DNA from: Beroe forskalii
Lineage: Eukaryota; Ctenophora; Nuda; Beroida; Beroidae
NCBI GenBank assembly: GCA_011033025.1
Contig: WFMF01000561.1
Span: 1-64,000, forward strand
Reading direction: 5' to 3'
Length of the DNA stretch: 64,000 nucleotides
Part shown: positions 1 through 64,000 of the stretch, piece after piece
Layout: each line of letters begins with the position of its first letter
Numbering within the stretch: the first letter of the stretch is position 1
The notes under the pieces: generated by a model
The model's input: the letters and a program-made list of their open reading frames with translations, nothing else
What the model was told of the DNA's origin: nothing
Databases searched by the model: none
Made by a program: the position numbers and the translations under genes

Positions 1-229
1 TTGATGTTAGGTGTTATCCTGATTTAATAATAATAATAACCATGATATGTCCAACTGATGAAATATTTTAACAATTTCTGAAGTGAAAAATCATGGATGA
101 CTATCCTGTTTTTCAACTGAAGCATGCAGATGATCACTAATATCACAAAACACAGGCGTCAGGCATCCCTGTGCCTTCTCACATGATCCAAAATGATTCA
201 TTTGAAGGATATAACATGCATGTTGGATG

Positions 230-575
230 TACACCAGGATCAAGATGTATTTCCCAAAATTAAGGAGTTTGTTTCAGAATCAAGGAGTAGGTTATTCCCT
301 AGGATCAAGAATTGAGACCAAGGTCAAACAAGTTTCTGTCCTGGATTAAATAGTTTGAAGCTAGATTAAGAACTGTGTTCATGGATCAGGAAATTGCTCA
401 AAGATTGAGGGTTTTTCCTAATTCAATTTAATATTTGATCCCATGAACGAGGAACATTCCCCAGTTTCATTGAGTCTATCACATGATTATGGAGTCTGTC
501 CCATAATCAAGAAGTGTGACAGTTTGTCTCAGGATCAGGGAGTCAGTCCCAGGATCAAGGAATGTACAGCTGGAT
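230..575. repeat. degenerate GGATCAAGGAGT-type tandem repeat
   Basis: A loosely conserved unit of about 25-35 bp recurs through this stretch: variants of AGGATCAAGGAGT followed by GTCCCA or TTCCC. It has no coding potential that I can see. The rest of 1-1680 is AT-rich DNA in which I see no gene, RNA or clear element. Confidence 0.5.
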
Positions 576-1680
576 AAATGAGATTCAATCATGATCAATG
601 TGTTTGTCAATGGCTGCTGGGGCAAGGAAGTAGAAAAAGAATGCTGAGGTAATGAAGCTTACACCATCAGGTTTTATCCTGATGGTATATAATACAAGGT
701 AGGATGAAAAATAATTTATCAATTTCTTCTCAATATACATGCATAGTGTCACTGTTAATTTTAAAAAAGTTAAGTTAAACAAGTTTGCAAGAATTTGGTC
801 TACCAATACAAGGAAAACGCAAGTCCAACACTGCTAAAACATGGACTGCTTTTGGTCAGTGAAAAACAGTGTAACAAGTCAACCAAGTTTTTATTCCATC
901 ACATATTGATATTTGGTTGCTCTAAAAAGGGCATTGAAGCATTGATTTGACCTAAAAATATATTCAAAATTCTCATCCTGAGCAACAAATCAATTAAACC
1001 TTCAAACTTCCCCTATTAACTGGATCTTCCAGCCACTAATGAGATATTGAAAATTGAAGATAAGAAAATGAATGGACTAAATTGCCACAGGTAACAATGT
1101 AGCTGTTAATATGTTTTCTAAATGAAAACTGTAATGAGTAATCACCATTTAACAAGTATTTAATAATTCAATATTACCCAAATTGTGAAGGCGATGCAAT
1201 AACATAAAAAGAAATAAAAGGCTTAGATGAATACATCAACACTGTTCACAGAGCTCAAATATGTTCAACCATCCACCTCTTACTTGATCTTCCAGCCTCT
1301 AATAACACATTGAAATTTTTGAAATGATTTAAAAGGATTATTGAACAGAACATAAATTAAACAGCCCCATCCAATTCTAGATCGTTCAAAAAATTTATGA
1401 TTAACTTGGCAACATGCTATGCTCATGGTATGTCAACATAATCAAATCAATTTTTAAGGTTAAAATGGTTATTAATACTTGTATTTTTTTGAATCAATTT
1501 TATGATTGATTGATTGAAAATAAATTTATTTTCCAAAAATTTCTTGTCTGATGCGATATTGTCAAACTTATTATTTCAAATTCCAAAGTTTATTGAAGAT
1601 TTAATATTTACTCCTTAATTAGTCGTGGCACACGAATTTTGCGCGCGCGAGGGCGTAAGACAGTGTTTGACAATTTTATC

Positions 1681-1935
1681 TTCCCCTAACCAGGGGTGTC
1701 GCTGTTTGGAGCAAGGCGCGGCGCGCGCGCGTAAAACTGGTTAGAGTAAAATTTTACCAATCAGCATGCGTACGGTGGCCGAGCAGGCTCACTTTTTTTT
1801 ACATAAAAAAATTGAACATAAAAATTTTTTATGTAAAAATTTTTGAGCCTTTTCGTCCAACCCCGTGGCCTTGCCCTAACCAGCGCCCTGGTTTCGCGCA
1901 CGGAGTGCGCGGCGCGGCACCCCTGGTTAGGGGAA
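1681..1935. mobile_element. MITE-like element with 18-21 bp terminal inverted repeats
   Basis: The left end TTCCCCTAACCAGGGGTG and the right end CACCCCTGGTTAGGGGAA are inverted copies. The interior is GC-rich (CGCGCG runs) and includes the motif GTGGCCGAG followed by a GGCTC or GGATC box and AT-rich arms. There is no open reading frame, so it would be non-autonomous. I found no convincing target-site duplication and assign no family. Confidence 0.55.
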
Positions 1936-2031
1936 CCCGTGGCCGAGGAGGATCAAAAAATTTTATGTAAAATTTTTTGAGCCTTTTCGTCCACTGCAGT
2001 GGCCGAGAAGGATCACTTTATTTCACATAAA

Positions 2032-2104
2032 AATTTTTTGATCCTCCTCATGAGGAGGATCAAAAAATTAGTTCTATGGAAGTGCACTTCCATAGAACTA
2101 ATTT
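2032..2104. repeat. two overlapping perfect palindromes (38 bp and 40 bp)
   Basis: Positions 2032-2069 form a perfect palindrome centred on CTCATGAG. Positions 2065-2104 form another centred on GTGCAC. They share five bases. Both lie just downstream of further GTGGCCGAG/GGATC motifs (1940-2030) and could be parts of a foldback element. Confidence 0.8.
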
Positions 2105-3090
2105 CAGCATAATGGCCATTGGCCACGTCGTTTGCACCCGTACCCATGCTGTAGCTGTGGCCGCGCGCGCGTTAGGCGGCCGATCTAGCGCGCGCGGCGT
2201 GCACGCGCTGATCGAATTCTGACAAATTATTTGAGTCGATTTTTTTGTATTTTTGCCTTGAGCAGTAATTATTAAAATTAATTCGATGAAAAGGCCGTAG
2301 AATTATTTTTCTAATGAACCATGGGCACGTATTTTGGAATAAATGTTTCTGTTGAATCATTCAATGATCTTAAATATCAGTATTAAATCAAAATATCCTA
2401 TAAATCATTTCTATGAATTTATTTGAAATAAAAAGAAATCTTTCTTCAAGACATCAATTTCTATGAATAGACGTATTCTGCAATGGATAGAGCTTCATGG
2501 ATACTTTGGTTAATTGGGCTATCCATCTGAATGCTTTTGATGCTATAAATCAAATTATTTTATGTTGTTAATTGATGAATTGTGAATTATCTTATGAATT
2601 ATCTTATGAATTATCTTATGAATTATGTTTTATAAAAGGATTGGGGCTATATTTGTGACAAATGTAAACTGTTTCTATGCTTGTACATTGATGTTTTAAA
2701 GAAATTCTTTATTTTATGGATTTTTCTCTACTAAATTGGTAACTGCTGCTTCTCCAACATAACCCTTTAGCCGCAAAAGTCATGCCACAATAATGCAATG
2801 TCCCAGAAAATATATAGACCATTCAAGTCTCTTTCATTTTAGAGATTGAGGCAATTATTGCATCCATTTCATCCACATGACATAGTGAAACCAGGTTTTT
2901 GGCATGAAAAATTAACCCTTTCATACATGCAAGCTAGCTTCCTTATTTGGACATGAACAAATTTAAATTAACAATTCATGCTCTGCACCAAAGGCAGCAT
3001 TACTCAAAAATTCCCTGAGAAGCTCTTATAGTTACAATTGAAAGTTGTTATTTCATTTTAAAAGTTTAATGGTTGTTAAGTTGTTATAAC
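2105..3090. other. no gene seen
   Basis: A GC-rich CGCGCG patch lies at about 2160-2210, and four copies of a 13-bp unit (GAATTATCTTATG) lie at about 2581-2625. The rest is AT-rich sequence without a supported feature. Confidence 0.4.
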
Positions 3091-3094
3091 TCGT

Positions 3095-4390
3095 GTAGGT
3101 AATACATGTCCAGATTTGCCTACTCCTGTCTACTGGTGCCTCCTTGAACTGCAGAAGAAGGTTCCCTGATATGATGTGAGCTACAAATTACCTACCGCTT
3201 GCAGCTGCAGACTTCTTGCAGTTGAATACAATACAATGCAACAGGTTAACTATAATAATCATGAAGTAACATTTCGAGATAAGAAACTGGAAAGATTTAA
3301 GATTTCAATATTGCCAGATATTGAATATGTCATTAATTCATTGTAACTATAAGGTTGATGGTCATTAATTTGTTAAAACTCATGTAATTGTAATACCTGT
3401 CCAGGTTTGTCTACTCCTGTCTCCTGCCTTCAGTGAACTGCTGAAGTATGTTTCCTGATCTGAAGCAAGTTACTAAGTACCTACCACATGCAGACCTTTT
3501 CAACACAATGCAATCTAACAGGTAAACAGTGCTAGATTTCATAAATATGTTTGAATGTTGAAATAAGGGACTTGATGGGGTTGGCAAATATAGGAGCCCC
3601 AAATAAACGCAATTTTGACCTCAAATGCCCATGATCCTTCATATATCGGGTTATTCGAAGGTGTGGACTCTATCATATATGATGGAGTCCACTATACTAC
3701 CATACTGTGTGAGGGGTATGATTGGAGTTAAACCCATGTCAAGGAGGCAAAAAACCCATGTATCTCAAAATTGATACATGGGCTACCCCTACTTACCAGC
3801 ACCATGGAATGGACAGATGTTAAATAATGCAGTAATCACATTGCCATTTCAGTGTATGAGTAGAAGGTTGACGGTTGTCAATAACTTGTTCAAACTCATG
3901 TAATTGAAAAACGTGTCCGGGTTTGCCTACTCCTGTCTACTCATAGACTTGAACTGCTGAAGAAGGTTCCCTGATCCGATACATGCTACTGAGCACTGCC
4001 CCACACCTGCTGACCTGCAGACCTTTTCGATGCAATATAATCCAACAGGTAAACTATGATAATCATTAGCAGGAAGGGGATCAGAAACTGGAAAAATTTA
4101 ATTGAATTCTGAATGGTCTGATATTGATTACCGTAATAATCATTGATGGTTAATTAGTTGTGAAAACTCATGTATCATACGTTTTCAGGATTGACTGCTC
4201 CTGCTGATGGTTCTTTGGTCGGTGCTTATCCTGGTACTTCCTTGAACTTTTGATGAAGATTCTCTGATCCGATAGGAGCTTCTGCCTCGCACCTGCTGAC
4301 TTTTCAATACTGCAAGCAGCACAAAATAGCACCTTGGAATCGAAAAATTGGGAGAATTCCATTGATGGACCTCAGAATGGACAGATATCA
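3095..4390. repeat. four degenerate copies of a ~120-bp unit
   Basis: Near 3110, 3395, 3905 and 4175 the sequence repeats a block beginning GTCCAGGTTTGCCTACTCC and continuing through TGAACTGCTGAAGAAGGTT and CCTGATCCGAT. The first three copies end with a variant of AACAGGTAAACT. Spacing is 270-510 bp. Short open frames on the minus strand do not agree between copies, so I read this as a diverged repeat and not as exons. Confidence 0.5.
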
Positions 4391-4565
4391 ATTAATCATA
4401 ATAATATTCTTTCCCATCGTATAAGCATATAATATGATTAGGTAGATGGTTTACGTTTTGATACATGTGTCTTCGTGCATTTGATTTTGAGCACTTGCAT
4501 CACCGACTTTCGCTCGAACGACCGTAAATAATTGAGGGAAGCAATTGATTTAAAGAAAACAGGCT

Positions 4566-4680
4566 ATAGGGACCGTTCACATATTACGTAATCATTTTTT
4601 GGGCATTTTCCCCTTCTCCCCTCTCCATAATCAAACGTTGTCTCGGCCAACCCCCCCCCCTCCAGAAAGCTGAAACAAAG
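4566..4680. mobile_element. truncated MITE related to the element at 41657-41825
   Basis: The segment starts with AGGGACCGTTCACATATTAC followed by GTAATCA, then a C-rich stretch. This matches the left end of the complete element at 41657-41825 in order and spacing. No right terminus is visible, so it is a fragment. Confidence 0.5.
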
Positions 4681-5385
4681 TTCTTTACTTTAGCATGTTA
4701 TAATTGCATTGAAAACATACTTCTTCAGATGTGCTTTTTCAGACAATATTGATGATGTGCAAAACTTGATTGACTTAGAATTTTAATTTTTTTCTGGAGG
4801 GCAAAAGGCAAGATTTTTTGTTGATATAACTACTAGATTTAATGTTTTATGTTACCATAATGCTCATTTGTGATTAAATGTTCTTGAAAAGGATCCAAAA
4901 GGATGTGGAACGTCACTCAACAGTGACCGCTTAAATGCCTAAAGAATTGAGTTTCTTAATTATGGTTAAGCGGGTTAAAAATGTGTGCTTTATTATTATA
5001 ATTGATAATCATTTTAATGATTTATGTTCAGCGAAACTGAATACCTAACGAACACAGTTTGGCTAGTATTGAAATATAAGTAGAACTATAGAAATATTGG
5101 AAATTGCCTTTTTTACACTTTTAGCCCACTTTATGTAGAAAAATCGTATATTCGTCCACGCAAAAATCTTGAAAATATGTCCTACAGTCTACAGAAACTA
5201 CTTTTTGGCCCAAATTTATGAAAATAGGAGGGTGAAAATTTCGTATTCAGTCTATCAGTTTTTTTTTTCAAAATTTGAGATCTCCATTGAAATGCAATTT
5301 TTATCGAATGATGGTCAAATCTTTTGGATAAGGAGCAGTTTTTGTCATGAAACTTAGAGGTCATGAAACTAAGAGGTATACCTTA

Positions 5386-5513
5386 TCGGACATAATTAAC
5401 ACGGACATAAAAATCACGCAGCTAAGCACATCAGCGTGAATATTAATGTCCGTGAAAATTTTGTCCGTGATACTATTGTCCGTGATTTTCAGGTCCGTGA
5501 AAATTATGTCCGG
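5386..5513. mobile_element. short inverted-repeat element with GTCCGTGA repeats
   Basis: The left end CGGACATAATTAACACGGAC and the right end, inverted, CCGGACATAATTTTCACGGA bracket about 128 bp. Several internal copies of TGTCCGTGA occur. A related segment (GCGTGAATATTAATGTCCGT) recurs at about 5764. The element is non-coding and flanked by TA on both sides, which is weak evidence for a TA target site. Confidence 0.5.
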
Positions 5514-6142
5514 TATTTCCTCTTAAAATTTCTAGGGTAGAGAAGCAAAATTTCTGACTTTATCTCTTTAAACGCAATAACAAAATTTTTAAGGAAATTA
5601 TGCTTCTTTTTATGCTTAGAACCTGCTATATGGAAATTTATCATATTAATTAACGAAATATATTGAAAAAATCTTGAAATCAAGTATTCAAATCGTTGTA
5701 AAAATGGAAAAAATCGAACTGAAAATTTCGAGATTTTCTTGAAATTAGAAGTGGCAGGATCGAGCGTGAATATTAATGTCCGTAAAATTTTGATAATTAT
5801 GTCCCCTCGGCTGATTACGTTATATGTGAATGATCCCATATTCATATTCATGCCATTCCACAAACCTGAGATGAAACTCACATGTAGCCATATAATAGTC
5901 CTTATGAGCATTATGAATACTTGGAGCCATATTAAGCATATTCCATATCTAAATTATACTTATGATTACATAATGAACATTTGAATAATCTTTTTACCAG
6001 GATTTTTGGTTGATTATGCCGTTTTATATCGGGCGATTAACAAACGAATGGGATATCGAAAATTATCACACGAGGCGTCAGCCGAGTTTGACAATTTTCG
6101 ATATCACACGATCCATGAGTTTGTTAATTGTATTATTACTCG

Positions 6143-6300
6143 ACAAAACAGTTTTCCCTCCCACTCGGGTCTGACGACCCTCTTCTGGATTCAACGTTTT
6201 TATAGATTTTCGAGTGCTCCTTCATAAAATCAACAATTTATTTAACGATATTCTGCTCTATTATTCCGCCACTTTGCAGTAGTTCTACAAAGGAGTGATA
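6143..6300 (+). repeat. dispersed repeat family, copy A
   Basis: Contains CTCGGGTCTGACGACCCTC, then GGATTCAACG, then GTGCTCCTTCATAAAATCAA. The same ordered blocks occur at 46683-46880 in the same orientation and at 59690-59905 in reverse. The function is unknown. Confidence 0.6.
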
Positions 6301-6673
6301 TATCGATAATTATTACACTGGAGTTTGAGCCACGGGAGGGGATAATCGATTTTAAAACTTTCTGATCTTTTTCAAAGGTTAAAGTGTAATTTTTTGAATC
6401 TGAAATGATTTAACCTTGGAAACTGACCAAATTTACTGAAAGAACTAAGTTAGGAATTTTAATTTGGAGCCCGGTTAATCATACATCAGAGGGGTGATAT
6501 TTATGATTGGCATGGTTTTCGATAATCTTTTGATAGAATTTTGATTTCCTCTACTTTGCGACAAAATAGTAATTTAAATATGCTAACTGAGGGTAACTGA
6601 GGAGTGTGACGGGCTTTCTTAGAAGGGCGACTGGCATTGATTTTCTTAGGAGTTTGATAGGCTTACTTACGGG

Positions 6674-6872
6674 TAACACACCCCTCTCCACTCATATTAT
6701 ACCTCTATCCACTCATATAACACCCTTCTCAACTCATAACGCACCCCTCTCAACTCATAACAACCCCCCCCCCCCTTCAACTCATAACACACCCCTCTCC
6801 ACTCATAAAACACCCCTCTCCACTCGTAACACACCTCCGCCACATAATTATACCTCTCTCCACTCATAACAC
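6674..6872. repeat. minisatellite of CACTCATAACACCCCTCTC units
   Basis: About ten copies of a 19-20 bp unit, CACTCATAACACCCCTCTC with variants, occur here. A short open frame crosses it only because the repeat lacks stop codons in one frame. Confidence 0.8.
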
Positions 6873-7319
6873 ACACCTGAACAAACCTCCCGTACCTCAG
6901 AAATCAGAGAAACCCACTGCAGACTCTTCAAGCGACCTTTTCTTTAACGTTTTGAGCATTTCCCTTTAAACTTTTAAGCAATATCACAACTTTCTCGACC
7001 TTTTCCCAATTTTAAGGGAATCCCTCATTTCTGCACTCACAGTTTATTTGTTATTATTAACGCAAGATAAAAAATTTTAAAATATCTATAATATCACCTC
7101 TATATCTGGTGGAAGCAGGGATGGAGCACAATGTAATCTGTATCCCCAGTCTGGGGATCAAAATAAAGATAACACAGACTTGTGGTCCATTTTATGATTT
7201 TGTTTTGTTATGTTTCATATCTTTTGCTGCCGTGTTTGATGTGTCAGAGTATATTTCTTGAGTTTCAAGTTAGGGTTTTAAGATTGGTATAATAGATATT
7301 AAATATACATGTTGTGATC

Positions 7320-8775
7320 ATTGGCCTCTGTATTTATTTGTTACATAATATCATGGCGCTATGATTAGGCATTTATACTACATTGACTTTTTATGAATTA
7401 ACGAATGGCGAAGGGAGTGTCAACTTTTTCAACCTCTTCGATCATGATATAAAGAAATAATGTATTTTTATCTACAAACTACAGTACAGAATTGCTGAAG
7501 TCTGTTCACCAAGTCTTTATAGTTAGTAATCCAAAAATAATAAAAGGAGTAATTTAATATCATGCTCATATCATGCTCATATCATGCTCATAGATTTATG
7601 CAAGTGTCAAAATGTATGAATAAAGGAGATTCAATGATTTTAATAATAATTTAAGGCCTAAAACCAACAAGTGCTCTGGGCTAACAAAGGGTCATCAGTT
7701 GGGCAAGGGTGATTATGAGGTTTCAAATGTACCGCACACGGTTTTTCGGCTCCCTAGCCCAAGAAACCTACACCCCCGGGAGCCATGGACACAGACAGTG
7801 AGTACATTGCACTGTATCCATCCCGAACTGAAACCAAACTAAAAATAAGATCACTCAAATATATGAAAAGCATGTTAAATTTTAAGAAACTGACAAACAT
7901 GCGACTCACAACTGGTTAAAGTTTCATACTCACTTCATGACAGCAAACTCAAGCTGAACAAGGAAAGTAAACAACGTAGAACCAAAGGTATAAGGATAAA
8001 ATTAAAACACGAGACACCGAGTCTAACAGAATATTACACACCCGCAGTGGTATGTCTATGAGATTAGGCACCCGCAAAGTAAGATATAAAAATAGAAAAA
8101 GTAAACAAAGGGGGAGGAGAGCACTGAATGAAATCAGATTAACAGGAAGGTAAAAAGAGTCACAATGAATGTAAACACAAAAGAGGCGTTACATAGAAGA
8201 AAACCTGACAAACACACTCTCACACACATACAAACATACACACAAACGAGAAACTTTACTGAGAAGTATGAAAAGAAAAACGGAAAAAGAGCATGAAAAG
8301 GCTGAGCACAAACAGCGTAAATGCGGCAGTTTTTTAAGGTACCAGTTTTATGGCAAGAAAACCACAGTTTTATGAAACAAGAAAGCTTTTAATAAGTTAA
8401 AAATAGAAAATACTAGTAAAAAAGGGGAAAAATAACGTGGAAGACTTAAAAGAGCACATAAAAAGAAAGAGAGAAGAGGAAGAGTTGAAAAAATAATAAT
8501 CTAAATGAGAACAAAAACCAGTTACTAAAGTACTAACAACCAAGTTCACGCAACCACTGTTCCTTCCAACCGACACGCAAAGGGTAACCTGCCAAAACAA
8601 AATAAGACATGGCCTCTGTATTTATTTCGTTACATAAATAAGCCAGGACGTCTATGGTTAGGCATTTATAAATAAAATAAATCAAATTCCTAATTAACTA
8701 ATTAAGCGAGGAGGCGACCTGAAAACCAGCCCAACGCATGTACTTCGACATGATGTAAAGAAAAATAATGTATGA
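7320..8775. repeat. pair of ~150-bp direct repeats flanking ~1.15 kb
   Basis: The block GGCCTCTGTATTTATTTGTT, TACATAA, ATGATTAGGCATTTATA, then TTCGA(T)CATGATATAAAG and AATAATGTAT occurs at about 7321-7465 and again, slightly diverged, at about 8608-8775. The DNA between them has no gene. The arrangement could be the ends of a degenerate retroelement or two insertions of one repeat. Confidence 0.45.
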
Positions 8776-8879
8776 TGTGCATATAATTCTTGAAACGATG
8801 ATTCATATGAAACACTGATTCGTATGAATTGTTTTTATAGCGTTTGCTTTCATTGTTTCGTATATGGCAGGGTATTAAT

Positions 8880-9060
8880 ACGGTAAATGCTCACATGGGT
8901 AATAGAATAACCATCGTAATTGCACTCGCAAGCTCGTGCAATGACTTCAATTAATGCACTCGGTGCATTTATTGCATGAATCCCACTAGCAAGGTCGTGC
9001 ATTTATTGCATGGATCCCACTCGCAAGTGTGCATTTACCGTATATTACATGATTCCTAAA
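8880..9060. repeat. short GTGCATTTATTGCATG/CACTCGCAAG repeats
   Basis: Blocks such as CACTCGCAAG, TCGTGCA, GCATTTATTGCATG and ATCCCACT recur three or four times in about 150 bp. They are non-coding. Confidence 0.4.
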
Positions 9061-9217
9061 TTTGCACGCCCGTGAAAATGCCAGTTATATTCTCCTTTTA
9101 ACTGCATAGTAGGAGTTATTTGAACGGGAGTGGTGATAAGAATTTTGAAAGATATACTCATTGTATCTATGATGATTGTGAAATATAATTGGACAATTAA
9201 TGAACTAAATATATGAA

Positions 9218-9517
9218 GTGTATTATTTTGTCTCTTCAAATTTGTTACTGAACTTCTTTCATTTCAAATTAGCTATACCAGAACTGAACCAAAATTGTAT
9301 CAGGGACCCTAAAGGCACGACAAGAGTAAAACTCCTTGACAAAGCTTCGTTTTGTCAAGGAAAAATTACAGAATATTATTGTAATACGTTCTTTCAAAAT
9401 CCCTCAGTGAGACCATTAATACTTACGGGTCACGACTCACGCATCTTAAAAATTAAATGCAGAACTCCAACGGTCGCCGTATATTTAACTGAAGTACTGA
9501 CGTATTGGTCGCCATAA
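9218..9517 (+). CDS. possible small open frame, unidentified
   Basis: An ATG-initiated frame of 99 codons begins with a hydrophobic stretch and then a cysteine-containing region. That is longer than expected by chance in DNA this AT-rich. A candidate acceptor (AAATTAG) at about 9272 could make it an exon. I see no family resemblance, no downstream partner exon and no polyadenylation context. It may be spurious. Confidence 0.18.
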   Translation: MYYFVSSNLLLNFFHFKLAIPELNQNCIRDPKGTTRVKLLDKASFCQGKITEYYCNTFFQNPSVRPLILTGHDSRILKIKCRTPTVAVYLTEVLTYWSP

Positions 9518-9904
9518 AGCTCGAATATTGACTTAATTTTGTTGTGCCTTTCGGGACACCTGGATAGCTAGGTATGAAATGGGGCTATCAGTACCGGTCC
9601 GCTCTCCTGGTTGAGTTTCTGATAAAAACGAATAAATGTGAAAACTTTGAATTATACGAATATGGTGACCTTTGTCCGTTGTCGAATCCGTACGTAAGTG
9701 TGGCAGCTTGTCGATTCTGCTATGCCCATATTAAAATAAGCTGTTGTGCGTCATCAACTTACTATTAAAATGTAATAATAATGACGACATCTTGGCCGCT
9801 TATTCATCAAATGTGCATGAATTTCGTATATTATGGAACACGCGACTATTCTCTTAGCAGCATTTCAGCGCGGGATTTGAGCGCGCACGCGAGTTTTTAT
9901 TGAA

Positions 9905-10271
9905 AAAAGTGATGCCCTGGAGTGAGCCTCCTCGGCCACGGGCATGGACGAAGAGGCTCACTTTTTTTACATAAAAAAAAGTGAGCCTAAAAAATTTTTT
10001 CATGTTTTTTTTTCTTGAAAAATTTTTTATAGTAAAAAAAGTGATCCTCCTCGGCCACGGGGTTGGACAAAGAGGATCAAAAAATTTTATATAAAAAATT
10101 TTTCAAGTAAAATCTTTAATAAAATTTTTTTTTATGAAAAATTTTTTATGTAAAAAAAGTGAGCCTGCTCATTTGTTTGACGTTCGCGTTGACGGACCTT
10201 GTAAGGCGTTGCCTCTCGAGGACTCGAGAATCAGCTGCAGCGCCGCGCCGCGCGCGCGGCGCTGATTCTCA
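9905..10271. repeat. GGCCACGGG/GAGGATCA repeat cluster and GC-rich hairpin
   Basis: Inverted and direct copies of TCCTCGGCCACGGG with GAGGATC or GAGGCTC boxes, separated by A/T tracts, fill 9915-10165; the same motif family occurs at 1760-2060. Positions 10227-10271 form a hairpin: GAGAATCAG pairs with CTGATTCTC around a CGCCGCGC core. 10272-11106 holds no feature I can support apart from being the upstream region of TAF2. Confidence 0.6.
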
Positions 10272-11106
10272 TCGCGGGTCATACATCGTACGACAAAGGA
10301 ATGTATGAGATTTTAGGAGGTTTTTATAGGAAACACAAAAGTTTGAAGTAGATAAAAGTGTTAATAACTGGCAGCCTTATTGGCTTATTGATAGTTTTGT
10401 CATACTGTCAACATTAAAAAAAGTTCATGAGTGTATATTTTTGGAGTTTTTGCAAACAAGATCTTCACAAGTCATGACATTTATCTCTGCTATTGTAATG
10501 ACATGTCATAGTTCTATTTATTGCTGCTGTTGTGCAGGACATTCTGTCTCATAATACTGCAAAACATGTCGATGGTAATACAGATAAATCTTATTCCTTG
10601 TCTGGCGTCAGCAGGTCATATATCGTACGACAACTTATTCCCAATCCCCTCTTTTGACTGGTGGCAGAAGCTTTTGGCGATGATGTCTTACTTTGTTGGA
10701 CAACTTTACTAACATGTCCATTGTCCCTAGCATGCCATGAAATTTTAAATACAACCCCCATGCTAAATGAATACTACCCATTGTTCACACTATCTTCAAA
10801 ACACAAAAATTCTCAAATATGAAATCAAACTCAAACACTTTGCAGCTCGTCAGTTTCGAGAAAAATATCTCTTCTTCAGGAACTCCTCAAAGTGTGGCAT
10901 AATGTTCTTAAATTTTATTGTAATTAGTTGTGAAGTTTAAAACTTCATACCTCTTTTCTATTCCAAGGATTATAACCTGAGACATGGAAAACCTGAAAAA
11001 TGAATCATTGGTGGTTTCTAGGGCCTTTGATTTTCCTGTAAAACTTTTGATTTAAATCCAGTTATATTTTTTCAACTCTATGTTATTCTTGTCAATTCTT
11101 ATCAGG

Positions 11107-14100
11107 ATGAGTTCTGGAAGATCAGATGAAGATTATGAAGTATTGCATCAAATAGTCAGCATAAGTTCTGTTAATTTTGCTCGAAAATCACTCTCTGGAT
11201 ACACTGAACTTACTATACGACCTCTTAGTGATGTCATCACATTCATTTCTTTAAATTGTCAGCAAACAAAAATCTACAATGTAACTGTGGATGATGTCCC
11301 TGATGTTAAGTTCACTCATGATGATCCTTTTCATCAAATTTGTAATGACCCATCAAAGAGAAAGCTAGATTATTTCCTTACTAAGTATCAGCAAGCCATT
11401 TTGAAAAATGATTATGACTTCAAAAATCAAGGTGAACTCAAAATCGAGGTTCCTAAAGAGACACAAACAAAGCTTACATCTGCACATTTATCATCACCAG
11501 GAACAGCAAAGCCTACTTTGAAAGTCAGAGTTGAATTTGATATTGAGGATCCTATATGTGGAATCCACTTTCATGTCCCAAACAATGATATCAGTAAGTA
11601 ATATCAAATGACATATGAGATCTTGCCATGTCAATTATCTGAATGTTTATTTTTTTGAGAAAGCCTATTTTTTGCTAAAGTTATACTAAACATAATTGCA
11701 TTCATAGAATTCATTTGTTATTATTTCAGGTAAATCACATCTATATACATCACAGTTTGCCAACTCAGCTCGATACTGCTTTCCATGCATAGACTCTGCA
11801 TCAGCTCGATGTCACTGGCAGCTAGAATTTAGTGTGAACACAAATTTAACTGTGATCTCATCTGGAAAACTTTCAGAGTATAATCTTTCATCAGATGAAA
11901 AACACAAAGCATACATTTATAAACTAGATACTCCCACAGCTGCAACTGGTATTGGATTTGCTATTGGAAATTTTGAGGTCATTCCTGAGCCAACTAGAAA
12001 TAATGTAGCTTACTTTTGCCCACCTGGATTGGTCCCTTTGCTGCAACACACAACTGAATTTCTCCAAAGGGTGTATCCAATCTATGTTGACTACATGAAT
12101 ATGTCATTGCCTTTTGGGGATTATAAGATTGTATTTGTTGATGAAATGTTAGGTGATTACCAAAGTTTTGCTTCACTAACAACAGCAAGCATCAATCTTC
12201 TCCATTCTGCTCGGATCATTGACCAAACTCTGCAAACACGTAGAGCTCTTGGTATGGCCATTGCCAGTCAATACTTTGGTGTTTTTATTGTTCCTGAATC
12301 ATATAATGACACATGGCTTGTGATGGGTATCAAGAACATACTCTTTTTGTTGTTCATGAAAACAATATTTGGTAACAATGAATGTCGGTTTTGGGTTTAT
12401 CAGCAAATGATAAAGGTGTATGAAGCAGAATGTGTTGAACTTCTCCCACCTCTTCATCTGGTAGAAAAATCACAAAGTTACCCACTAACATCAGGAAACA
12501 ATGCCCAAATTTTCCACATGGACCCAATGTTGACTCCCCCTCACATTCTTCACCTACTTGAGCTCAAAAGTATGCTAGTTATGAGGATTGTGGAACATAG
12601 GCTTGGAAATAAAGAGCTGATTCAACAGGTTATCAAGAAGTTGCTATCATTAGCTTGGATTAACCCATCTGGCGGTAGCAGTAGCATCAATGCTCTTCTA
12701 TCTACACAAGATTTTCTCAAGACTGTTCAAGTTGTCTCAGGGAAAGATATGTCAGATTTCATGAGCAGATATGTTTACCAACCTGGTTTTACTGCACTCA
12801 ATTTTAGCTTTGCCTTCAATAGAAAAAGAAATGTTGCAGATGTAACCATAAAACAAAATACACTGCATGACTGTGAAAAGTATGTTGGTCAGTTGACAGT
12901 CACAGTCCAAGAAGTTGATGGTAGCTTTTCAAATCTATTACAGGTTTACAATTGCAAAATTGCAAAAAGATAAAATTCACATTGATTTGATCGTTCACTG
13001 TTGTTGTCACTGACTCTCTTTGAGGTATCAAATATTGGAAAATTTATTTTCAGGTTGAAAAAACAGATGTTCTGCAAGAACTGAACTGCCAAAGCAAGAG
13101 CAGGAAGAATAAAAAGAAGAAAATACCGCTGTTTACTGGTAAACCATCATTAAATTATTATATCTCAAAATACTGCAGTTAGTTAATACTGCAGTTAGGG
13201 GAGTAAAACTTGCTTCATTCTTTTAAAAACTATTTAATCCCAATTGTTTAATAGTTTTAGACTTATTTATCAGAGGGAATAATTTCCTAATAGGTAACCA
13301 GCAACAATAACCTCACCCTGCCACCAGGCGAGGAAGTTGAGATAGACGTATCACACAGTGATCAGGACAGTCCTGTAATCTGGCTGAGAGTAGACCCAGA
13401 CTTGCTGTGGCTTAGCAAGACCACCGTACAGATGCCAGATTACATGTGGCAAGCTCTCCTGTTGCATGAGAGAGATGTGGTGTATCAGCACAAGGCAGCA
13501 GAGGTAAGTGGGTGAAGTGAAAGGAGATGCGTTTTTGATGTTATTTAAGAAAGTAATCTTTAGCTCTGGAAATCTATTCTTCGTCAATATGGTCGTCAGA
13601 ATTTATATTTTCATGGCTTGAACCTGCCCATACTTCCTTCAATACTCAAATTGTATCGTTGTAGAAACTTAATTGTGATCCTTCTACCCCACTCCAGGTG
13701 TTACCAATGTATCCCACACAAGCCACAATCAACACACTGAGTTCTGTGCTACTGAATGAGAAGTGTTACTACCAGGTGAAAAATTAAATTACTCAGATAA
13801 AGTCATTGCACTTTAAGATTTACAATTCACACAAGCTTTGATTTAGCTTAATCTATAATCTGTGTACCTATCATTTTATTGGTAATCTTACTGTAGTTTA
13901 TTTATTGATGAACGTATTTCCACCCCAAACTCAGATGTCCGATTACTTAACACGCCACCATCAATATCTAACCCAGGTTCGAATCCAAGCGCTCTACTCC
14001 ATTGGCAAATGCATCACTCTCGCTGGGGACCCGACTGTTAACGAGGAGGTCCTCATTTCCTTGTACCGAAAACTCTACGGTAGCGTTGACAACGAGAAGT

Positions 14101-15020
14101 TCACGAAGATGAACGATTTCTCCGACTTTCCGCTTTACCTCCTCCAGCAGGAGTTCATGAAGACAGTCGGTCAGATCAAGGACCAAGCCGGGCTCACGAC
14201 CCCGCGTGTCGTACAGTTCCTATACCAGCAGCTGTACTACAATGATAATCAGAATAATGCGTTTGATGATAGTAACTTGGTAGTTGCTATCATTGAGGGC
14301 TTGACTCATACTGTGCCGAAAAAGGCGGATTTTAAGCAGGAACAGGTGCTGAAACTGGTGAAGCAAGTGCTTCCCAAGATAGTGTGCTATCTGAATGTAG
14401 ATAAGAAGATGCCGAGCTACAAACAGATCGTGTCATGCGCGTGTCTCCGATTCATCAGTAAACTCATCCAATACGGACATATCATGGATAACCTCAAGGA
14501 CAGTTCCATCTTCAGTGCTCACCTAAAACACGGACAATCCCTGCACGTGCGACGGACAGCCATCGAACTCCTCGTGGAGTTTATCAAGAAGGAAAACTCC
14601 GAACGGGACCTGAACACAGTCCTTTCCCTCGTTGAGTTCGACACGAGTCCGGTAATCCGGTGTTTTGCAGCAGAGCAGCTGTACCTACTGCCGCTCTTCA
14701 GTAAGCACGAGGAGTGTTATCTCAACAACCTCCACCTGGTGGAGCGACTCTGGAGGCTCCTCAACCAACACCCGGACTTTAACTTGCGGTGCTGTTTAGC
14801 ACAGCTCTACTACACGTTGTATGGTAGGAGTACACCTACTTGTGTGCCGACTAACAACTGTGCGGTGGTTATCGATCTCAAGGGACAGACTGCTCGGTCT
14901 AACGTACCGGGGATTCCCTCAGCGTTGAAGTTCAGTGCTAAGTTCGATGATGATAGGAAGTACAGTTCGGATGATAGTTCGTCCAGTAGGAAGAAGAAAA
15001 AGCATAAATTCTCGTCCTGA
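11107..15020 (+). CDS. TAF2: Transcription initiation factor TFIID subunit 2
   Basis: TAF2 is a nuclear core subunit of TFIID that contacts initiator DNA during RNA polymerase II pre-initiation. Exons, joined by splice sites and reading frame: 11107-11593, 11730-12943, 13054-13138, 13328-13503, 13698-13775, 13977-15020, giving 1027 aa. The N-terminal two-thirds is an M1-aminopeptidase-like fold. The position of the zinc-binding HExxH reads MAIASQYFG, so it is not a working peptidase, as known for the family. The block AFNRKRNVADVTIKQ, then VTVQEVDGSF, then SKSRRNKKKKIPL is characteristic of TAF2. The last exon has HEAT-like helices and ends in a Lys-rich tail (RKKKKHKFSS). It is shorter than human TAF2 (about 1200 aa), mostly in the C-terminal tail. 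The start ATG lies one base after a splice-acceptor-like TTCTTATCAG, so the 5' leader is probably spliced. Confidence 0.96.
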
Positions 15021-15333
15021 TACTTGCAAAATGTCCATTATTTTCCGATTATTTCACCATTAGTTTCACAAAGTACCGATAAACTTATTTTAAGAAATGA
15101 CTATGAGTTGCCACAATATATGATTTAAAAGAATTAATTTCATCGTGCCATATTTTATTATTTGATGCATATTATTTGACAATCTAACATTTATTCATCC
15201 AATGATGTGGCTACTTGTGATGATATTTGTGATTTGGTATTTCATCCACTGCAAAAGCTCTGTCTTTATTTGAACTGATTTTTGTTACCTAATTTGGATC
15301 GTTCTATTTCTGGTGCGTTTAATTTCAGGTCTT

Positions 15334-15339
15334 AATAAA
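15334..15339 (+). terminator. candidate TAF2 polyadenylation signal
   Basis: AATAAA lies 314 bp after the TAF2 stop codon and before the next gene. No other AATAAA is nearer on this strand. Confidence 0.45.
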
Positions 15340-15476
15340 CCCCTTCTTTAGTTTCATTTATAAACGACAAATGGTAGGTAACCACATGAAGATAAGTTGA
15401 AGTGTCAAACATTCAAAAAAACTATCGCAATGAAATTCAAATATCACCAATTACCACCACCTCTTTCCCAGGTAGG

Positions 15477-15875
15477 ATGGAGCTTTCAGTATTCCGGATC
15501 ACTCTGCTGATCCTTCTCTCCCTCATCATGGTTTCCATGGTGCTGTTCGTATGTCTGTGCTGTCTGCGGACACGTCGTCATCTCGTCCTCCAGCGACTGC
15601 GTGCTGAGTCAGGGGCTCCATCCCAGCTGACCCCCCTCCTCTCCTCGCCAGAGAGCGGAACCAGGGAGTCGCTGCCCTCGCTCAACTACAACGACACCCT
15701 CCGCAGGAATTCCAGTGCTTACCACTCGGCCACTCCGCGCAGGGAGTCCACTCGCTTCCAGCCCACTCCGTTCACTCAGGCTGCTGATTTGGTGGATCCA
15801 CCTCAGTACGATGATTTGTTTGGGAGTTCAGCGCAACCCTACAATGCTCCAACTTTACTGCTAGATGAGGGTTAG
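15477..15875 (+). CDS. small single-pass membrane protein with a PPxY tail
   Basis: I do not recognise this 132-aa protein. Residues 7-29 form one hydrophobic segment followed by a CLCC cysteine cluster and basic residues (RTRRH). This suggests type III membrane topology with a palmitoylated juxtamembrane region. The cytoplasmic tail is rich in Ser/Thr/Pro and carries DPPQYDDL (PPxY at 108-111), a motif that binds WW domains of NEDD4-type ubiquitin ligases. The frame is open from 15402, but a good acceptor (CTCTTTCCCAG) ends at 15470, six bases before the chosen ATG. I therefore take the ATG at 15477 and assume a spliced leader or 5'UTR intron. Its job may be as a small ligase adaptor or trafficking protein, which is inference from the motif only. 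Confidence 0.6.
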   Translation: MELSVFRITLLILLSLIMVSMVLFVCLCCLRTRRHLVLQRLRAESGAPSQLTPLLSSPESGTRESLPSLNYNDTLRRNSSAYHSATPRRESTRFQPTPFTQAADLVDPPQYDDLFGSSAQPYNAPTLLLDEG

Positions 15876-16829
15876 ACTTACTGTAACATTGCTGTTACCA
15901 GGAAAATGGTAAACGTCTAAAAAGTTCAAATGATCAGTCGTAAATCACCTGGGATCAAGAAACCTCAAACCTGCAATAATATGGTGCCTCTATCACACAT
16001 TCATAATTAAGTTATAAATGCTGTTGTTATTTAACAGTTTTGATTGTATATAATTCATCTTTTTCATTTAGCGGGGTTTCAAAATTTCAATGAGATGTTT
16101 GTTATGTGAGTTTTTGATTTTTATTTCAACTTTTATTACATTGATTTTAATAAGATGAAAACGTGAAAGCAGAACTTGTGAAGACTTGTTTTTATAAGTG
16201 TACGATGGAAGTTTTTACTTTATGTGCGGTGATGTTGATTGACAATGTTGATTTTAAGGTGAAATTCGCAGATATACGCGACACAATAGATGTGAAATTG
16301 GAATGCACATGTATCAGGGTTGGATTTGCCATTTACGTATTATTCGTGTGATAACGGGATATGACTTTCACTGTCACTTTTAATAGAAAAAAGGCTTAAG
16401 AAATTTTAAATGATGAACATATCCCAATATAACTTCCAAACGAATAATTTTCTGTGAGGGATATACTGATGTAGAAAATTTTTAATAGCCCCAGATTTTA
16501 TGTATCCAATCGAAGATTTAAAATTTTGTTTAATTAATTTGAAACTGGTGGAATGGGACTTAATTTAATAATTTTGCCTAAGTAACATTTTTGATTTGGC
16601 TTGATAAATTATCCTATGTTTTGAATGATTAATGATTATTTATTGATTTCAATTTTAAATTTACTGTAATTGAAAGTTTATTAAATTGTTTTATAAATCT
16701 TGTGCTTCATTATCTATGTTGAAATTGATGTGATTCGGTACAGTACAGAGGCGACTCAAAATATTATCAAAGTAACCCTAGTTTCAATTTAACCCTGGTA
16801 TCGAACATGGTGAAAATAATAGTTGCCCA

Positions 16830-17137
16830 TGTATCCCCCCCCCCCCTTTTACAAAGGTGAGGTAAACCCTTGTACCAACTTACCCCCTCGTTGTCAGGGT
16901 AGCCTCTCGCCCTCTCCCCAACAAACTAACCCTCCTTGTTACCATGGTAACCCTTGGTAGGTGCAATGGAGAACCTGGCACCGAGTACCATGGTAACTTT
17001 AAATTCCCTCGCCGCATAACCCCCCCCCCCCTCCCTTGCTAACAGAATAACCACTCCCCCAGCTAATAATCCCTGTTACCATGGTAACCACTCACCAACT
17101 TACCCCCTTGTTACCAGGGTAGCCCCTGGTAGGTGCA
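16830..17137 (+). repeat. GTTACCATGGTAAC palindromes, poly-C tracts and partial UBE2S exon duplicate
   Basis: The 14-bp palindrome GTTACCATGGTAAC occurs with variants at least three times (near 16938, 16985 and 17075). Two or more C tracts of 10-12 bases are interspersed. Positions 16935-16993 are a near-copy of 17108-17164, the segment that contains the UBE2S start codon. The copy's ATG (16967) opens a 17-codon frame that begins like UBE2S and then stops. Confidence 0.75.
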
Positions 17138-18476
17138 ATGGAGAACCTGGCACCGAGCACCATGAAAGCTGTCCTCAGAGAAGTGAAGGAGTTGGTGGAC
17201 AGCCCTCTGGAGGGTATCTCTGTGGTGGTCAAGGAGGGGGACCTCACTGATATCACAGCACTCCTCTCAGGACCTACTGAGTCACGTGATTCTATCGCGT
17301 TTTATTTGAATGGGTTGATTGATCGAATACTCGTATTGTTTATTATTGAATCCTCCTAGTTCCTACTTTTATTGAAACACACTGATTAATCCACCCCATT
17401 TCGCAGCTGGTACACCCTTCGAATGCGGAACATTCAGGATAAAGCTGTTACTCGGTAGCGACTTCCCCAACTCACCACCAAGAGGTACAATACCTAGTTT
17501 GAAAAAAAAATCGTACTTTCTCCGTTCATTTGAAATGATCTAGCTCTGCAGTGTGCATATAATATTGTATCTCCCACAGTCCCATAATTAAATAATATAT
17601 CAAACAAGCTTACATGTGTTGAAACGCTGCAGTTTTCGATTGGTTCTACAATTCCTTCTGATTCATTATTGCATCTCTATGCAAAACCTACTCTCTTCAG
17701 GATTTTTCGTCACCAAAGTTTTCCACCCGAACGTATCAGAAACAGGAGAGATTTGTGTGAACACACTCAAAAAAGACTGGAAACCTGACTTGGGGATCAA
17801 ACACGTATTACTGGTACATCTAATTCAATGATCATTGAGCATAAATCAATAATCTGAAGGTTTTCTAATTTTAATAAGAGTCTGAAACGTGCACCTTCCT
17901 GGACAGTCCCCCTTTCCAAAGTATCCACGGTGTTACTCTAAATTTTGACTCCCTTAGTAGCCTCAGAATAGCTGAATCGATGTTTTTGGTGGGTCCGCTG
18001 GGATAAAATTTTCATCTAGCACACGGGTTATCTAGTTTTATGCTAAAATGAACGCGTTTTCTGCAGACTATTCGCTGTCTGCTGATACACCCTAACCCTG
18101 AGTCAGCTCTCAACGAGGAGGCCGGTAGACTCCTACTGGAGGATTACGAGCAGTTTGCTTCACGGTAAGCAGAATTTTCATATTATGACGTCACTTGATT
18201 GTACTGATCATGTCATTATAATTCTGTGTTTTTAGTACATGCCCTATTGTCCTATGATCAATACCCACTTCATAGCACAGATAATAACTTTGTTTAGGAA
18301 CTTAGGAATGATTGAACACTACCATGGTCCATAAAAATCTGATTGGTTGATGTTCATCCTCTTCGTTCAGGGCTCGAATGATGACTGACGTACATGCTAA
18401 GCCAGTGAAGTCTGTCAGCAGTGATGTTCCCTTGAAGAAAGCTGCCGCTAAAAAGAAAGGGCTGAGACGCCTCTAG
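17138..18476 (+). CDS. UBE2S: Ubiquitin-conjugating enzyme E2 S
   Basis: UBE2S elongates Lys11-linked ubiquitin chains on APC/C substrates in mitosis. Exons: 17138-17285, 17407-17484, 17701-17813, 18067-18164, 18371-18476; 180 aa. The UBC core has the HPN triad at 84-86 and the active-site Cys94 in [12 protein letters not shown], followed by [18 protein letters not shown], which is diagnostic for the family. The C terminus is a short Lys-rich linker ending KKKGLRRL; the LRRL tail is the known APC2/APC4-docking element. The tail is shorter than in human (222 aa). The first donor (CAC|GTGATT) is weak but is the only one that keeps the frame, and it adds about two residues after LLSGP. AATAAA at 18971 could serve as the polyadenylation signal. 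Confidence 0.95.
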
Positions 18477-19549
18477 TTTACAGCCCCATGCTCAGATAGG
18501 AATAACTAGGAGTCTAGCCATTTTTATTAATATGAATTTATTGACTAACTATTTTAGGTATGTGATTAAATATTTAAATAGAGCGTCATATCTAATGTGT
18601 GCTGATACAAGAATATTTAACTAAAATTTTGGACTAAAACCTAAATGATTAGTTCTAGTAGATTTTCATCACAGCTATAAGTAATTATCAGTAATTGTGT
18701 ACTTACCATTGTGTACTTACCATGTGTTGTTCGTATGTGACTTACTTCTGACGGATCATCATGTCTTTTTTATGTTATCTCCCAAAGCTTGTTGCTATTT
18801 AACATGTTTTTGACTGTTGCTGAATAATCTATATAAAGTCCATTCTGAAGGAAACTCATGGTTGATAATAAGGTTACCTCGCTTTCAAATCACAATACAG
18901 TGCGGCATTATATCGAGATCACAATACAGTTACGGCATTATATCGAAATCTATTTTAAGATTGTGATAAGAATAAAAACTTAAGGATATTATTGGAATTT
19001 TCGAATTTCGAGATGTACCCGGTTCTATTATTCAAAGATCAGGCAAAGACTAAAGGTGCATTTGATCATTCCGAGGCTACCAATATTTGTTTTCTATATT
19101 TATTATTTTCGATGAGCGTTTACTTTGTGTGTATATTTGCGGCTTGAAATGTTAGGAAAAGTGTGAATTCTGAATTATTTCATTCCTCGAGTTCATTCCC
19201 TTCTGTTGTTCAAGGAACAGAAGTATAATTTGTCCTGCGTATGTTGTGTATTTTCATTTTTGATTGACTCTTACTATATTTAGCCTAATCATTGGGGTTG
19301 TGGTTTCTGACTATCGGGACGTAAATATTTCTGTTCAATCATTCTAAGAATTTAGCAATAATTATAATAAACAAGAGTGCACTGACGTCAACAAGCAAAT
19401 AACTATCCCAATTCAAGCGTCAATCAAATTCAAGGAAGTCATGTATCGCTCTGATATCCCATTTGCGGAATCGTTCTTATTCATTTATTCCAATGAACGA
19501 AATAGTTGCGTTATTTTACAAACAATACCATGTCAGAGACTATAGCATT
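18477..19549. other. UBE2S 3' region and CWC27 upstream region
   Basis: AT-rich. Contains AATAAA at 18971-18976 and a short duplicated block (CACAATACAGT...CGGCATTATATCGA) at about 18891-18950. No gene is seen. Confidence 0.4.
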
Positions 19550-22500
19550 ATGAGTAGTATCTACAACTTAGAGCCGGTTACGAAGGGCAAGGTGTTACTG
19601 ACGACGTCTCACGGAGAGGTCGAAGTGGAGCTGTGGGCACGGGAGGTATGGAAAAAACTCGTTTGTAGACATTGAAAATTTACTTAAAATGTTCTTGTGT
19701 TATGTGATAAACCTATGTACATTTTGATAATATTTAAAGATATCTGGTGCAGTGTCTGTTTATTTGTACTGAAACTGACTGAAATCGGTTTACGATGAAT
19801 CATATAAAAGATACATGACTCCATTTTAATTTGCATTAAATTTTGCGTACTCTCTTCTCGTATATCAAATACCAGAATTTTCTCTAGAATATTCCGTAAG
19901 ACCTTTAAAAAGTACACTTACAGGCTCCCAAAGCATGCCGTAACTTCGTCCAGCTGTGTATGGAAGGCTACTACAATGGGACGATATTCCATAGACTTGT
20001 CAAAAACTTCTGTATTCAAGGTAGGCGCTCTATATATTTTCATAGACTTGTCAGAAACTTCTCTATTCAAGTTAGGCGTTCAATATTTCATAGACTTGTC
20101 AAAAACTTCTGTATTCAAGGTAGGTGGTTCATAATATTCCATATAGATTTGTCAAAAACTTCTGAATTCAAGGTAGGCGCTCCATATTCTATATGCATAG
20201 ACATGTCAAAAACTTCTGTATTCAAGGTAGGTGGTTCATAATATTCCATAATTAGATTTGTCAAAAACTTCTGTATTCAAGGTAGGCGCTCCATATTCCA
20301 TATGCATAGACATGTCAAAAACTTCTGTTTTCAAGGTAGACGTTCCATATTCCATAGACATGTCAAAAACTTCTTTATCAAAGTTAGGCGCTTCAGCAAC
20401 ACAGCTAGTTGTACTGTTCGATCACCCCATGGTTTTTATAACTTAATTTTCATGATTTTGCTACCGCGTTTATTTGCCATGGTGCAAATATTATTGCAAC
20501 CCTCCCCTACAAATCCCTTCCACTTATTATTATTAATCCTCTGCTCTTTAATAACAAAAGCCTCATATTCTTGGTAAAGGCAATTTAGCCATAACCCGGC
20601 ACTTTACCAAAAGCCTTATGTCCTTTCAGGCGGGGACCCCACGGGAACAGGAACAGGAGGTAAGAGTATCTACACCGCAGACTTCCCCGACGAGTTCCAC
20701 CAGAGACTCAAGTTCTGCAGACGTGGTCTCGTGGCCATGGCAAACAGTGGGGTTCCGAACTCCAACGCCTCACAGTTCTTTATAACCCTCGGCGAGACAC
20801 CAGAGCTGCAGAAGAAACATACTATTTTCGGTAAGGTTAGTCTTAGGGGAAATGAAGGGCAGATGTTGTTAAAGTTTTGCAAGGTACAGCATCGGCCGTG
20901 GACGGATTTTTGTACAATTAGTCAATTATCGACAGGTAAGGAAGGTTTAAATGTACAGTTGAGGAAGATGTTCTTTTTCAAATAAGAGATCGCCGGGCAC
21001 TACCTTCAGCACTAATGTCGTGGCTTCCTCGGAGGATTTTAAAATCTAGCTGCAGTAAATACTCTGATAACTCGCCTAACCCGTCACAGGTGTCCGGTAA
21101 CACGATATTCAACGTTCTGCAAATGAGTGAGTTGGAGACTGATAACGACGAAAGGCCCCTCGAGCCCCCCTCCATCAAGTCAGCAGAGATTCTCAACAAC
21201 CCATTCGAGGATATCATTCCCAGAATTACAGAGGTTTCAATTTTTTAGCCTACCAACTTTGAAGACATGGACTGATCAGGGTACAACAATTCTGTACTTT
21301 TGTTAGAAGATAAAATACATATAATATACTATCGTTTATCAGGATATATATTCAGTTACTTTGCTTCAGTGCGGCGGCATGAAGCCACGCAACTTCACTT
21401 AAACAACGAATAAAGCTATCTGCCAGTAAAATTGACTCATCAATCACAATTTTATTCTATCTCAGACGACAGATAAGAAGGAAAAGAAGAAAGAAAAGAA
21501 GAAAAGTCAGATGAAGGGAACTAAGAACTTCAAGCTGCTTTCGTTCGGCGAGGAAGCAGAAGAAGACGAGGAGCAGGTGCAAGAGGTGGGAAAATTAGCT
21601 TGTAGCCAAAATTATAATATGCTTTCGATCATTTTACATTTTTCCTTTTTCCCTATGCTTGATAATTGATCAAAAACTCCGTAGGGCAGTGGCGAAGAAT
21701 TTGAGTGTTATCAAATGAATGTTTGATTGGCCGGACTTTTCAATTTTCATTGATTCCGCTGAAGTCTCAAACCTCGACAATGAGGACTGGCAATTTGATA
21801 AACACCAAAAATCATTGAATTTATGCTTATCGAAATTCTAATTTAGCCTAAAACAGACACACAACCCTACAGCACCACCCCCAATACGCTACCCGTTCCC
21901 TCCAGGCGTCGAGCAAGTTAGGTAAAATCAGCAGTGCTCATGACGTCAGCCAGGATCCCAAGTTGAGCAAGGAAGTAGCAGTCTCAGCAGCTGAATTGGA
22001 GGAACAGAGGGAAACAGTGATGAGTCAAGCGGAGAAAATACGGGAAAAACTGAAGAAGGAACTGGAAGAGGTGAGATCGGCCAAGATCGGGTGGGGGAAA
22101 TGGGGGAGACTCGTGGGAAAAAGGGTTGTATTGAAGGCCTGGATGGTGGCAGTATTCAAGATCTGGATGGTGCCTGGAAAATTTGATACTGTACTTAAAT
22201 TATTGAATTAATCAGTATATTTTATCTACGAAATAAAAGGAAACAAATTCCCCAAATTGAAACAAGAAAATGTAATCATTGTTGACTGCTATGAAGACTG
22301 AAGACTTTAGAGGTGTCACTGAGACTTAGAATCCTTTCTAGTGTATATTTTTGGTAAATGGCGCTCTATTAGTCTATTCTTCTATTGTCCACGATGGTGT
22401 AATTCTCTGCCATCTTTATATAGCATGATCTGTAGTTTCGGATTCCGGTTAATATTCAGCCTCAAACATACTCCAAATCCCGCACGTGCATGCTGATCCA

Positions 22501-25500
22501 CGGTAGGTAGAAGTACACACTGTTATAGACAGACGCTGATCCCACCATGCTGCAGTCCTCGTGAGAAGTGAAGACACTGACCCCCACCAGCGCGTAGGTC
22601 CCCGTGGTCCTGCGACCCACCAGAGGGCCCCCACTGTCCCCGGAACAGAGGCCCCCGGTCTCCGGGCCTTCCTTCTCCGTGCACAGCAGGGAGGAGGCGA
22701 GGCGGGTCACGAAGTTCGGTGTCAGGTGGTCCGACACCTCCACGGCACACGAGCTAATCCGCATGGGTTTCAAAGTCACTTGTTTCAAGCTCCGTGGTAG
22801 CCGGTAGTTCTCATCGTAGCCCCAGCCCGTCACAACGCCCCCTGCTGTGCGGAAACGCCGCAAATCCTCCGCCATCGGCATGCAGGCCACGTTCACGAAG
22901 TCGTTCCGTTCGACAGGCGAGTGCAGCTTGAGGAGTGCAATGTCGTCGAATATGCTATCGTGATAGTAGGAGGTGTAGGGGATGATTTGCGTGATATTGC
23001 GTGACTGACGCGTGAGCTTTTCCGAGTAGGCAGTCGTTCTGGAGACATGTTGACCGAAGGTTAGAGAAAGAGACGTGATGAGAGATTCGTTGTTTAGGAC
23101 CTTGTCCACGCAGTGAGCCGCTGTGAGGGCCCACTCAGGATGAATCAGCGTTGCACCGCATATGGTTTTGTACCCGACATGGGCCGAAAGTAAAAGTCCC
23201 ACCCACGGCCACGAGTGTGGTTTGGCATATTTCGCTTCAACAAGTCGCTTGGTTCTGCGCCGCTGGGATACTCGTTTGATGGATATGGATTCATTTCGGT
23301 TTCTATTGTTAATGGAAGGTGGAAACGCCCTGACTCCACATCTCCGAGCAGCCTGGCCTGGTTTCAGCCAAAATTCAGAAAGATCGGAGCACCCCTTCTC
23401 ATCAGCTCTATCCCTGCAATCCAGAACTCCATCACAGAAGAGCTGGCGTGACTGACACCGACCATCGCAGCTAAACTCACCCTCCGAGCATCGGATCCTC
23501 GGCACATCACAAAGTCCACAACTCTTCCGACACACGTTTGCCACGGCCGAGTTGGAGCAGATGTGGAGCCAATCCGCGCACTTTCCGTACTCATCCCCGC
23601 ACGAGGCGTTGGTGGAGACACACTGGCCGAGGCACCGGGTCTCGTTGCTGTGGCTACCCATAACGAGGCATTTCCCTCGGCAGGTGGAGCCGGGCTCGCA
23701 GTTACTCGCACGCTCGCAGTGCGATATGGTGCTATTCGACTGAGCTGTAGTGGTGTGATCAGTGATCAGAAGGAGAGCGAGGAATACCGAGACGTAAACA
23801 GTTCGCACATCGCCCTTCATGCTCAGCGATATTCCTTGAAATATAACAATCTTGTGAATGAAAAAATGGCAAAACTTTTGGAACGACGAAAATCTTAACG
23901 GAAAACAGATAAAATGACACGAGTCAACTAGTGAAAACGGAAGAAGTGCATTTCACGAGGGTTTACGAATACAAATAATAATTACATGGTGATAAATTAA
24001 TACATCCTGTCCAGAATCTATTAAATTAAAGCTGTAGATAAGATTCATTACTTCATAACTGCCGAAAGAAGGTTTCAGGTGTCATATTTTTGAGATTTTT
24101 GAAGGTATTTATAGTTTGTAATATGATGACTGTGTGTACCAAGATGGCCTCGAGCTTTTTTTTTATTAACCTCATGAAATCGTTTGCGCCGTCAATTATA
24201 AAAACGTTCTGTGATCCGCGAGTGACAACCTTTCAGATGGGTGGAGTAACACAGGTGTTGTGACACGAAACTGGAAAAGAGACTTCTGGGAATGTTCCTG
24301 ACATTTCGACCTGTACGCTACTTGCAAACAGATCTACTTTCTTGTGAGAGGAGGAAGGTTTTTTCAGATTACTAGGGGGTAGTCTGCTGGCAGATGCTAG
24401 GGAGGAGTTGGAAATGGCAAAGGATGTTGACGCACCATATGACGACTGCCTTACTGCTGTTCAACTGTGAGCTGTTACAAGTTTAATTACCTGAGGGTGG
24501 GTACTAAGTGTGCAAGTTGTCTGGTGCAGGAGTATGGTTGTGGGAACGACCAACGTCACGCAATCAAGCAACAAAGGAAGGTTTAATGACTTGTATTATG
24601 GTGCTCGTCATAGTAGATCATTCAAAAAGAGCGAATGGTTTTTGTTCATTTCGCATTATATAATGCACCCAAATGCAGTAAAAACTATAGTCAAGCTAAT
24701 TCAAAAGCGCATATTCGCATATTCATTTAATTCGTGTCGACCCGTATGAGCACTTTGATGTTCGGATGATGATATATGCCTAGTAAAGATTGCAAACCTT
24801 ACGGCTATGTTTTCTCTTTCGTTCTCAGTTCTTGTCGCGTCATTTTGTGTTGAACATTGGTGTGTAGAACTGTATTCGGAAGGAAATAGCCCCGGATTCC
24901 GAAGCAGACGCGACAAGATGATCAGTCACAGACCACCATTTCCAACTTCATCTGATAAAATTGAAAAGAGAGATACGACAAGTGACAGCTGTACGACTCA
25001 TCGTTACGTTACAAATACGTCATCTTCTTCCCTGGTACCTGCCTTTGTCACAGAAACTCCTGGCATGTGTTTCATGTACTGCAGCTTGGAGACGCAGTGC
25101 GAAATCTACGAGTTCCGCGTGAAAAGCCGCACTTGTTCGCTGTATGGGAGCAAAGGACTGGCGTTCAGTGCCGCCCAATCGGATCATGTCATTGTTGGTG
25201 ATATCTATTGCATGTCCTGCTTAAATTTGAACCAAACCCTCCAGGCAACCTTTAGCAAAATGGTGCTTATTCGAAATAGTGTCTCTAAGAAATGTCTCGC
25301 TGTTATGAATGAGCAGAGTAACAAGGGAGGAAAATCAAGCCAGATGAAGTGGATGAGTTGTAACGAGGCTGATTTTTGGATAATTAAGCAACCTTTTCCC
25401 TCAGTAGCCACGAGCTTTAAGATATATAACGTGAAGAAGAACGGAAGTCTACTGTGGAAAGATGATGATGCTAGTAAAGATTCGGTTCTATATTTCGGTA

Positions 25501-28500
25501 CTCCAAGCTACAAAACATTCGATAGGTTCGTTATTCGTGATTTACATGATGGGTGTAAGAGTAGCATTCAGGGTAACAACCCACTAAAAAAACTCTCAAG
25601 CTTCGGGTTTATGCGTCAGTTTTCATTATTCGCAGATGACAGAATTCCTTACAATTCCCGGAATTCGCTTGACATCATTGAATTCATACAGCCCCGTATT
25701 GAGGTGTATAAGTGTCCTTTAGCTCAATTCAACGTGTCCTATGGGTCTCTGATCAACATAAACAATGTACCGTTTTTTATTGAAGGAGATTCCGTTACTG
25801 TGGTATGCTCCGAAGGTCACGGAGTTGCGTCTCAGCGGTTTGCACCATCCCAAACTCTGAGGTGCTCAAGGAATGCCCAACCTGAACCGTGTACTTTCAA
25901 AGTACCAAAGTCAAATGGTACCGAGATCTCAAATTCAATAGATCCATCGATCGATGAGTCCTCCAGCTTTCAATACCAGTTGATCGTGACATGTGCTGCA
26001 GTCCTTGGGTTTGTCTTTGTGATCCTCATCATTGGTGTCTCCTGTTCTGCGGTTAAGGAGCAGGGCGTGCCTCCTCCTACTAATACGGGGGAAGCTGGGC
26101 TGGAGTCCATAGAACTACCAGACACTTTTCAGGTCGTCAATGATGATGAAACTGAGGAGAGTATAACTGCAGAACATCATATTTAGGCAGAAATATAACT
26201 GTTTCTGCATAAATATAACTTGTCCGGCACTTTCCATCATTACAGCAATGATGAATGAATGGTGCAGACTCTAATGAGCTAATAGCAGAACATATATTCA
26301 GGCTTTCAGGCAGAAGTATTACTTTCATCACGAAAACTGTCAACTGCAAAAAACGTCAAGAAATATGCCCTTTTTTATTATAAATTTTATGACCACTTAC
26401 TGTACCTATTTATTTCCTTTCCTTACCTTCAATCAAGAAAGTTTATAACAATTGTGATTTATAGCCAATTATAAGTTAAGTTTCTACTAAACTAGTAAAC
26501 TGATATCATGTGACACTCCTGAGGACCATCTGAGAAGCGCATCAACATTTCATTGTCTGCCTCAAAACATCCCAAGTTTCGAAAAGTGACTGCGGGAGTG
26601 AAATGACATTACACTCTTACCGATGGAAGAAACAGTTCTTTTTAATTGAATAGGCTGATGTTATTCATGTTTATTTCGTAGAATTTCATATCCTCATATT
26701 GCAATTTTTGACTTAAGTCGAACACAAGGGAACGTCGTGACTGGTTAAGGAGTGGATTAGGGAATGCGACGGATGGTTTCGGGTTCTGATGCTGGTTTGG
26801 GAATGGCGAGGCTGGTTTGGGAATGGTGGGGCTGGTTTCGGAATGAAGTGGCCAATTTTGGTAGTCATAAGCGAACTTAATGTTTTTGAGTCAAACTAAG
26901 AACATTTTAATAAAATTTGAGCTATTTTCAGCTCCTCTAGATTTTGAAGCTGACTGGGAATTCCAATATACAGTATATGATAATATCCCACCAGGTTTCA
27001 GAGTGGCCTTCATCTGTCCATTTTGTGACATTAGTGAAATGACGTTTCACAGCTGTTCACTAGGCCTTGCGACGCGACTCACAAATTTGCACTTTTCATC
27101 AAGACAAGATCTAAGAAAGTAATTGAATCATAGAAGCGTAATATTAATGGGGCGGGGCCAAGTCCAATTATGTCCAATTATGTCCAAGGTTAACCTGATT
27201 TTTAGGAATTGGACAAAAAATCATTGGACAAAATTGGACAAAATTAGACAAAATTGGACATATCAACTTTTAAAAATTCGGGAAACTAAATTTCACTCAC
27301 TTGTGGTGTTATGAATTCCACAAAGTCCACAAATAAATTTTTACTCTAGCTCTATATCACAATGAAGGGTGGTCTTGACAGATTTGAGGGACAAAACGGA
27401 AACGGAAACCTACGTATTTTGGCACACTGGAAAGCTGGAAGAACGCCAACTGGCAAATACTAGAATAATGGAAAGACGGAAGTGGAAATGGAAATAATTG
27501 CTGGATAACATTAAATTGCGGTATGGCGAGTGATGTACATTCTGATGTATCACTAACACCAGTCAGACGACAGTCGTATCACTCTGACGTAAGTCTGATG
27601 GCACCAATTTGTCTGACGTATTGCTGACATCAGTTTCTCAATATGACGTTACATGAATTACAGACACCAGTCTGACGTTACATGGAACATAGACACCAGT
27701 CTGATTTCAGACGCATCACTGACACCTGTCTAATGTTGGACACATCACTGACACCAGTCTGACAGATTGCTGACACAAGTCTGGCGTATCACTGACATCA
27801 GTCTTTTGTGCCACTGACACCAGTCTGACGGATTGCTGACACAAATCTGGCGTATCACTGACACCAGTCTTATGTGCCACTGACACCAGTCTGACGGATT
27901 GCTGACACAAGTCTGACGTATCACTGACACGTGTCTTATGTACCACTGACACCAGTCTGACGTATTGCTGACACAAGTCTGGCGTATCACTGACACCAAT
28001 CTTATGTGCCACTAACACGGGACACCAGTCTGACGGATTGCTGACACCAGTCTGGCGTACCACTGACACCTGTCTTATGTGCCACTGACACCAGTCTGAC
28101 GGATTGCTGACACAAGTCTGTCGTATCACTGACACCAGTCTTGTGTGCCACTGATACCAGTCTTATGTGCGACTGACACCATTCTGGCTGATTGCTGACA
28201 CCCTTCTGGTGTATCACTGACACCATAACACTTGTTATATGCCATTGACACCAGTCTGACGGATTGCTGACACCAGCCATGCGTATCAATGGTTTCAGAG
28301 CTTTATCATTGATACCAGTCTAACAGATCATTTACACCAGTCTGACATACCAATGATTCCAGTCAGACGTATCATCGACACCAGTCTGAGTAAGACGTAT
28401 CACTGACACCAGTCTGAAGTACTAGTAAGACGTATCTCTGACACGAGTCAGAACTGCCACCAGTTTGAACTTTGAAGTTAGACGCATCACTGAAACCTGT

Positions 28501-31500
28501 CTTAAATAAGACGTGTCAATGATACCAGTCTGAAGTAAGACGTATCACCGACATCAATTTGACCTATCACTGATACCAGTCTGGCGTGTCGCCGACACCA
28601 ATTGACGTATCACTGACACGAGTCTGATATATATCATCAACACCGGTCTGATGTATAGCTGACACCAGTCCGAATTATCACTGACACCAGTCTGATTTAT
28701 CACTAGCAGCAGTCTGACGTTTAGTTAGACATATCACTGACTAGAAACTGCTGGTAACTGGTTAACCAAATCGTAACCGAAATACTGGTTGAGCAGACTT
28801 TTTTGGCAACTGTAACCGAAACCGTAACCGATTTTTTATTAACTGCTTAACTGATAAGGGAAAACAGAAGGTTTATCAAATAACTGACCCGTAACCGAAA
28901 AATGGTTTAACTGGCCCTTTTTAACTCTAACCGTCACCAGATTTATTGAAAAAAGGAACTGGTCGTTTGCTATCACTGACACGATTCTGAAGTGAGAATT
29001 ATCAGTGATACCAATTACCAGTTTGAACTTTGACGTATCACTGAAACCAGGTTGAAGTTTCACTAATGTATCGTTGTCGGTGGATCATATGATTCTGTTG
29101 TTGATACTACGAACAGGAACTGGTCGATTTAAGCCGAAACAAGCAGAATAGAACAAACCGAAACCACCCCGAACCAACCCAAAATCTTTCCCCAAATGTA
29201 GCCGAAATGATCCGAAACGAGCTGAAACAAGCAAATAAACCCGAAACAAGAGAATCAACCCGAGTCAACCCCAACCCTAACCATAACCCGGGTTGATTCG
29301 CTTACAGTTTCGGGTTGTTTTGCTTGTTTCGGCTTGTTTCGGTTCCTTTCGGCTTGATTCGGGTTGTTTCGGATTGATTTGGCTAGTTCCTACTGGCTAC
29401 TTGTAGTATCGACAATGATTCTGTGAAGAGATCATAGAGAGGTCGTGGTCCTTTGTGATGGAAAGATTAAGAAAGAATGTTGGTTCAGAATGCCGTGGTA
29501 ATCACTAATCACTAATGTAGTCCACCCAATAGAGTAATGAGCTCATGAGCTCATGAGCTCTGTACTAACAAAAAGTAACCTTTAACTAAGTAATCACAGA
29601 ATCAAAAAATCTTTTGTTTCAACTTTAATATTCATTTTCATTTCCACTTTTTGCCTGTCGATGTTCTTCCACTATATAGGCTATATCATGAAGAGTTAAT
29701 TTCCGAAGGAAAATAGGCTACTATAGATACCATGGCTATAGTCATATTTCAATCTACGAACTACAGTACAGAAGTGCTGTTGTCCGATCTGCCCATGGTT
29801 TGTATTTTCAACTATGTAATTATATTTGATGAACTAATCCAAAGCTATACAGCCTAAGAGAAGGAAGCAAAAAATGTCCAATTTTGTCCAATTTTGTCCA
29901 AAGTTAACCTCATTTCTGAGAATTGGACAAAAAAGCATTGGACAAAATTGGACATAATTGGACAAAATTGGACTTGGCCCCGCCCCTATTAATAAGTGTT
30001 TTCTTTCCAGGCAAAGGAAGAAGCAGCAACGGTCAGCACTGAAAACGACGACAAAGTCAAGACTCTGAAAGATGAGGCCGATAAACTGATGAACGAGATC
30101 AAGGGTAAATTTTCATGACGTACTATGAAAGTTTGAAATAACTGACGTATTTAACGAACTTTCAAAAACGTGGGGGCCAAGACTCATGAACGACCTGTAC
30201 GCTTATTTGTTAAGTTGTTATTACTCACATTACCTAGAGGTATGTGATTTGTTAAACAAATTTTGATTCTAAGCTGCCAACGCACCTCTAGAGCCCTAGA
30301 GTCTAGACATTATGGGTCTTTCTTGCTTTCTTGGGACACGTACTGTATTACTATTTTACTACTTTACTAGTTGCAACATGTTATAACTTTGTTATTGCGT
30401 TGGTGCGGGGAAACATGAGAAGTGTGTGTTTATAGTGAATGTTTGCTGTGTCTGAGCTAGAAAAAAAGTGTACGGGAGAGTCAAATGTCATAAAAAGTAA
30501 CCATTTTGCTTAGTTTGTAATGACGATGTCAATGCATGTTTAGAACGAAGTAATTCAATAGTCATCACCCTGCTAGGTATCGGCAAGGAGGAGAAGACTA
30601 ATAAAGGTGCCTCGTCTGAGAAGGATGCTCGTTTGAACGAAGAAGAAAAACAAACTGTTAATCAGTTTAGGCGAAAATTAAAGGTTATACAATAAACAGC
30701 ACTTAATAATAACATAATATATTAATTTATTGTTATTTTCATGGGTTATTGATGGTATTTTTGGTTGATGACATCTTTATTGATTAGAAACTTCAAAGAT
30801 TGAAATGCCGCATAGAATTTATATTAAAAAGTTAAAAAGCCAAAAATTTTAAATTCCTCAGGAATTCAAGGAGCAACAGCTTGAAAAGAAGCCAAAAACT
30901 AAATCTCAACGAGAAAACCAGGCTCTTTTAATTCTAGAAAAGTTTAAAAAGCTGAAAGAAACAGACGCAAAAGAGGTATCAAATATTCACAGAGTCACAT
31001 TATGCATTTTACGTGCTCTGTGGATTTTTCTAGTATTCTGATAAATTTCATGCTCTCACTCAGTCTACTCAGCTGGCATGTCGTATTCGCTGTTATTCCA
31101 GCTAATACTATACCAGCTAAAACTATAGTAGTGTACCGTACCGAGTATATAATAACAAGAATTGTACTCGTTTTTCCCGACCCCAATTTCTTTGGAAATT
31201 CATCATCGTAGATGGTCTCAATATGGTAGTTCCAGTTATGTTAGCACTTTCTTAATACTAACTATTGCAGCTTCCCACTTTCTGACCCATCGTCTTGTCC
31301 CTTATCCTCTGTTTCAGTTGTATTAGTTGAACCATTTGTCAAAGCCTTTAGTGGAGCTTCAATGTGGGCCCTTATAATTTCATCTTTGCCAGTGGAGCTA
31401 ATCATGTTATCGTCCTCCAAAAATCCAGCTTTATTGACTGCTGCCAGATTAGCTGGGTTAGCTTCTTGCGTTGTCGGATGAGTATCTTGATCATTCTCAC

Positions 31501-34500
31501 TTGTAAAAGGGATTTTTCTTGTTCCCCTGTAAAACGAGGTTTTCATTCCAACAATATTTTGCTACTACTTAAATACTTACCATGATGGTAAATCATTAAC
31601 CTCGTCAGTGAAGGGGGTACACCAAGAAAATTGGTGGTAGAGTGCTTTGGAAAATTTCAAAGGTAAAATGGGACTTTTTATTGTCGGTCGGTGAAAAGGT
31701 GAAAAGGGTGGACGTTTTTGACCGAATTTTCGTGTAAAATCGTATCAGGGCGATGACTCAATACGATCAATAATAGACTTACGTTATTTTCATTTTTACG
31801 GGGCTGCTCATAGTCCGTTTTGCTACAATAGCTGCTTCAACTTCTTCACTTTCCTGAAGAGTTTGATTTTGAGTTCCATACAACATACAGTGACCGACTG
31901 AGGGAAAGATCTTAGCTGGAGCCAGGGGTCCTTGATCTGGCTTGGACCAAGCCTAGTATCAAAGAATTTTGGCTGAGCACAAATTGTGGCAGACAATTTC
32001 AATGCACGTACACGCACACATGCATGCATAAAAAGATAAAAGTATATAATAGTACATGAGTGCATTTATGACGTACACGTATGTAAGTCATGCATATCAC
32101 GTGTGCGTGTACGTGCATTGAAATTGTCTGCCACAATTTGTGCTCAGCCAAAATTCTTTGATACTAGGCTTGGTCCAAGCCAGATCAGATACATTACACA
32201 ATACAGTAATCTATAGATACAGTAAACTACCTAATTGCAATGATTTAAAAAAGAGCTGCTAGTAATTTATTTTGTATTTTGGTCTTTCTGGAAGCGGCAG
32301 CTCTCAGATGCCAAATTTCCTGAACTATTTGACTTAGTTGACCTTAGACTATTAGCTTATTAGATACGTACTATTAACTTACTGAGATTAGAATTAGATT
32401 TACAATTCTATGACATGTCCAATGTAGACCTGATCACTTTTTTGCTTACCGAGTGGATCACTGTCTCTTGTCTGCTTGAAGAACTTCCATATGAGTTCGA
32501 TGGTGCTGAGTTCTGAGCAGGGGAAATGCATCCCCCCGAATCGATTTTTATCATCTCAATATTATCTGGTATTCTTTTCGGTTGGGCAAAAACCCTGGCA
32601 ACAATGGAGTGAATCTTTCGCCCAAGACTATCATCATAGAGAAAAGGGTTAATGACTGAGTTGAGAGGAAGCACCACTACTGAGAACACTGAATACCACT
32701 CCGTGGCATCAAAGACTTCTGCTGAGTGGAGGATACATATGACAATGAAAGGGATCCAGCAGATGCAATCCGAAAGTATTATGGCTGTTATCTTTCTCTG
32801 GGTGGCTTTATGTCTTTTTCTGAACCTTTCTCCCAGCTTAGAAGTAGATTTCTTTGAAACTAATGAAATGGCTATGTAAGAAGCTGCTATCATGAGGAAG
32901 CAAAGAACATTGAGCGATAAAATGCTCCACACAAACTTCCGTTGGGGATCGGAGGATGTAACGAAATACTTGAACATACAGGTCCCATCATTTCCGTAGA
33001 ATTCCAGCTTCTTCCTTTTTAGAACGCCATATTCCATGGAGAACATTTCTTCTATCATTTTATTTATAAGCTGCCATTTCAATGGCTTTCGTTGCATTCT
33101 TCCATAATATGGTGATAGTATATCAAAGTGGTCGTCTTTATCTGGGAATCCTATGAAAAGCTTTACTTTGGGATCATAATAGATTCCATTGACAAAGAAG
33201 TCCTCCAGACTATTTGCTAACGGGGCTATGGCAATAGCTATTGACATCATAACTACAAGGAAAATCTCTGCAAATAAATAGCATATTGATTTTATTTCAA
33301 TAGTTGATTTCCTGAGCAGTGAATTATGTATTATAGTATTCGCCCTCAGAATACTTAACATGGTCATCGCAAAAAGCGACATAAGGGATCCAATTGTGCT
33401 TAAAATCCCCAAAAGATAACATTTCTCATCAATCAGCCATTTGATTTGCCGCATACAGTATTCGTTGTTGTAAATCAAATCTATAGATGCCAAAGCCAAC
33501 AGATAAATTCCAACCATGAGATCACCTACACTGATCAAGAATATAAAGGCTTTATTGGTAATTGAACAGATGTTTCTTGATTTGATTATCCTGCATGAAT
33601 TCTTAATCATTGCAAAAATATTGAAAATTATTGCAATGCACCCAAATAATGAAGCCACTATTTTCTTACCGATATGACCCAACAATTCTTTGGAGCATTC
33701 CTCATTACATTCATCAGAGAGGTCTAAACAATTGAAATTTCCATCACACTTCTGTGACTTTGGGATAAACCGAATTTCTGTGGTGCACTTGAAGTGGTTG
33801 GTACAATTCAACTCATCAGAGCTATCATCACAATCACTCACCAGGTCACACACTTTGGAATAAGGCAAACACTGCCTGTTGTTGGCACAAACGAAATGCT
33901 CATTTGTGTACCAACCATGTGCTCGCGTGAGAAAGGTCAAGTATGGCGGAAAATTTTTATTCATTCTACGAGCATAGGTCCCAACCCGTTGTCTATGCTG
34001 TTTGGGGCATGAATCATAGGTAGGAAGTTTCTTCAAAGGGCACTCAGAATTCTTACACCCATAGTTGCAATTTGTATAGACATAATTTTCTCCATATACA
34101 TGATCACATGTGACAGGGCGGACGGGTAAGACAAATATGTTTCTCATATCAAGAAGGCCATATACTTGGTCACTGGGAAATTTAAATGGCCTGCCAGAGC
34201 AAATGGTATCTTGCAGTTTCAACAAATTTGACATCCCTCTCATACAGTAAAACATGTAATACATCCCGATGGGGCGATTGTTTTTTATCATCGAAAAGCG
34301 CTGCAGTTTAGTGAAAATATCAGGAAAGCGCCTTGAAACAGAACAGACATTGTTCTCAAAGCCACAACTCTCAACCCCGTCACAGAGAAAGTCAAACTCC
34401 ACATATCCAGACTTACCTCCCTGACACAGAAACACATCTTCACAATGGCTTGCTTTGTTCTCTGGCACATATCTTAGTGTTGCTCCAGCTCCACATGTTG

Positions 34501-36712
34501 ACCAAAGAGAGCCTACTTCATCTTCGCCTTCCATACAGTCCGTTATGTTATCTGACAGCCATGATATCGGAATGGATCTCTCTGTTAATCCTGGCCTGCC
34601 TCGTCTGATGCACTTCCTCACGGTCATTGATGAGCACATTTCGTGAAATTCGTCACTGGCGCTTGGACAGTCAGACTCTTGGTCACAAAGCTTGTGTTTG
34701 TGAACCAGGCATGTTGGTGTTACATACTCACACTTGTTTTCAAGATTGTCATCGCAAACAGGAATTAAGTTTCGGCATTCCATGAACTTTGAAACTGTTG
34801 AAAAATAGTTATTCACGAGACAATGAAACCCTACTCTCTCCACGTCGGTGCAATTTGTTTGATCTATAAAATTAGTGCAAGTAGGCCATATTTCCGTCAT
34901 TCTATCAAAAGTATGTCGATCAAAAGTAAAAGTGTCATACAAAACTGCGCATCTCATATTTTCAGATATCTTTACTTCAATTTCATACTTACTGTTATTG
35001 TATTTGTATGGTGATTCAATGGTGATTGTACAAATTTGATTACCATCATTCCCTTCTTCACATGACTTCCATTGATATTCCTCATCGCCACACACTGTTA
35101 GTTTTTGTGGAGCTGTAACACGGTAGGAAGCACAAACCTCGGTTGGGTGAAGGTATCTCACATCGACCCCACTCGAAACATCTCCGTCGCAATATATCCC
35201 ATAAAGCATATCATTGCAGTATGCCTCGTCTTCGCAGTCTAAATAATCACATTTATCATTGCAAATTTTATCCTTAAAAATCGTTTGCCCTGTAGGATAG
35301 AATTCTGCAGCTATCTTTGGACAATTCGCTTCATCAATCATTGTGTTCCAGCAGTCTCTTTTCCCGTTACATTGTATTGAATTGGGAGCTTCAGAGCTTA
35401 GAAAACCATCTGTATCATCAAACTGTATATTCATACACAGGAACTCCCCACATAGGGCCTCTCCGCCCTCAACTCCTTCCACCAAACTGTTGAATCCTGG
35501 TAGTGTGCCACACAACTGGTAAAAGTAGGGGTCTTTTGGGCAAGTTTCATGGTGGCCAACGTCATAGTATAGGTCTGTGTTGATGCACCTGAAGAAGGTA
35601 TACCCTCGTCGGTGTGTACAGACATCCTTCATGAACCCGCCAAACTCCTTCAGCTCACACGAAAACGTATCATCTGAAACATTGGCATATCAAGAATTAT
35701 GGTTAGGTCGATTAAATGAACGTTTTCAAATTTCGTTATCTTTAACTCTTTAATTTCATCAATTCATATTATGAAATTATGAAAGTTCCTTCCTTACTAT
35801 AGCTCTATGGATCAGACAGTTTTTTAACCGAGTATTATATTTTATTGGATGGTCTGATAGTGATGGTTTTCTTGTCATAAAGGTATTAGGAAAATTAAAT
35901 CTCCGATCTCAATCTCATTTTTTATTCTTTTATTGATAAACCTCTAGATCCACTATAGTTTCCTCGAATTTTCCGAAATTCAACATAATTATCATTCAAA
36001 ATACATAAATGTATTATAAATTTTATCATAGCTAGGACACACCAACCTTCTGCCGAAGAAACCAACGCTACACCGCTCAAGAGTAAACCAATCAATGTTC
36101 CATGAATCATAAAATGCTCTCTATAATGCATTGAAAGCATGTTCTAGCGATTCGGATGATAAAATTTCAGATCAAAAATGCAGTAGTAAGTAACACAAAA
36201 AATCTTCGCTCCCTCTGATTTCAGTAACGACTGCATATTATATAGGGAACCAGGAAAACAAATGATCCATTCTTATCCGAATATTCTTTTCTGAAGCCGC
36301 ATTGTCACCCACATGTTTTAATGACACTTGCCTGCAATGCGTCGCTCCATTGCTTGCCATAGTGTCGCATCCTTACGTCTGGAGTATTTTGTTGTTGTTT
36401 CTGAAGAATCGTTAAATCATAGTCCATGCCTCATTGGTCCGTCAGCAACAAAAAAGCAAAAAGATCGCAGGTATGGCTCTGAAAGGGAATCGAGCGAAGC
36501 ATCGCAGGTGTCATTCAAACATGTGGGTGTTAATGTGGCTTTAGAAGAGAATATTCTGAAAAGAATCAGAGTGTCAGAAAAGATCATTTGTTTGGCTGGT
36601 TCCCTATTTTAAAAGTTTAAAGCCCGCTTAGATCATAGGAGCAAAAATGACAAAATTTAGTGTTGCACGATGGGGTAGATGAAATACTTGGATTTTCAGA
36701 CTTTCAGAGTAC

Positions 36713-36743
<31 letters not shown>

Positions 36744-37795
36744 GCAATTTAATTTGGGGTAGAATCCCATAACCCATTGAAATGTGAATGAAATAGGCTA
36801 TTTCCTTTTTTCAAGCTTGAAGCTGACATGAGTACTCTCCTCACTCTTTGTACGTTTGTACCAACTACCAACCCGATGAGTTATGATATAATCAAGTTTG
36901 GCCTGGTCAGTGGTCAGGGACCAGTAGAGGAGCCTAGGTGAGGGTAAAGTGATTTTAGTTAGTTATCTAGAGGTATTATCCAGGACTAGTATTGGGGAGT
37001 AATGAATTAAGTAAGGAAGGTAAGGAATGGTGTGTAATGATTACCCACAGAAAATGAGGAAGGGACAATTAACAGATAATAAAGCAAGAAATTTCAAATA
37101 AACACACAAGTGGCTCAGTTTTAACTACCGATAAAGGTAGTATACACACGACTACTGTTGGTATCCATGTCTGCTCACCCTCCATCAATGCCTTTTTTAA
37201 ACAAATATAAGGCGATGAGGAAGGGAAAAATATGTACTATCAATACCTTTTTTCAATTCCTGTGATGTTCTTATATAAGTGGAGTTGTGATTCATGAAAC
37301 GCGCAGTCTCCATAATTTCCAACATTCCAGGAACCAGCGATCCCCGACAACATTGAGGGGGAGGAAGAGGAGGATATGCTGAACAGCATCAACCTCTTCT
37401 CTCATAGCTTAGTGGATGCTGCTCGCACAGCCAAGGCGAGTGATCAGTCTCCTGCCCAATACTCAACCTTTCAATGCGGGATAAACATATCATTGAGTTC
37501 CTTAGTACTTTAGTAGAAATTAAGTAATTTTATTTTTGAATTTTTGGTGCGCAATTCGAAAGTTTTTTGAACGGTTGAACTCTGAAGATCTTCTTAAGTT
37601 CTAAAGTTCTAATGTATCCTTTCTAAACTTATATCTTCTTATCAGGTAAAAGATGCCAATGTTTTGGATGATGACACGTACGAGATCTACGATCCTCGTC
37701 ACCCAATCAATGTGAGGAAGAGACAGAAAGAAGGAGGAGGAGATAAGGGCACGGAGAAGGGTGGCAAGTGGAAGAGGACTAAGATCCTGACTTGA
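19550..37795 (+). CDS. CWC27: Spliceosome-associated cyclophilin CWC27
   Basis: CWC27 is a nuclear cyclophilin-type protein of the activated spliceosome that partners CWC22 and affects exon-junction-complex loading. Exons: 19550-19645, 19924-20020, 20630-20835, 21090-21233, 21466-21585, 21906-22070, 30011-30104, 30577-30683, 30862-30975, 37331-37435, 37646-37795; 465 aa (human 472). Residues 1-165 are the cyclophilin domain (GKVLLTTSHGEVEVELW, APKACRNFVQLC, QGGDPTGTG, SQFFITLG, HTIFGKV). Then come KGTKNFKLLSFGEEAEEDEE, a charged coiled-coil region, and the conserved C-terminal block DDDTYEIYDPRHPINVRKR. The last intron begins GC (AAG|GCGAGT) and ends CAG. Intron 6 (7.9 kb) and intron 9 (6.4 kb) hold three other genes. 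Exon 2 is followed by an array of copies of its own splice donor. Confidence 0.96.
19986..20395 (+). repeat. minisatellite built from the end of CWC27 exon 2 and its splice donor
   Basis: Eight copies of a unit of about 50-60 bp, CATAGACTTGTCAAAAACTT followed by CTGTATTCAAGGTAGGCG. The first copy is the true 3' end of exon 2 (donor at 20020/20021, fixed by the protein alignment QGGDPTG). Five of the seven intronic copies keep an intact CAAG|GTAG donor; two have it destroyed (CAAGTTAGG, CAAAGTTAGG). Confidence 0.9.
22462..23820 (-). CDS. secreted ShK/LDLa/trypsin-like serine protease (nested in CWC27)
   Basis: A single-exon gene of 452 aa lying in CWC27 intron 6 on the opposite strand. It has an N-terminal signal peptide (residues 1-27), a Cys-rich region with an ShK-type six-cysteine segment at about 74-104 and an LDL-receptor class A repeat at about 111-144 (CDGVLDCRDRADEKGC). 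A basic cleavage site at RRRTKR192|LVEA is followed by an S1 domain. The catalytic residues are visible: His236 (LTAAHC), Asp293 (DDIALLKL) and Ser396 (GDSGGPL). The residue six before the Ser, which sets S1 specificity and is Asp in trypsin, is Gly (GGLCSGDSGG). I therefore expect elastase- or chymotrypsin-like preference. The substrate is unknown. The lack of introns could mean a retroposed origin. Confidence 0.88.
   Translation of the reverse strand: MKGDVRTVYVSVFLALLLITDHTTTAQSNSTISHCERASNCEPGSTCRGKCLVMGSHSNETRCLGQCVSTNASCGDEYGKCADWLHICSNSAVANVCRKSCGLCDVPRIRCSEGEFSCDGRCQSRQLFCDGVLDCRDRADEKGCSDLSEFWLKPGQAARRCGVRAFPPSINNRNRNESISIKRVSQRRRTKRLVEAKYAKPHSWPWVGLLLSAHVGYKTICGATLIHPEWALTAAHCVDKVLNNESLITSLSLTFGQHVSRTTAYSEKLTRQSRNITQIIPYTSYYHDSIFDDIALLKLHSPVERNDFVNVACMPMAEDLRRFRTAGGVVTGWGYDENYRLPRSLKQVTLKPMRISSCAVEVSDHLTPNFVTRLASSLLCTEKEGPETGGLCSGDSGGPLVGRRTTGTYALVGVSVFTSHEDCSMVGSASVYNSVYFYLPWISMHVRDLEYV
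24807..26186 (+). CDS. type I membrane protein with PAN-like, trefoil-like and CCP domains (nested in CWC27)
   Basis: A single-exon gene of 459 aa inside CWC27 intron 6, same strand as the host. A signal peptide of about 20 residues is followed by a PAN/apple-like module (62-135; CFMYCSLETQCEIYEF). Next comes a region resembling a ricin-B beta-trefoil (150-300; LIRNSVSKKCLAV, KWMSCNEADFWII), then a sushi/CCP module (303-362, with the fourth cysteine in PEPC). One transmembrane helix (391-416) and a 43-residue acidic tail complete it. The layout suggests a cell-surface recognition receptor binding glycans or proteins. The trefoil call is the least certain. I know of no named family with this order. 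Confidence 0.72.
   Translation: MFSLSFSVLVASFCVEHWCVELYSEGNSPGFRSRRDKMISHRPPFPTSSDKIEKRDTTSDSCTTHRYVTNTSSSSLVPAFVTETPGMCFMYCSLETQCEIYEFRVKSRTCSLYGSKGLAFSAAQSDHVIVGDIYCMSCLNLNQTLQATFSKMVLIRNSVSKKCLAVMNEQSNKGGKSSQMKWMSCNEADFWIIKQPFPSVATSFKIYNVKKNGSLLWKDDDASKDSVLYFGTPSYKTFDRFVIRDLHDGCKSSIQGNNPLKKLSSFGFMRQFSLFADDRIPYNSRNSLDIIEFIQPRIEVYKCPLAQFNVSYGSLININNVPFFIEGDSVTVVCSEGHGVASQRFAPSQTLRCSRNAQPEPCTFKVPKSNGTEISNSIDPSIDESSSFQYQLIVTCAAVLGFVFVILIIGVSCSAVKEQGVPPPTNTGEAGLESIELPDTFQVVNDDETEESITAEHHI
26187..27141. other. intronic spacer, no gene seen
   Basis: Probable 3'UTR of the nested receptor gene, then AT-rich DNA. A small G-rich repeat (GGCTGGTTTGGGAATGG, three to four variants) lies at about 26755-26850. 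An open frame at 26880-27122 shows no recognisable protein. Confidence 0.4.
27540..29060. repeat. 1.5-kb minisatellite, unit ~22 bp (CTGACACCAGTCTGACGTAT)
   Basis: Dozens of variants of TGACACCAGTCTGACGTATCAC lie inside the transposon, more regular at 27700-28300 and decaying to the right. A block of GTAACCGAAA/GGTTAACTGG repeats interrupts it at 28745-28935. Open frames across it are repeat artefacts. Confidence 0.9.
29090..29425. repeat. internal inverted repeat rich in CCGAAACAAGC
   Basis: GTTGATACTACGAACAGGAA at the left and, inverted, GTCGATACTACAAGTAGCCA at the right bracket multiple CCGAAACAAGC motifs and their reverse complements. This would form an imperfect hairpin of about 330 bp inside the transposon. 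Confidence 0.65.
31262..36140 (-). CDS. LDLa-repeat G protein-coupled receptor (nested in CWC27)
   Basis: Lies wholly in CWC27 intron 9, opposite strand. Exons in transcript order: 36140-36047 (signal peptide), 35673-32450, 31853-31783, 31526-31262; 1217 aa. The ectodomain (about 32-690) is Cys-rich with five or six LDLa-type repeats, for example CDQESDCPSASDE and CDLVSDCDDSSDELNC. Seven hydrophobic helices occupy about 695-1050. The third-helix DRY is replaced (SILRANTI), while helix 7 keeps NPFLY. The tail is Ser/Thr-rich and acidic. This is the relaxin/GRL101-like group of LDLa GPCRs; no leucine-rich repeats are obvious. If the last donor (CTCG|GTAAGC, 32449) is not used, translation ends 13 codons later at 32408. 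This gives a 1119-aa form with a different C terminus. The ligand is unknown. Confidence 0.85.
31933..32187. repeat. hairpin element with 87-bp perfect inverted repeats
   Basis: 31933-32019 and 32101-32187 are exact reverse complements (start TGATCTGGCTTGGACCAAGC) around an 81-bp loop. It lies in the last-but-one intron of the LDLa GPCR gene. There is no coding capacity and no target-site duplication that I can see. The perfect identity implies a recent origin or ongoing gene conversion. Confidence 0.9.
36243..36606. mobile_element. MITE with ~110-bp imperfect inverted repeats
   Basis: TAGGGAACCAGGAAAACAAA at the left and, inverted, TAGGGAACCAGCCAAACAAA at the right. The arms continue to pair through CACCCACATGTTT and AATGACACTTGC. 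The element sits 100 bp upstream of the LDLa GPCR start, inside CWC27 intron 9. Confidence 0.75.
36712..36743. repeat. AT dinucleotide microsatellite
   Basis: An almost pure run of (AT)n interrupted once by AA. Confidence 0.9.
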
Positions 37796-39191
37796 AAATG
37801 GAAAAAATTATTCCATGATATGCTTGATGCTGGATTATTGGAAGGAAGATGCAAGGAAGATCATGCAGAACACATCAGTATTTGGCTGCAAACATTCATA
37901 ATGCAATTATCAGAAGACTATAACTAATTATAAACGCTAATCAAGGTATTAATATGTATGATCTATCAATTGAGCAATTGGAACTTGGAAACTTGAAGAA
38001 AGACAGTCGGACTCGTGCGAAACGATCTCTTATATCGTCGGATGATTCACGATTGATGATCTTTGACCAAAAAGGTTATAGTTGTATCATTTTTTTTCTT
38101 CGAATCCGGAGCTTTCGACCAAATTTTACCACCAGTTGTTGACACTTTTTTAATTGATATTTTTCATCAATTATAGTGGGTGCTGTTTTCATAGTTTTGA
38201 CTTCGCATACATACCACAGTATTGAGTTTTGACTTTCTGTTAATTTCTTGATATCCTGATATTTCATTTCCTTATTTTCCTTTTATTTATTTACCAATCG
38301 TAATATATCTTAGATAATAGGTATCTAAGACCTACTCGGTCGTAGTGCAATTGAGGGTGCAATTTCTTTTAGAATATTCTTGGATATTTTATAGTTTCAC
38401 GAACATCAATAACATTTATTAGTCATGAGAGAGTAAGAGGCTGCAAGCCAGGAATCAGATTGAATTTCCAGTATTTAATGAGGATACCATGTTGTTAATT
38501 TGTACTATTTTTTCTATTTTATTGTTGCTTACAAAAATCTTCCTGACTTTTGTTCAAATTCAAATTGCCCAAACGTTTTCAAAAGCTCTTTTTCCTGAAA
38601 GTATTGCTAAAATCCTGATAAGTGTCTATTGACTAAATGGTTCATGGTTCATCTTTGTTGGAATTCTTTCAATCAAATACTGAATTCAAAAGTCCACAAT
38701 CAAATTATAATCTGTTTTTGACTACTCTCCCCTTTTGAGCTCAAGTAATAGGCTTGAACACCCTCATTCGAGTTCAAGTGAATCATGCGGTGATCCAGTG
38801 TTATCATCAAAGTATTGGACTGTGTTATCTATGATAATAATCAAGAGTGCAATCAGTATTGGACCGGATAATCAGTCGAATTAACGTGTATCATGACGTT
38901 CTTCATGAAATCTAGATTTGTTCGCAAGGCAACCTACCCCTTGCAGCTTCATCACCTGAAAAGCTCAATGAAAGGTTAGCATGAGCTTCGAAATGATTTA
39001 CCGGGAAGCAAAATGCCTTTATTTTGATTCCCACTTTTGACTTTGTATTGGAAATTCAATGATTTGCGCGCTAACTCGGCCGGTCACATTTGTTTTTAAA
39101 AGTTTGTGGAGCGCGCAAATACAGTTTGGTGATGGTACTGGCGCAAAAATTGAATTAATGCGCCGCGCGCGCGAAGCACGCACGTAAGTAG
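37796..39191. other. spacer between CWC27 and PTPMT1
   Basis: AT-rich 3' region of CWC27 and upstream DNA of the next gene. A CpG-rich patch (CGCCGCGCGCGCG) lies near 39160. No further gene is seen. Confidence 0.4.
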
Positions 39192-39290
39192 AAAATTTGG
39201 CCTTCTTCGACATCATTCGGTTTCGTCGACTAACGTACGTACGTTTATTTCTTTGACGAAGCCGGATGAAATCGGAGAAGGCCAAATTTT
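39192..39290. repeat. imperfect hairpin abutting the PTPMT1 start codon
   Basis: AAAATTTGGCCTTCTTCGAC at the left pairs with its near reverse complement ending GGAGAAGGCCAAATTTT at the right. Stems are about 36 bp, with an ACGTACGTACGT loop. It ends three bases before the ATG at 39294, so if transcribed it would be a strong 5'UTR stem. Confidence 0.7.
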
Positions 39291-39293
39291 TCA

Positions 39294-39945
39294 ATGGACA
39301 GTCCAAATTCAATTTCAGATGATGATCTTGACTGGTACAACACAGTAGACGACACTGTGATACTAGGAGCTATCCCTTTACGTAATAAATCAAGCTGGAT
39401 ATCCAATCTTGTAAGTTTCTGAATTCTGTTAACATAGTTTGAACTTTTGCTAGATGCCTGGGCTGTGACCTCCCACTATACTAGAATGGTTTCGTTTCAT
39501 AAGACAAAGTTTCGTAGTGTATACTGACTGAACTTCGTTTCAGAACCTAGGTGGAGTAGTGTCTCTCAACGAAGCATACGAAACAAAGAAGACTTTTTCG
39601 GTGGCGGAATGGAAGGATCGTGGGGTAACAAATCTTAAATTTAAAGTGGCAGACCACGTTGGGGCCGCATCCCTCGATCAAGTGAAGGAAATAATTGATT
39701 TTATCGAGGAAATAGGGGGCTCAGGGAAGCAAGTGTACGTTCACTGTAAAGCAGGCAAAGGGAGAAGTGCAAGTGTCGTGATGTGCTACTTGTGCCGAAA
39801 ACACGGGATTTCACCCGGCCAAAGTTTTGACTTGTTGAAAAGTAAGAGACAACAAATTGACTTAGGTGCAAAGCAGTGGCGACTTGTTCATAAGTACTGT
39901 AATACTGTTTTGTTACAAGACGATAGCGTTGTTGTAGAAAAGTAG
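39294..39945 (+). CDS. PTPMT1: PTPMT1-like dual-specificity phosphatase
   Basis: PTPMT1 dephosphorylates phosphatidylglycerophosphate in mitochondria, a step in cardiolipin synthesis. Two exons, 39294-39410 and 39544-39945, give 172 aa. The family start of the domain is clear (DWYNTVDDTVILGAIPLR, then VVSLNEAYET). The active site is HCKAGKGRS with Cys107 and Arg113 (HCx5R) and a likely general acid Asp76. An in-frame TGA at 39267 precedes the chosen ATG, so this start is the first available unless an upstream exon splices in. The protein is shorter than human (201 aa) because the hydrophobic N-terminal targeting segment is absent. Mitochondrial location is therefore unproven here. Confidence 0.88.
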
Positions 39946-40008
39946 AAACTTAGTTGAAGGAATGATTTTAGAGCTTTTAAACGTCTTTGCTAATTTTTTT
40001 TTTTCTTG

Positions 40009-40014
40009 AATAAA
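40009..40014 (+). terminator. polyadenylation signal of PTPMT1-like gene
   Basis: AATAAA 64 bp after the stop codon, following a T-rich stretch. Confidence 0.65.
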
Positions 40015-40946
40015 GCGGATATTTTATTTTGTTTCTGTAATAGTTTCTGTTATGATCTTTTTAATACCTTAAACTTTTTTACTTAATTTATACCTTTGCA
40101 ATGTACCTTGCTAATGATTTTATTACGATTAAATTAAATTAAATATCGATTTAATTAATATTATTTAGGCTACTAAAGCTTACTGGATTCTGAGATACTC
40201 AACTTAAATTCTAATGCGCTATTCATTACTCATTGTACTAAGTAATTCTCCAATTATCTTTAAAACTTATAGTTATCCCAATTGTAATCACCTGTTAAAC
40301 ATAATCGTGTGCTAATCATGAGGGACAAGTTGAACAATGAAATTATGAAACGTATTTTCCAGTAAGAATAACAAAACATTAAATTTCTGAAAATATTTAC
40401 ATTTTATACAATACAAATATTAAATTAAATGATAAAGCTGGACAAACTTTCTCTGATCTGACTTGAGTATATAAAATTAAAAGCTGTCAGTTGGTAAAAG
40501 GATAACCAACCACATTTGAGATATTTAACAGTAATAATATAAAAATAAAGAGGGAGACAATAAGATACCAATTAATGCTGATTGGCAACGAATTATATTC
40601 CAAATTAGACCTTATTTAACCGGCCCTTAAAGACCAAACCGGCTTTGCAATTTTTTCCTTAAGACTGGTTAAATTGAAAGTCAATTAATTAAGTAACCAC
40701 TGTCCAGTGTCTACTATACACCGTCCAACTTAAGCGTTTATTAATGAAACTTCAAGTCCACTGGGGCCTGAGTATTCTGATACTGTAGTAAGTATTCATT
40801 GCATCTGTTCGATCATCATCATTAAATGAGTAGTCCAGGAAACTTTTCGTAGGAAAGATTCATGTCAATACAAGTCCGATGTCTGAATTTTGGACCTCTT
40901 TGAAGTCTGCTACTGCAGATAGCACCAGGATACTACGGGATAACTT

Positions 40947-43900
40947 TTAAACGGGATGCAGTATCCTTGCGTACAAACAGTACTGTAGCAGGGGGATGAC
41001 TTTGAGGTTTGAAATGTCATGTAGGACTGCCTCAGCTTCAGATGGTGTGGTCACCTGGGTAGTTGGATAAAGGTTTATAAGGGATGGCTCATTTCATTAT
41101 TTCGAGGGAAAAGTGGTATCATAAATTCTCAATAGTAAATAAAGCCAGTACGAATTATTAATTAATTTCGAAATTAAATATAACGATGCATCAGCAATAG
41201 CTCAATTAAGCAATTAGATTGTCTGGGCATACAGAAAGTTCGAAGTGGTGCATTAATGTTGACTCAAGATAGATGTTCTGGCAGCTTTCACTTTTCATAA
41301 TACTAATACGCAGCATGTGCCAGAGAATGCAAAGCATTTTTGCTCATTAAACAGTCAACAAACGTTTAACAAGTCATTAACGGCAACCACTTCGTCGTAT
41401 GCTGTCTGTTCGTACCTCCATTAGGTTGTTTCGTCTGAACGCGAATATAGCAACAGCCAGGACAGGCAGAATTTCCAGAGTGTTGTAGCCGATAATCCTG
41501 TCCCAGAGTAGAAGCAACTGAGAGGTGTCCAGGTACCCTACAAAACATAACAATTATATTCTAGTACTGCAGGTGTCGCGAGGCGGGGGGGATGGGGGAA
41601 TGGGGATGGTCCACAAATTTCCAATTCGTACGGCACCATCTTTATGATTTCTACGCAAGGGATCGTTCGCATATCACGTAATCAATTTTTGGCCGATTTT
41701 AACCCCCCATTCCCCTCGTAATCAAGTTTACAGTAGTTGTATTTGTTACAATAACATGTAACGTAATCATTCAGAAACTGAACCCCCCCCCCCTAAGTGA
41801 TTACGTAATATGTGGACGATCCCTTAAAATGGCATTCCATCGAACATAGCAACGTAGAAAATCCAAGACTATTTTTTTCATTTAAAAAAGTTAAATCTCT
41901 GTCTTCATATGCTGTCTTATCATGGCTATCTCCTACTAGTACTAAATGGGTATCAGTAAAGCTCACCTGCGAAGGCGTGCATGAGCCAGTTGAAAGCGTG
42001 TTTGAGGGGGTGGGAGCCCATCTCTCGAAGATGGTAGAAGAGTTGGGGCTGGTGGGTTTGGAGCAGGGTCTCAAATTGGAGACACAGGGACAGGATTCCT
42101 GAAATCAACCATGTTTACAGTTCTTGCATAAATAATATGGAGTTTTAAATTAGGGGCGATGTATAATTTTTGAACTCTGGAAAGATTTTTAGAGATTATT
42201 GTGTCTGAAAATACGTGTTGAAATGAATGGGAAAGCTCTCCAATAATAGGGCGAAGAACGCAGTCAGATAATTGTAGTAATACTTTGGACTCCATTGTGT
42301 AGTCACGTTAACTCCAACCTGGCCTGTTAACCATTCATACCAGTCCTCATGCTTGCAGGCAAACTATAACCTGATGATTGACCAGATTCTGTCATCGGGA
42401 TTATCCCCTGTTTTGAAGTTTTAAACCAATCCACTTCCAGCAAACCCCACGGACGCGGACAGAGAATAGACAATTAAACGTCACAAATTTGCCCTTCTTA
42501 ATCACAATAACGACGTCACGTTCGGTTGCTAAGGTGATTGTTTGCGGAGATATACCCTGCGTGCGAAAAATAGGCGGATATTTTCAACAATTCGGCAGCG
42601 GGCACAATGTAAATGACGTCTTCATGACCGCCTATTCATTAATACCGAACGTACCTTGCTCGTGGCTGGAGAGCGAGTGAAGGCGGAAGAAATAGCGGGT
42701 GTAGAAGGCGAGAAAGACGTTGTAGATGATGACCGGGTCGCTCCAGATGAAACACATGGGCGCCAGGTAGAAGGAAAATCCGTGGAAGGGAATGATGCCG
42801 TTCGGAGGGTAGGTTACCGTGTGTTCTGCGGAAATTAGGTTTCTAGGTTACTGTATGGTTAGGTTACTGTGAAATGGGAGGCTTTTAGGTTATTAAACTG
42901 CATCAACATGATAGAGCAGCATGTTGTGAGGATGGGTTATTGCTTTGTAGACAATAAGAATAAGTGTTGATGTTGCTTAAACTCTCCAATGGTCACGTAT
43001 TCACAGTAATTAAGGAATAATATGCAATTCGTATTATGCCGCTGTTCATGCGTCCAAACCCGTTCAATTTGAAAGTACTAAAGTAGACGCGTCGAGTTCA
43101 ACTCAGTATTGTTCAACTGTTTTAAGTAGGTATGAATAGATCGCGAGAAATAAAATCTCTCCTGTACCCATTTTGCTGCATGTAAAGGCGTGAGGTGGGT
43201 TGGCTGAGGTGTTCTTACCCATGTTGCTGCGCGTGAAGGCGTGAGGTGGGTTGGCTGAGGTAGACTTACCCATTTTGCTGCGAGTGAAGGCGTGAGGTGG
43301 GTTAGCTGAGGTGGTCTTACCCATGTTGCTGCGAGTGAAGGCGTGAGGTGGGTTGGCTGATTCTTACCCATGTTGCTGCGTGTGAAGGCGTGAGGTGGGT
43401 TGGCTGAGGTAGTCTTACCCATGTTGCTGCGCGTGAAGGCGTGAGGTGGGTTGGCTGAGGTGTTCTTAACCATGTTGCTGCGTGTGAAGGAGTGAGGTGG
43501 GTTGGCTGAGGTGTTCTTACCCATGTTGCTACGAGTGAAGGCGTGAGGTGGGTTGGCTGAGGTATTCTTACCCATGTTGCTGCGAGTGAAGGCGTGAGGT
43601 GGGTTGGCTGAGGTGTTCTTACCCATGTTGCTGCGTGTGAAGGCGTGAGGTGGGTTGGCTGAGGTGGTCCGGAAGTGCTCCAGAAGGTGGGTATCCCTGC
43701 TGAAGCAAAGGAGGATCTGCACCACCAAGTCTTCGAACACGAAGTAAGCCTCGTGGTTACCGGCCGTTAGTCGGACATCTTGCAGGAAGAGCCGGTCTAC
43801 CAATAGCTCGTACCTATAGGATAATGTCATGGAATTAGGGCTATGAGGCGGCAGTTCAATTAGTAGGTATATGAGATCTTTAGTAAAGGTTATTACCAGA

Positions 43901-46900
43901 GGGATTGTCGATGCATCTTATGAATAGTGGTAGTCTTTAGTATTGTGGAATGTGGATGCGATAAATTTAAAGACATCATTTTATCAGTTATAGATATTCT
44001 CCTTTTTTTAATGACTTGAAAATTGTAGTTCTGACAGCCGCTCATTCACAGTTGCTGATAACTCACTTGAATTTGAAAACGCTAAGTAATATCTCACTTG
44101 AAAACGCTACGTGACAACTCACTTGAAAACGCTAGCTCGCAGCTGGTGGTAGTACTGGTGATCGTGAGGGGTCAGGTTCACCCCCAGAGCAAGGAGCCAC
44201 AGCTCACCTCTCTGAGTGGGGTAGCACCCCTGCTGCAGGTATCTCTGGGCCGTGGGGGTGTACCCCAGCTGAACGGCCTGAAGTGAGGTAGGGGTGAGGG
44301 AGCAATTCATAGGAACTGGTTGAAGTGAGGGAGAGCAATTCACAGGAACTGGTTGAAGTGAGGTAGGGGTGAAAGAGAGTAATTCATAGGAACTGGTTGA
44401 AGTGAGGCAGGCTTGAGGAAGAGCAATAAAGCCCAGTTGTCAGACGTTGTCACGCGCGCGAAGAGGGTCAAACAACGTCTGACAATGGCCCAAGGGTGAG
44501 GATTTGATTAAAAACATTGATAATCATGGTTACACAATTGTCAAATAAGAATTATGCCTGACGTCTTAAAATTGGAATCTTATTCTTATATAAGGGTTCG
44601 GGTGAATAATTTAAACATTTGCCTATTACAAACGTTAGGGGCCATCCATTAAGGACGTCCGCAATGAGGGGGGAGGGGGGAGTCTGACCAATGCGGACGT
44701 TTGCGGACATAGGGGGGAGGGGGGTGTTTGGCCTAATGCGGACGTCCGCAAATTATGGAAATTTTGGCCGAGTTGACGGTCATTTAACCAGAAAATCGTG
44801 AAATTTCGGGCCCAGAAATGATGAACCAAAAGATTTTCATAAAAAATGCGGACGTCCTGGGGGGAGGGAGGGGTTTCTGAAATGCGGACGTTTGCGGACA
44901 AGGGGGAGGGAGGGGTCTAAAATGGCCGAAAATTTGCGGACGTCCTTTATGGATGGCCCCTTAATGATCTATATCAGGTCAATCTTCGTTAACTGCTCCA
45001 TTAAATATTCCTAAATTCCAAGCGGAACCTCGTAAATATTAGACACTCGTACATTCATCACTTAGCGATAATTCATCACTTGATAATCAATAGCAATAGC
45101 AATGTAATTGAATATTTAATGTACGAGCCGGATTGGATGTGGTCTTACTCGTAGAGGTTTGGAACTAAGGATAAACAAATGCCTTCTTACGGTTTAATGT
45201 TTACATTTGGCTAACCATACTCCAACTCCAAGTTGATTTGATCAAAGCATCGTGCTTATAAATCGATTTTTCGCATTTTCGCCTCATGCCTAAAAAGTGT
45301 GACCCGGAGCATAGTCAAGTTGATCGCCTTTCGGGCCAATTTTTTCTAGTTGTTATGAGCACTGGGGTCAACTTTTAAGCACAGGAAAAGGGTCTTTTGA
45401 ATCTAAATAGTACCTTGACGCCGAGTCTTTGCCATTCTGCATTGGTCCCCTCAATGTCGTCTGCCCCCGTTTGGAAGTGGTGAGTTGAGAGGTTGGAGAA
45501 CAGCACCCTCAGTTGCTGAGTCGTCTTCAGATGCAGTCGGACCTGCGAGGCAAGGTTAGCTCATGAGCTCCATCGACGGCAAATTAGACCCGTTCTAGAC
45601 AGGGATTTTTGAGGGGCTATTAATAGCTCGAGCTATAGCTCGAGCAAGCCTGTCTAGAATGGGATTTTTCGATGACCCCGGCTATAGTACCGGCTATAGG
45701 AGGGGTAATTAGTTGGAGTTAAACAAATGCTATAGCTCCGGCTATAGTTCGGGTCATCATTCCTGTCTCCAGAAAGCACTCTGACCCCAGCTATAGCTCT
45801 CTCTGATACACGTGACCCTGTCACGTGGTGCGCGTCATGAAAACAACGCGAAATAGGAAGCAGATCGTAGTTACGCATCATATCATTTGTTATTGTAACA
45901 TTACACCTTTTTGCACACGTGACACTAGGCGTAAGCTGACAGGAGCTATAGCTCGAGCAGCCCTGTCTAGAAAGAATTTTGTATCGGACGATATCCTGGG
46001 TCGGCGTAAAGGGTCACCCTGTATAGAAAGACAGAAAGTAACTCCGACCCGAGCTATAGCTCGGGCTATAGCCCCTGAGAGCTCCTGTCTAGAACAGGTC
46101 TTAGTTAAAAACTTTATTTTATTTTTTTTTTAAAGTTTTTAGTGTTTTTTTGGTTTTAACACTTTGCCCAAGAGACCGGAAAGATTTCCAGTTGAAATTG
46201 ACCATTGACCGGCATGCGAAATAGTAACAATCAACTCGTTAAATGATTGGTCAAGACGATTTTGGGGTCCAATATCAAATATGATGAAATCGAATATACT
46301 ATATAGCGTCGCCCATGGTAGTGTTTAAATTTAATATCACATGCACCTCAAATGTAATTAAACCATGAGGAAGTCTTCCATAGTATTGCTCATCTGCAAA
46401 AACTAGTAACTTGTTAAGTTATTAAGGTATTACTGCATTGTAAGAGCCATGTAATTATAAAATCCTTAGGTATCTTCTTTTGTTAATCAAATTCATAATT
46501 AATAAGAAGGAATGAGGAACGACTTAACATTTGACATAGGCAGTAGAAGAATATATGTAAGTTTGCAATTCGCTTAATAACCATAGTGAATTTAGATGTG
46601 TAATGAATATTATTATGTATTATCACATGACCTCACAAAGTCTCAACATAATTCGTTAACTATTTGATTGGTACTGACTATTCTACGGCCAAACAACAAT
46701 ATTTCTTCACACTCGGGTCTGACGACCCTCGTTCGGATTCATCGCTTTAGCTAGTAGATTTTTCAGTGCTCCTTTATTAAAATCAAATGTAATTTTTAGC
46801 TTTTTTGCACTTTTATTCAGTGACCGTATCACCAAACTTACACGGTCACTAAAACAAGCTTGTGGGGGTATAATATTAAAATTATGTATCATCACATTAT

Positions 46901-49900
46901 CTCACAAAGTCTCAACAGGTTGCATGATTCTTTAACTATTTGATTGCAGATAATTCGATTAACGGAAGGCGCGACTCGATGACGAACTCCGCCTATCAGT
47001 CGACCTGCACACCTGATAATGCGTAATTCTCTCGAATCGTTACTTAAAAACCTCACCGCCACATAATAACTGAACTTCGAATCTTCTAGTGCTGTTTTTT
47101 ATAACAAATAGTGATAGGAAATGATGTGTTTTTACTAGGATATTGCTCATTGTTCGTAGTAAAGAATCGCACTGAAATTCGAAACTAGGAAGTTTTGCTG
47201 GAAACGCCACTTTAGGTCTGGTATCTATTTGATCGTTACTCACTTCTACAATTTGACTTATTTTTATCGCATCACTTCCAGTTCATCCAAATCACATTAC
47301 TGAGTTTTCTTTTGGTTCCATAACCAGCAGCACGCGGCACAGATGTCGCCATATCAGCTGAGAACCATTCTCAGATTTCCAGAAAGGCGCCACATTTCAC
47401 CATGACTCGATTGTCATTCTCTTGACATCTGCCCGCTGCCGGGCAACTGCGTACAACACCCTCAGATTTAATGGTCACATAGAAACAATAGGCGGGTAAC
47501 GGGTTCAGGCACTATAAATAGGCAGGCAATGTATAGGTCACGACCCTGGACCTAAATCGTTATTCTTTATACCTTTTATATCCCTAACCAGTCTAACCTT
47601 TGCAATAATCCTTTCCTGGACCCTCACCATATACCATCCCTAACATAACCCGAACCATATCCGAGTATCCGGCTGCATAAACCCCTTCCTGTCTATTATT
47701 TGTGCATAACCTCGCCTATTTTTCCTGTGTGATCTGAAGGGGTAATTTACTAAACACAACCACAGATTACTTACTTCGCATACTCACTCCACGGCCCACC
47801 TCACGCACTCCACTTCTGCTGCCACTCACTTTACTTCGCAAACCCCACTCACCCGAATCAGAACCCACTCACCCGAATCAAACCCCACTCACCTGAATCA
47901 AACCCCACTCACCTGAATCACAACCCACTCACCTGAATGAAACCCCACTCACCTGAATGAAACCCCACTCACCTGGATGAAACCCCACTCACCTGAATCA
48001 AACCCCACTCACCTGAATCAAACCCCACTCACCTGGATCAAACCCCACTCACCTGAATCAAACCCCACACGCTCGTTCCCGATCTCTCGTTCACGTCCGA
48101 ATGATCGTATATCTTTGCTGTGTAGTTCGGTGACGATAGTGACGTCAGCACTTCCATGAAGTCCTTGGGAGCGTAAACTGGCCGTATGTCGCCCATGTTC
48201 TCATCTCCGAACGCCATGTCCTTCCACTTCTGCGTGAAGTCCGCCTGCTCCCGGATAGTCCTCATCCGAGCCAGAGGAATGGTTTTCTCAGTGCACATCG
48301 TGTTGATGCTCTTGAGAATGCGCTTTTCCCACCGACTCTGCAACGGTGGAGAGATGTTAGTAAAAGTGTTCACATCACTTTCAGTTGATTTCCAACTGTG
48401 TCTTTATGACACTAAGTTCATATAACGCGGTTATATTCTATCGCAAGTATAGGATAATCAGTCCATTTCTACTCAGGTTTGGGCATGAGAAAAAGCATCA
48501 CTCATCAGATAACTCCTTCTGCATAGCTCTTTTACTGCAGGGTATTATAATGGTATTGTTTAGTGTCCCCGTTTAAACCATGGCCACGCTGTCATGAGCA
48601 CGGAGAAGCAACATGCTCTCCTGTTACTATTTAACTCTTCGCACGAGAAATAGGCGGTTTAACGTCATCAACTCACTACATCATGATATGATAATGACAT
48701 CATTCTACCCGCCTATTTCTCGAGCGCAGCGTATAGAGCGATTCTATTCTGCTTCACCACATGCAAGATTTTATCGGGTTGTTATGGCGCCTGCAGGCTC
48801 TGACATTTATGTTTACAGTAACACAACTTTTCTATCGCCTGTTGATATATCCTGTGACCTGTACCCATACTTTACATTTAACCAGGTTTTAACTTGGGTT
48901 TAACAAAAAGTCTTGGAACTTTTATAAGATAGGATCGAGCTTCAAAGGGTAAAACGGCCTGAGATTACAATATTTAATTCCGCGATTCTTAGTGAAGCTT
49001 AGACATGTATTCGGTATGAACTACAAGTTTAGCTGGCATCATTAGCCCGGTAATTGTAGAAATAAGAAAAATTTATCCGGTAAGACCTGAATAATCCGAA
49101 TATCTATTCATAATCATTGAGGATAAACCTGCAATTGATAAATGCCGGACGGTTAATCCATAGTGATGGTCTCGGATAGCAAGTTAGTGACGTCATATAC
49201 ACCTTGATTTTCGCTTTTATTCTTCTCCGGAAATAATATGCAAGGAAAAGCAATGAACAGGCATATTTCAATGGATATACCTATCAACTATTCCTCACTA
49301 TTTTATATTTTATGTCGAATGTCGGATATACTAACTTTTTACTGATCTGCCTTGCCGCCTGACTTTGCTTCTCATTTCTTTGTGCAAGAGTGGAGAGTAG
49401 ACTTTACTTAAAGAACGCTCTCATTGTTCTCGTTGCTGTCTATGCTATAATACATAGACAATCGCCTGATCGGTTCCATATTGGTTTAGACCCTCACCCC
49501 TCGGGCTGCGGATCTAGACTACATAGTGGATACATCGTCCGGGCTGCACCTTTAAAAACTAAGGGGGCCTAAAATCTAAATTTCCAGAAGCAAATTTTCA
49601 TTTTTCAAGCTTAAATTTTCACTAAGCAGCAATATAACGGGTGATGACTATTTATCTGGAATTATTTCAATGTATTCTTGTGGCCAAATCGAGATCATGT
49701 TAGAGCTCAGATGTGCTTATTCTGGACCTAAAAAGTCTGCTGATTCAGAATAACATCATGAGAAAATTTGAAAACCCTGTTTTCCCATGCTACTGGCCGA
49801 TTAGTTTGAGGGGGTACAAAAAAATCTTGCACAAATTCAAAGATTGACTTCCTGACATATGATCGGAAAATTGCATACAGGAGCATTCCCATCAGTTGCC

Positions 49901-52900
49901 ATCTAGGTTTATTCATGAACTTCGTCAGCTGAGACACTAATGAAGACCTCTGCATGCATTTTCGTTGAATATCAAGAAAATTCTTGGATTTTAGAGCTGA
50001 AATCACGCCAAATTTCTGGAAAAAGGTGTGTGTTTTTTTGCTACACCAGGCATTAAGAAAGTCTTAGAACAGGACCTAGGTGGTCTGAACACTCAGATTT
50101 GATGGCAGGGACCTCATTAAACATAACTCATGTCTTTGGACCACTTCCATTCATTGGTATGCAGAATTGTGGATTAACAATTGCCCAAAATTGCAGTTTT
50201 ATGAAAGTGACATTATCCTAAAATTGACGATTTCAAACACGTTTTAGGTTCTATAGGGTCACCACTGGATAAGTTAGTGATGCTACTTACTGCAGTCACT
50301 CTTGAGACCCTCCTGCTCAGAATCATCCCATAGTAAGGCTTAAATAACACTTTTGGAGATAATTATTGTCATTTAAATCTTGTGCAAGATTTTTTTGTAC
50401 CTTCTCAAACAAATCGGCCAGTAGCATGGGAAAACAGGGTTTTAAAATTTTCTCATGATGTTATTCTGAATCAGCAGACTTTTTGGATCCAGAATAATCA
50501 TATTTGAGCTCTAACATGATCTCGATTTGCCCACAAGAATACATTGAAATAATTCCAGATAATTAGTCATCACCCGTTAGATAAAAAATGTCTTTTTGTT
50601 TGTTTAAATTCTGAAATAAGTGAATTTCAAGGTATTTCTGTTTAACTGAAAATCTATTTCACTCTATTTTTATGTTTAAATTTTGCATAAATCTTAGGAG
50701 AAGGTGAGGAAAAAGGGAGCTTTTTGAAAACTAGGGAGCCTGGCCACTTCTTGGCCCAGTCTCTATATGTATGATTTATAGTGAAGCTCAGACGGATGTT
50801 CGGTATTACTTTTTATGGCATAATGACCCTAAATGAAAATATTCATTAATTTATTTATTTATTAAGGCAGTACCTGCGATTAATAAACGCCAGACGGTTA
50901 TTTCATCTTGACAGTTTGAAGTGGTAAGTTACCCAAGGTAATCACTTCATACGACCAACTTGTCACATTTGTGAGTGACTATCTTTCTAAGGAGGAAACA
51001 TGCAAAGAACGGACATATTTAAATAAACATCTATATTCTATCAACATTTCCACTATAACTTCTAAGTTTTAACTGATATCCCTTGCCGCCTGACTTTGCA
51101 TTGTTCAAGAGATGAGATAAATGAATATAATAAAAACGTGAGTTTATTTACCAGTTTTATTACTATAGCTTACTTAATATATTATGTAGAAGAACGACGT
51201 CTATAAGTACAATTTACATTTAAAAGTCAATGTACTGACACTTTAGGTGCTATCCTGTTAGTCGAACTAACCAATCTCCAATAAAGTCTGTCAACACGTT
51301 GAGATAATCTGAAACCAGGCTCGTTCTAAGTAACTGTAAATTCTCTTCAGCCCTACTTAATAAGAGGTACTACTATTATAAATATAAAAGTCGTATATAT
51401 TACCAAGCACGATTTAGAGCTCAGCAGTAAGAGTACCCCGTACTGATTACTTATCTGTTATATTTGCCATTTACCCAGGTCTGTCGCTAGAATGTATGTG
51501 ATCCATGTAAATGCAGTGAAAAAGAAAACAAGGTGATCTGACCTCATCATCTCACTACTTTTAGTCTCACTGATAACGTCATTTGTAATTGCTTGGACTA
51601 CTATAAATAAACCATGCACAGCACTTAAAGACTTCAGTTACAGTCTACGACTTGCACAAAACCTGAAGACGTGATTGGTTAGAATTGTAGTTCCCTCAGA
51701 TTTCATTCGAGATGGTCTGAGAACAAAAGAACGTGTACGTTAGTTCTGGACGTCAAACTAGGAATGCTAAACTCTTTTTTATAGCCCTCATTACTTCATC
51801 AATCCATTTATATTTCCTTGTTTTGTCTGCTAGTTCTTCACGTGTTTGTTTTGCATTTCTTTTTTGCATTTCTTCTACTTTATTCTGGTAACAAGAAGCA
51901 GGGGCCAGTAAGCCATCGGGGTAGCAGCAACGAGTTCGATTAGGTGAAATATAATTCGATTAAAATAATATATGTGGATTCTTCTATCTAGCGATGAAGA
52001 GATGCTATTAACATTAAAACAAGATTAAATAAAAACCCGTACTATTGTTATTCACTGAATAGAAACAGCCTCATCGAATAACAAATGAAGAAAACGTATG
52101 TAACTAGATTATTACTATGTTTGGGACATCTGTTTCTGTGTAGATTTGGAATTTCCCAATATGTGGGAATATTTCACCATAGCACTAATTTTCTAAGGTA
52201 GAAACATCGTTATTCTTATTTCTGGAGTTATTTTTGATGCGGTCCAGCGCTTATGAAGAACACATTTGAAATTGGTCTCTGAGTCTCCTTCCTACGATAA
52301 TCACGCTAATTTCAAGCTTATCAAGTTACCCTAGCCCTGAAATTTACTGATAAAGTGGCCACCTTGTCTCACCCAACTGATCTCCTGTGTTAGTTCGGGT
52401 CTGTTTGCTTCTTGAAGCACACCGACAACGATTACCAAACTTTTATCATTACAACCCTTTGTCACGCTAAGCTGATGTGCCGTTCTGTGTAATTACTCCA
52501 ACTTTTCTCTGGTTTCTTCGAGCTCTCTTCACGTCTGCGTTGTATCAGTGTGGTCTTTGTTGATTCTGCTCTACTCACATGATTATACCTATTAGTAATC
52601 ACAACGCGGAGCCAAATGCAAATCAAGGGCATCATAATAAACTATAAAATCTTAAAATAGAGCACATCAAGGCAATGCGATCAAGTTTGAATGGCAGGTC
52701 GAGGTAGGAGGTCACTTAATGCAATTTCAGCTCATTATGTGATCATGCTGCTGTCTAGGACCGTGGCGCCGTTAGTCACTTTGTCTTTCTTTAGTCATGT
52801 GCCTGTGCAGTAGACCTTGCTTTTTCTAAAGCCTCTTTCATAATAGTATTTTAATGTACAAGCCACACTCCACAGTACGGAAGTTCTGTGATTTGACCCG

Positions 52901-55817
52901 ATTATATTTCTGTGATATGATTATCTTTTCGAAGCACTGTCATATCAACATTTCTGGCAGCTATGCTGCTTTTTCTTTTCAGTTGTATCGTAGTTTTCAG
53001 TTTTGGATTGTTTGTTGATTTATGCTTATTGAATCATCATAATTCATAGAAATAGATTTTTGTATGTAGTTTTTAAAGGCGATGGTGTGTTATTTCCATT
53101 TTTAATCTTTGTGTTTGAGCAAGGATATACTGATATAGGATTTTTATCATTTGCTCACTAGTAATCTGCTATTATGAGACAAGCGATGAACATCTGCATA
53201 GGAACCAAAACTAATTTTTGGACAGAAATCCATACCTTGATAAAATGATATCGATTGTCATTTGTCATTGTTTGTACGCACAAGCTTTCCTGTTTTAAGC
53301 CCAAACATTTCGTGTTTTGTCGTATACCACTCGTATCATGAATTTATTACACTTCCTGAGTTCGTAACCCCATGGAAACCCACAGGACTGGACCATGTCA
53401 CCCAGACTAAACACCTCCCAGCGCAACATCACGACCACGTTCGTAGCGAATGGTCTGATGCACGGTATAGTGGAGCTACCTTCCAACATGTACTACTTCC
53501 TCATATTCTACACGTTGCTCATTATTTTTGTGGGACTCTTCATGAACTCTACCCTGCTGTACTCATCCAAGAAATACAAGATCATGAAACTGGATAAAAT
53601 CTCACTTATGTTCGTTCACAATCTCCTGCTCTCGGATATTCTATGGACAGTTTGGATGTTTGTACCGGTTTTCTTGACTCTGGTAGCCCAAAGATGGGCT
53701 TTGGGGCAGGCGTCGTGTTGGTTCGTGGGTTTTGGGTTTACTTTGCCTGCAACCAATAAGATATGGAACATATTCGCCTTTAGTGGTAAGTTTCAGGTTG
53801 AAATTCCTATCCTATTGCGTATGAAGAAATTACAAACATAAAAAGCCTGACTTTTCTTTAGTTATCATTAACCCCATAATATATTCTGCTTTACGAATCA
53901 AATTTTAACATTTTCAGTCTACCGGCTGTGGAGCATTCCGAAGATAACAAGAGACGAAAGGAAGCTTGTAAACATCGTAAGAGCGATATTCGTGATCAAC
54001 GTCCTACTCTCGCTCTCCCTTTTCGTATACTGCGTGCAAGCTGACAGCAATGCAGTGTTTGATCCCCACACGCTTATTTGCTGGCCAAAAATATACGCAA
54101 ACCAAACGACCCAAGAATGGGAGTCACTCCAAATCTTCATCGCGTTCCTGCTCGGCCTGCCTCTGGTCCTGACAACTGTTATCAACTTTGTTATCATTTG
54201 CTGCATTGTTAAAGTGAGAATGAACAATGATGTTCCCTGTAAGACTATCATTACCCTCCAAGCTGTGACATGGACCTTTGTCATTCCGTTCGTGTTCTTG
54301 CTCGTGGATAAGATTACCAAGGCAGCGATGGGGATGGGAAAACCGTACATGGGCATTACACGGTTGTACATCACCGGAGTCAACATCATCGCCACACCCT
54401 TCGTCTACGTCATTACCAACCAATACTTCGTGGACATGATGGGAAAATGGGTCAATGGGGTCTGGAAATCATCATCTCCAAAAGAAAAAGGCCCGAGTAC
54501 CCGGCGTACTGATTACGGTGAAATGGTCAAGGGCACGCCGGAGCCACCTCAGGCATGACGCGAAGGATTGGAATAGAGGACATTATATGTTACTCGAGAG
54601 TCGTATTTCATGCCAAGATGTGGCCCTATTACGGATTTATTCATATGCATGATGCATTATGCAGTTGAGACTATTATGAAAATTTTCGTGTTGTTGTAAT
54701 GTTGCCAATATTTCGTGTTCCGTGTGTTCTGATATTGATAATACATTTAATGGATTTAAATAAATGAGGAATTATTTCAATTGCTTATTGAAATTAATCA
54801 ATTATTTCGTTTGCTTACTGGTTCTTGCCTTTGAGATGCTGAGATTTTGATATTTCATTATTTCAATCTTACTGCTATTTTGTCTTGGAACAAGTTAGGA
54901 GCATAAGTGAAACAAAATGCTGACACACTGCGAAAATGAGTTTGGTAGTTTCAAAGGATTATTGGACGAAAAATCGGTTTAAATTGACGATAAAATATGT
55001 CAGCGAATTGTTTGTTCTGTCATTTTTGATCCAGTTTCGAGAAAACATCAAGCCTATGCGTACGAACGTACGTGACGACGAATCAAGCCGAATAAATAAC
55101 CAATCTGAGCTGCGCGCGTGCTTATTGCAAAGTGCATTCGAGCGCGCGCGCGGCCGCGCTTTAATCACAGAAACTGCGCCAAAATTCTTCAACTAACATC
55201 ACAGCGCGTTCCATAAAATATTCGCTTTTTCAAATTATTTGTGACCGTGCCATTTTCCAGCACTCAGAAACTTTCTAACATACAATTCATGCTCCAAAGG
55301 ATTTGGAACACCTTGCGTAAATTAATCTCGTTAAGCGTATCAAACCTGTGCATTCCTGATGAAGGCCATCGGTTCCTTCAGAGTTTCGAGAGGAGTGATG
55401 GGGTGAGGGGAAGGGGCTTGTTTCATCAGGTACATGAATACCACATTGCGAACCTTGATATCCCAACCTGACTCCTTCATGAACACCTGAAAGATATATA
55501 AGATTACCGAATATAACTCAAGAAAACCATATAACTCAAGAAAAGCAACAATTCACGAAAGGTTAAATTTGCAATTTTTGTTGAGCACAATTCATCGTCT
55601 TAAAACTTATAGTTCCGTTAAAATAATTGGGATAATTTTACATGTCATTTGTTAAACAACTAACAGGAACTAGCCGCTTGATGTCCTTAACATTAACGAA
55701 TGACTTGCTAAGTTCCTCCTGAACAGCTCTCTTTAGGGTCCATCCCAGATCAGAGGTCTGAATAACGCCGATGATGTCCTTCACTAGCGATTCATTTGTC
55801 TGTACTCCTACAACCAT
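40947..55817 (-). CDS. TBC1D19: TBC1 domain family member 19
   Basis: A TBC-domain (Rab GAP-like) protein of unknown Rab target. Ten exons in transcript order: 55817-55665, 55486-55346, 48337-48053, 45542-45414, 44277-44123, 43813-43623, 42825-42655, 42098-41967, 41537-41416, 41054-40947. They total 528 aa with every junction in frame (human about 526). Family landmarks are SRWEKRILKSINTMCTEK, RPVYAPKDF, YFVFEDLVVQILLCFSRDT, YPPNGIIPFHGFSFYLAPMC, RYFFRLHSLSSH, QLFYHLREMGSHPL, QLLLLWDRIIGYNTLEIL and NLKVIPLLQ. I see no canonical IxxDxxR arginine finger or YxQ glutamine finger, as in its relatives. Intron 2 (6.9 kb) holds a GPCR gene on the other strand. Exons 3 and 6 end in arrays of their own splice donor. 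AATAAA on this strand lies at 40742-40737. Confidence 0.96.
41657..41825. mobile_element. MITE, AAGGGATCGTTC family
   Basis: Terminal inverted repeats of about 28 bp (AAGGGATCGTTCGCATATCA and, inverted, AAGGGATCGTCCACATATTA, both followed by CGTAATCA). The interior is C-rich. It lies in TBC1D19 intron 8, and a truncated relative occurs at 4566. Confidence 0.75.
43170..43680 (-). repeat. 51-bp minisatellite built from the end of TBC1D19 exon 6 and its splice donor
   Basis: Ten copies of a unit that, read on the minus strand, is ACCTCAGCCAACCCACCTCA, CGCCTTCACACGCAGC, AACATGG|GTAAGA. The copy nearest the exon body (43623-43672) is the true exon end. The nine others lie in the intron and nearly all retain ATGG|GTAAG. 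Most units are 51 bp (17 codons), so the reading frame stays open through about five extra copies. A 47-bp copy at about 43320-43366 shifts the frame. Confidence 0.92.
44278..44425 (-). repeat. four-copy repeat just upstream of the TBC1D19 exon 5 acceptor
   Basis: Read on the minus strand, the unit ACCTCACTTCAACCAGTTCC with TATGAATTGCTC is repeated. The last copy supplies the true acceptor CACTTCAG|GCC, and the upstream copies read CACTTCAAC at that point. A 14-bp-arm hairpin (TTGTCAGACGTTGT) follows at 44437-44484. Confidence 0.75.
44638..44960. mobile_element. Harbinger-like MITE with TTA duplication
   Basis: GGGGCCATCCATTAAGGACG and, inverted, GGGGCCATCCATAAAGGACG form the termini. TTA flanks both ends (44635-44637, 44961-44963). 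A 3-bp TTA target duplication with GGG-starting ends fits PIF/Harbinger-type non-autonomous elements. The interior is G-rich with repeated ATGCGGACGT boxes. It lies in TBC1D19 intron 4. Confidence 0.8.
45587..46100. mobile_element. 514-bp foldback-like element of GCTATAGCTCGAGC repeats with TTA duplication
   Basis: GACCCGTTCTAGACAGG at the left and, inverted, GACCTGTTCTAGACAGG at the right, flanked by TTA at both ends. Internally CTATAGC, AGCTCGAGC and CTGTCTAGAA boxes recur in both orientations. It is non-coding, in TBC1D19 intron 3. Confidence 0.75.
46683..46880 (+). repeat. dispersed repeat family, copy B
   Basis: CACTCGGGTCTGACGACCCT, GGATTCATCG, GTGCTCCTTTATTAAAATCA and TTTATTCAGTGACCGT occur in the same order as in copy A (6143). 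It ends with AAACTTACACGGTCACTAAA. Lies in TBC1D19 intron 3. Confidence 0.65.
46881..47840. other. intronic DNA, nothing further seen
   Basis: Part of TBC1D19 intron 3. AATAGGCGGG/AATAGGCAGG motifs near 47489-47527 resemble the ends of the small element at 48641. No exon-like sequence was found. Confidence 0.35.
47841..48070 (-). repeat. 20-bp minisatellite built from the end of TBC1D19 exon 3 and its splice donor
   Basis: Eleven units, read on the minus strand as GGGTTTGATTCAG|GTGAGTG. The first is the true exon end (donor 48053/48052, protein ...SVWGLIQ). Ten more follow in the intron; eight have CAG|GTGAGT and the outer two CGG|GTGAGT. The period of 20 bp is out of frame. Confidence 0.93.
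48641..48727. mobile_element. ~85-bp miniature inverted-repeat element
   Basis: CACGAGAAATAGGCGG and its reverse complement CCGCCTATTTCTCG bracket an AT-rich core with TGACATCA/ACGTCATCA boxes. A looser relative lies at about 42560-42640. Located in TBC1D19 intron 2. Confidence 0.6.
49635..50579. mobile_element. 945-bp foldback element with ~200-bp inverted repeats
   Basis: TAACGGGTGATGACTATTTA at the left matches the inverted right end. The arms stay paired for about 200 bp through GAAAACAGGGTT and GGTACAAAAAAATCTTGCAC. No coding capacity is seen. Located in TBC1D19 intron 2. Confidence 0.75.
50582..53394. other. intronic DNA of TBC1D19 and upstream region of the nested GPCR
   Basis: AT-rich sequence without recognisable exons, RNA genes or clear repeats on either strand. 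Confidence 0.4.
53395..54558 (+). CDS. class A-like G protein-coupled receptor (nested in TBC1D19)
   Basis: Two exons, 53395-53785 and 53918-54558, give 343 aa. It lies in TBC1D19 intron 2 on the opposite strand. The N terminus carries N-glycosylation sequons (NTS, NIT), and seven hydrophobic segments follow. Class A signatures are altered: helix 3 reads FSVYRLWSI where DRY is expected, helix 6 has WTFVIPF, and helix 7 has TPFVYV instead of NPxxY. A Cys pair (SCWF in the first loop, LICWP in the second) could form the usual disulfide. The frame is intact across the splice, and AATAAA occurs 201 bp after the stop. I consider it a functional lineage-specific receptor of unknown ligand. Confidence 0.82.
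54759..54764 (+). terminator. polyadenylation signal of nested GPCR
   Basis: AATAAA 201 bp downstream of the stop codon. Confidence 0.6.
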
Positions 55818-56306
55818 CCTCAAATTTGATTGTGGGAAGGAAAATGCTCGGTGGATTGTTGTGCGTTGTTGTACTTTAGTATAGTAAATGAAGGAAGTTC
55901 ATTTTATGAAGCAACAATCATTAATCGTTGAATTTAACCTTCAGAAATCATCTATCTAAAACAAAATATCAAAACAATGAAACAGAAGTTAGAAAATATT
56001 TTCAATAATTTATAAGTTTATAAACCGATATAAATAATTTAGTGCCCACAAATTGCTAAATAGCTAGGTATTTAGGTTTCTTTAAAGCTTTTAGATTCAC
56101 TCTCAACCCTTCAATTGCATGATTACAGATCCTTGTGATAAATCCCTCTAAAATCCATCCTAGACAGGACAGTTCATGTCTATGATATAAATGATACTGT
56201 ATAACCATGGGAATAATATTACACTTTACATTACTAGATTTCATATACATAAAACACAAGCAACCAACTAACCAATATCTATCATCCATAGTTCATCATC
56301 GTATTA

Positions 56307-56797
56307 TTATGCTATGACTTTCTTCAGCAGTGTATTCACCTGAAAAAGTATACTGAGTTTGTCAATAATGCATCAGGAACAATTGGTATCAATGAAAATA
56401 TTTGGAGGTCAAATTGCACAATGCATATTAGAAGCTCTTTTGCATAGACTGGTGAAAATATAACTGCTGTAAACATAATAAAAGCCAGGAAGAAGTGGGC
56501 AAGTAAATCAAAGAACAGTCCAAAAACAAAATTTTTGTTTTGATATTGACCAAAACATTGATATGCCCTAACAATCATGTATAGAATCAACATTACCGGT
56601 TCAGTTTTAGCATATCTCGGCATTCCTCCAGCCGTTTGATTAGTGAGAGTTTCTCGGATGACAAGTTGGGTCCACTTGTGGCGGGCAGCAAATGTGGCAC
56701 ACCCAATGGCAGAACACATGACTACAAATCCAAACATGCTCTTCTTCTTGAAGTTCTCCTTAGCAGCATCTTTGTCACCTCCGCCATGTCCTCCCAT
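56307..56797 (-). CDS. 77-aa single-TM protein, tandem copy 1
   Basis: Coding exons 56797-56597 and 56339-56307 give 77 aa. The protein begins MGGHGGGDKDAAKENFKKKS, has one hydrophobic segment at about 21-37 (MFGFVVMCSAIGCATF), a basic/polar middle and the tail VNTLLKKVIA. I do not recognise it. Size, one helix and a basic flank fit a small organelle (for example mitochondrial inner membrane) or ER protein. The ATG is two bases after an acceptor-like TTTAG. The intron happens to be open in frame and would add a long hydrophobic tail if retained. The gene ends 490 bp before TBC1D19 on the same strand. Confidence 0.8.
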
Positions 56798-57424
56798 GTC
56801 TAAAGCTATAACATTGCTAAATCAGCCCAGTGAAATGAATATACAATAGGGAATAGGGGAATGAAACTGGGTTTCCTGTGACCTAGGAGGCCCTACAGGC
56901 CTTCTAGTACTATCAATCCTTGGAATCAATCCTTGGAATGGAAAGTCGATCTGCAGTTTTTCGTTATGCTTTTTGTAGATTCAACATTGGATTATATGGC
57001 GAATCATTTGATGAAATTATAATTATTCTAAGCAATAAAATGAAAAAAACGTAACTTAAAGAAGCAACAATCAGTAATCGTTAAATTTACCTTCAAAAAT
57101 CATCTGAAACTGATCAAGACAATAAAACAGAAGTTGGAGAATATCTTTCATAATTTACAATATAAATATACTAGTGCACACAAACAGTAAGCTCATTCTA
57201 AAGCCATCATTTACAGAATGAACAATATACTCTCCTAGTGATTATTCTCACTGAAAACAATTCAAGACATAAGACAAAACATGTCTATGATATAAATGAT
57301 ATTTCAAGGCGCAATGGAAATGATCTTTACGTTACTATATCTAACTTTACAATACTAGATTTCATGTACAAATAACATAGGCAAGGTAACCAATATCTAA
57401 CATGATCCATGGTTCAGCATCGTA

Positions 57425-57871
57425 TTATGCTATGACTTTCTTCAGCAGTGTATTCACCTGAAAAGAGTATATTCAAAGATTCAAATATCATGATGAAAGT
57501 CTAAAAATCAACACAAGACTTGCCTAAAACCTAAAATAACTTAATAAGTTAATTGATATTTAAATATTTTATTTGGACATTGATATACCCAAACATTCAA
57601 ACAACCATGTATACATTGAATCAAAACTATTCATCAAACATGAAATAAATGAATCAAAAATTAACATTACCGGTTCAGTTTTAGCATATCTCGGCATTCC
57701 TCCAGCCGTTTGATTAGTGAGAGTTTCTCGGATGACAAGTTGAGTCCACTTGTGGCGGGCAGCAAATGTGGCACACCCAATGGCAGAACACATGACTACA
57801 AATCCAAACATGCTCTTCTTCTTGAAGTTCTCCTTAGCAGCATCTTTGTCACCTCCGCCATGTCCTCCCAT
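57425..57871 (-). CDS. 77-aa single-TM protein, tandem copy 2
   Basis: Coding exons 57871-57671 and 57457-57425. The protein is identical to copy 1 in all positions I compared. The intron has diverged and contains in-frame stops after about 33 codons. The 3' flank (57065-57182) matches that of copies 1 and 3, so the duplicated unit includes 3'UTR. Identity of coding sequence with divergent introns suggests selection on the protein or recent gene conversion. Confidence 0.8.
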
Positions 57872-58424
57872 GTCTAAAGCTATAGAATAGGTAAATGTTT
57901 TTTATATTGATATATCAATACAACTTTATCTAAGATTCAACCTTGGATAATATTATGATGTCAAATCATTTGTTGAAATTATTGTTATTCTAAACAATAC
58001 CTAAAATGAATAAGGCATTAGCTTAAGTTATCAAGCAATAATCAGCAATCGTTTAATTCATCTTGACTTCAAAAATCATCTAAAACTAATCAAACCAATG
58101 AAACAGAAGTTGGAAGATATCTTTAATAATTTATAAACCAATATAAATATTCTAGAGGCCTAGTGCACACAAAATACAAATAGCCATAAGCCAAATAGAT
58201 AGGTATCATTAATGATAATTCTAAAGCCTTCATTTGCATGATTACAGAATGAAAAATACACTCTCCCAGTGATAATTCTCTCAGTAATTTCATGACTTTA
58301 ATACAGATGGAACTGTATAGCAATGGAAATGAACTTTACACTTTACGGTACTAGATTTCATTTAAGATTTCATGTACATATAACACAAGCAACCCATACA
58401 TAACATCCATAGTTCACCATCATA

Positions 58425-58815
58425 CTACGCTATAACTTTCTTCAGCAGTGTGTTCACCTGAAAAGAGTTTATTGAGTACAATTGGTACCAATAATAAAAA
58501 CATTGTGATAACAATTTAGAAATCAATACATTCCCAAGCAATCATCCATAGAATTAAAACTAATCATCAAAGGCCTCATATAATCAAATAAACGAATCAG
58601 AAATCAACATTACCGGTTCAGTTTTAGCATATCTCGGCATTCCTCCAGCCGTTTGATTAGTGAGAGTTTCTCGGATGACAAGTTGGAGTCCACTTGTGGC
58701 GGGCAGCAAATGTGGCACACCCAATGGCAGAACACATGACTACAAATCCAAACATGCTCTTCTTCTTGAAGTTCTCCTTAGCAGCATCTTTGTCACCTCC
58801 GCCATGTCCTCCCAT
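58425..58815 (-). pseudogene. 77-aa single-TM protein, tandem copy 3, frameshifted
   Basis: Same two-exon layout (58815-58614 and 58457-58425), but the first exon is 202 instead of 201 nt. One extra base in the codons for HKWTQ (plus strand TTGGAGTCC against TTGAGTCC) shifts the frame and leads to a stop a few codons later. About 40 native residues and the membrane helix survive. Splice sites are intact, so it is a recent pseudogene or an assembly error. Confidence 0.75.
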
Positions 58816-59689
58816 GTCTAAAACCTATAACAGGGATCAATGAGCCCAGTGAAATGACAATATAGGGGATAGGGGAATTAATTCCTAAGATTTCCGAGAG
58901 ATTTCCTTGTGCTTGAAAATGCTCTCATTTTAACGCGCAATAAGGTCGGTGCTTACTTCAGTTTAATAACTCGTAAAGATACAAACCCTTCCAATTAAAC
59001 CTCTTCAATTAGGGCTATGAAACCCTTCAGTGGACATTTTTCCTCAGTTATTATGGAACAATGCCAATATCACGTACTATACATACTATACACTTATACA
59101 ATGAAGTGTGATGCTATGAATACTTGTATTGTAATTCAATGCCTCTGCTAACTGCTGGTGACCTTTCACTAAGGTCTCACTTAGATCATAATGCGCTTTT
59201 TATGTTTGTTGTGAGTTGTAGAGTGAAGCTGGTACCGTACAAACTTTAGTTGCAGCAATTCTGTAATGTGGTTGGGAGATGAAATACAGTTGGCGTTAGG
59301 TTGAAAACGTTAGTGAATACCCTTGGCCTTTTCCAGGGGCAAGCATTCTTATTTTTGGAATGGACTGATTGGGTAACTGACTGGCCATGGGCCAAGTTTA
59401 AAGAAAGTTATCATTCCATAAATACATGAAACTTTCACCACCTAGATATTGCATGTCATTATCAATTCACAGGAGCAAGATTGTATATACATCGTGTACA
59501 GTTGTGCTATTATATGATCATTGATCAGTCCATTGCCGCATAATATATTTTACTTGTATATACAATTACATATACAGCTTCGTAAGTCCTTACGCTGCCC
59601 ATGCGTCCTCAGCTATTACTGCTCTCTCTCGTTTACTTTGCCTTGATGCGTGCTACACAAGAACCTATACAGTATACAATACATTATAC
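58816..59689. other. spacer, no gene seen
   Basis: The first 70 bp resemble the sequence upstream of copy 1 (GCCCAGTGAAATGA...ATAGGGGA), so the duplication unit extends into the 5' flank. The rest is unremarkable. Confidence 0.4.
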
Positions 59690-59905
59690 CCCTCCCAAGC
59701 TTGTTTTAGTGACCGTGTAAGTTTGGTAATACCCCTCCCAAGCTCGTTCTAGCGACCGTGTAGGTTTTGTTGTACGATCTCCACTGAATAAAAGTGCAAA
59801 ATAGGTTGAAATGAAATTTGATTTATAAAGGAGCACTATAAAATATACTGAAGCGTTGAATCCGGACGAGGGTCATCAGACCCGAACGGGAAGAAATACT
59901 GTTGT
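59690..59905 (-). repeat. dispersed repeat family, copy C
   Basis: Reverse-oriented copy of the blocks at 6143 and 46683: CGAGGGTCATCAGACCCGAA, AAAGGAGCACTATAAAA and CTGAATAAAAGTGCAAAATA. The block CCTCCCAAGCTTGTTTTAGT with GACCGTGTAAG is duplicated at 59694 and 59731. Confidence 0.65.
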
Positions 59906-60163
59906 TTGGTCAGATAATAGTAGATCCCAGCTATTTTCGGTCGGGGTTTAATCCAAGAATCCAGTTCCATGATCTCAGCTGTGACCGTATACCTTCGATA
60001 ATGAACTGGGCACGCCTCGTCCTTTATCGAAATTACACGGTCTCGGCTGTCGCCTCGAGCATGTAAGTTGTGGTATACGGTCACCACTTCAACATGTAAC
60101 CGCTTATTGTACATTTCTATCAACAGTACCATACAGTCATAAACTGTGTCATGTGCTTATCGA

Positions 60164-60252
60164 AATACACTGAAAGTGTGCACTATACAATGTACAATGT
60201 ACACAATTATTGTGTACATTGTACATTGTATAGTGCACACTTTCAGTGTATT
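60164..60252. repeat. 89-bp perfect palindrome
   Basis: Positions 60164-60252 read identically on both strands around a single central base (60208), starting AATACACTGAAAGTGTGCAC. It includes GTACATTGTACATTG repeats. It sits about 470 bp upstream of the raftlin-like gene. Confidence 0.92.
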
Positions 60253-60722
60253 ACAATTTGCCTCATATAAACAGGAGAGATACTCGATGATTAAAAGTAC
60301 ATCACGAAGAATGCTGTATAACACAGCACGACATGACGTACATTGTACTACATGCTAACATGCTGCTAGTATGCTTCTTATATTACAGTGAATCACATTA
60401 TCTGTAGAAGAATACAACGAGTACATTACATGTAGCCAGTGACTAGTCTTTAGCGAGCTCATTATTGTATTTAAATTTCTGTGTACAGTTCGTCGTGTGC
60501 AGTGTAATACCAGAGATTCTTGTTTCAGTAATCAGTAGTGATGCAGTCGCCAGTTCGTTAATGATATATCTCTATGTTAGCTTTTAGCAAAAGATTTAGA
60601 TTTTCGAAAATGACAAAACATGTAGGTGAATGCTGATCAATCGACAGTAAAGTTGTTTTTTTTGTAATTTGCATATATTTAAATTTTGAACGTAACCACT
60701 TGAAATCCAAAGGAACAGATTG

Positions 60723-61940
60723 ATGGGAGTTAGCAGCTCAAGCAGCTCTGGAGGGGCTGGTGTAGCTAATGCTGCACTAGTCGGAAGTCCCCATTCCGGC
60801 ATACCGGTGGACCCTGTACCCTACACCGGCCCAGCAATCGAGTACCGAGTTATTCAAGTGGAGGGGACAGTGAGTGCTTCATTTGATGGATCTGCCTCAA
60901 GTAATATCGATGATAAAATGCCGCTACTCGCTCAACAATACGCTGAATACTTCCAACTTGGTACATTCTTCCGATTACCATACCAGGCGTCGAGGAAGGG
61001 AATGATGTCAGCTCGAGTAGCTTATCAAGGGATCTTCTTAAGACCTGCTGTGTTCGTACCATCGCCAGAGAGTTGGCAACTTCAGGTTCATCAGACAACT
61101 CTCTCCCTTAATGATCTCACCCATGGATCTGTGTTTGGTATGAGGAGCCTTAACACAGCGCCTAACGCAGCTGGAATGACCAACATCTTCAATATTGTCG
61201 GTGCACAAGCAGACCTGGGAGGTCGCTTGCTATGCGTGGAATCAACTTGTTCAAGAAATAGAACAGGGTTTGTATCCATGGACTTTGGGGTAAATCTGTT
61301 TTTCAACATGCCACTTCATCCTAATCCACAGAAATTCACAACCATTGCTTTCTGTACCTCAATGCAAGTTGCAAGGTCATTTGGACATGTTTCGTGTAAC
61401 TGGGACATCAATGGACCTTTAGCTGGATATTTGAATCAGGGATGGAAGTTGGTTGATATCAACCTTCCTCAACATGAAGCAGGCTTGACACAGCAAGGGA
61501 ATAAAAGAAATCACATGTCTCTAGTACCCCTTCAGTTGAGTGTCATCTGGTTCTTTGAGAAGGACCAAGCCCGGATTGCAGCAAACGACATGACACCCCT
61601 CTACCAAGTTACAGTTGTTAATGTGGATGTTCACGTTTCAGTTGGATTCACTGGATCCTCCTCAAACCTCAACATAACCTCACTCATCAAGGAGATGGGA
61701 GACAAGGGATGGAGTGTTGTGTCCGTTCTGGACACCCCAGCTGCGCAACAGACAGGCATGATGGCAATGAAATGCACAGTATCAGTCTTCTTCCAGAGGC
61801 CTCTGGTAGCTGCACCACCACCCTATATGGGGGCGCCGCCCCAAGAGATGGGAGCGGTAGGGGCGCCGCCCTTGCCACCCGGTGTGCTGCCTTCCGGAGC
61901 AGAAGAGTATACCGCTGCTCCTGATCCCACCAAAAGCTGA
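60723..61940 (+). CDS. raftlin-like protein
   Basis: A single-exon frame of 405 aa. Raftlins are membrane-raft proteins at the inner face of the plasma membrane that aid receptor signalling and endocytosis. The N terminus MGVSSSS fits the N-myristoylation consensus (Gly2, Ser6). The middle contains two related segments, each with a short helix, a GW-type turn and a strand ending in an RP motif (ISSLIKEMGDKGW-like and VSVFFQRP). These resemble the raftlin pattern LNSLAAYGW...VFLQRP. The C-terminal 50 residues are Pro/Ala/Gly-rich and low complexity. Human raftlin-1 is longer, with an extended tail. The family call rests on these motifs, so it is moderately certain. The chosen ATG follows an in-frame TTG. 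AATAAA is at 62012. Confidence 0.7.
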   Translation: MGVSSSSSSGGAGVANAALVGSPHSGIPVDPVPYTGPAIEYRVIQVEGTVSASFDGSASSNIDDKMPLLAQQYAEYFQLGTFFRLPYQASRKGMMSARVAYQGIFLRPAVFVPSPESWQLQVHQTTLSLNDLTHGSVFGMRSLNTAPNAAGMTNIFNIVGAQADLGGRLLCVESTCSRNRTGFVSMDFGVNLFFNMPLHPNPQKFTTIAFCTSMQVARSFGHVSCNWDINGPLAGYLNQGWKLVDINLPQHEAGLTQQGNKRNHMSLVPLQLSVIWFFEKDQARIAANDMTPLYQVTVVNVDVHVSVGFTGSSSNLNITSLIKEMGDKGWSVVSVLDTPAAQQTGMMAMKCTVSVFFQRPLVAAPPPYMGAPPQEMGAVGAPPLPPGVLPSGAEEYTAAPDPTKS

Positions 61941-62011
61941 TTTCAAATGGCGGAAAATTTCAAGCATGAGCCTTCTAATACAACTAGATAGGGACTATGA
62001 GTACAGTACTG

Positions 62012-62017
62012 AATAAA
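62012..62017 (+). terminator. polyadenylation signal of raftlin-like gene
   Basis: AATAAA 72 bp after the stop codon. Confidence 0.65.
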
Positions 62018-62918
62018 TTGCAGATTTTTATTATCTCTCTTGTTTTGCTAACCAAACAAAAGAATATTTTAATTCATGTTGGATTACTAATAGTTTCTTT
62101 TCATGATAATTCTAGAAGACGTTAAATCACACATATGAGACAACATTAATCTCGATTTTTCTTAGCACTTACAAGTTACAGAATTAAAAGCGATTCAAAA
62201 ATGATTAGGTTCCAAAATTACTATATAAGTATGAAATTACCTCGTTTGAATCGTAAGATGTTATTTTAGTGATATATTTATCAAAGTTCTATATTATTGA
62301 TATGTTGATTTAAAATGAATTAGTTATTAGTAAGCAAGTATATCATTGTGTGCAATGAATTCTGAATTGTTGGCGCAAATAGTGAACTTTAATGATTATT
62401 ATTAGTGAACCTTAATGATTATTATTTACAGTACAAATTCGTTTTATTCTCTGTCGATTGTTTCTTGACATCGAAATTCATTCCTGTTTTATCATTTTAC
62501 TGAGTTCTATGCTGAGTAGAATTATGCCTCTACACAGTAAGTGCAACTTGACGCTGCTTAATAAGTGATGCACATGAATGTACTTTATGCTTTATTGAAG
62601 GTTTGAAACTTGAATAAAACAGAAAGGTTTTCAAACCCTGAAAAAGAATAAGAAGGATGAGATTAAAAATAAGTAATAAGTTAAAAGTATAAATAAAAAA
62701 ATGCCTCACGCAACTTCACGAGATATTGAATTTATGTAGAGCCATGATCTAAATGGAAATTCGAAAGTGTGATATGCTTGAATTCCGTTTGAGAAAAATT
62801 ATACAGTATAATGTAAGCGGTCTAAAAGGTTACAAATTGCTATTGCAAATGTCTAAATGGTCATGAATAAATCTAAAACACTGAAAGGGAACAATTCACT
62901 TCTCTGATCATTGAAAAG

Positions 62919-63181
62919 TTAACTGAAGAAGTAGGGCGAGTCCCTAACGCAGTTGATGTCAAGTTTACCGCCACTGGGTAGTGGGCTGAGTTGCAAATCA
63001 GGGTACGTTGCTTCGAGGGATTCTTTTAGTTGCTTCAATACCTGAAATATTCATACCTATGAGTCGAAATGCGGTGAAATTAATGCGGTGTTTTAAATTT
63101 CTCATGTTTTTTGCTGACCTCAGCTATTTCAATGTCATTGACTGGACTATCTAAGACCAGAGAATGGCCCTGAATTTCAAC
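62919..63181 (-). CDS. last two exons of an unidentified gene
   Basis: Exon 63181-63119 (21 codons, VEIQGHSLVLDSPVNDIEIA and E) is preceded by an acceptor (CTTTCAG) and followed by donor GTCAGC. Exon 63041-62919 (VLKQLKESLEATYPDLQLSP... ending RDSPYFFS and stop) is preceded by ATATTTCAG. Both junctions are phase 0 and the joined frame is open. The sequence looks like a compact alpha/beta domain end; I do not recognise the family. Upstream exons must lie between 63182 and the window end or beyond it. The E-box array at 63453 lies on its 5' side. Confidence 0.55.
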
Positions 63182-63452
63182 CTGAAAGCTGAAGATTCTA
63201 TACTTTTATAGCTTTTTCGGCACCAATATTTCGCAAATTTGGGCATGATTATACACAGAGATACGAACGGATCAAATCACAGCACTTCTGTACTTCTATT
63301 TGCTATCTTGTCCATAAAAGCATAAAGCGTGCTCAATTTTTTCAGATCTTTGAATCATCATCCGTTGCTGTTATCTAGTCGCTTAGATTTCCGAGAAATA
63401 TCATGAATTTCTCAGAAATATCATGAATTTCTCAGAACTAAGGATTAACTAT

Positions 63453-63662
63453 CACGTGACTCACAACACCACGTGACTCACAACACCACGTGACTCACAA
63501 CACCACGTGACTCACAACACCACGTGACTCACAACACCACGTGACTCACAACACCACGTGACTCACAACACCACGTGACTCACAACACCACGTGACTCAC
63601 AACACCACGTGACTCACAACACCACGTGACTCACAACACCACGTGACTCACAACACCACGTG
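63453..63662. promoter_or_regulatory. array of 13 CACGTG E-boxes at 17-bp period
   Basis: Thirteen exact copies of CACGTGACTCACAACAC in head-to-tail order place CACGTG at 63453 and every 17 bp to 63657. Further CACGTG sites occur at about 63767 and 63942, and a CCAAT-box pair (CCAATGGACCAATCAG) lies near 63964. CACGTG binds bHLH factors such as USF, MITF/TFE or CLOCK-type proteins. It could be a regulatory array or simply a minisatellite. Confidence 0.6.
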
Positions 63663-64000
63663 ACGTGTTCACGTTCATTGCGACATTTTTATGAACTATT
63701 GATCATGCCACCTGGCTGCATTTTAAGTGCTCGTGGTAACACGACCTATAAGTTTGGTAGGACCTGTCACGTGATCTAGACGGTTGCTATTTAATATACT
63801 CGTGATTCACTGCGCCGTGCCGTCTTGGAAGTACCAGTGAGGACACGCCACAAATTTATGCGTTATAAGATGCCTAAATAAGTAAATAACATACTCTGCA
63901 TATATTGGAAATGAGCGCAGTGCACTCCATCGAACCATCTCGCACGTGACCTACGCGTGATACCAATGGACCAATCAGATGGTAGTATGAGACGTTGCAG

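Follow-up and report, generated by a model that had tools for sequence, protein, structure and literature searches.

Repeats at exon boundaries have been published for human, fission yeast and Cryptococcus, and arrays of the kind described below are thus already known. In human, minisatellites at exon-intron boundaries have units of 30 bp on average in 4 copies, with a number that varies between paralogues, as given in the available part of that report (PMC2812944). For Cryptococcus, the accessible part of the source describes a copy number that varies between strains and proposes slippage or unequal exchange (PMC2395259). A published ctenophore genome contains 13% repeats by TRF, according to the portion of the paper at hand (PMC8527503).

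Here we describe arrays of this kind in the window (the whole 64-kb stretch of DNA that was analyzed) and in samples taken from the rest of the genome. We consider it likely that they are ordinary minisatellites produced by tandem duplication, of which those straddling a splice junction are tolerated.

Results

Exons ending in copies of their own splice donor

According to the original prediction, three exons in the window end in arrays made of their own terminal sequence plus the GT donor, with periods of about 55, 20 and 51 bp. TRF found all three, with periods of 54/109, 20 and 51 bp, as head-to-tail, several-fold and imperfect copies of a 10- to 100-bp unit, i.e., as minisatellites (Table 1). 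The array spans the splice junction and the unit contains exon sequence, as in the human internal tandem repeats at exon-intron boundaries. The gene with exons 3, 5 and 6 in the window is what we take to be TBC1D19; no match confirming this name was obtained in Pfam or PDB searches, and we refer to the gene as TBC1D19-like. A further donor array, at exon 5 of this gene, was absent from the original three-array observation. On the acceptor side of the same exon lie intronic repeats whose 33-bp unit is similar to the intron end and unlike the exon.

Table 1. Exons and repeat arrays in the window (a slash marks the exon-intron boundary).
Feature	Position	Strand	Details
CWC27 exon 2	19924..20020	+	Translation; gapless junction alignment to human CWC27
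CWC27 minisatellite	19990..20392	+	Period ~54/109, ~7.5 copies; TRF and sequence
Exon 6 minisatellite	43165..43666	-	51 bp x 9.9, match 91% (TRF); unit is exon 6 end plus donor
TBC1D19-like exon 6	43623..43813	-	Donor ATGG/GTAAG, located in the repeat copy closest to the exon body
Fourth donor array, exon 5	44073..44134	-	25 bp x 2.5; unit TAGCGTTTTCAA/GTGAGTTGTTACT; TRF and reading
TBC1D19-like exon 5	44123..44277	-	
33-bp intronic repeats adjoining exon 5 acceptor	44300..44420	-	TRF row 44300-44363; remainder by eye
Exon 3 minisatellite	47839..48068	-	20 bp x 11.5, match 92% (TRF); unit ATTCAG/GTGAGTGGGGTTTG
TBC1D19-like exon 3	48053..48337	-	Ends GTTTGATTCAG/GTGAGT

In CWC27, the first repeat copy is formed by the terminal 31 nt of exon 2, with the donor GT at position 20021, and the unit consists of the exon end and AAG/GTAGG, i.e., CATAGACTTGTCAAAAACTTCTGTATTCAAG/GTAGG... 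(TRF rows of period 54 and 109, match 78 to 85%). When exon 2 was joined to exon 3, at 20630, the product aligned to human CWC27 with no gap at the junction (4r3e_A, E 2.3e-45), and the exon-adjacent copy thus yields the conserved protein. The prediction that protein alignment would single out the exon-adjacent donor therefore held for this gene. In the TBC1D19-like gene, where 44 exonic nucleotides of exon 6 and 16 of exon 3 lie inside the arrays, the exon-adjacent donor is, by comparison with the human protein, presumably the real one as well.

The introns extend well beyond the arrays, with the acceptors of the three window introns located ~240, 340 and 2300 nt past the array's far end. The Rogers model, in which an intron arises when an exon segment bearing AGGT is duplicated, with the process caught here in progress, would agree with the presence of AG/GT in the units of two of the three cases and has a published parallel in fission yeast introns that consist of 24-nt repeats, as far as the available part of that study goes (PMC3629103). 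However, in none of the three window introns did both splice sites lie within repeat copies; given an acceptor at such a distance, the array sits in a pre-existing intron, and we regard intron birth from the repeat as very improbable.

Array length in a second gene copy

The units of exons 6 and 3 recur ~53 kb further on the same contig, in another TBC1D19-like gene copy. Exon 6 differs between the two copies at 6 of 191 nt, and since all six differences are synonymous and none nonsynonymous, exon 6 is coding. The introns flanking it are 97 to 99% alike, and its array comprises 9.9 units in one copy and 5.0 in the other. For exon 3, whose surroundings are 88 to 92% alike, the array has 11.5 and 12.4 units. 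Both arrays thus show the change in unit number between paralogues that is known from minisatellites. The frame of the second exon 3 is broken by indels, so this gene copy may be decayed or badly assembled near the contig end.

The three arrays had been predicted not to form one repeat family, and this was borne out: their units differ, and none was found in the genome beyond its own gene or the second copy on the same contig (up to 3 mismatches, a lower-bound search). The CWC27 unit gave 7 matches in this search, all at its own array. The window units thus do not behave as a dispersed family, whose unit would occur elsewhere in the genome. Repeats collapsed or inflated during assembly could have led to misjudged copy numbers, and the broken second exon 3 would fit such an artefact, yet the copies differ from one another, both gene copies carry arrays and unrelated loci look alike, which makes an artefact hardly credible as the origin of the arrays.

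Junction arrays elsewhere in the genome

TRF returned 44 rows for the window, ten of which, with at least 80 bp and at least 2.8 copies, cover 2487 nt. Counting such larger arrays only, coverage amounts to 2487 of 64,000 nt in the window and 12,003 of 180,000 nt in L012-L029, a set of 18 ten-kb stretches taken in even steps along four contigs named by a search for an 8-nt tandem pattern (L013 contains one match of this search, and half of L027 is N). The pattern itself, AGGTAAGTAGGTAAGT, occurred at 9 places in 8 loci, of which five resemble one dispersed element and one lies in an array; no exon was seen at any of the eight loci.

Reading L012-L029 by eye, we found four donor arrays, at exons that are either real or plausible, versus one clear acceptor array (L020, 5305-5483). 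In L020 (6802-10000), a 35-bp unit made of the end of a saposin exon and its donor recurs in at least 92 copies up to the end of the stretch (TRF), and the exon aligns with saposin C nearly to its end. L018 has plausible exons at two donor arrays, 16 bp x 68 and 15 bp x 21 (TRF and reading), and L027 has one at an array of 78 bp x 4.4; Pfam gave no match for the L027 exon or for the exon at the 15-bp array of L018.

A whole-genome search for AGGTRAGT pairs gave 1916 matches, and 12 distinct places among the matches listed were read. Donor arrays at exons were present at 4 of these 12 places among the matches listed (L030, L033, L039 and L040). Pfam supports the exons of L030 (M1 peptidase) and L039 (WWE); those of L033 and L040, which had no Pfam match, are judged by open frame and splice sites. 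The L040 array has at least ~70 copies, as estimated from match spacing. L034 is a doubtful donor case, L041 an acceptor duplication, and L035, L036 and L037 have arrays at the acceptor side or close to it, that of L037 beside a replication factor C exon (Pfam). No exon was seen at L031, L032 and L038. Because they were picked by a donor motif, the 12 places are uninformative on enrichment.

A mitochondrial contig was also noted, with a derived COX1 and TGA read as W. No tRNA was found on it by ARAGORN (bacterial code), and a long frame follows a gene that we take to be ND5. These features are compatible with those given for ctenophores in the available part of a published account (PMC6991124).

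Donors and acceptors are repeated at similar rates

For a sample chosen irrespective of repeats, exons were positioned by Pfam homology to two families, myosin heads (78 matches in the genome) and TCP1 chaperonins (45 matches). We used 111 of these 123 matches, in 56 short regions; the 12 dropped were 2 of myosin, 6 lying in another TCP1 gene that is nearly identical to the first, and 4 other long TCP1 matches, and 135 kinase matches were left unused. Splice sites were placed by score beside the match ends, and a junction was counted as recurrent if the 18 nt around it were found again, with at least 14 matching, within 110 nt in the direction of the intron. Thirteen of the 111 donors had no flank or no scoring site, leaving 98 testable. 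TRF covered 2718 of 54,895 nt (5.0%) around these exons.

Tandem recurrence was observed for 3 of 98 donors (95% CI 0.6 to 8.7%) and 3 of 111 acceptors (Fisher P 1.0), compared with 290 of 4188 random intron positions and 11 of 5316 positions in exon interiors. Donors in this set did not exceed random intron positions (odds 0.42, P 0.16), although with such small samples the upper limit of 8.7% leaves room for a modest excess over the intron rate of 6.9%. Junctions taken together exceeded exon interiors (6 of 209 versus 11 of 5316, P 2e-5, with neighboring random positions not independent). Two of the six recurrences (the L073 donor and the L068 acceptor) are borderline at 14/18 and not clear arrays.

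TRF gave a similar picture of both intron ends in these regions. Acceptor-straddling arrays were found in L055 (34 bp x 5.1, 11 exonic nt), L085 (78 bp x 2.8, 38 exonic nt) and L071 (27 exonic nt), with L052 marginal. On the donor side, an array straddles the junction in L044 and marginally in L060, and the L097 array begins at the donor; L079 has a donor duplication of two copies, under the TRF score. The L075 array is confined to the exon end, and arrays in L059, L042 and L044 end 2 to 4 nt before an acceptor.

Lists of scored exons served as a rough check only, and a home-made exon finder, run on 244 kb, was dropped for heavy over-prediction. The scored-exon count excludes L016, L021, L022, L024 and L028, which looked rich in mobile elements by eye, as well as exons longer than 330 nt and exons wholly within arrays. 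On this basis, 2 of 58 donors and 4 of 58 acceptors were repeated in L012-L029 (only L020 among the four acceptor matches being a clear exon by eye), along with 990 of 15,493 random positions (6.4%). Pooling with the homology set gave 5 of 156 donors and 7 of 169 acceptors (P 0.77). The window itself had 3 of 29 donors and 0 of 29 acceptors, with 4.7% of random positions repeated. Once exon 6, omitted before for its length, was added, 4 of 30 window donors had a repeated 18-mer (P 0.05 to 0.15 against the 4.7 to 6.9% of random positions, P 0.013 against the junction rate of 3.1%). Because the window was chosen for its arrays, this excess is weak evidence, and the donor lean of the window and of the by-eye reading of L012-L029 was not repeated in the homology set.

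These counts bear on a process that would preferentially amplify 5' splice sites, for example because the GT-rich start of the intron undergoes repair or replication stress. The most striking cases are indeed donors (at least 92 copies in L020, 68 in L018, at least ~70 in L040), and clear donor arrays made up a third of the 12 places read among the AGGTRAGT-pair matches listed. That set, however, was picked by a donor motif, while the homology-chosen set gives donors equal to acceptors, with neither above intron background in this small sample. The donor-pair pattern is also outnumbered by its reversed form (1916 versus 7251 matches in the whole genome), although large arrays dominate such motif-pair counts, which we therefore left out as an enrichment test. 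We consider preferential donor amplification unlikely. The part of the original prediction that saw a genome-wide process at junctions thus stands insofar as arrays recur in other genes, whereas the enrichment expected at 5' splice sites, relative to 3' splice sites and random positions, did not appear in the 111 exons sampled.

Donor bases in the repeat copies

Six donor arrays were aligned, each to its own units, and deviation from consensus was counted per column. In the pooled cells, deviation was 3.6% in the six donor-core columns versus 5.9% elsewhere (P 0.001); for GT alone it was 5.0% (P 0.5). Compared array by array with all six-column windows, the donor core had an ordinary rank (P 0.13 to 0.69, combined 0.38). 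There is no good evidence that selection keeps or loses the extra donors in the copies, and the suggested selection for redundant donors found no backing beyond the lower pooled deviation.

Extra donors might be retained as backups or, at exon 6, for isoforms differing by in-frame repeats. The period of the exon 6 array, 51 nt, equals 17 codons, and the frame is open across the copies in an ORF of 250 aa, which together with the less diverged donor core in the pooled data would suit such a function. Against it, units with periods of 20, 35 and 16 nt do not preserve the reading frame, CWC27 copies contain in-frame stops (by eye), the exon 6 array of the second gene copy has half the length, and the column ranks are ordinary. 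A role as backups or isoforms is accordingly quite improbable.

Discussion

The explanation by ordinary minisatellites would require only that tandem duplication, which we infer to occur by replication slippage or unequal exchange, strikes anywhere; arrays make up ~4 to 7% of the sampled sequence. Duplications within exons would mostly be purged by selection, and intronic ones would persist. Arrays that straddle a junction would persist because the exon-adjacent copy leaves the coding sequence intact and its splice site functional, with further copies merely lengthening the intron. Random duplication combined with selection predicts that donors and acceptors are struck alike, at a rate between those of exon and intron. 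Since, in the exons sampled, rates were equal at both intron ends and not above intron background, no special amplifier of splice sites is needed.

In the cases checked (CWC27, saposin and the myosin acceptors of L055 and L085), the outermost site was the conserved one at either end of the intron, and the exon-adjacent site would be the one used in RNA, as judged from protein alignment. A broader statement, that a few per cent of junctions bear serial near-identical splice sites, up to at least 90, with the outermost giving the conserved protein wherever homology was checked, is tentative and in our view rather unlikely. If RNA does nearly always take the outermost copy, exons in this animal would have to be marked by something besides the strength or nearness of splice sites; each array would then be a ready test of this rule.

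Where minisatellites abound, no special cause has to be invoked for splice-site arrays, and the present sample of 111 exons gives a first background rate of ~3% of junctions. At both intron ends, the arrays set near-identical splice sites against one another and so represent natural competition assays. They are also a likely source of mis-annotation, of intron length variation and perhaps of protein length variation.

Among known systems, as far as the available parts of the reports describe them, the AGGT duplication model shares a duplicated segment bearing splice-site sequence, but here no new intron is seen and the acceptor lies outside the array (PMC4974935). In the 24-nt repeat introns of fission yeast, the unit likewise combines exon sequence with a proto splice site; the new yeast intron consists of these repeats, whereas here the repeats occupy one end of an existing intron (PMC3629103). 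Repeat expansion creating introns in Cryptococcus also involves exon ends, with a ~107-nt unit that, unlike the arrays here, contains the full intron (PMC2395259). Human internal tandem repeats are alike in being minisatellites at exon-intron boundaries with copy numbers differing between paralogues; they are found in segmental duplications of recent origin, where RNA supports the change in introns, whereas the present arrays lie in conserved genes and reach at least 92 copies (PMC2812944). Both the copy number and the frequency of junction arrays here seem unusual.

Tandem arrays at exon boundaries

Both an acceptor array and a donor array were found in a single prosaposin-like region of the same genome (L020). 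At two further sites, near a replication factor C exon (L037) and at a WWE exon (L039), we observed pyrimidine-rich repeats immediately upstream of the acceptors, raising the possibility that the polypyrimidine tract is supplied by the array; repeats flank the WWE exon on both sides.

The repeat-copy part of CWC27 exon 2 encodes HRLVKNFCIQ, compared with HRVVPGFIVQ in human CWC27, with loss of PG, whereas the exon residues outside the array are nearer to the human protein. Coding ends such as this one may be undergoing alteration by array homogenization.

In the second copy of the TBC1D19-like gene, the exon 6 array is shorter than in the first and the exon 3 frame is broken. This copy represents either a tandem duplication or an uncollapsed haplotype.

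Features discussed in this section (window positions unless a contig or region is named)
Feature	Location	Strand	Details
Acceptor array, prosaposin-like	L020:5305-5483		51 bp x 3.5
Donor array, prosaposin-like	L020:6802-10000		35 bp x 92
CWC27 exon 2, repeat-copy part	19990-20020	+	
CWC27 intron block	27154-29985		~2.8 kb
Predicted exon, three occurrences	56597-56805, 57671-57879, 58721-58824	-	~1-kb spacing
17-bp x 12.5 array	63453-63664		TRF; perfect, 100% match
TBC1D19-like gene, second copy	G000 C649:95983-101149 (L098, L099)		~53 kb downstream of first
Mitochondrial contig	G000:C1134 (L010)		13.3 kb

Mitochondrial contig and other repeats

COX1 on the mitochondrial contig is derived, with TGA=W, and an ARAGORN search under the bacterial code found no tRNAs. 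Two of its frames, 4338-4694 and 7600-8652, have their first ~50 residues in common.

Within the window, the thrice-repeated predicted exon (LDMGGHGGGDKDAAKENFKKKSMFGFVVMCSAI...) would make up a small array of tandem genes or exons, and the 17-bp array is probably very young. The CWC27 intron block has inverted, GGGGC..CCAAGTCCAATTATGTCC-like ends and an interior filled by a TGACACCAGTCTGACGTA minisatellite, and it looks like a satellite-carrying mobile element.
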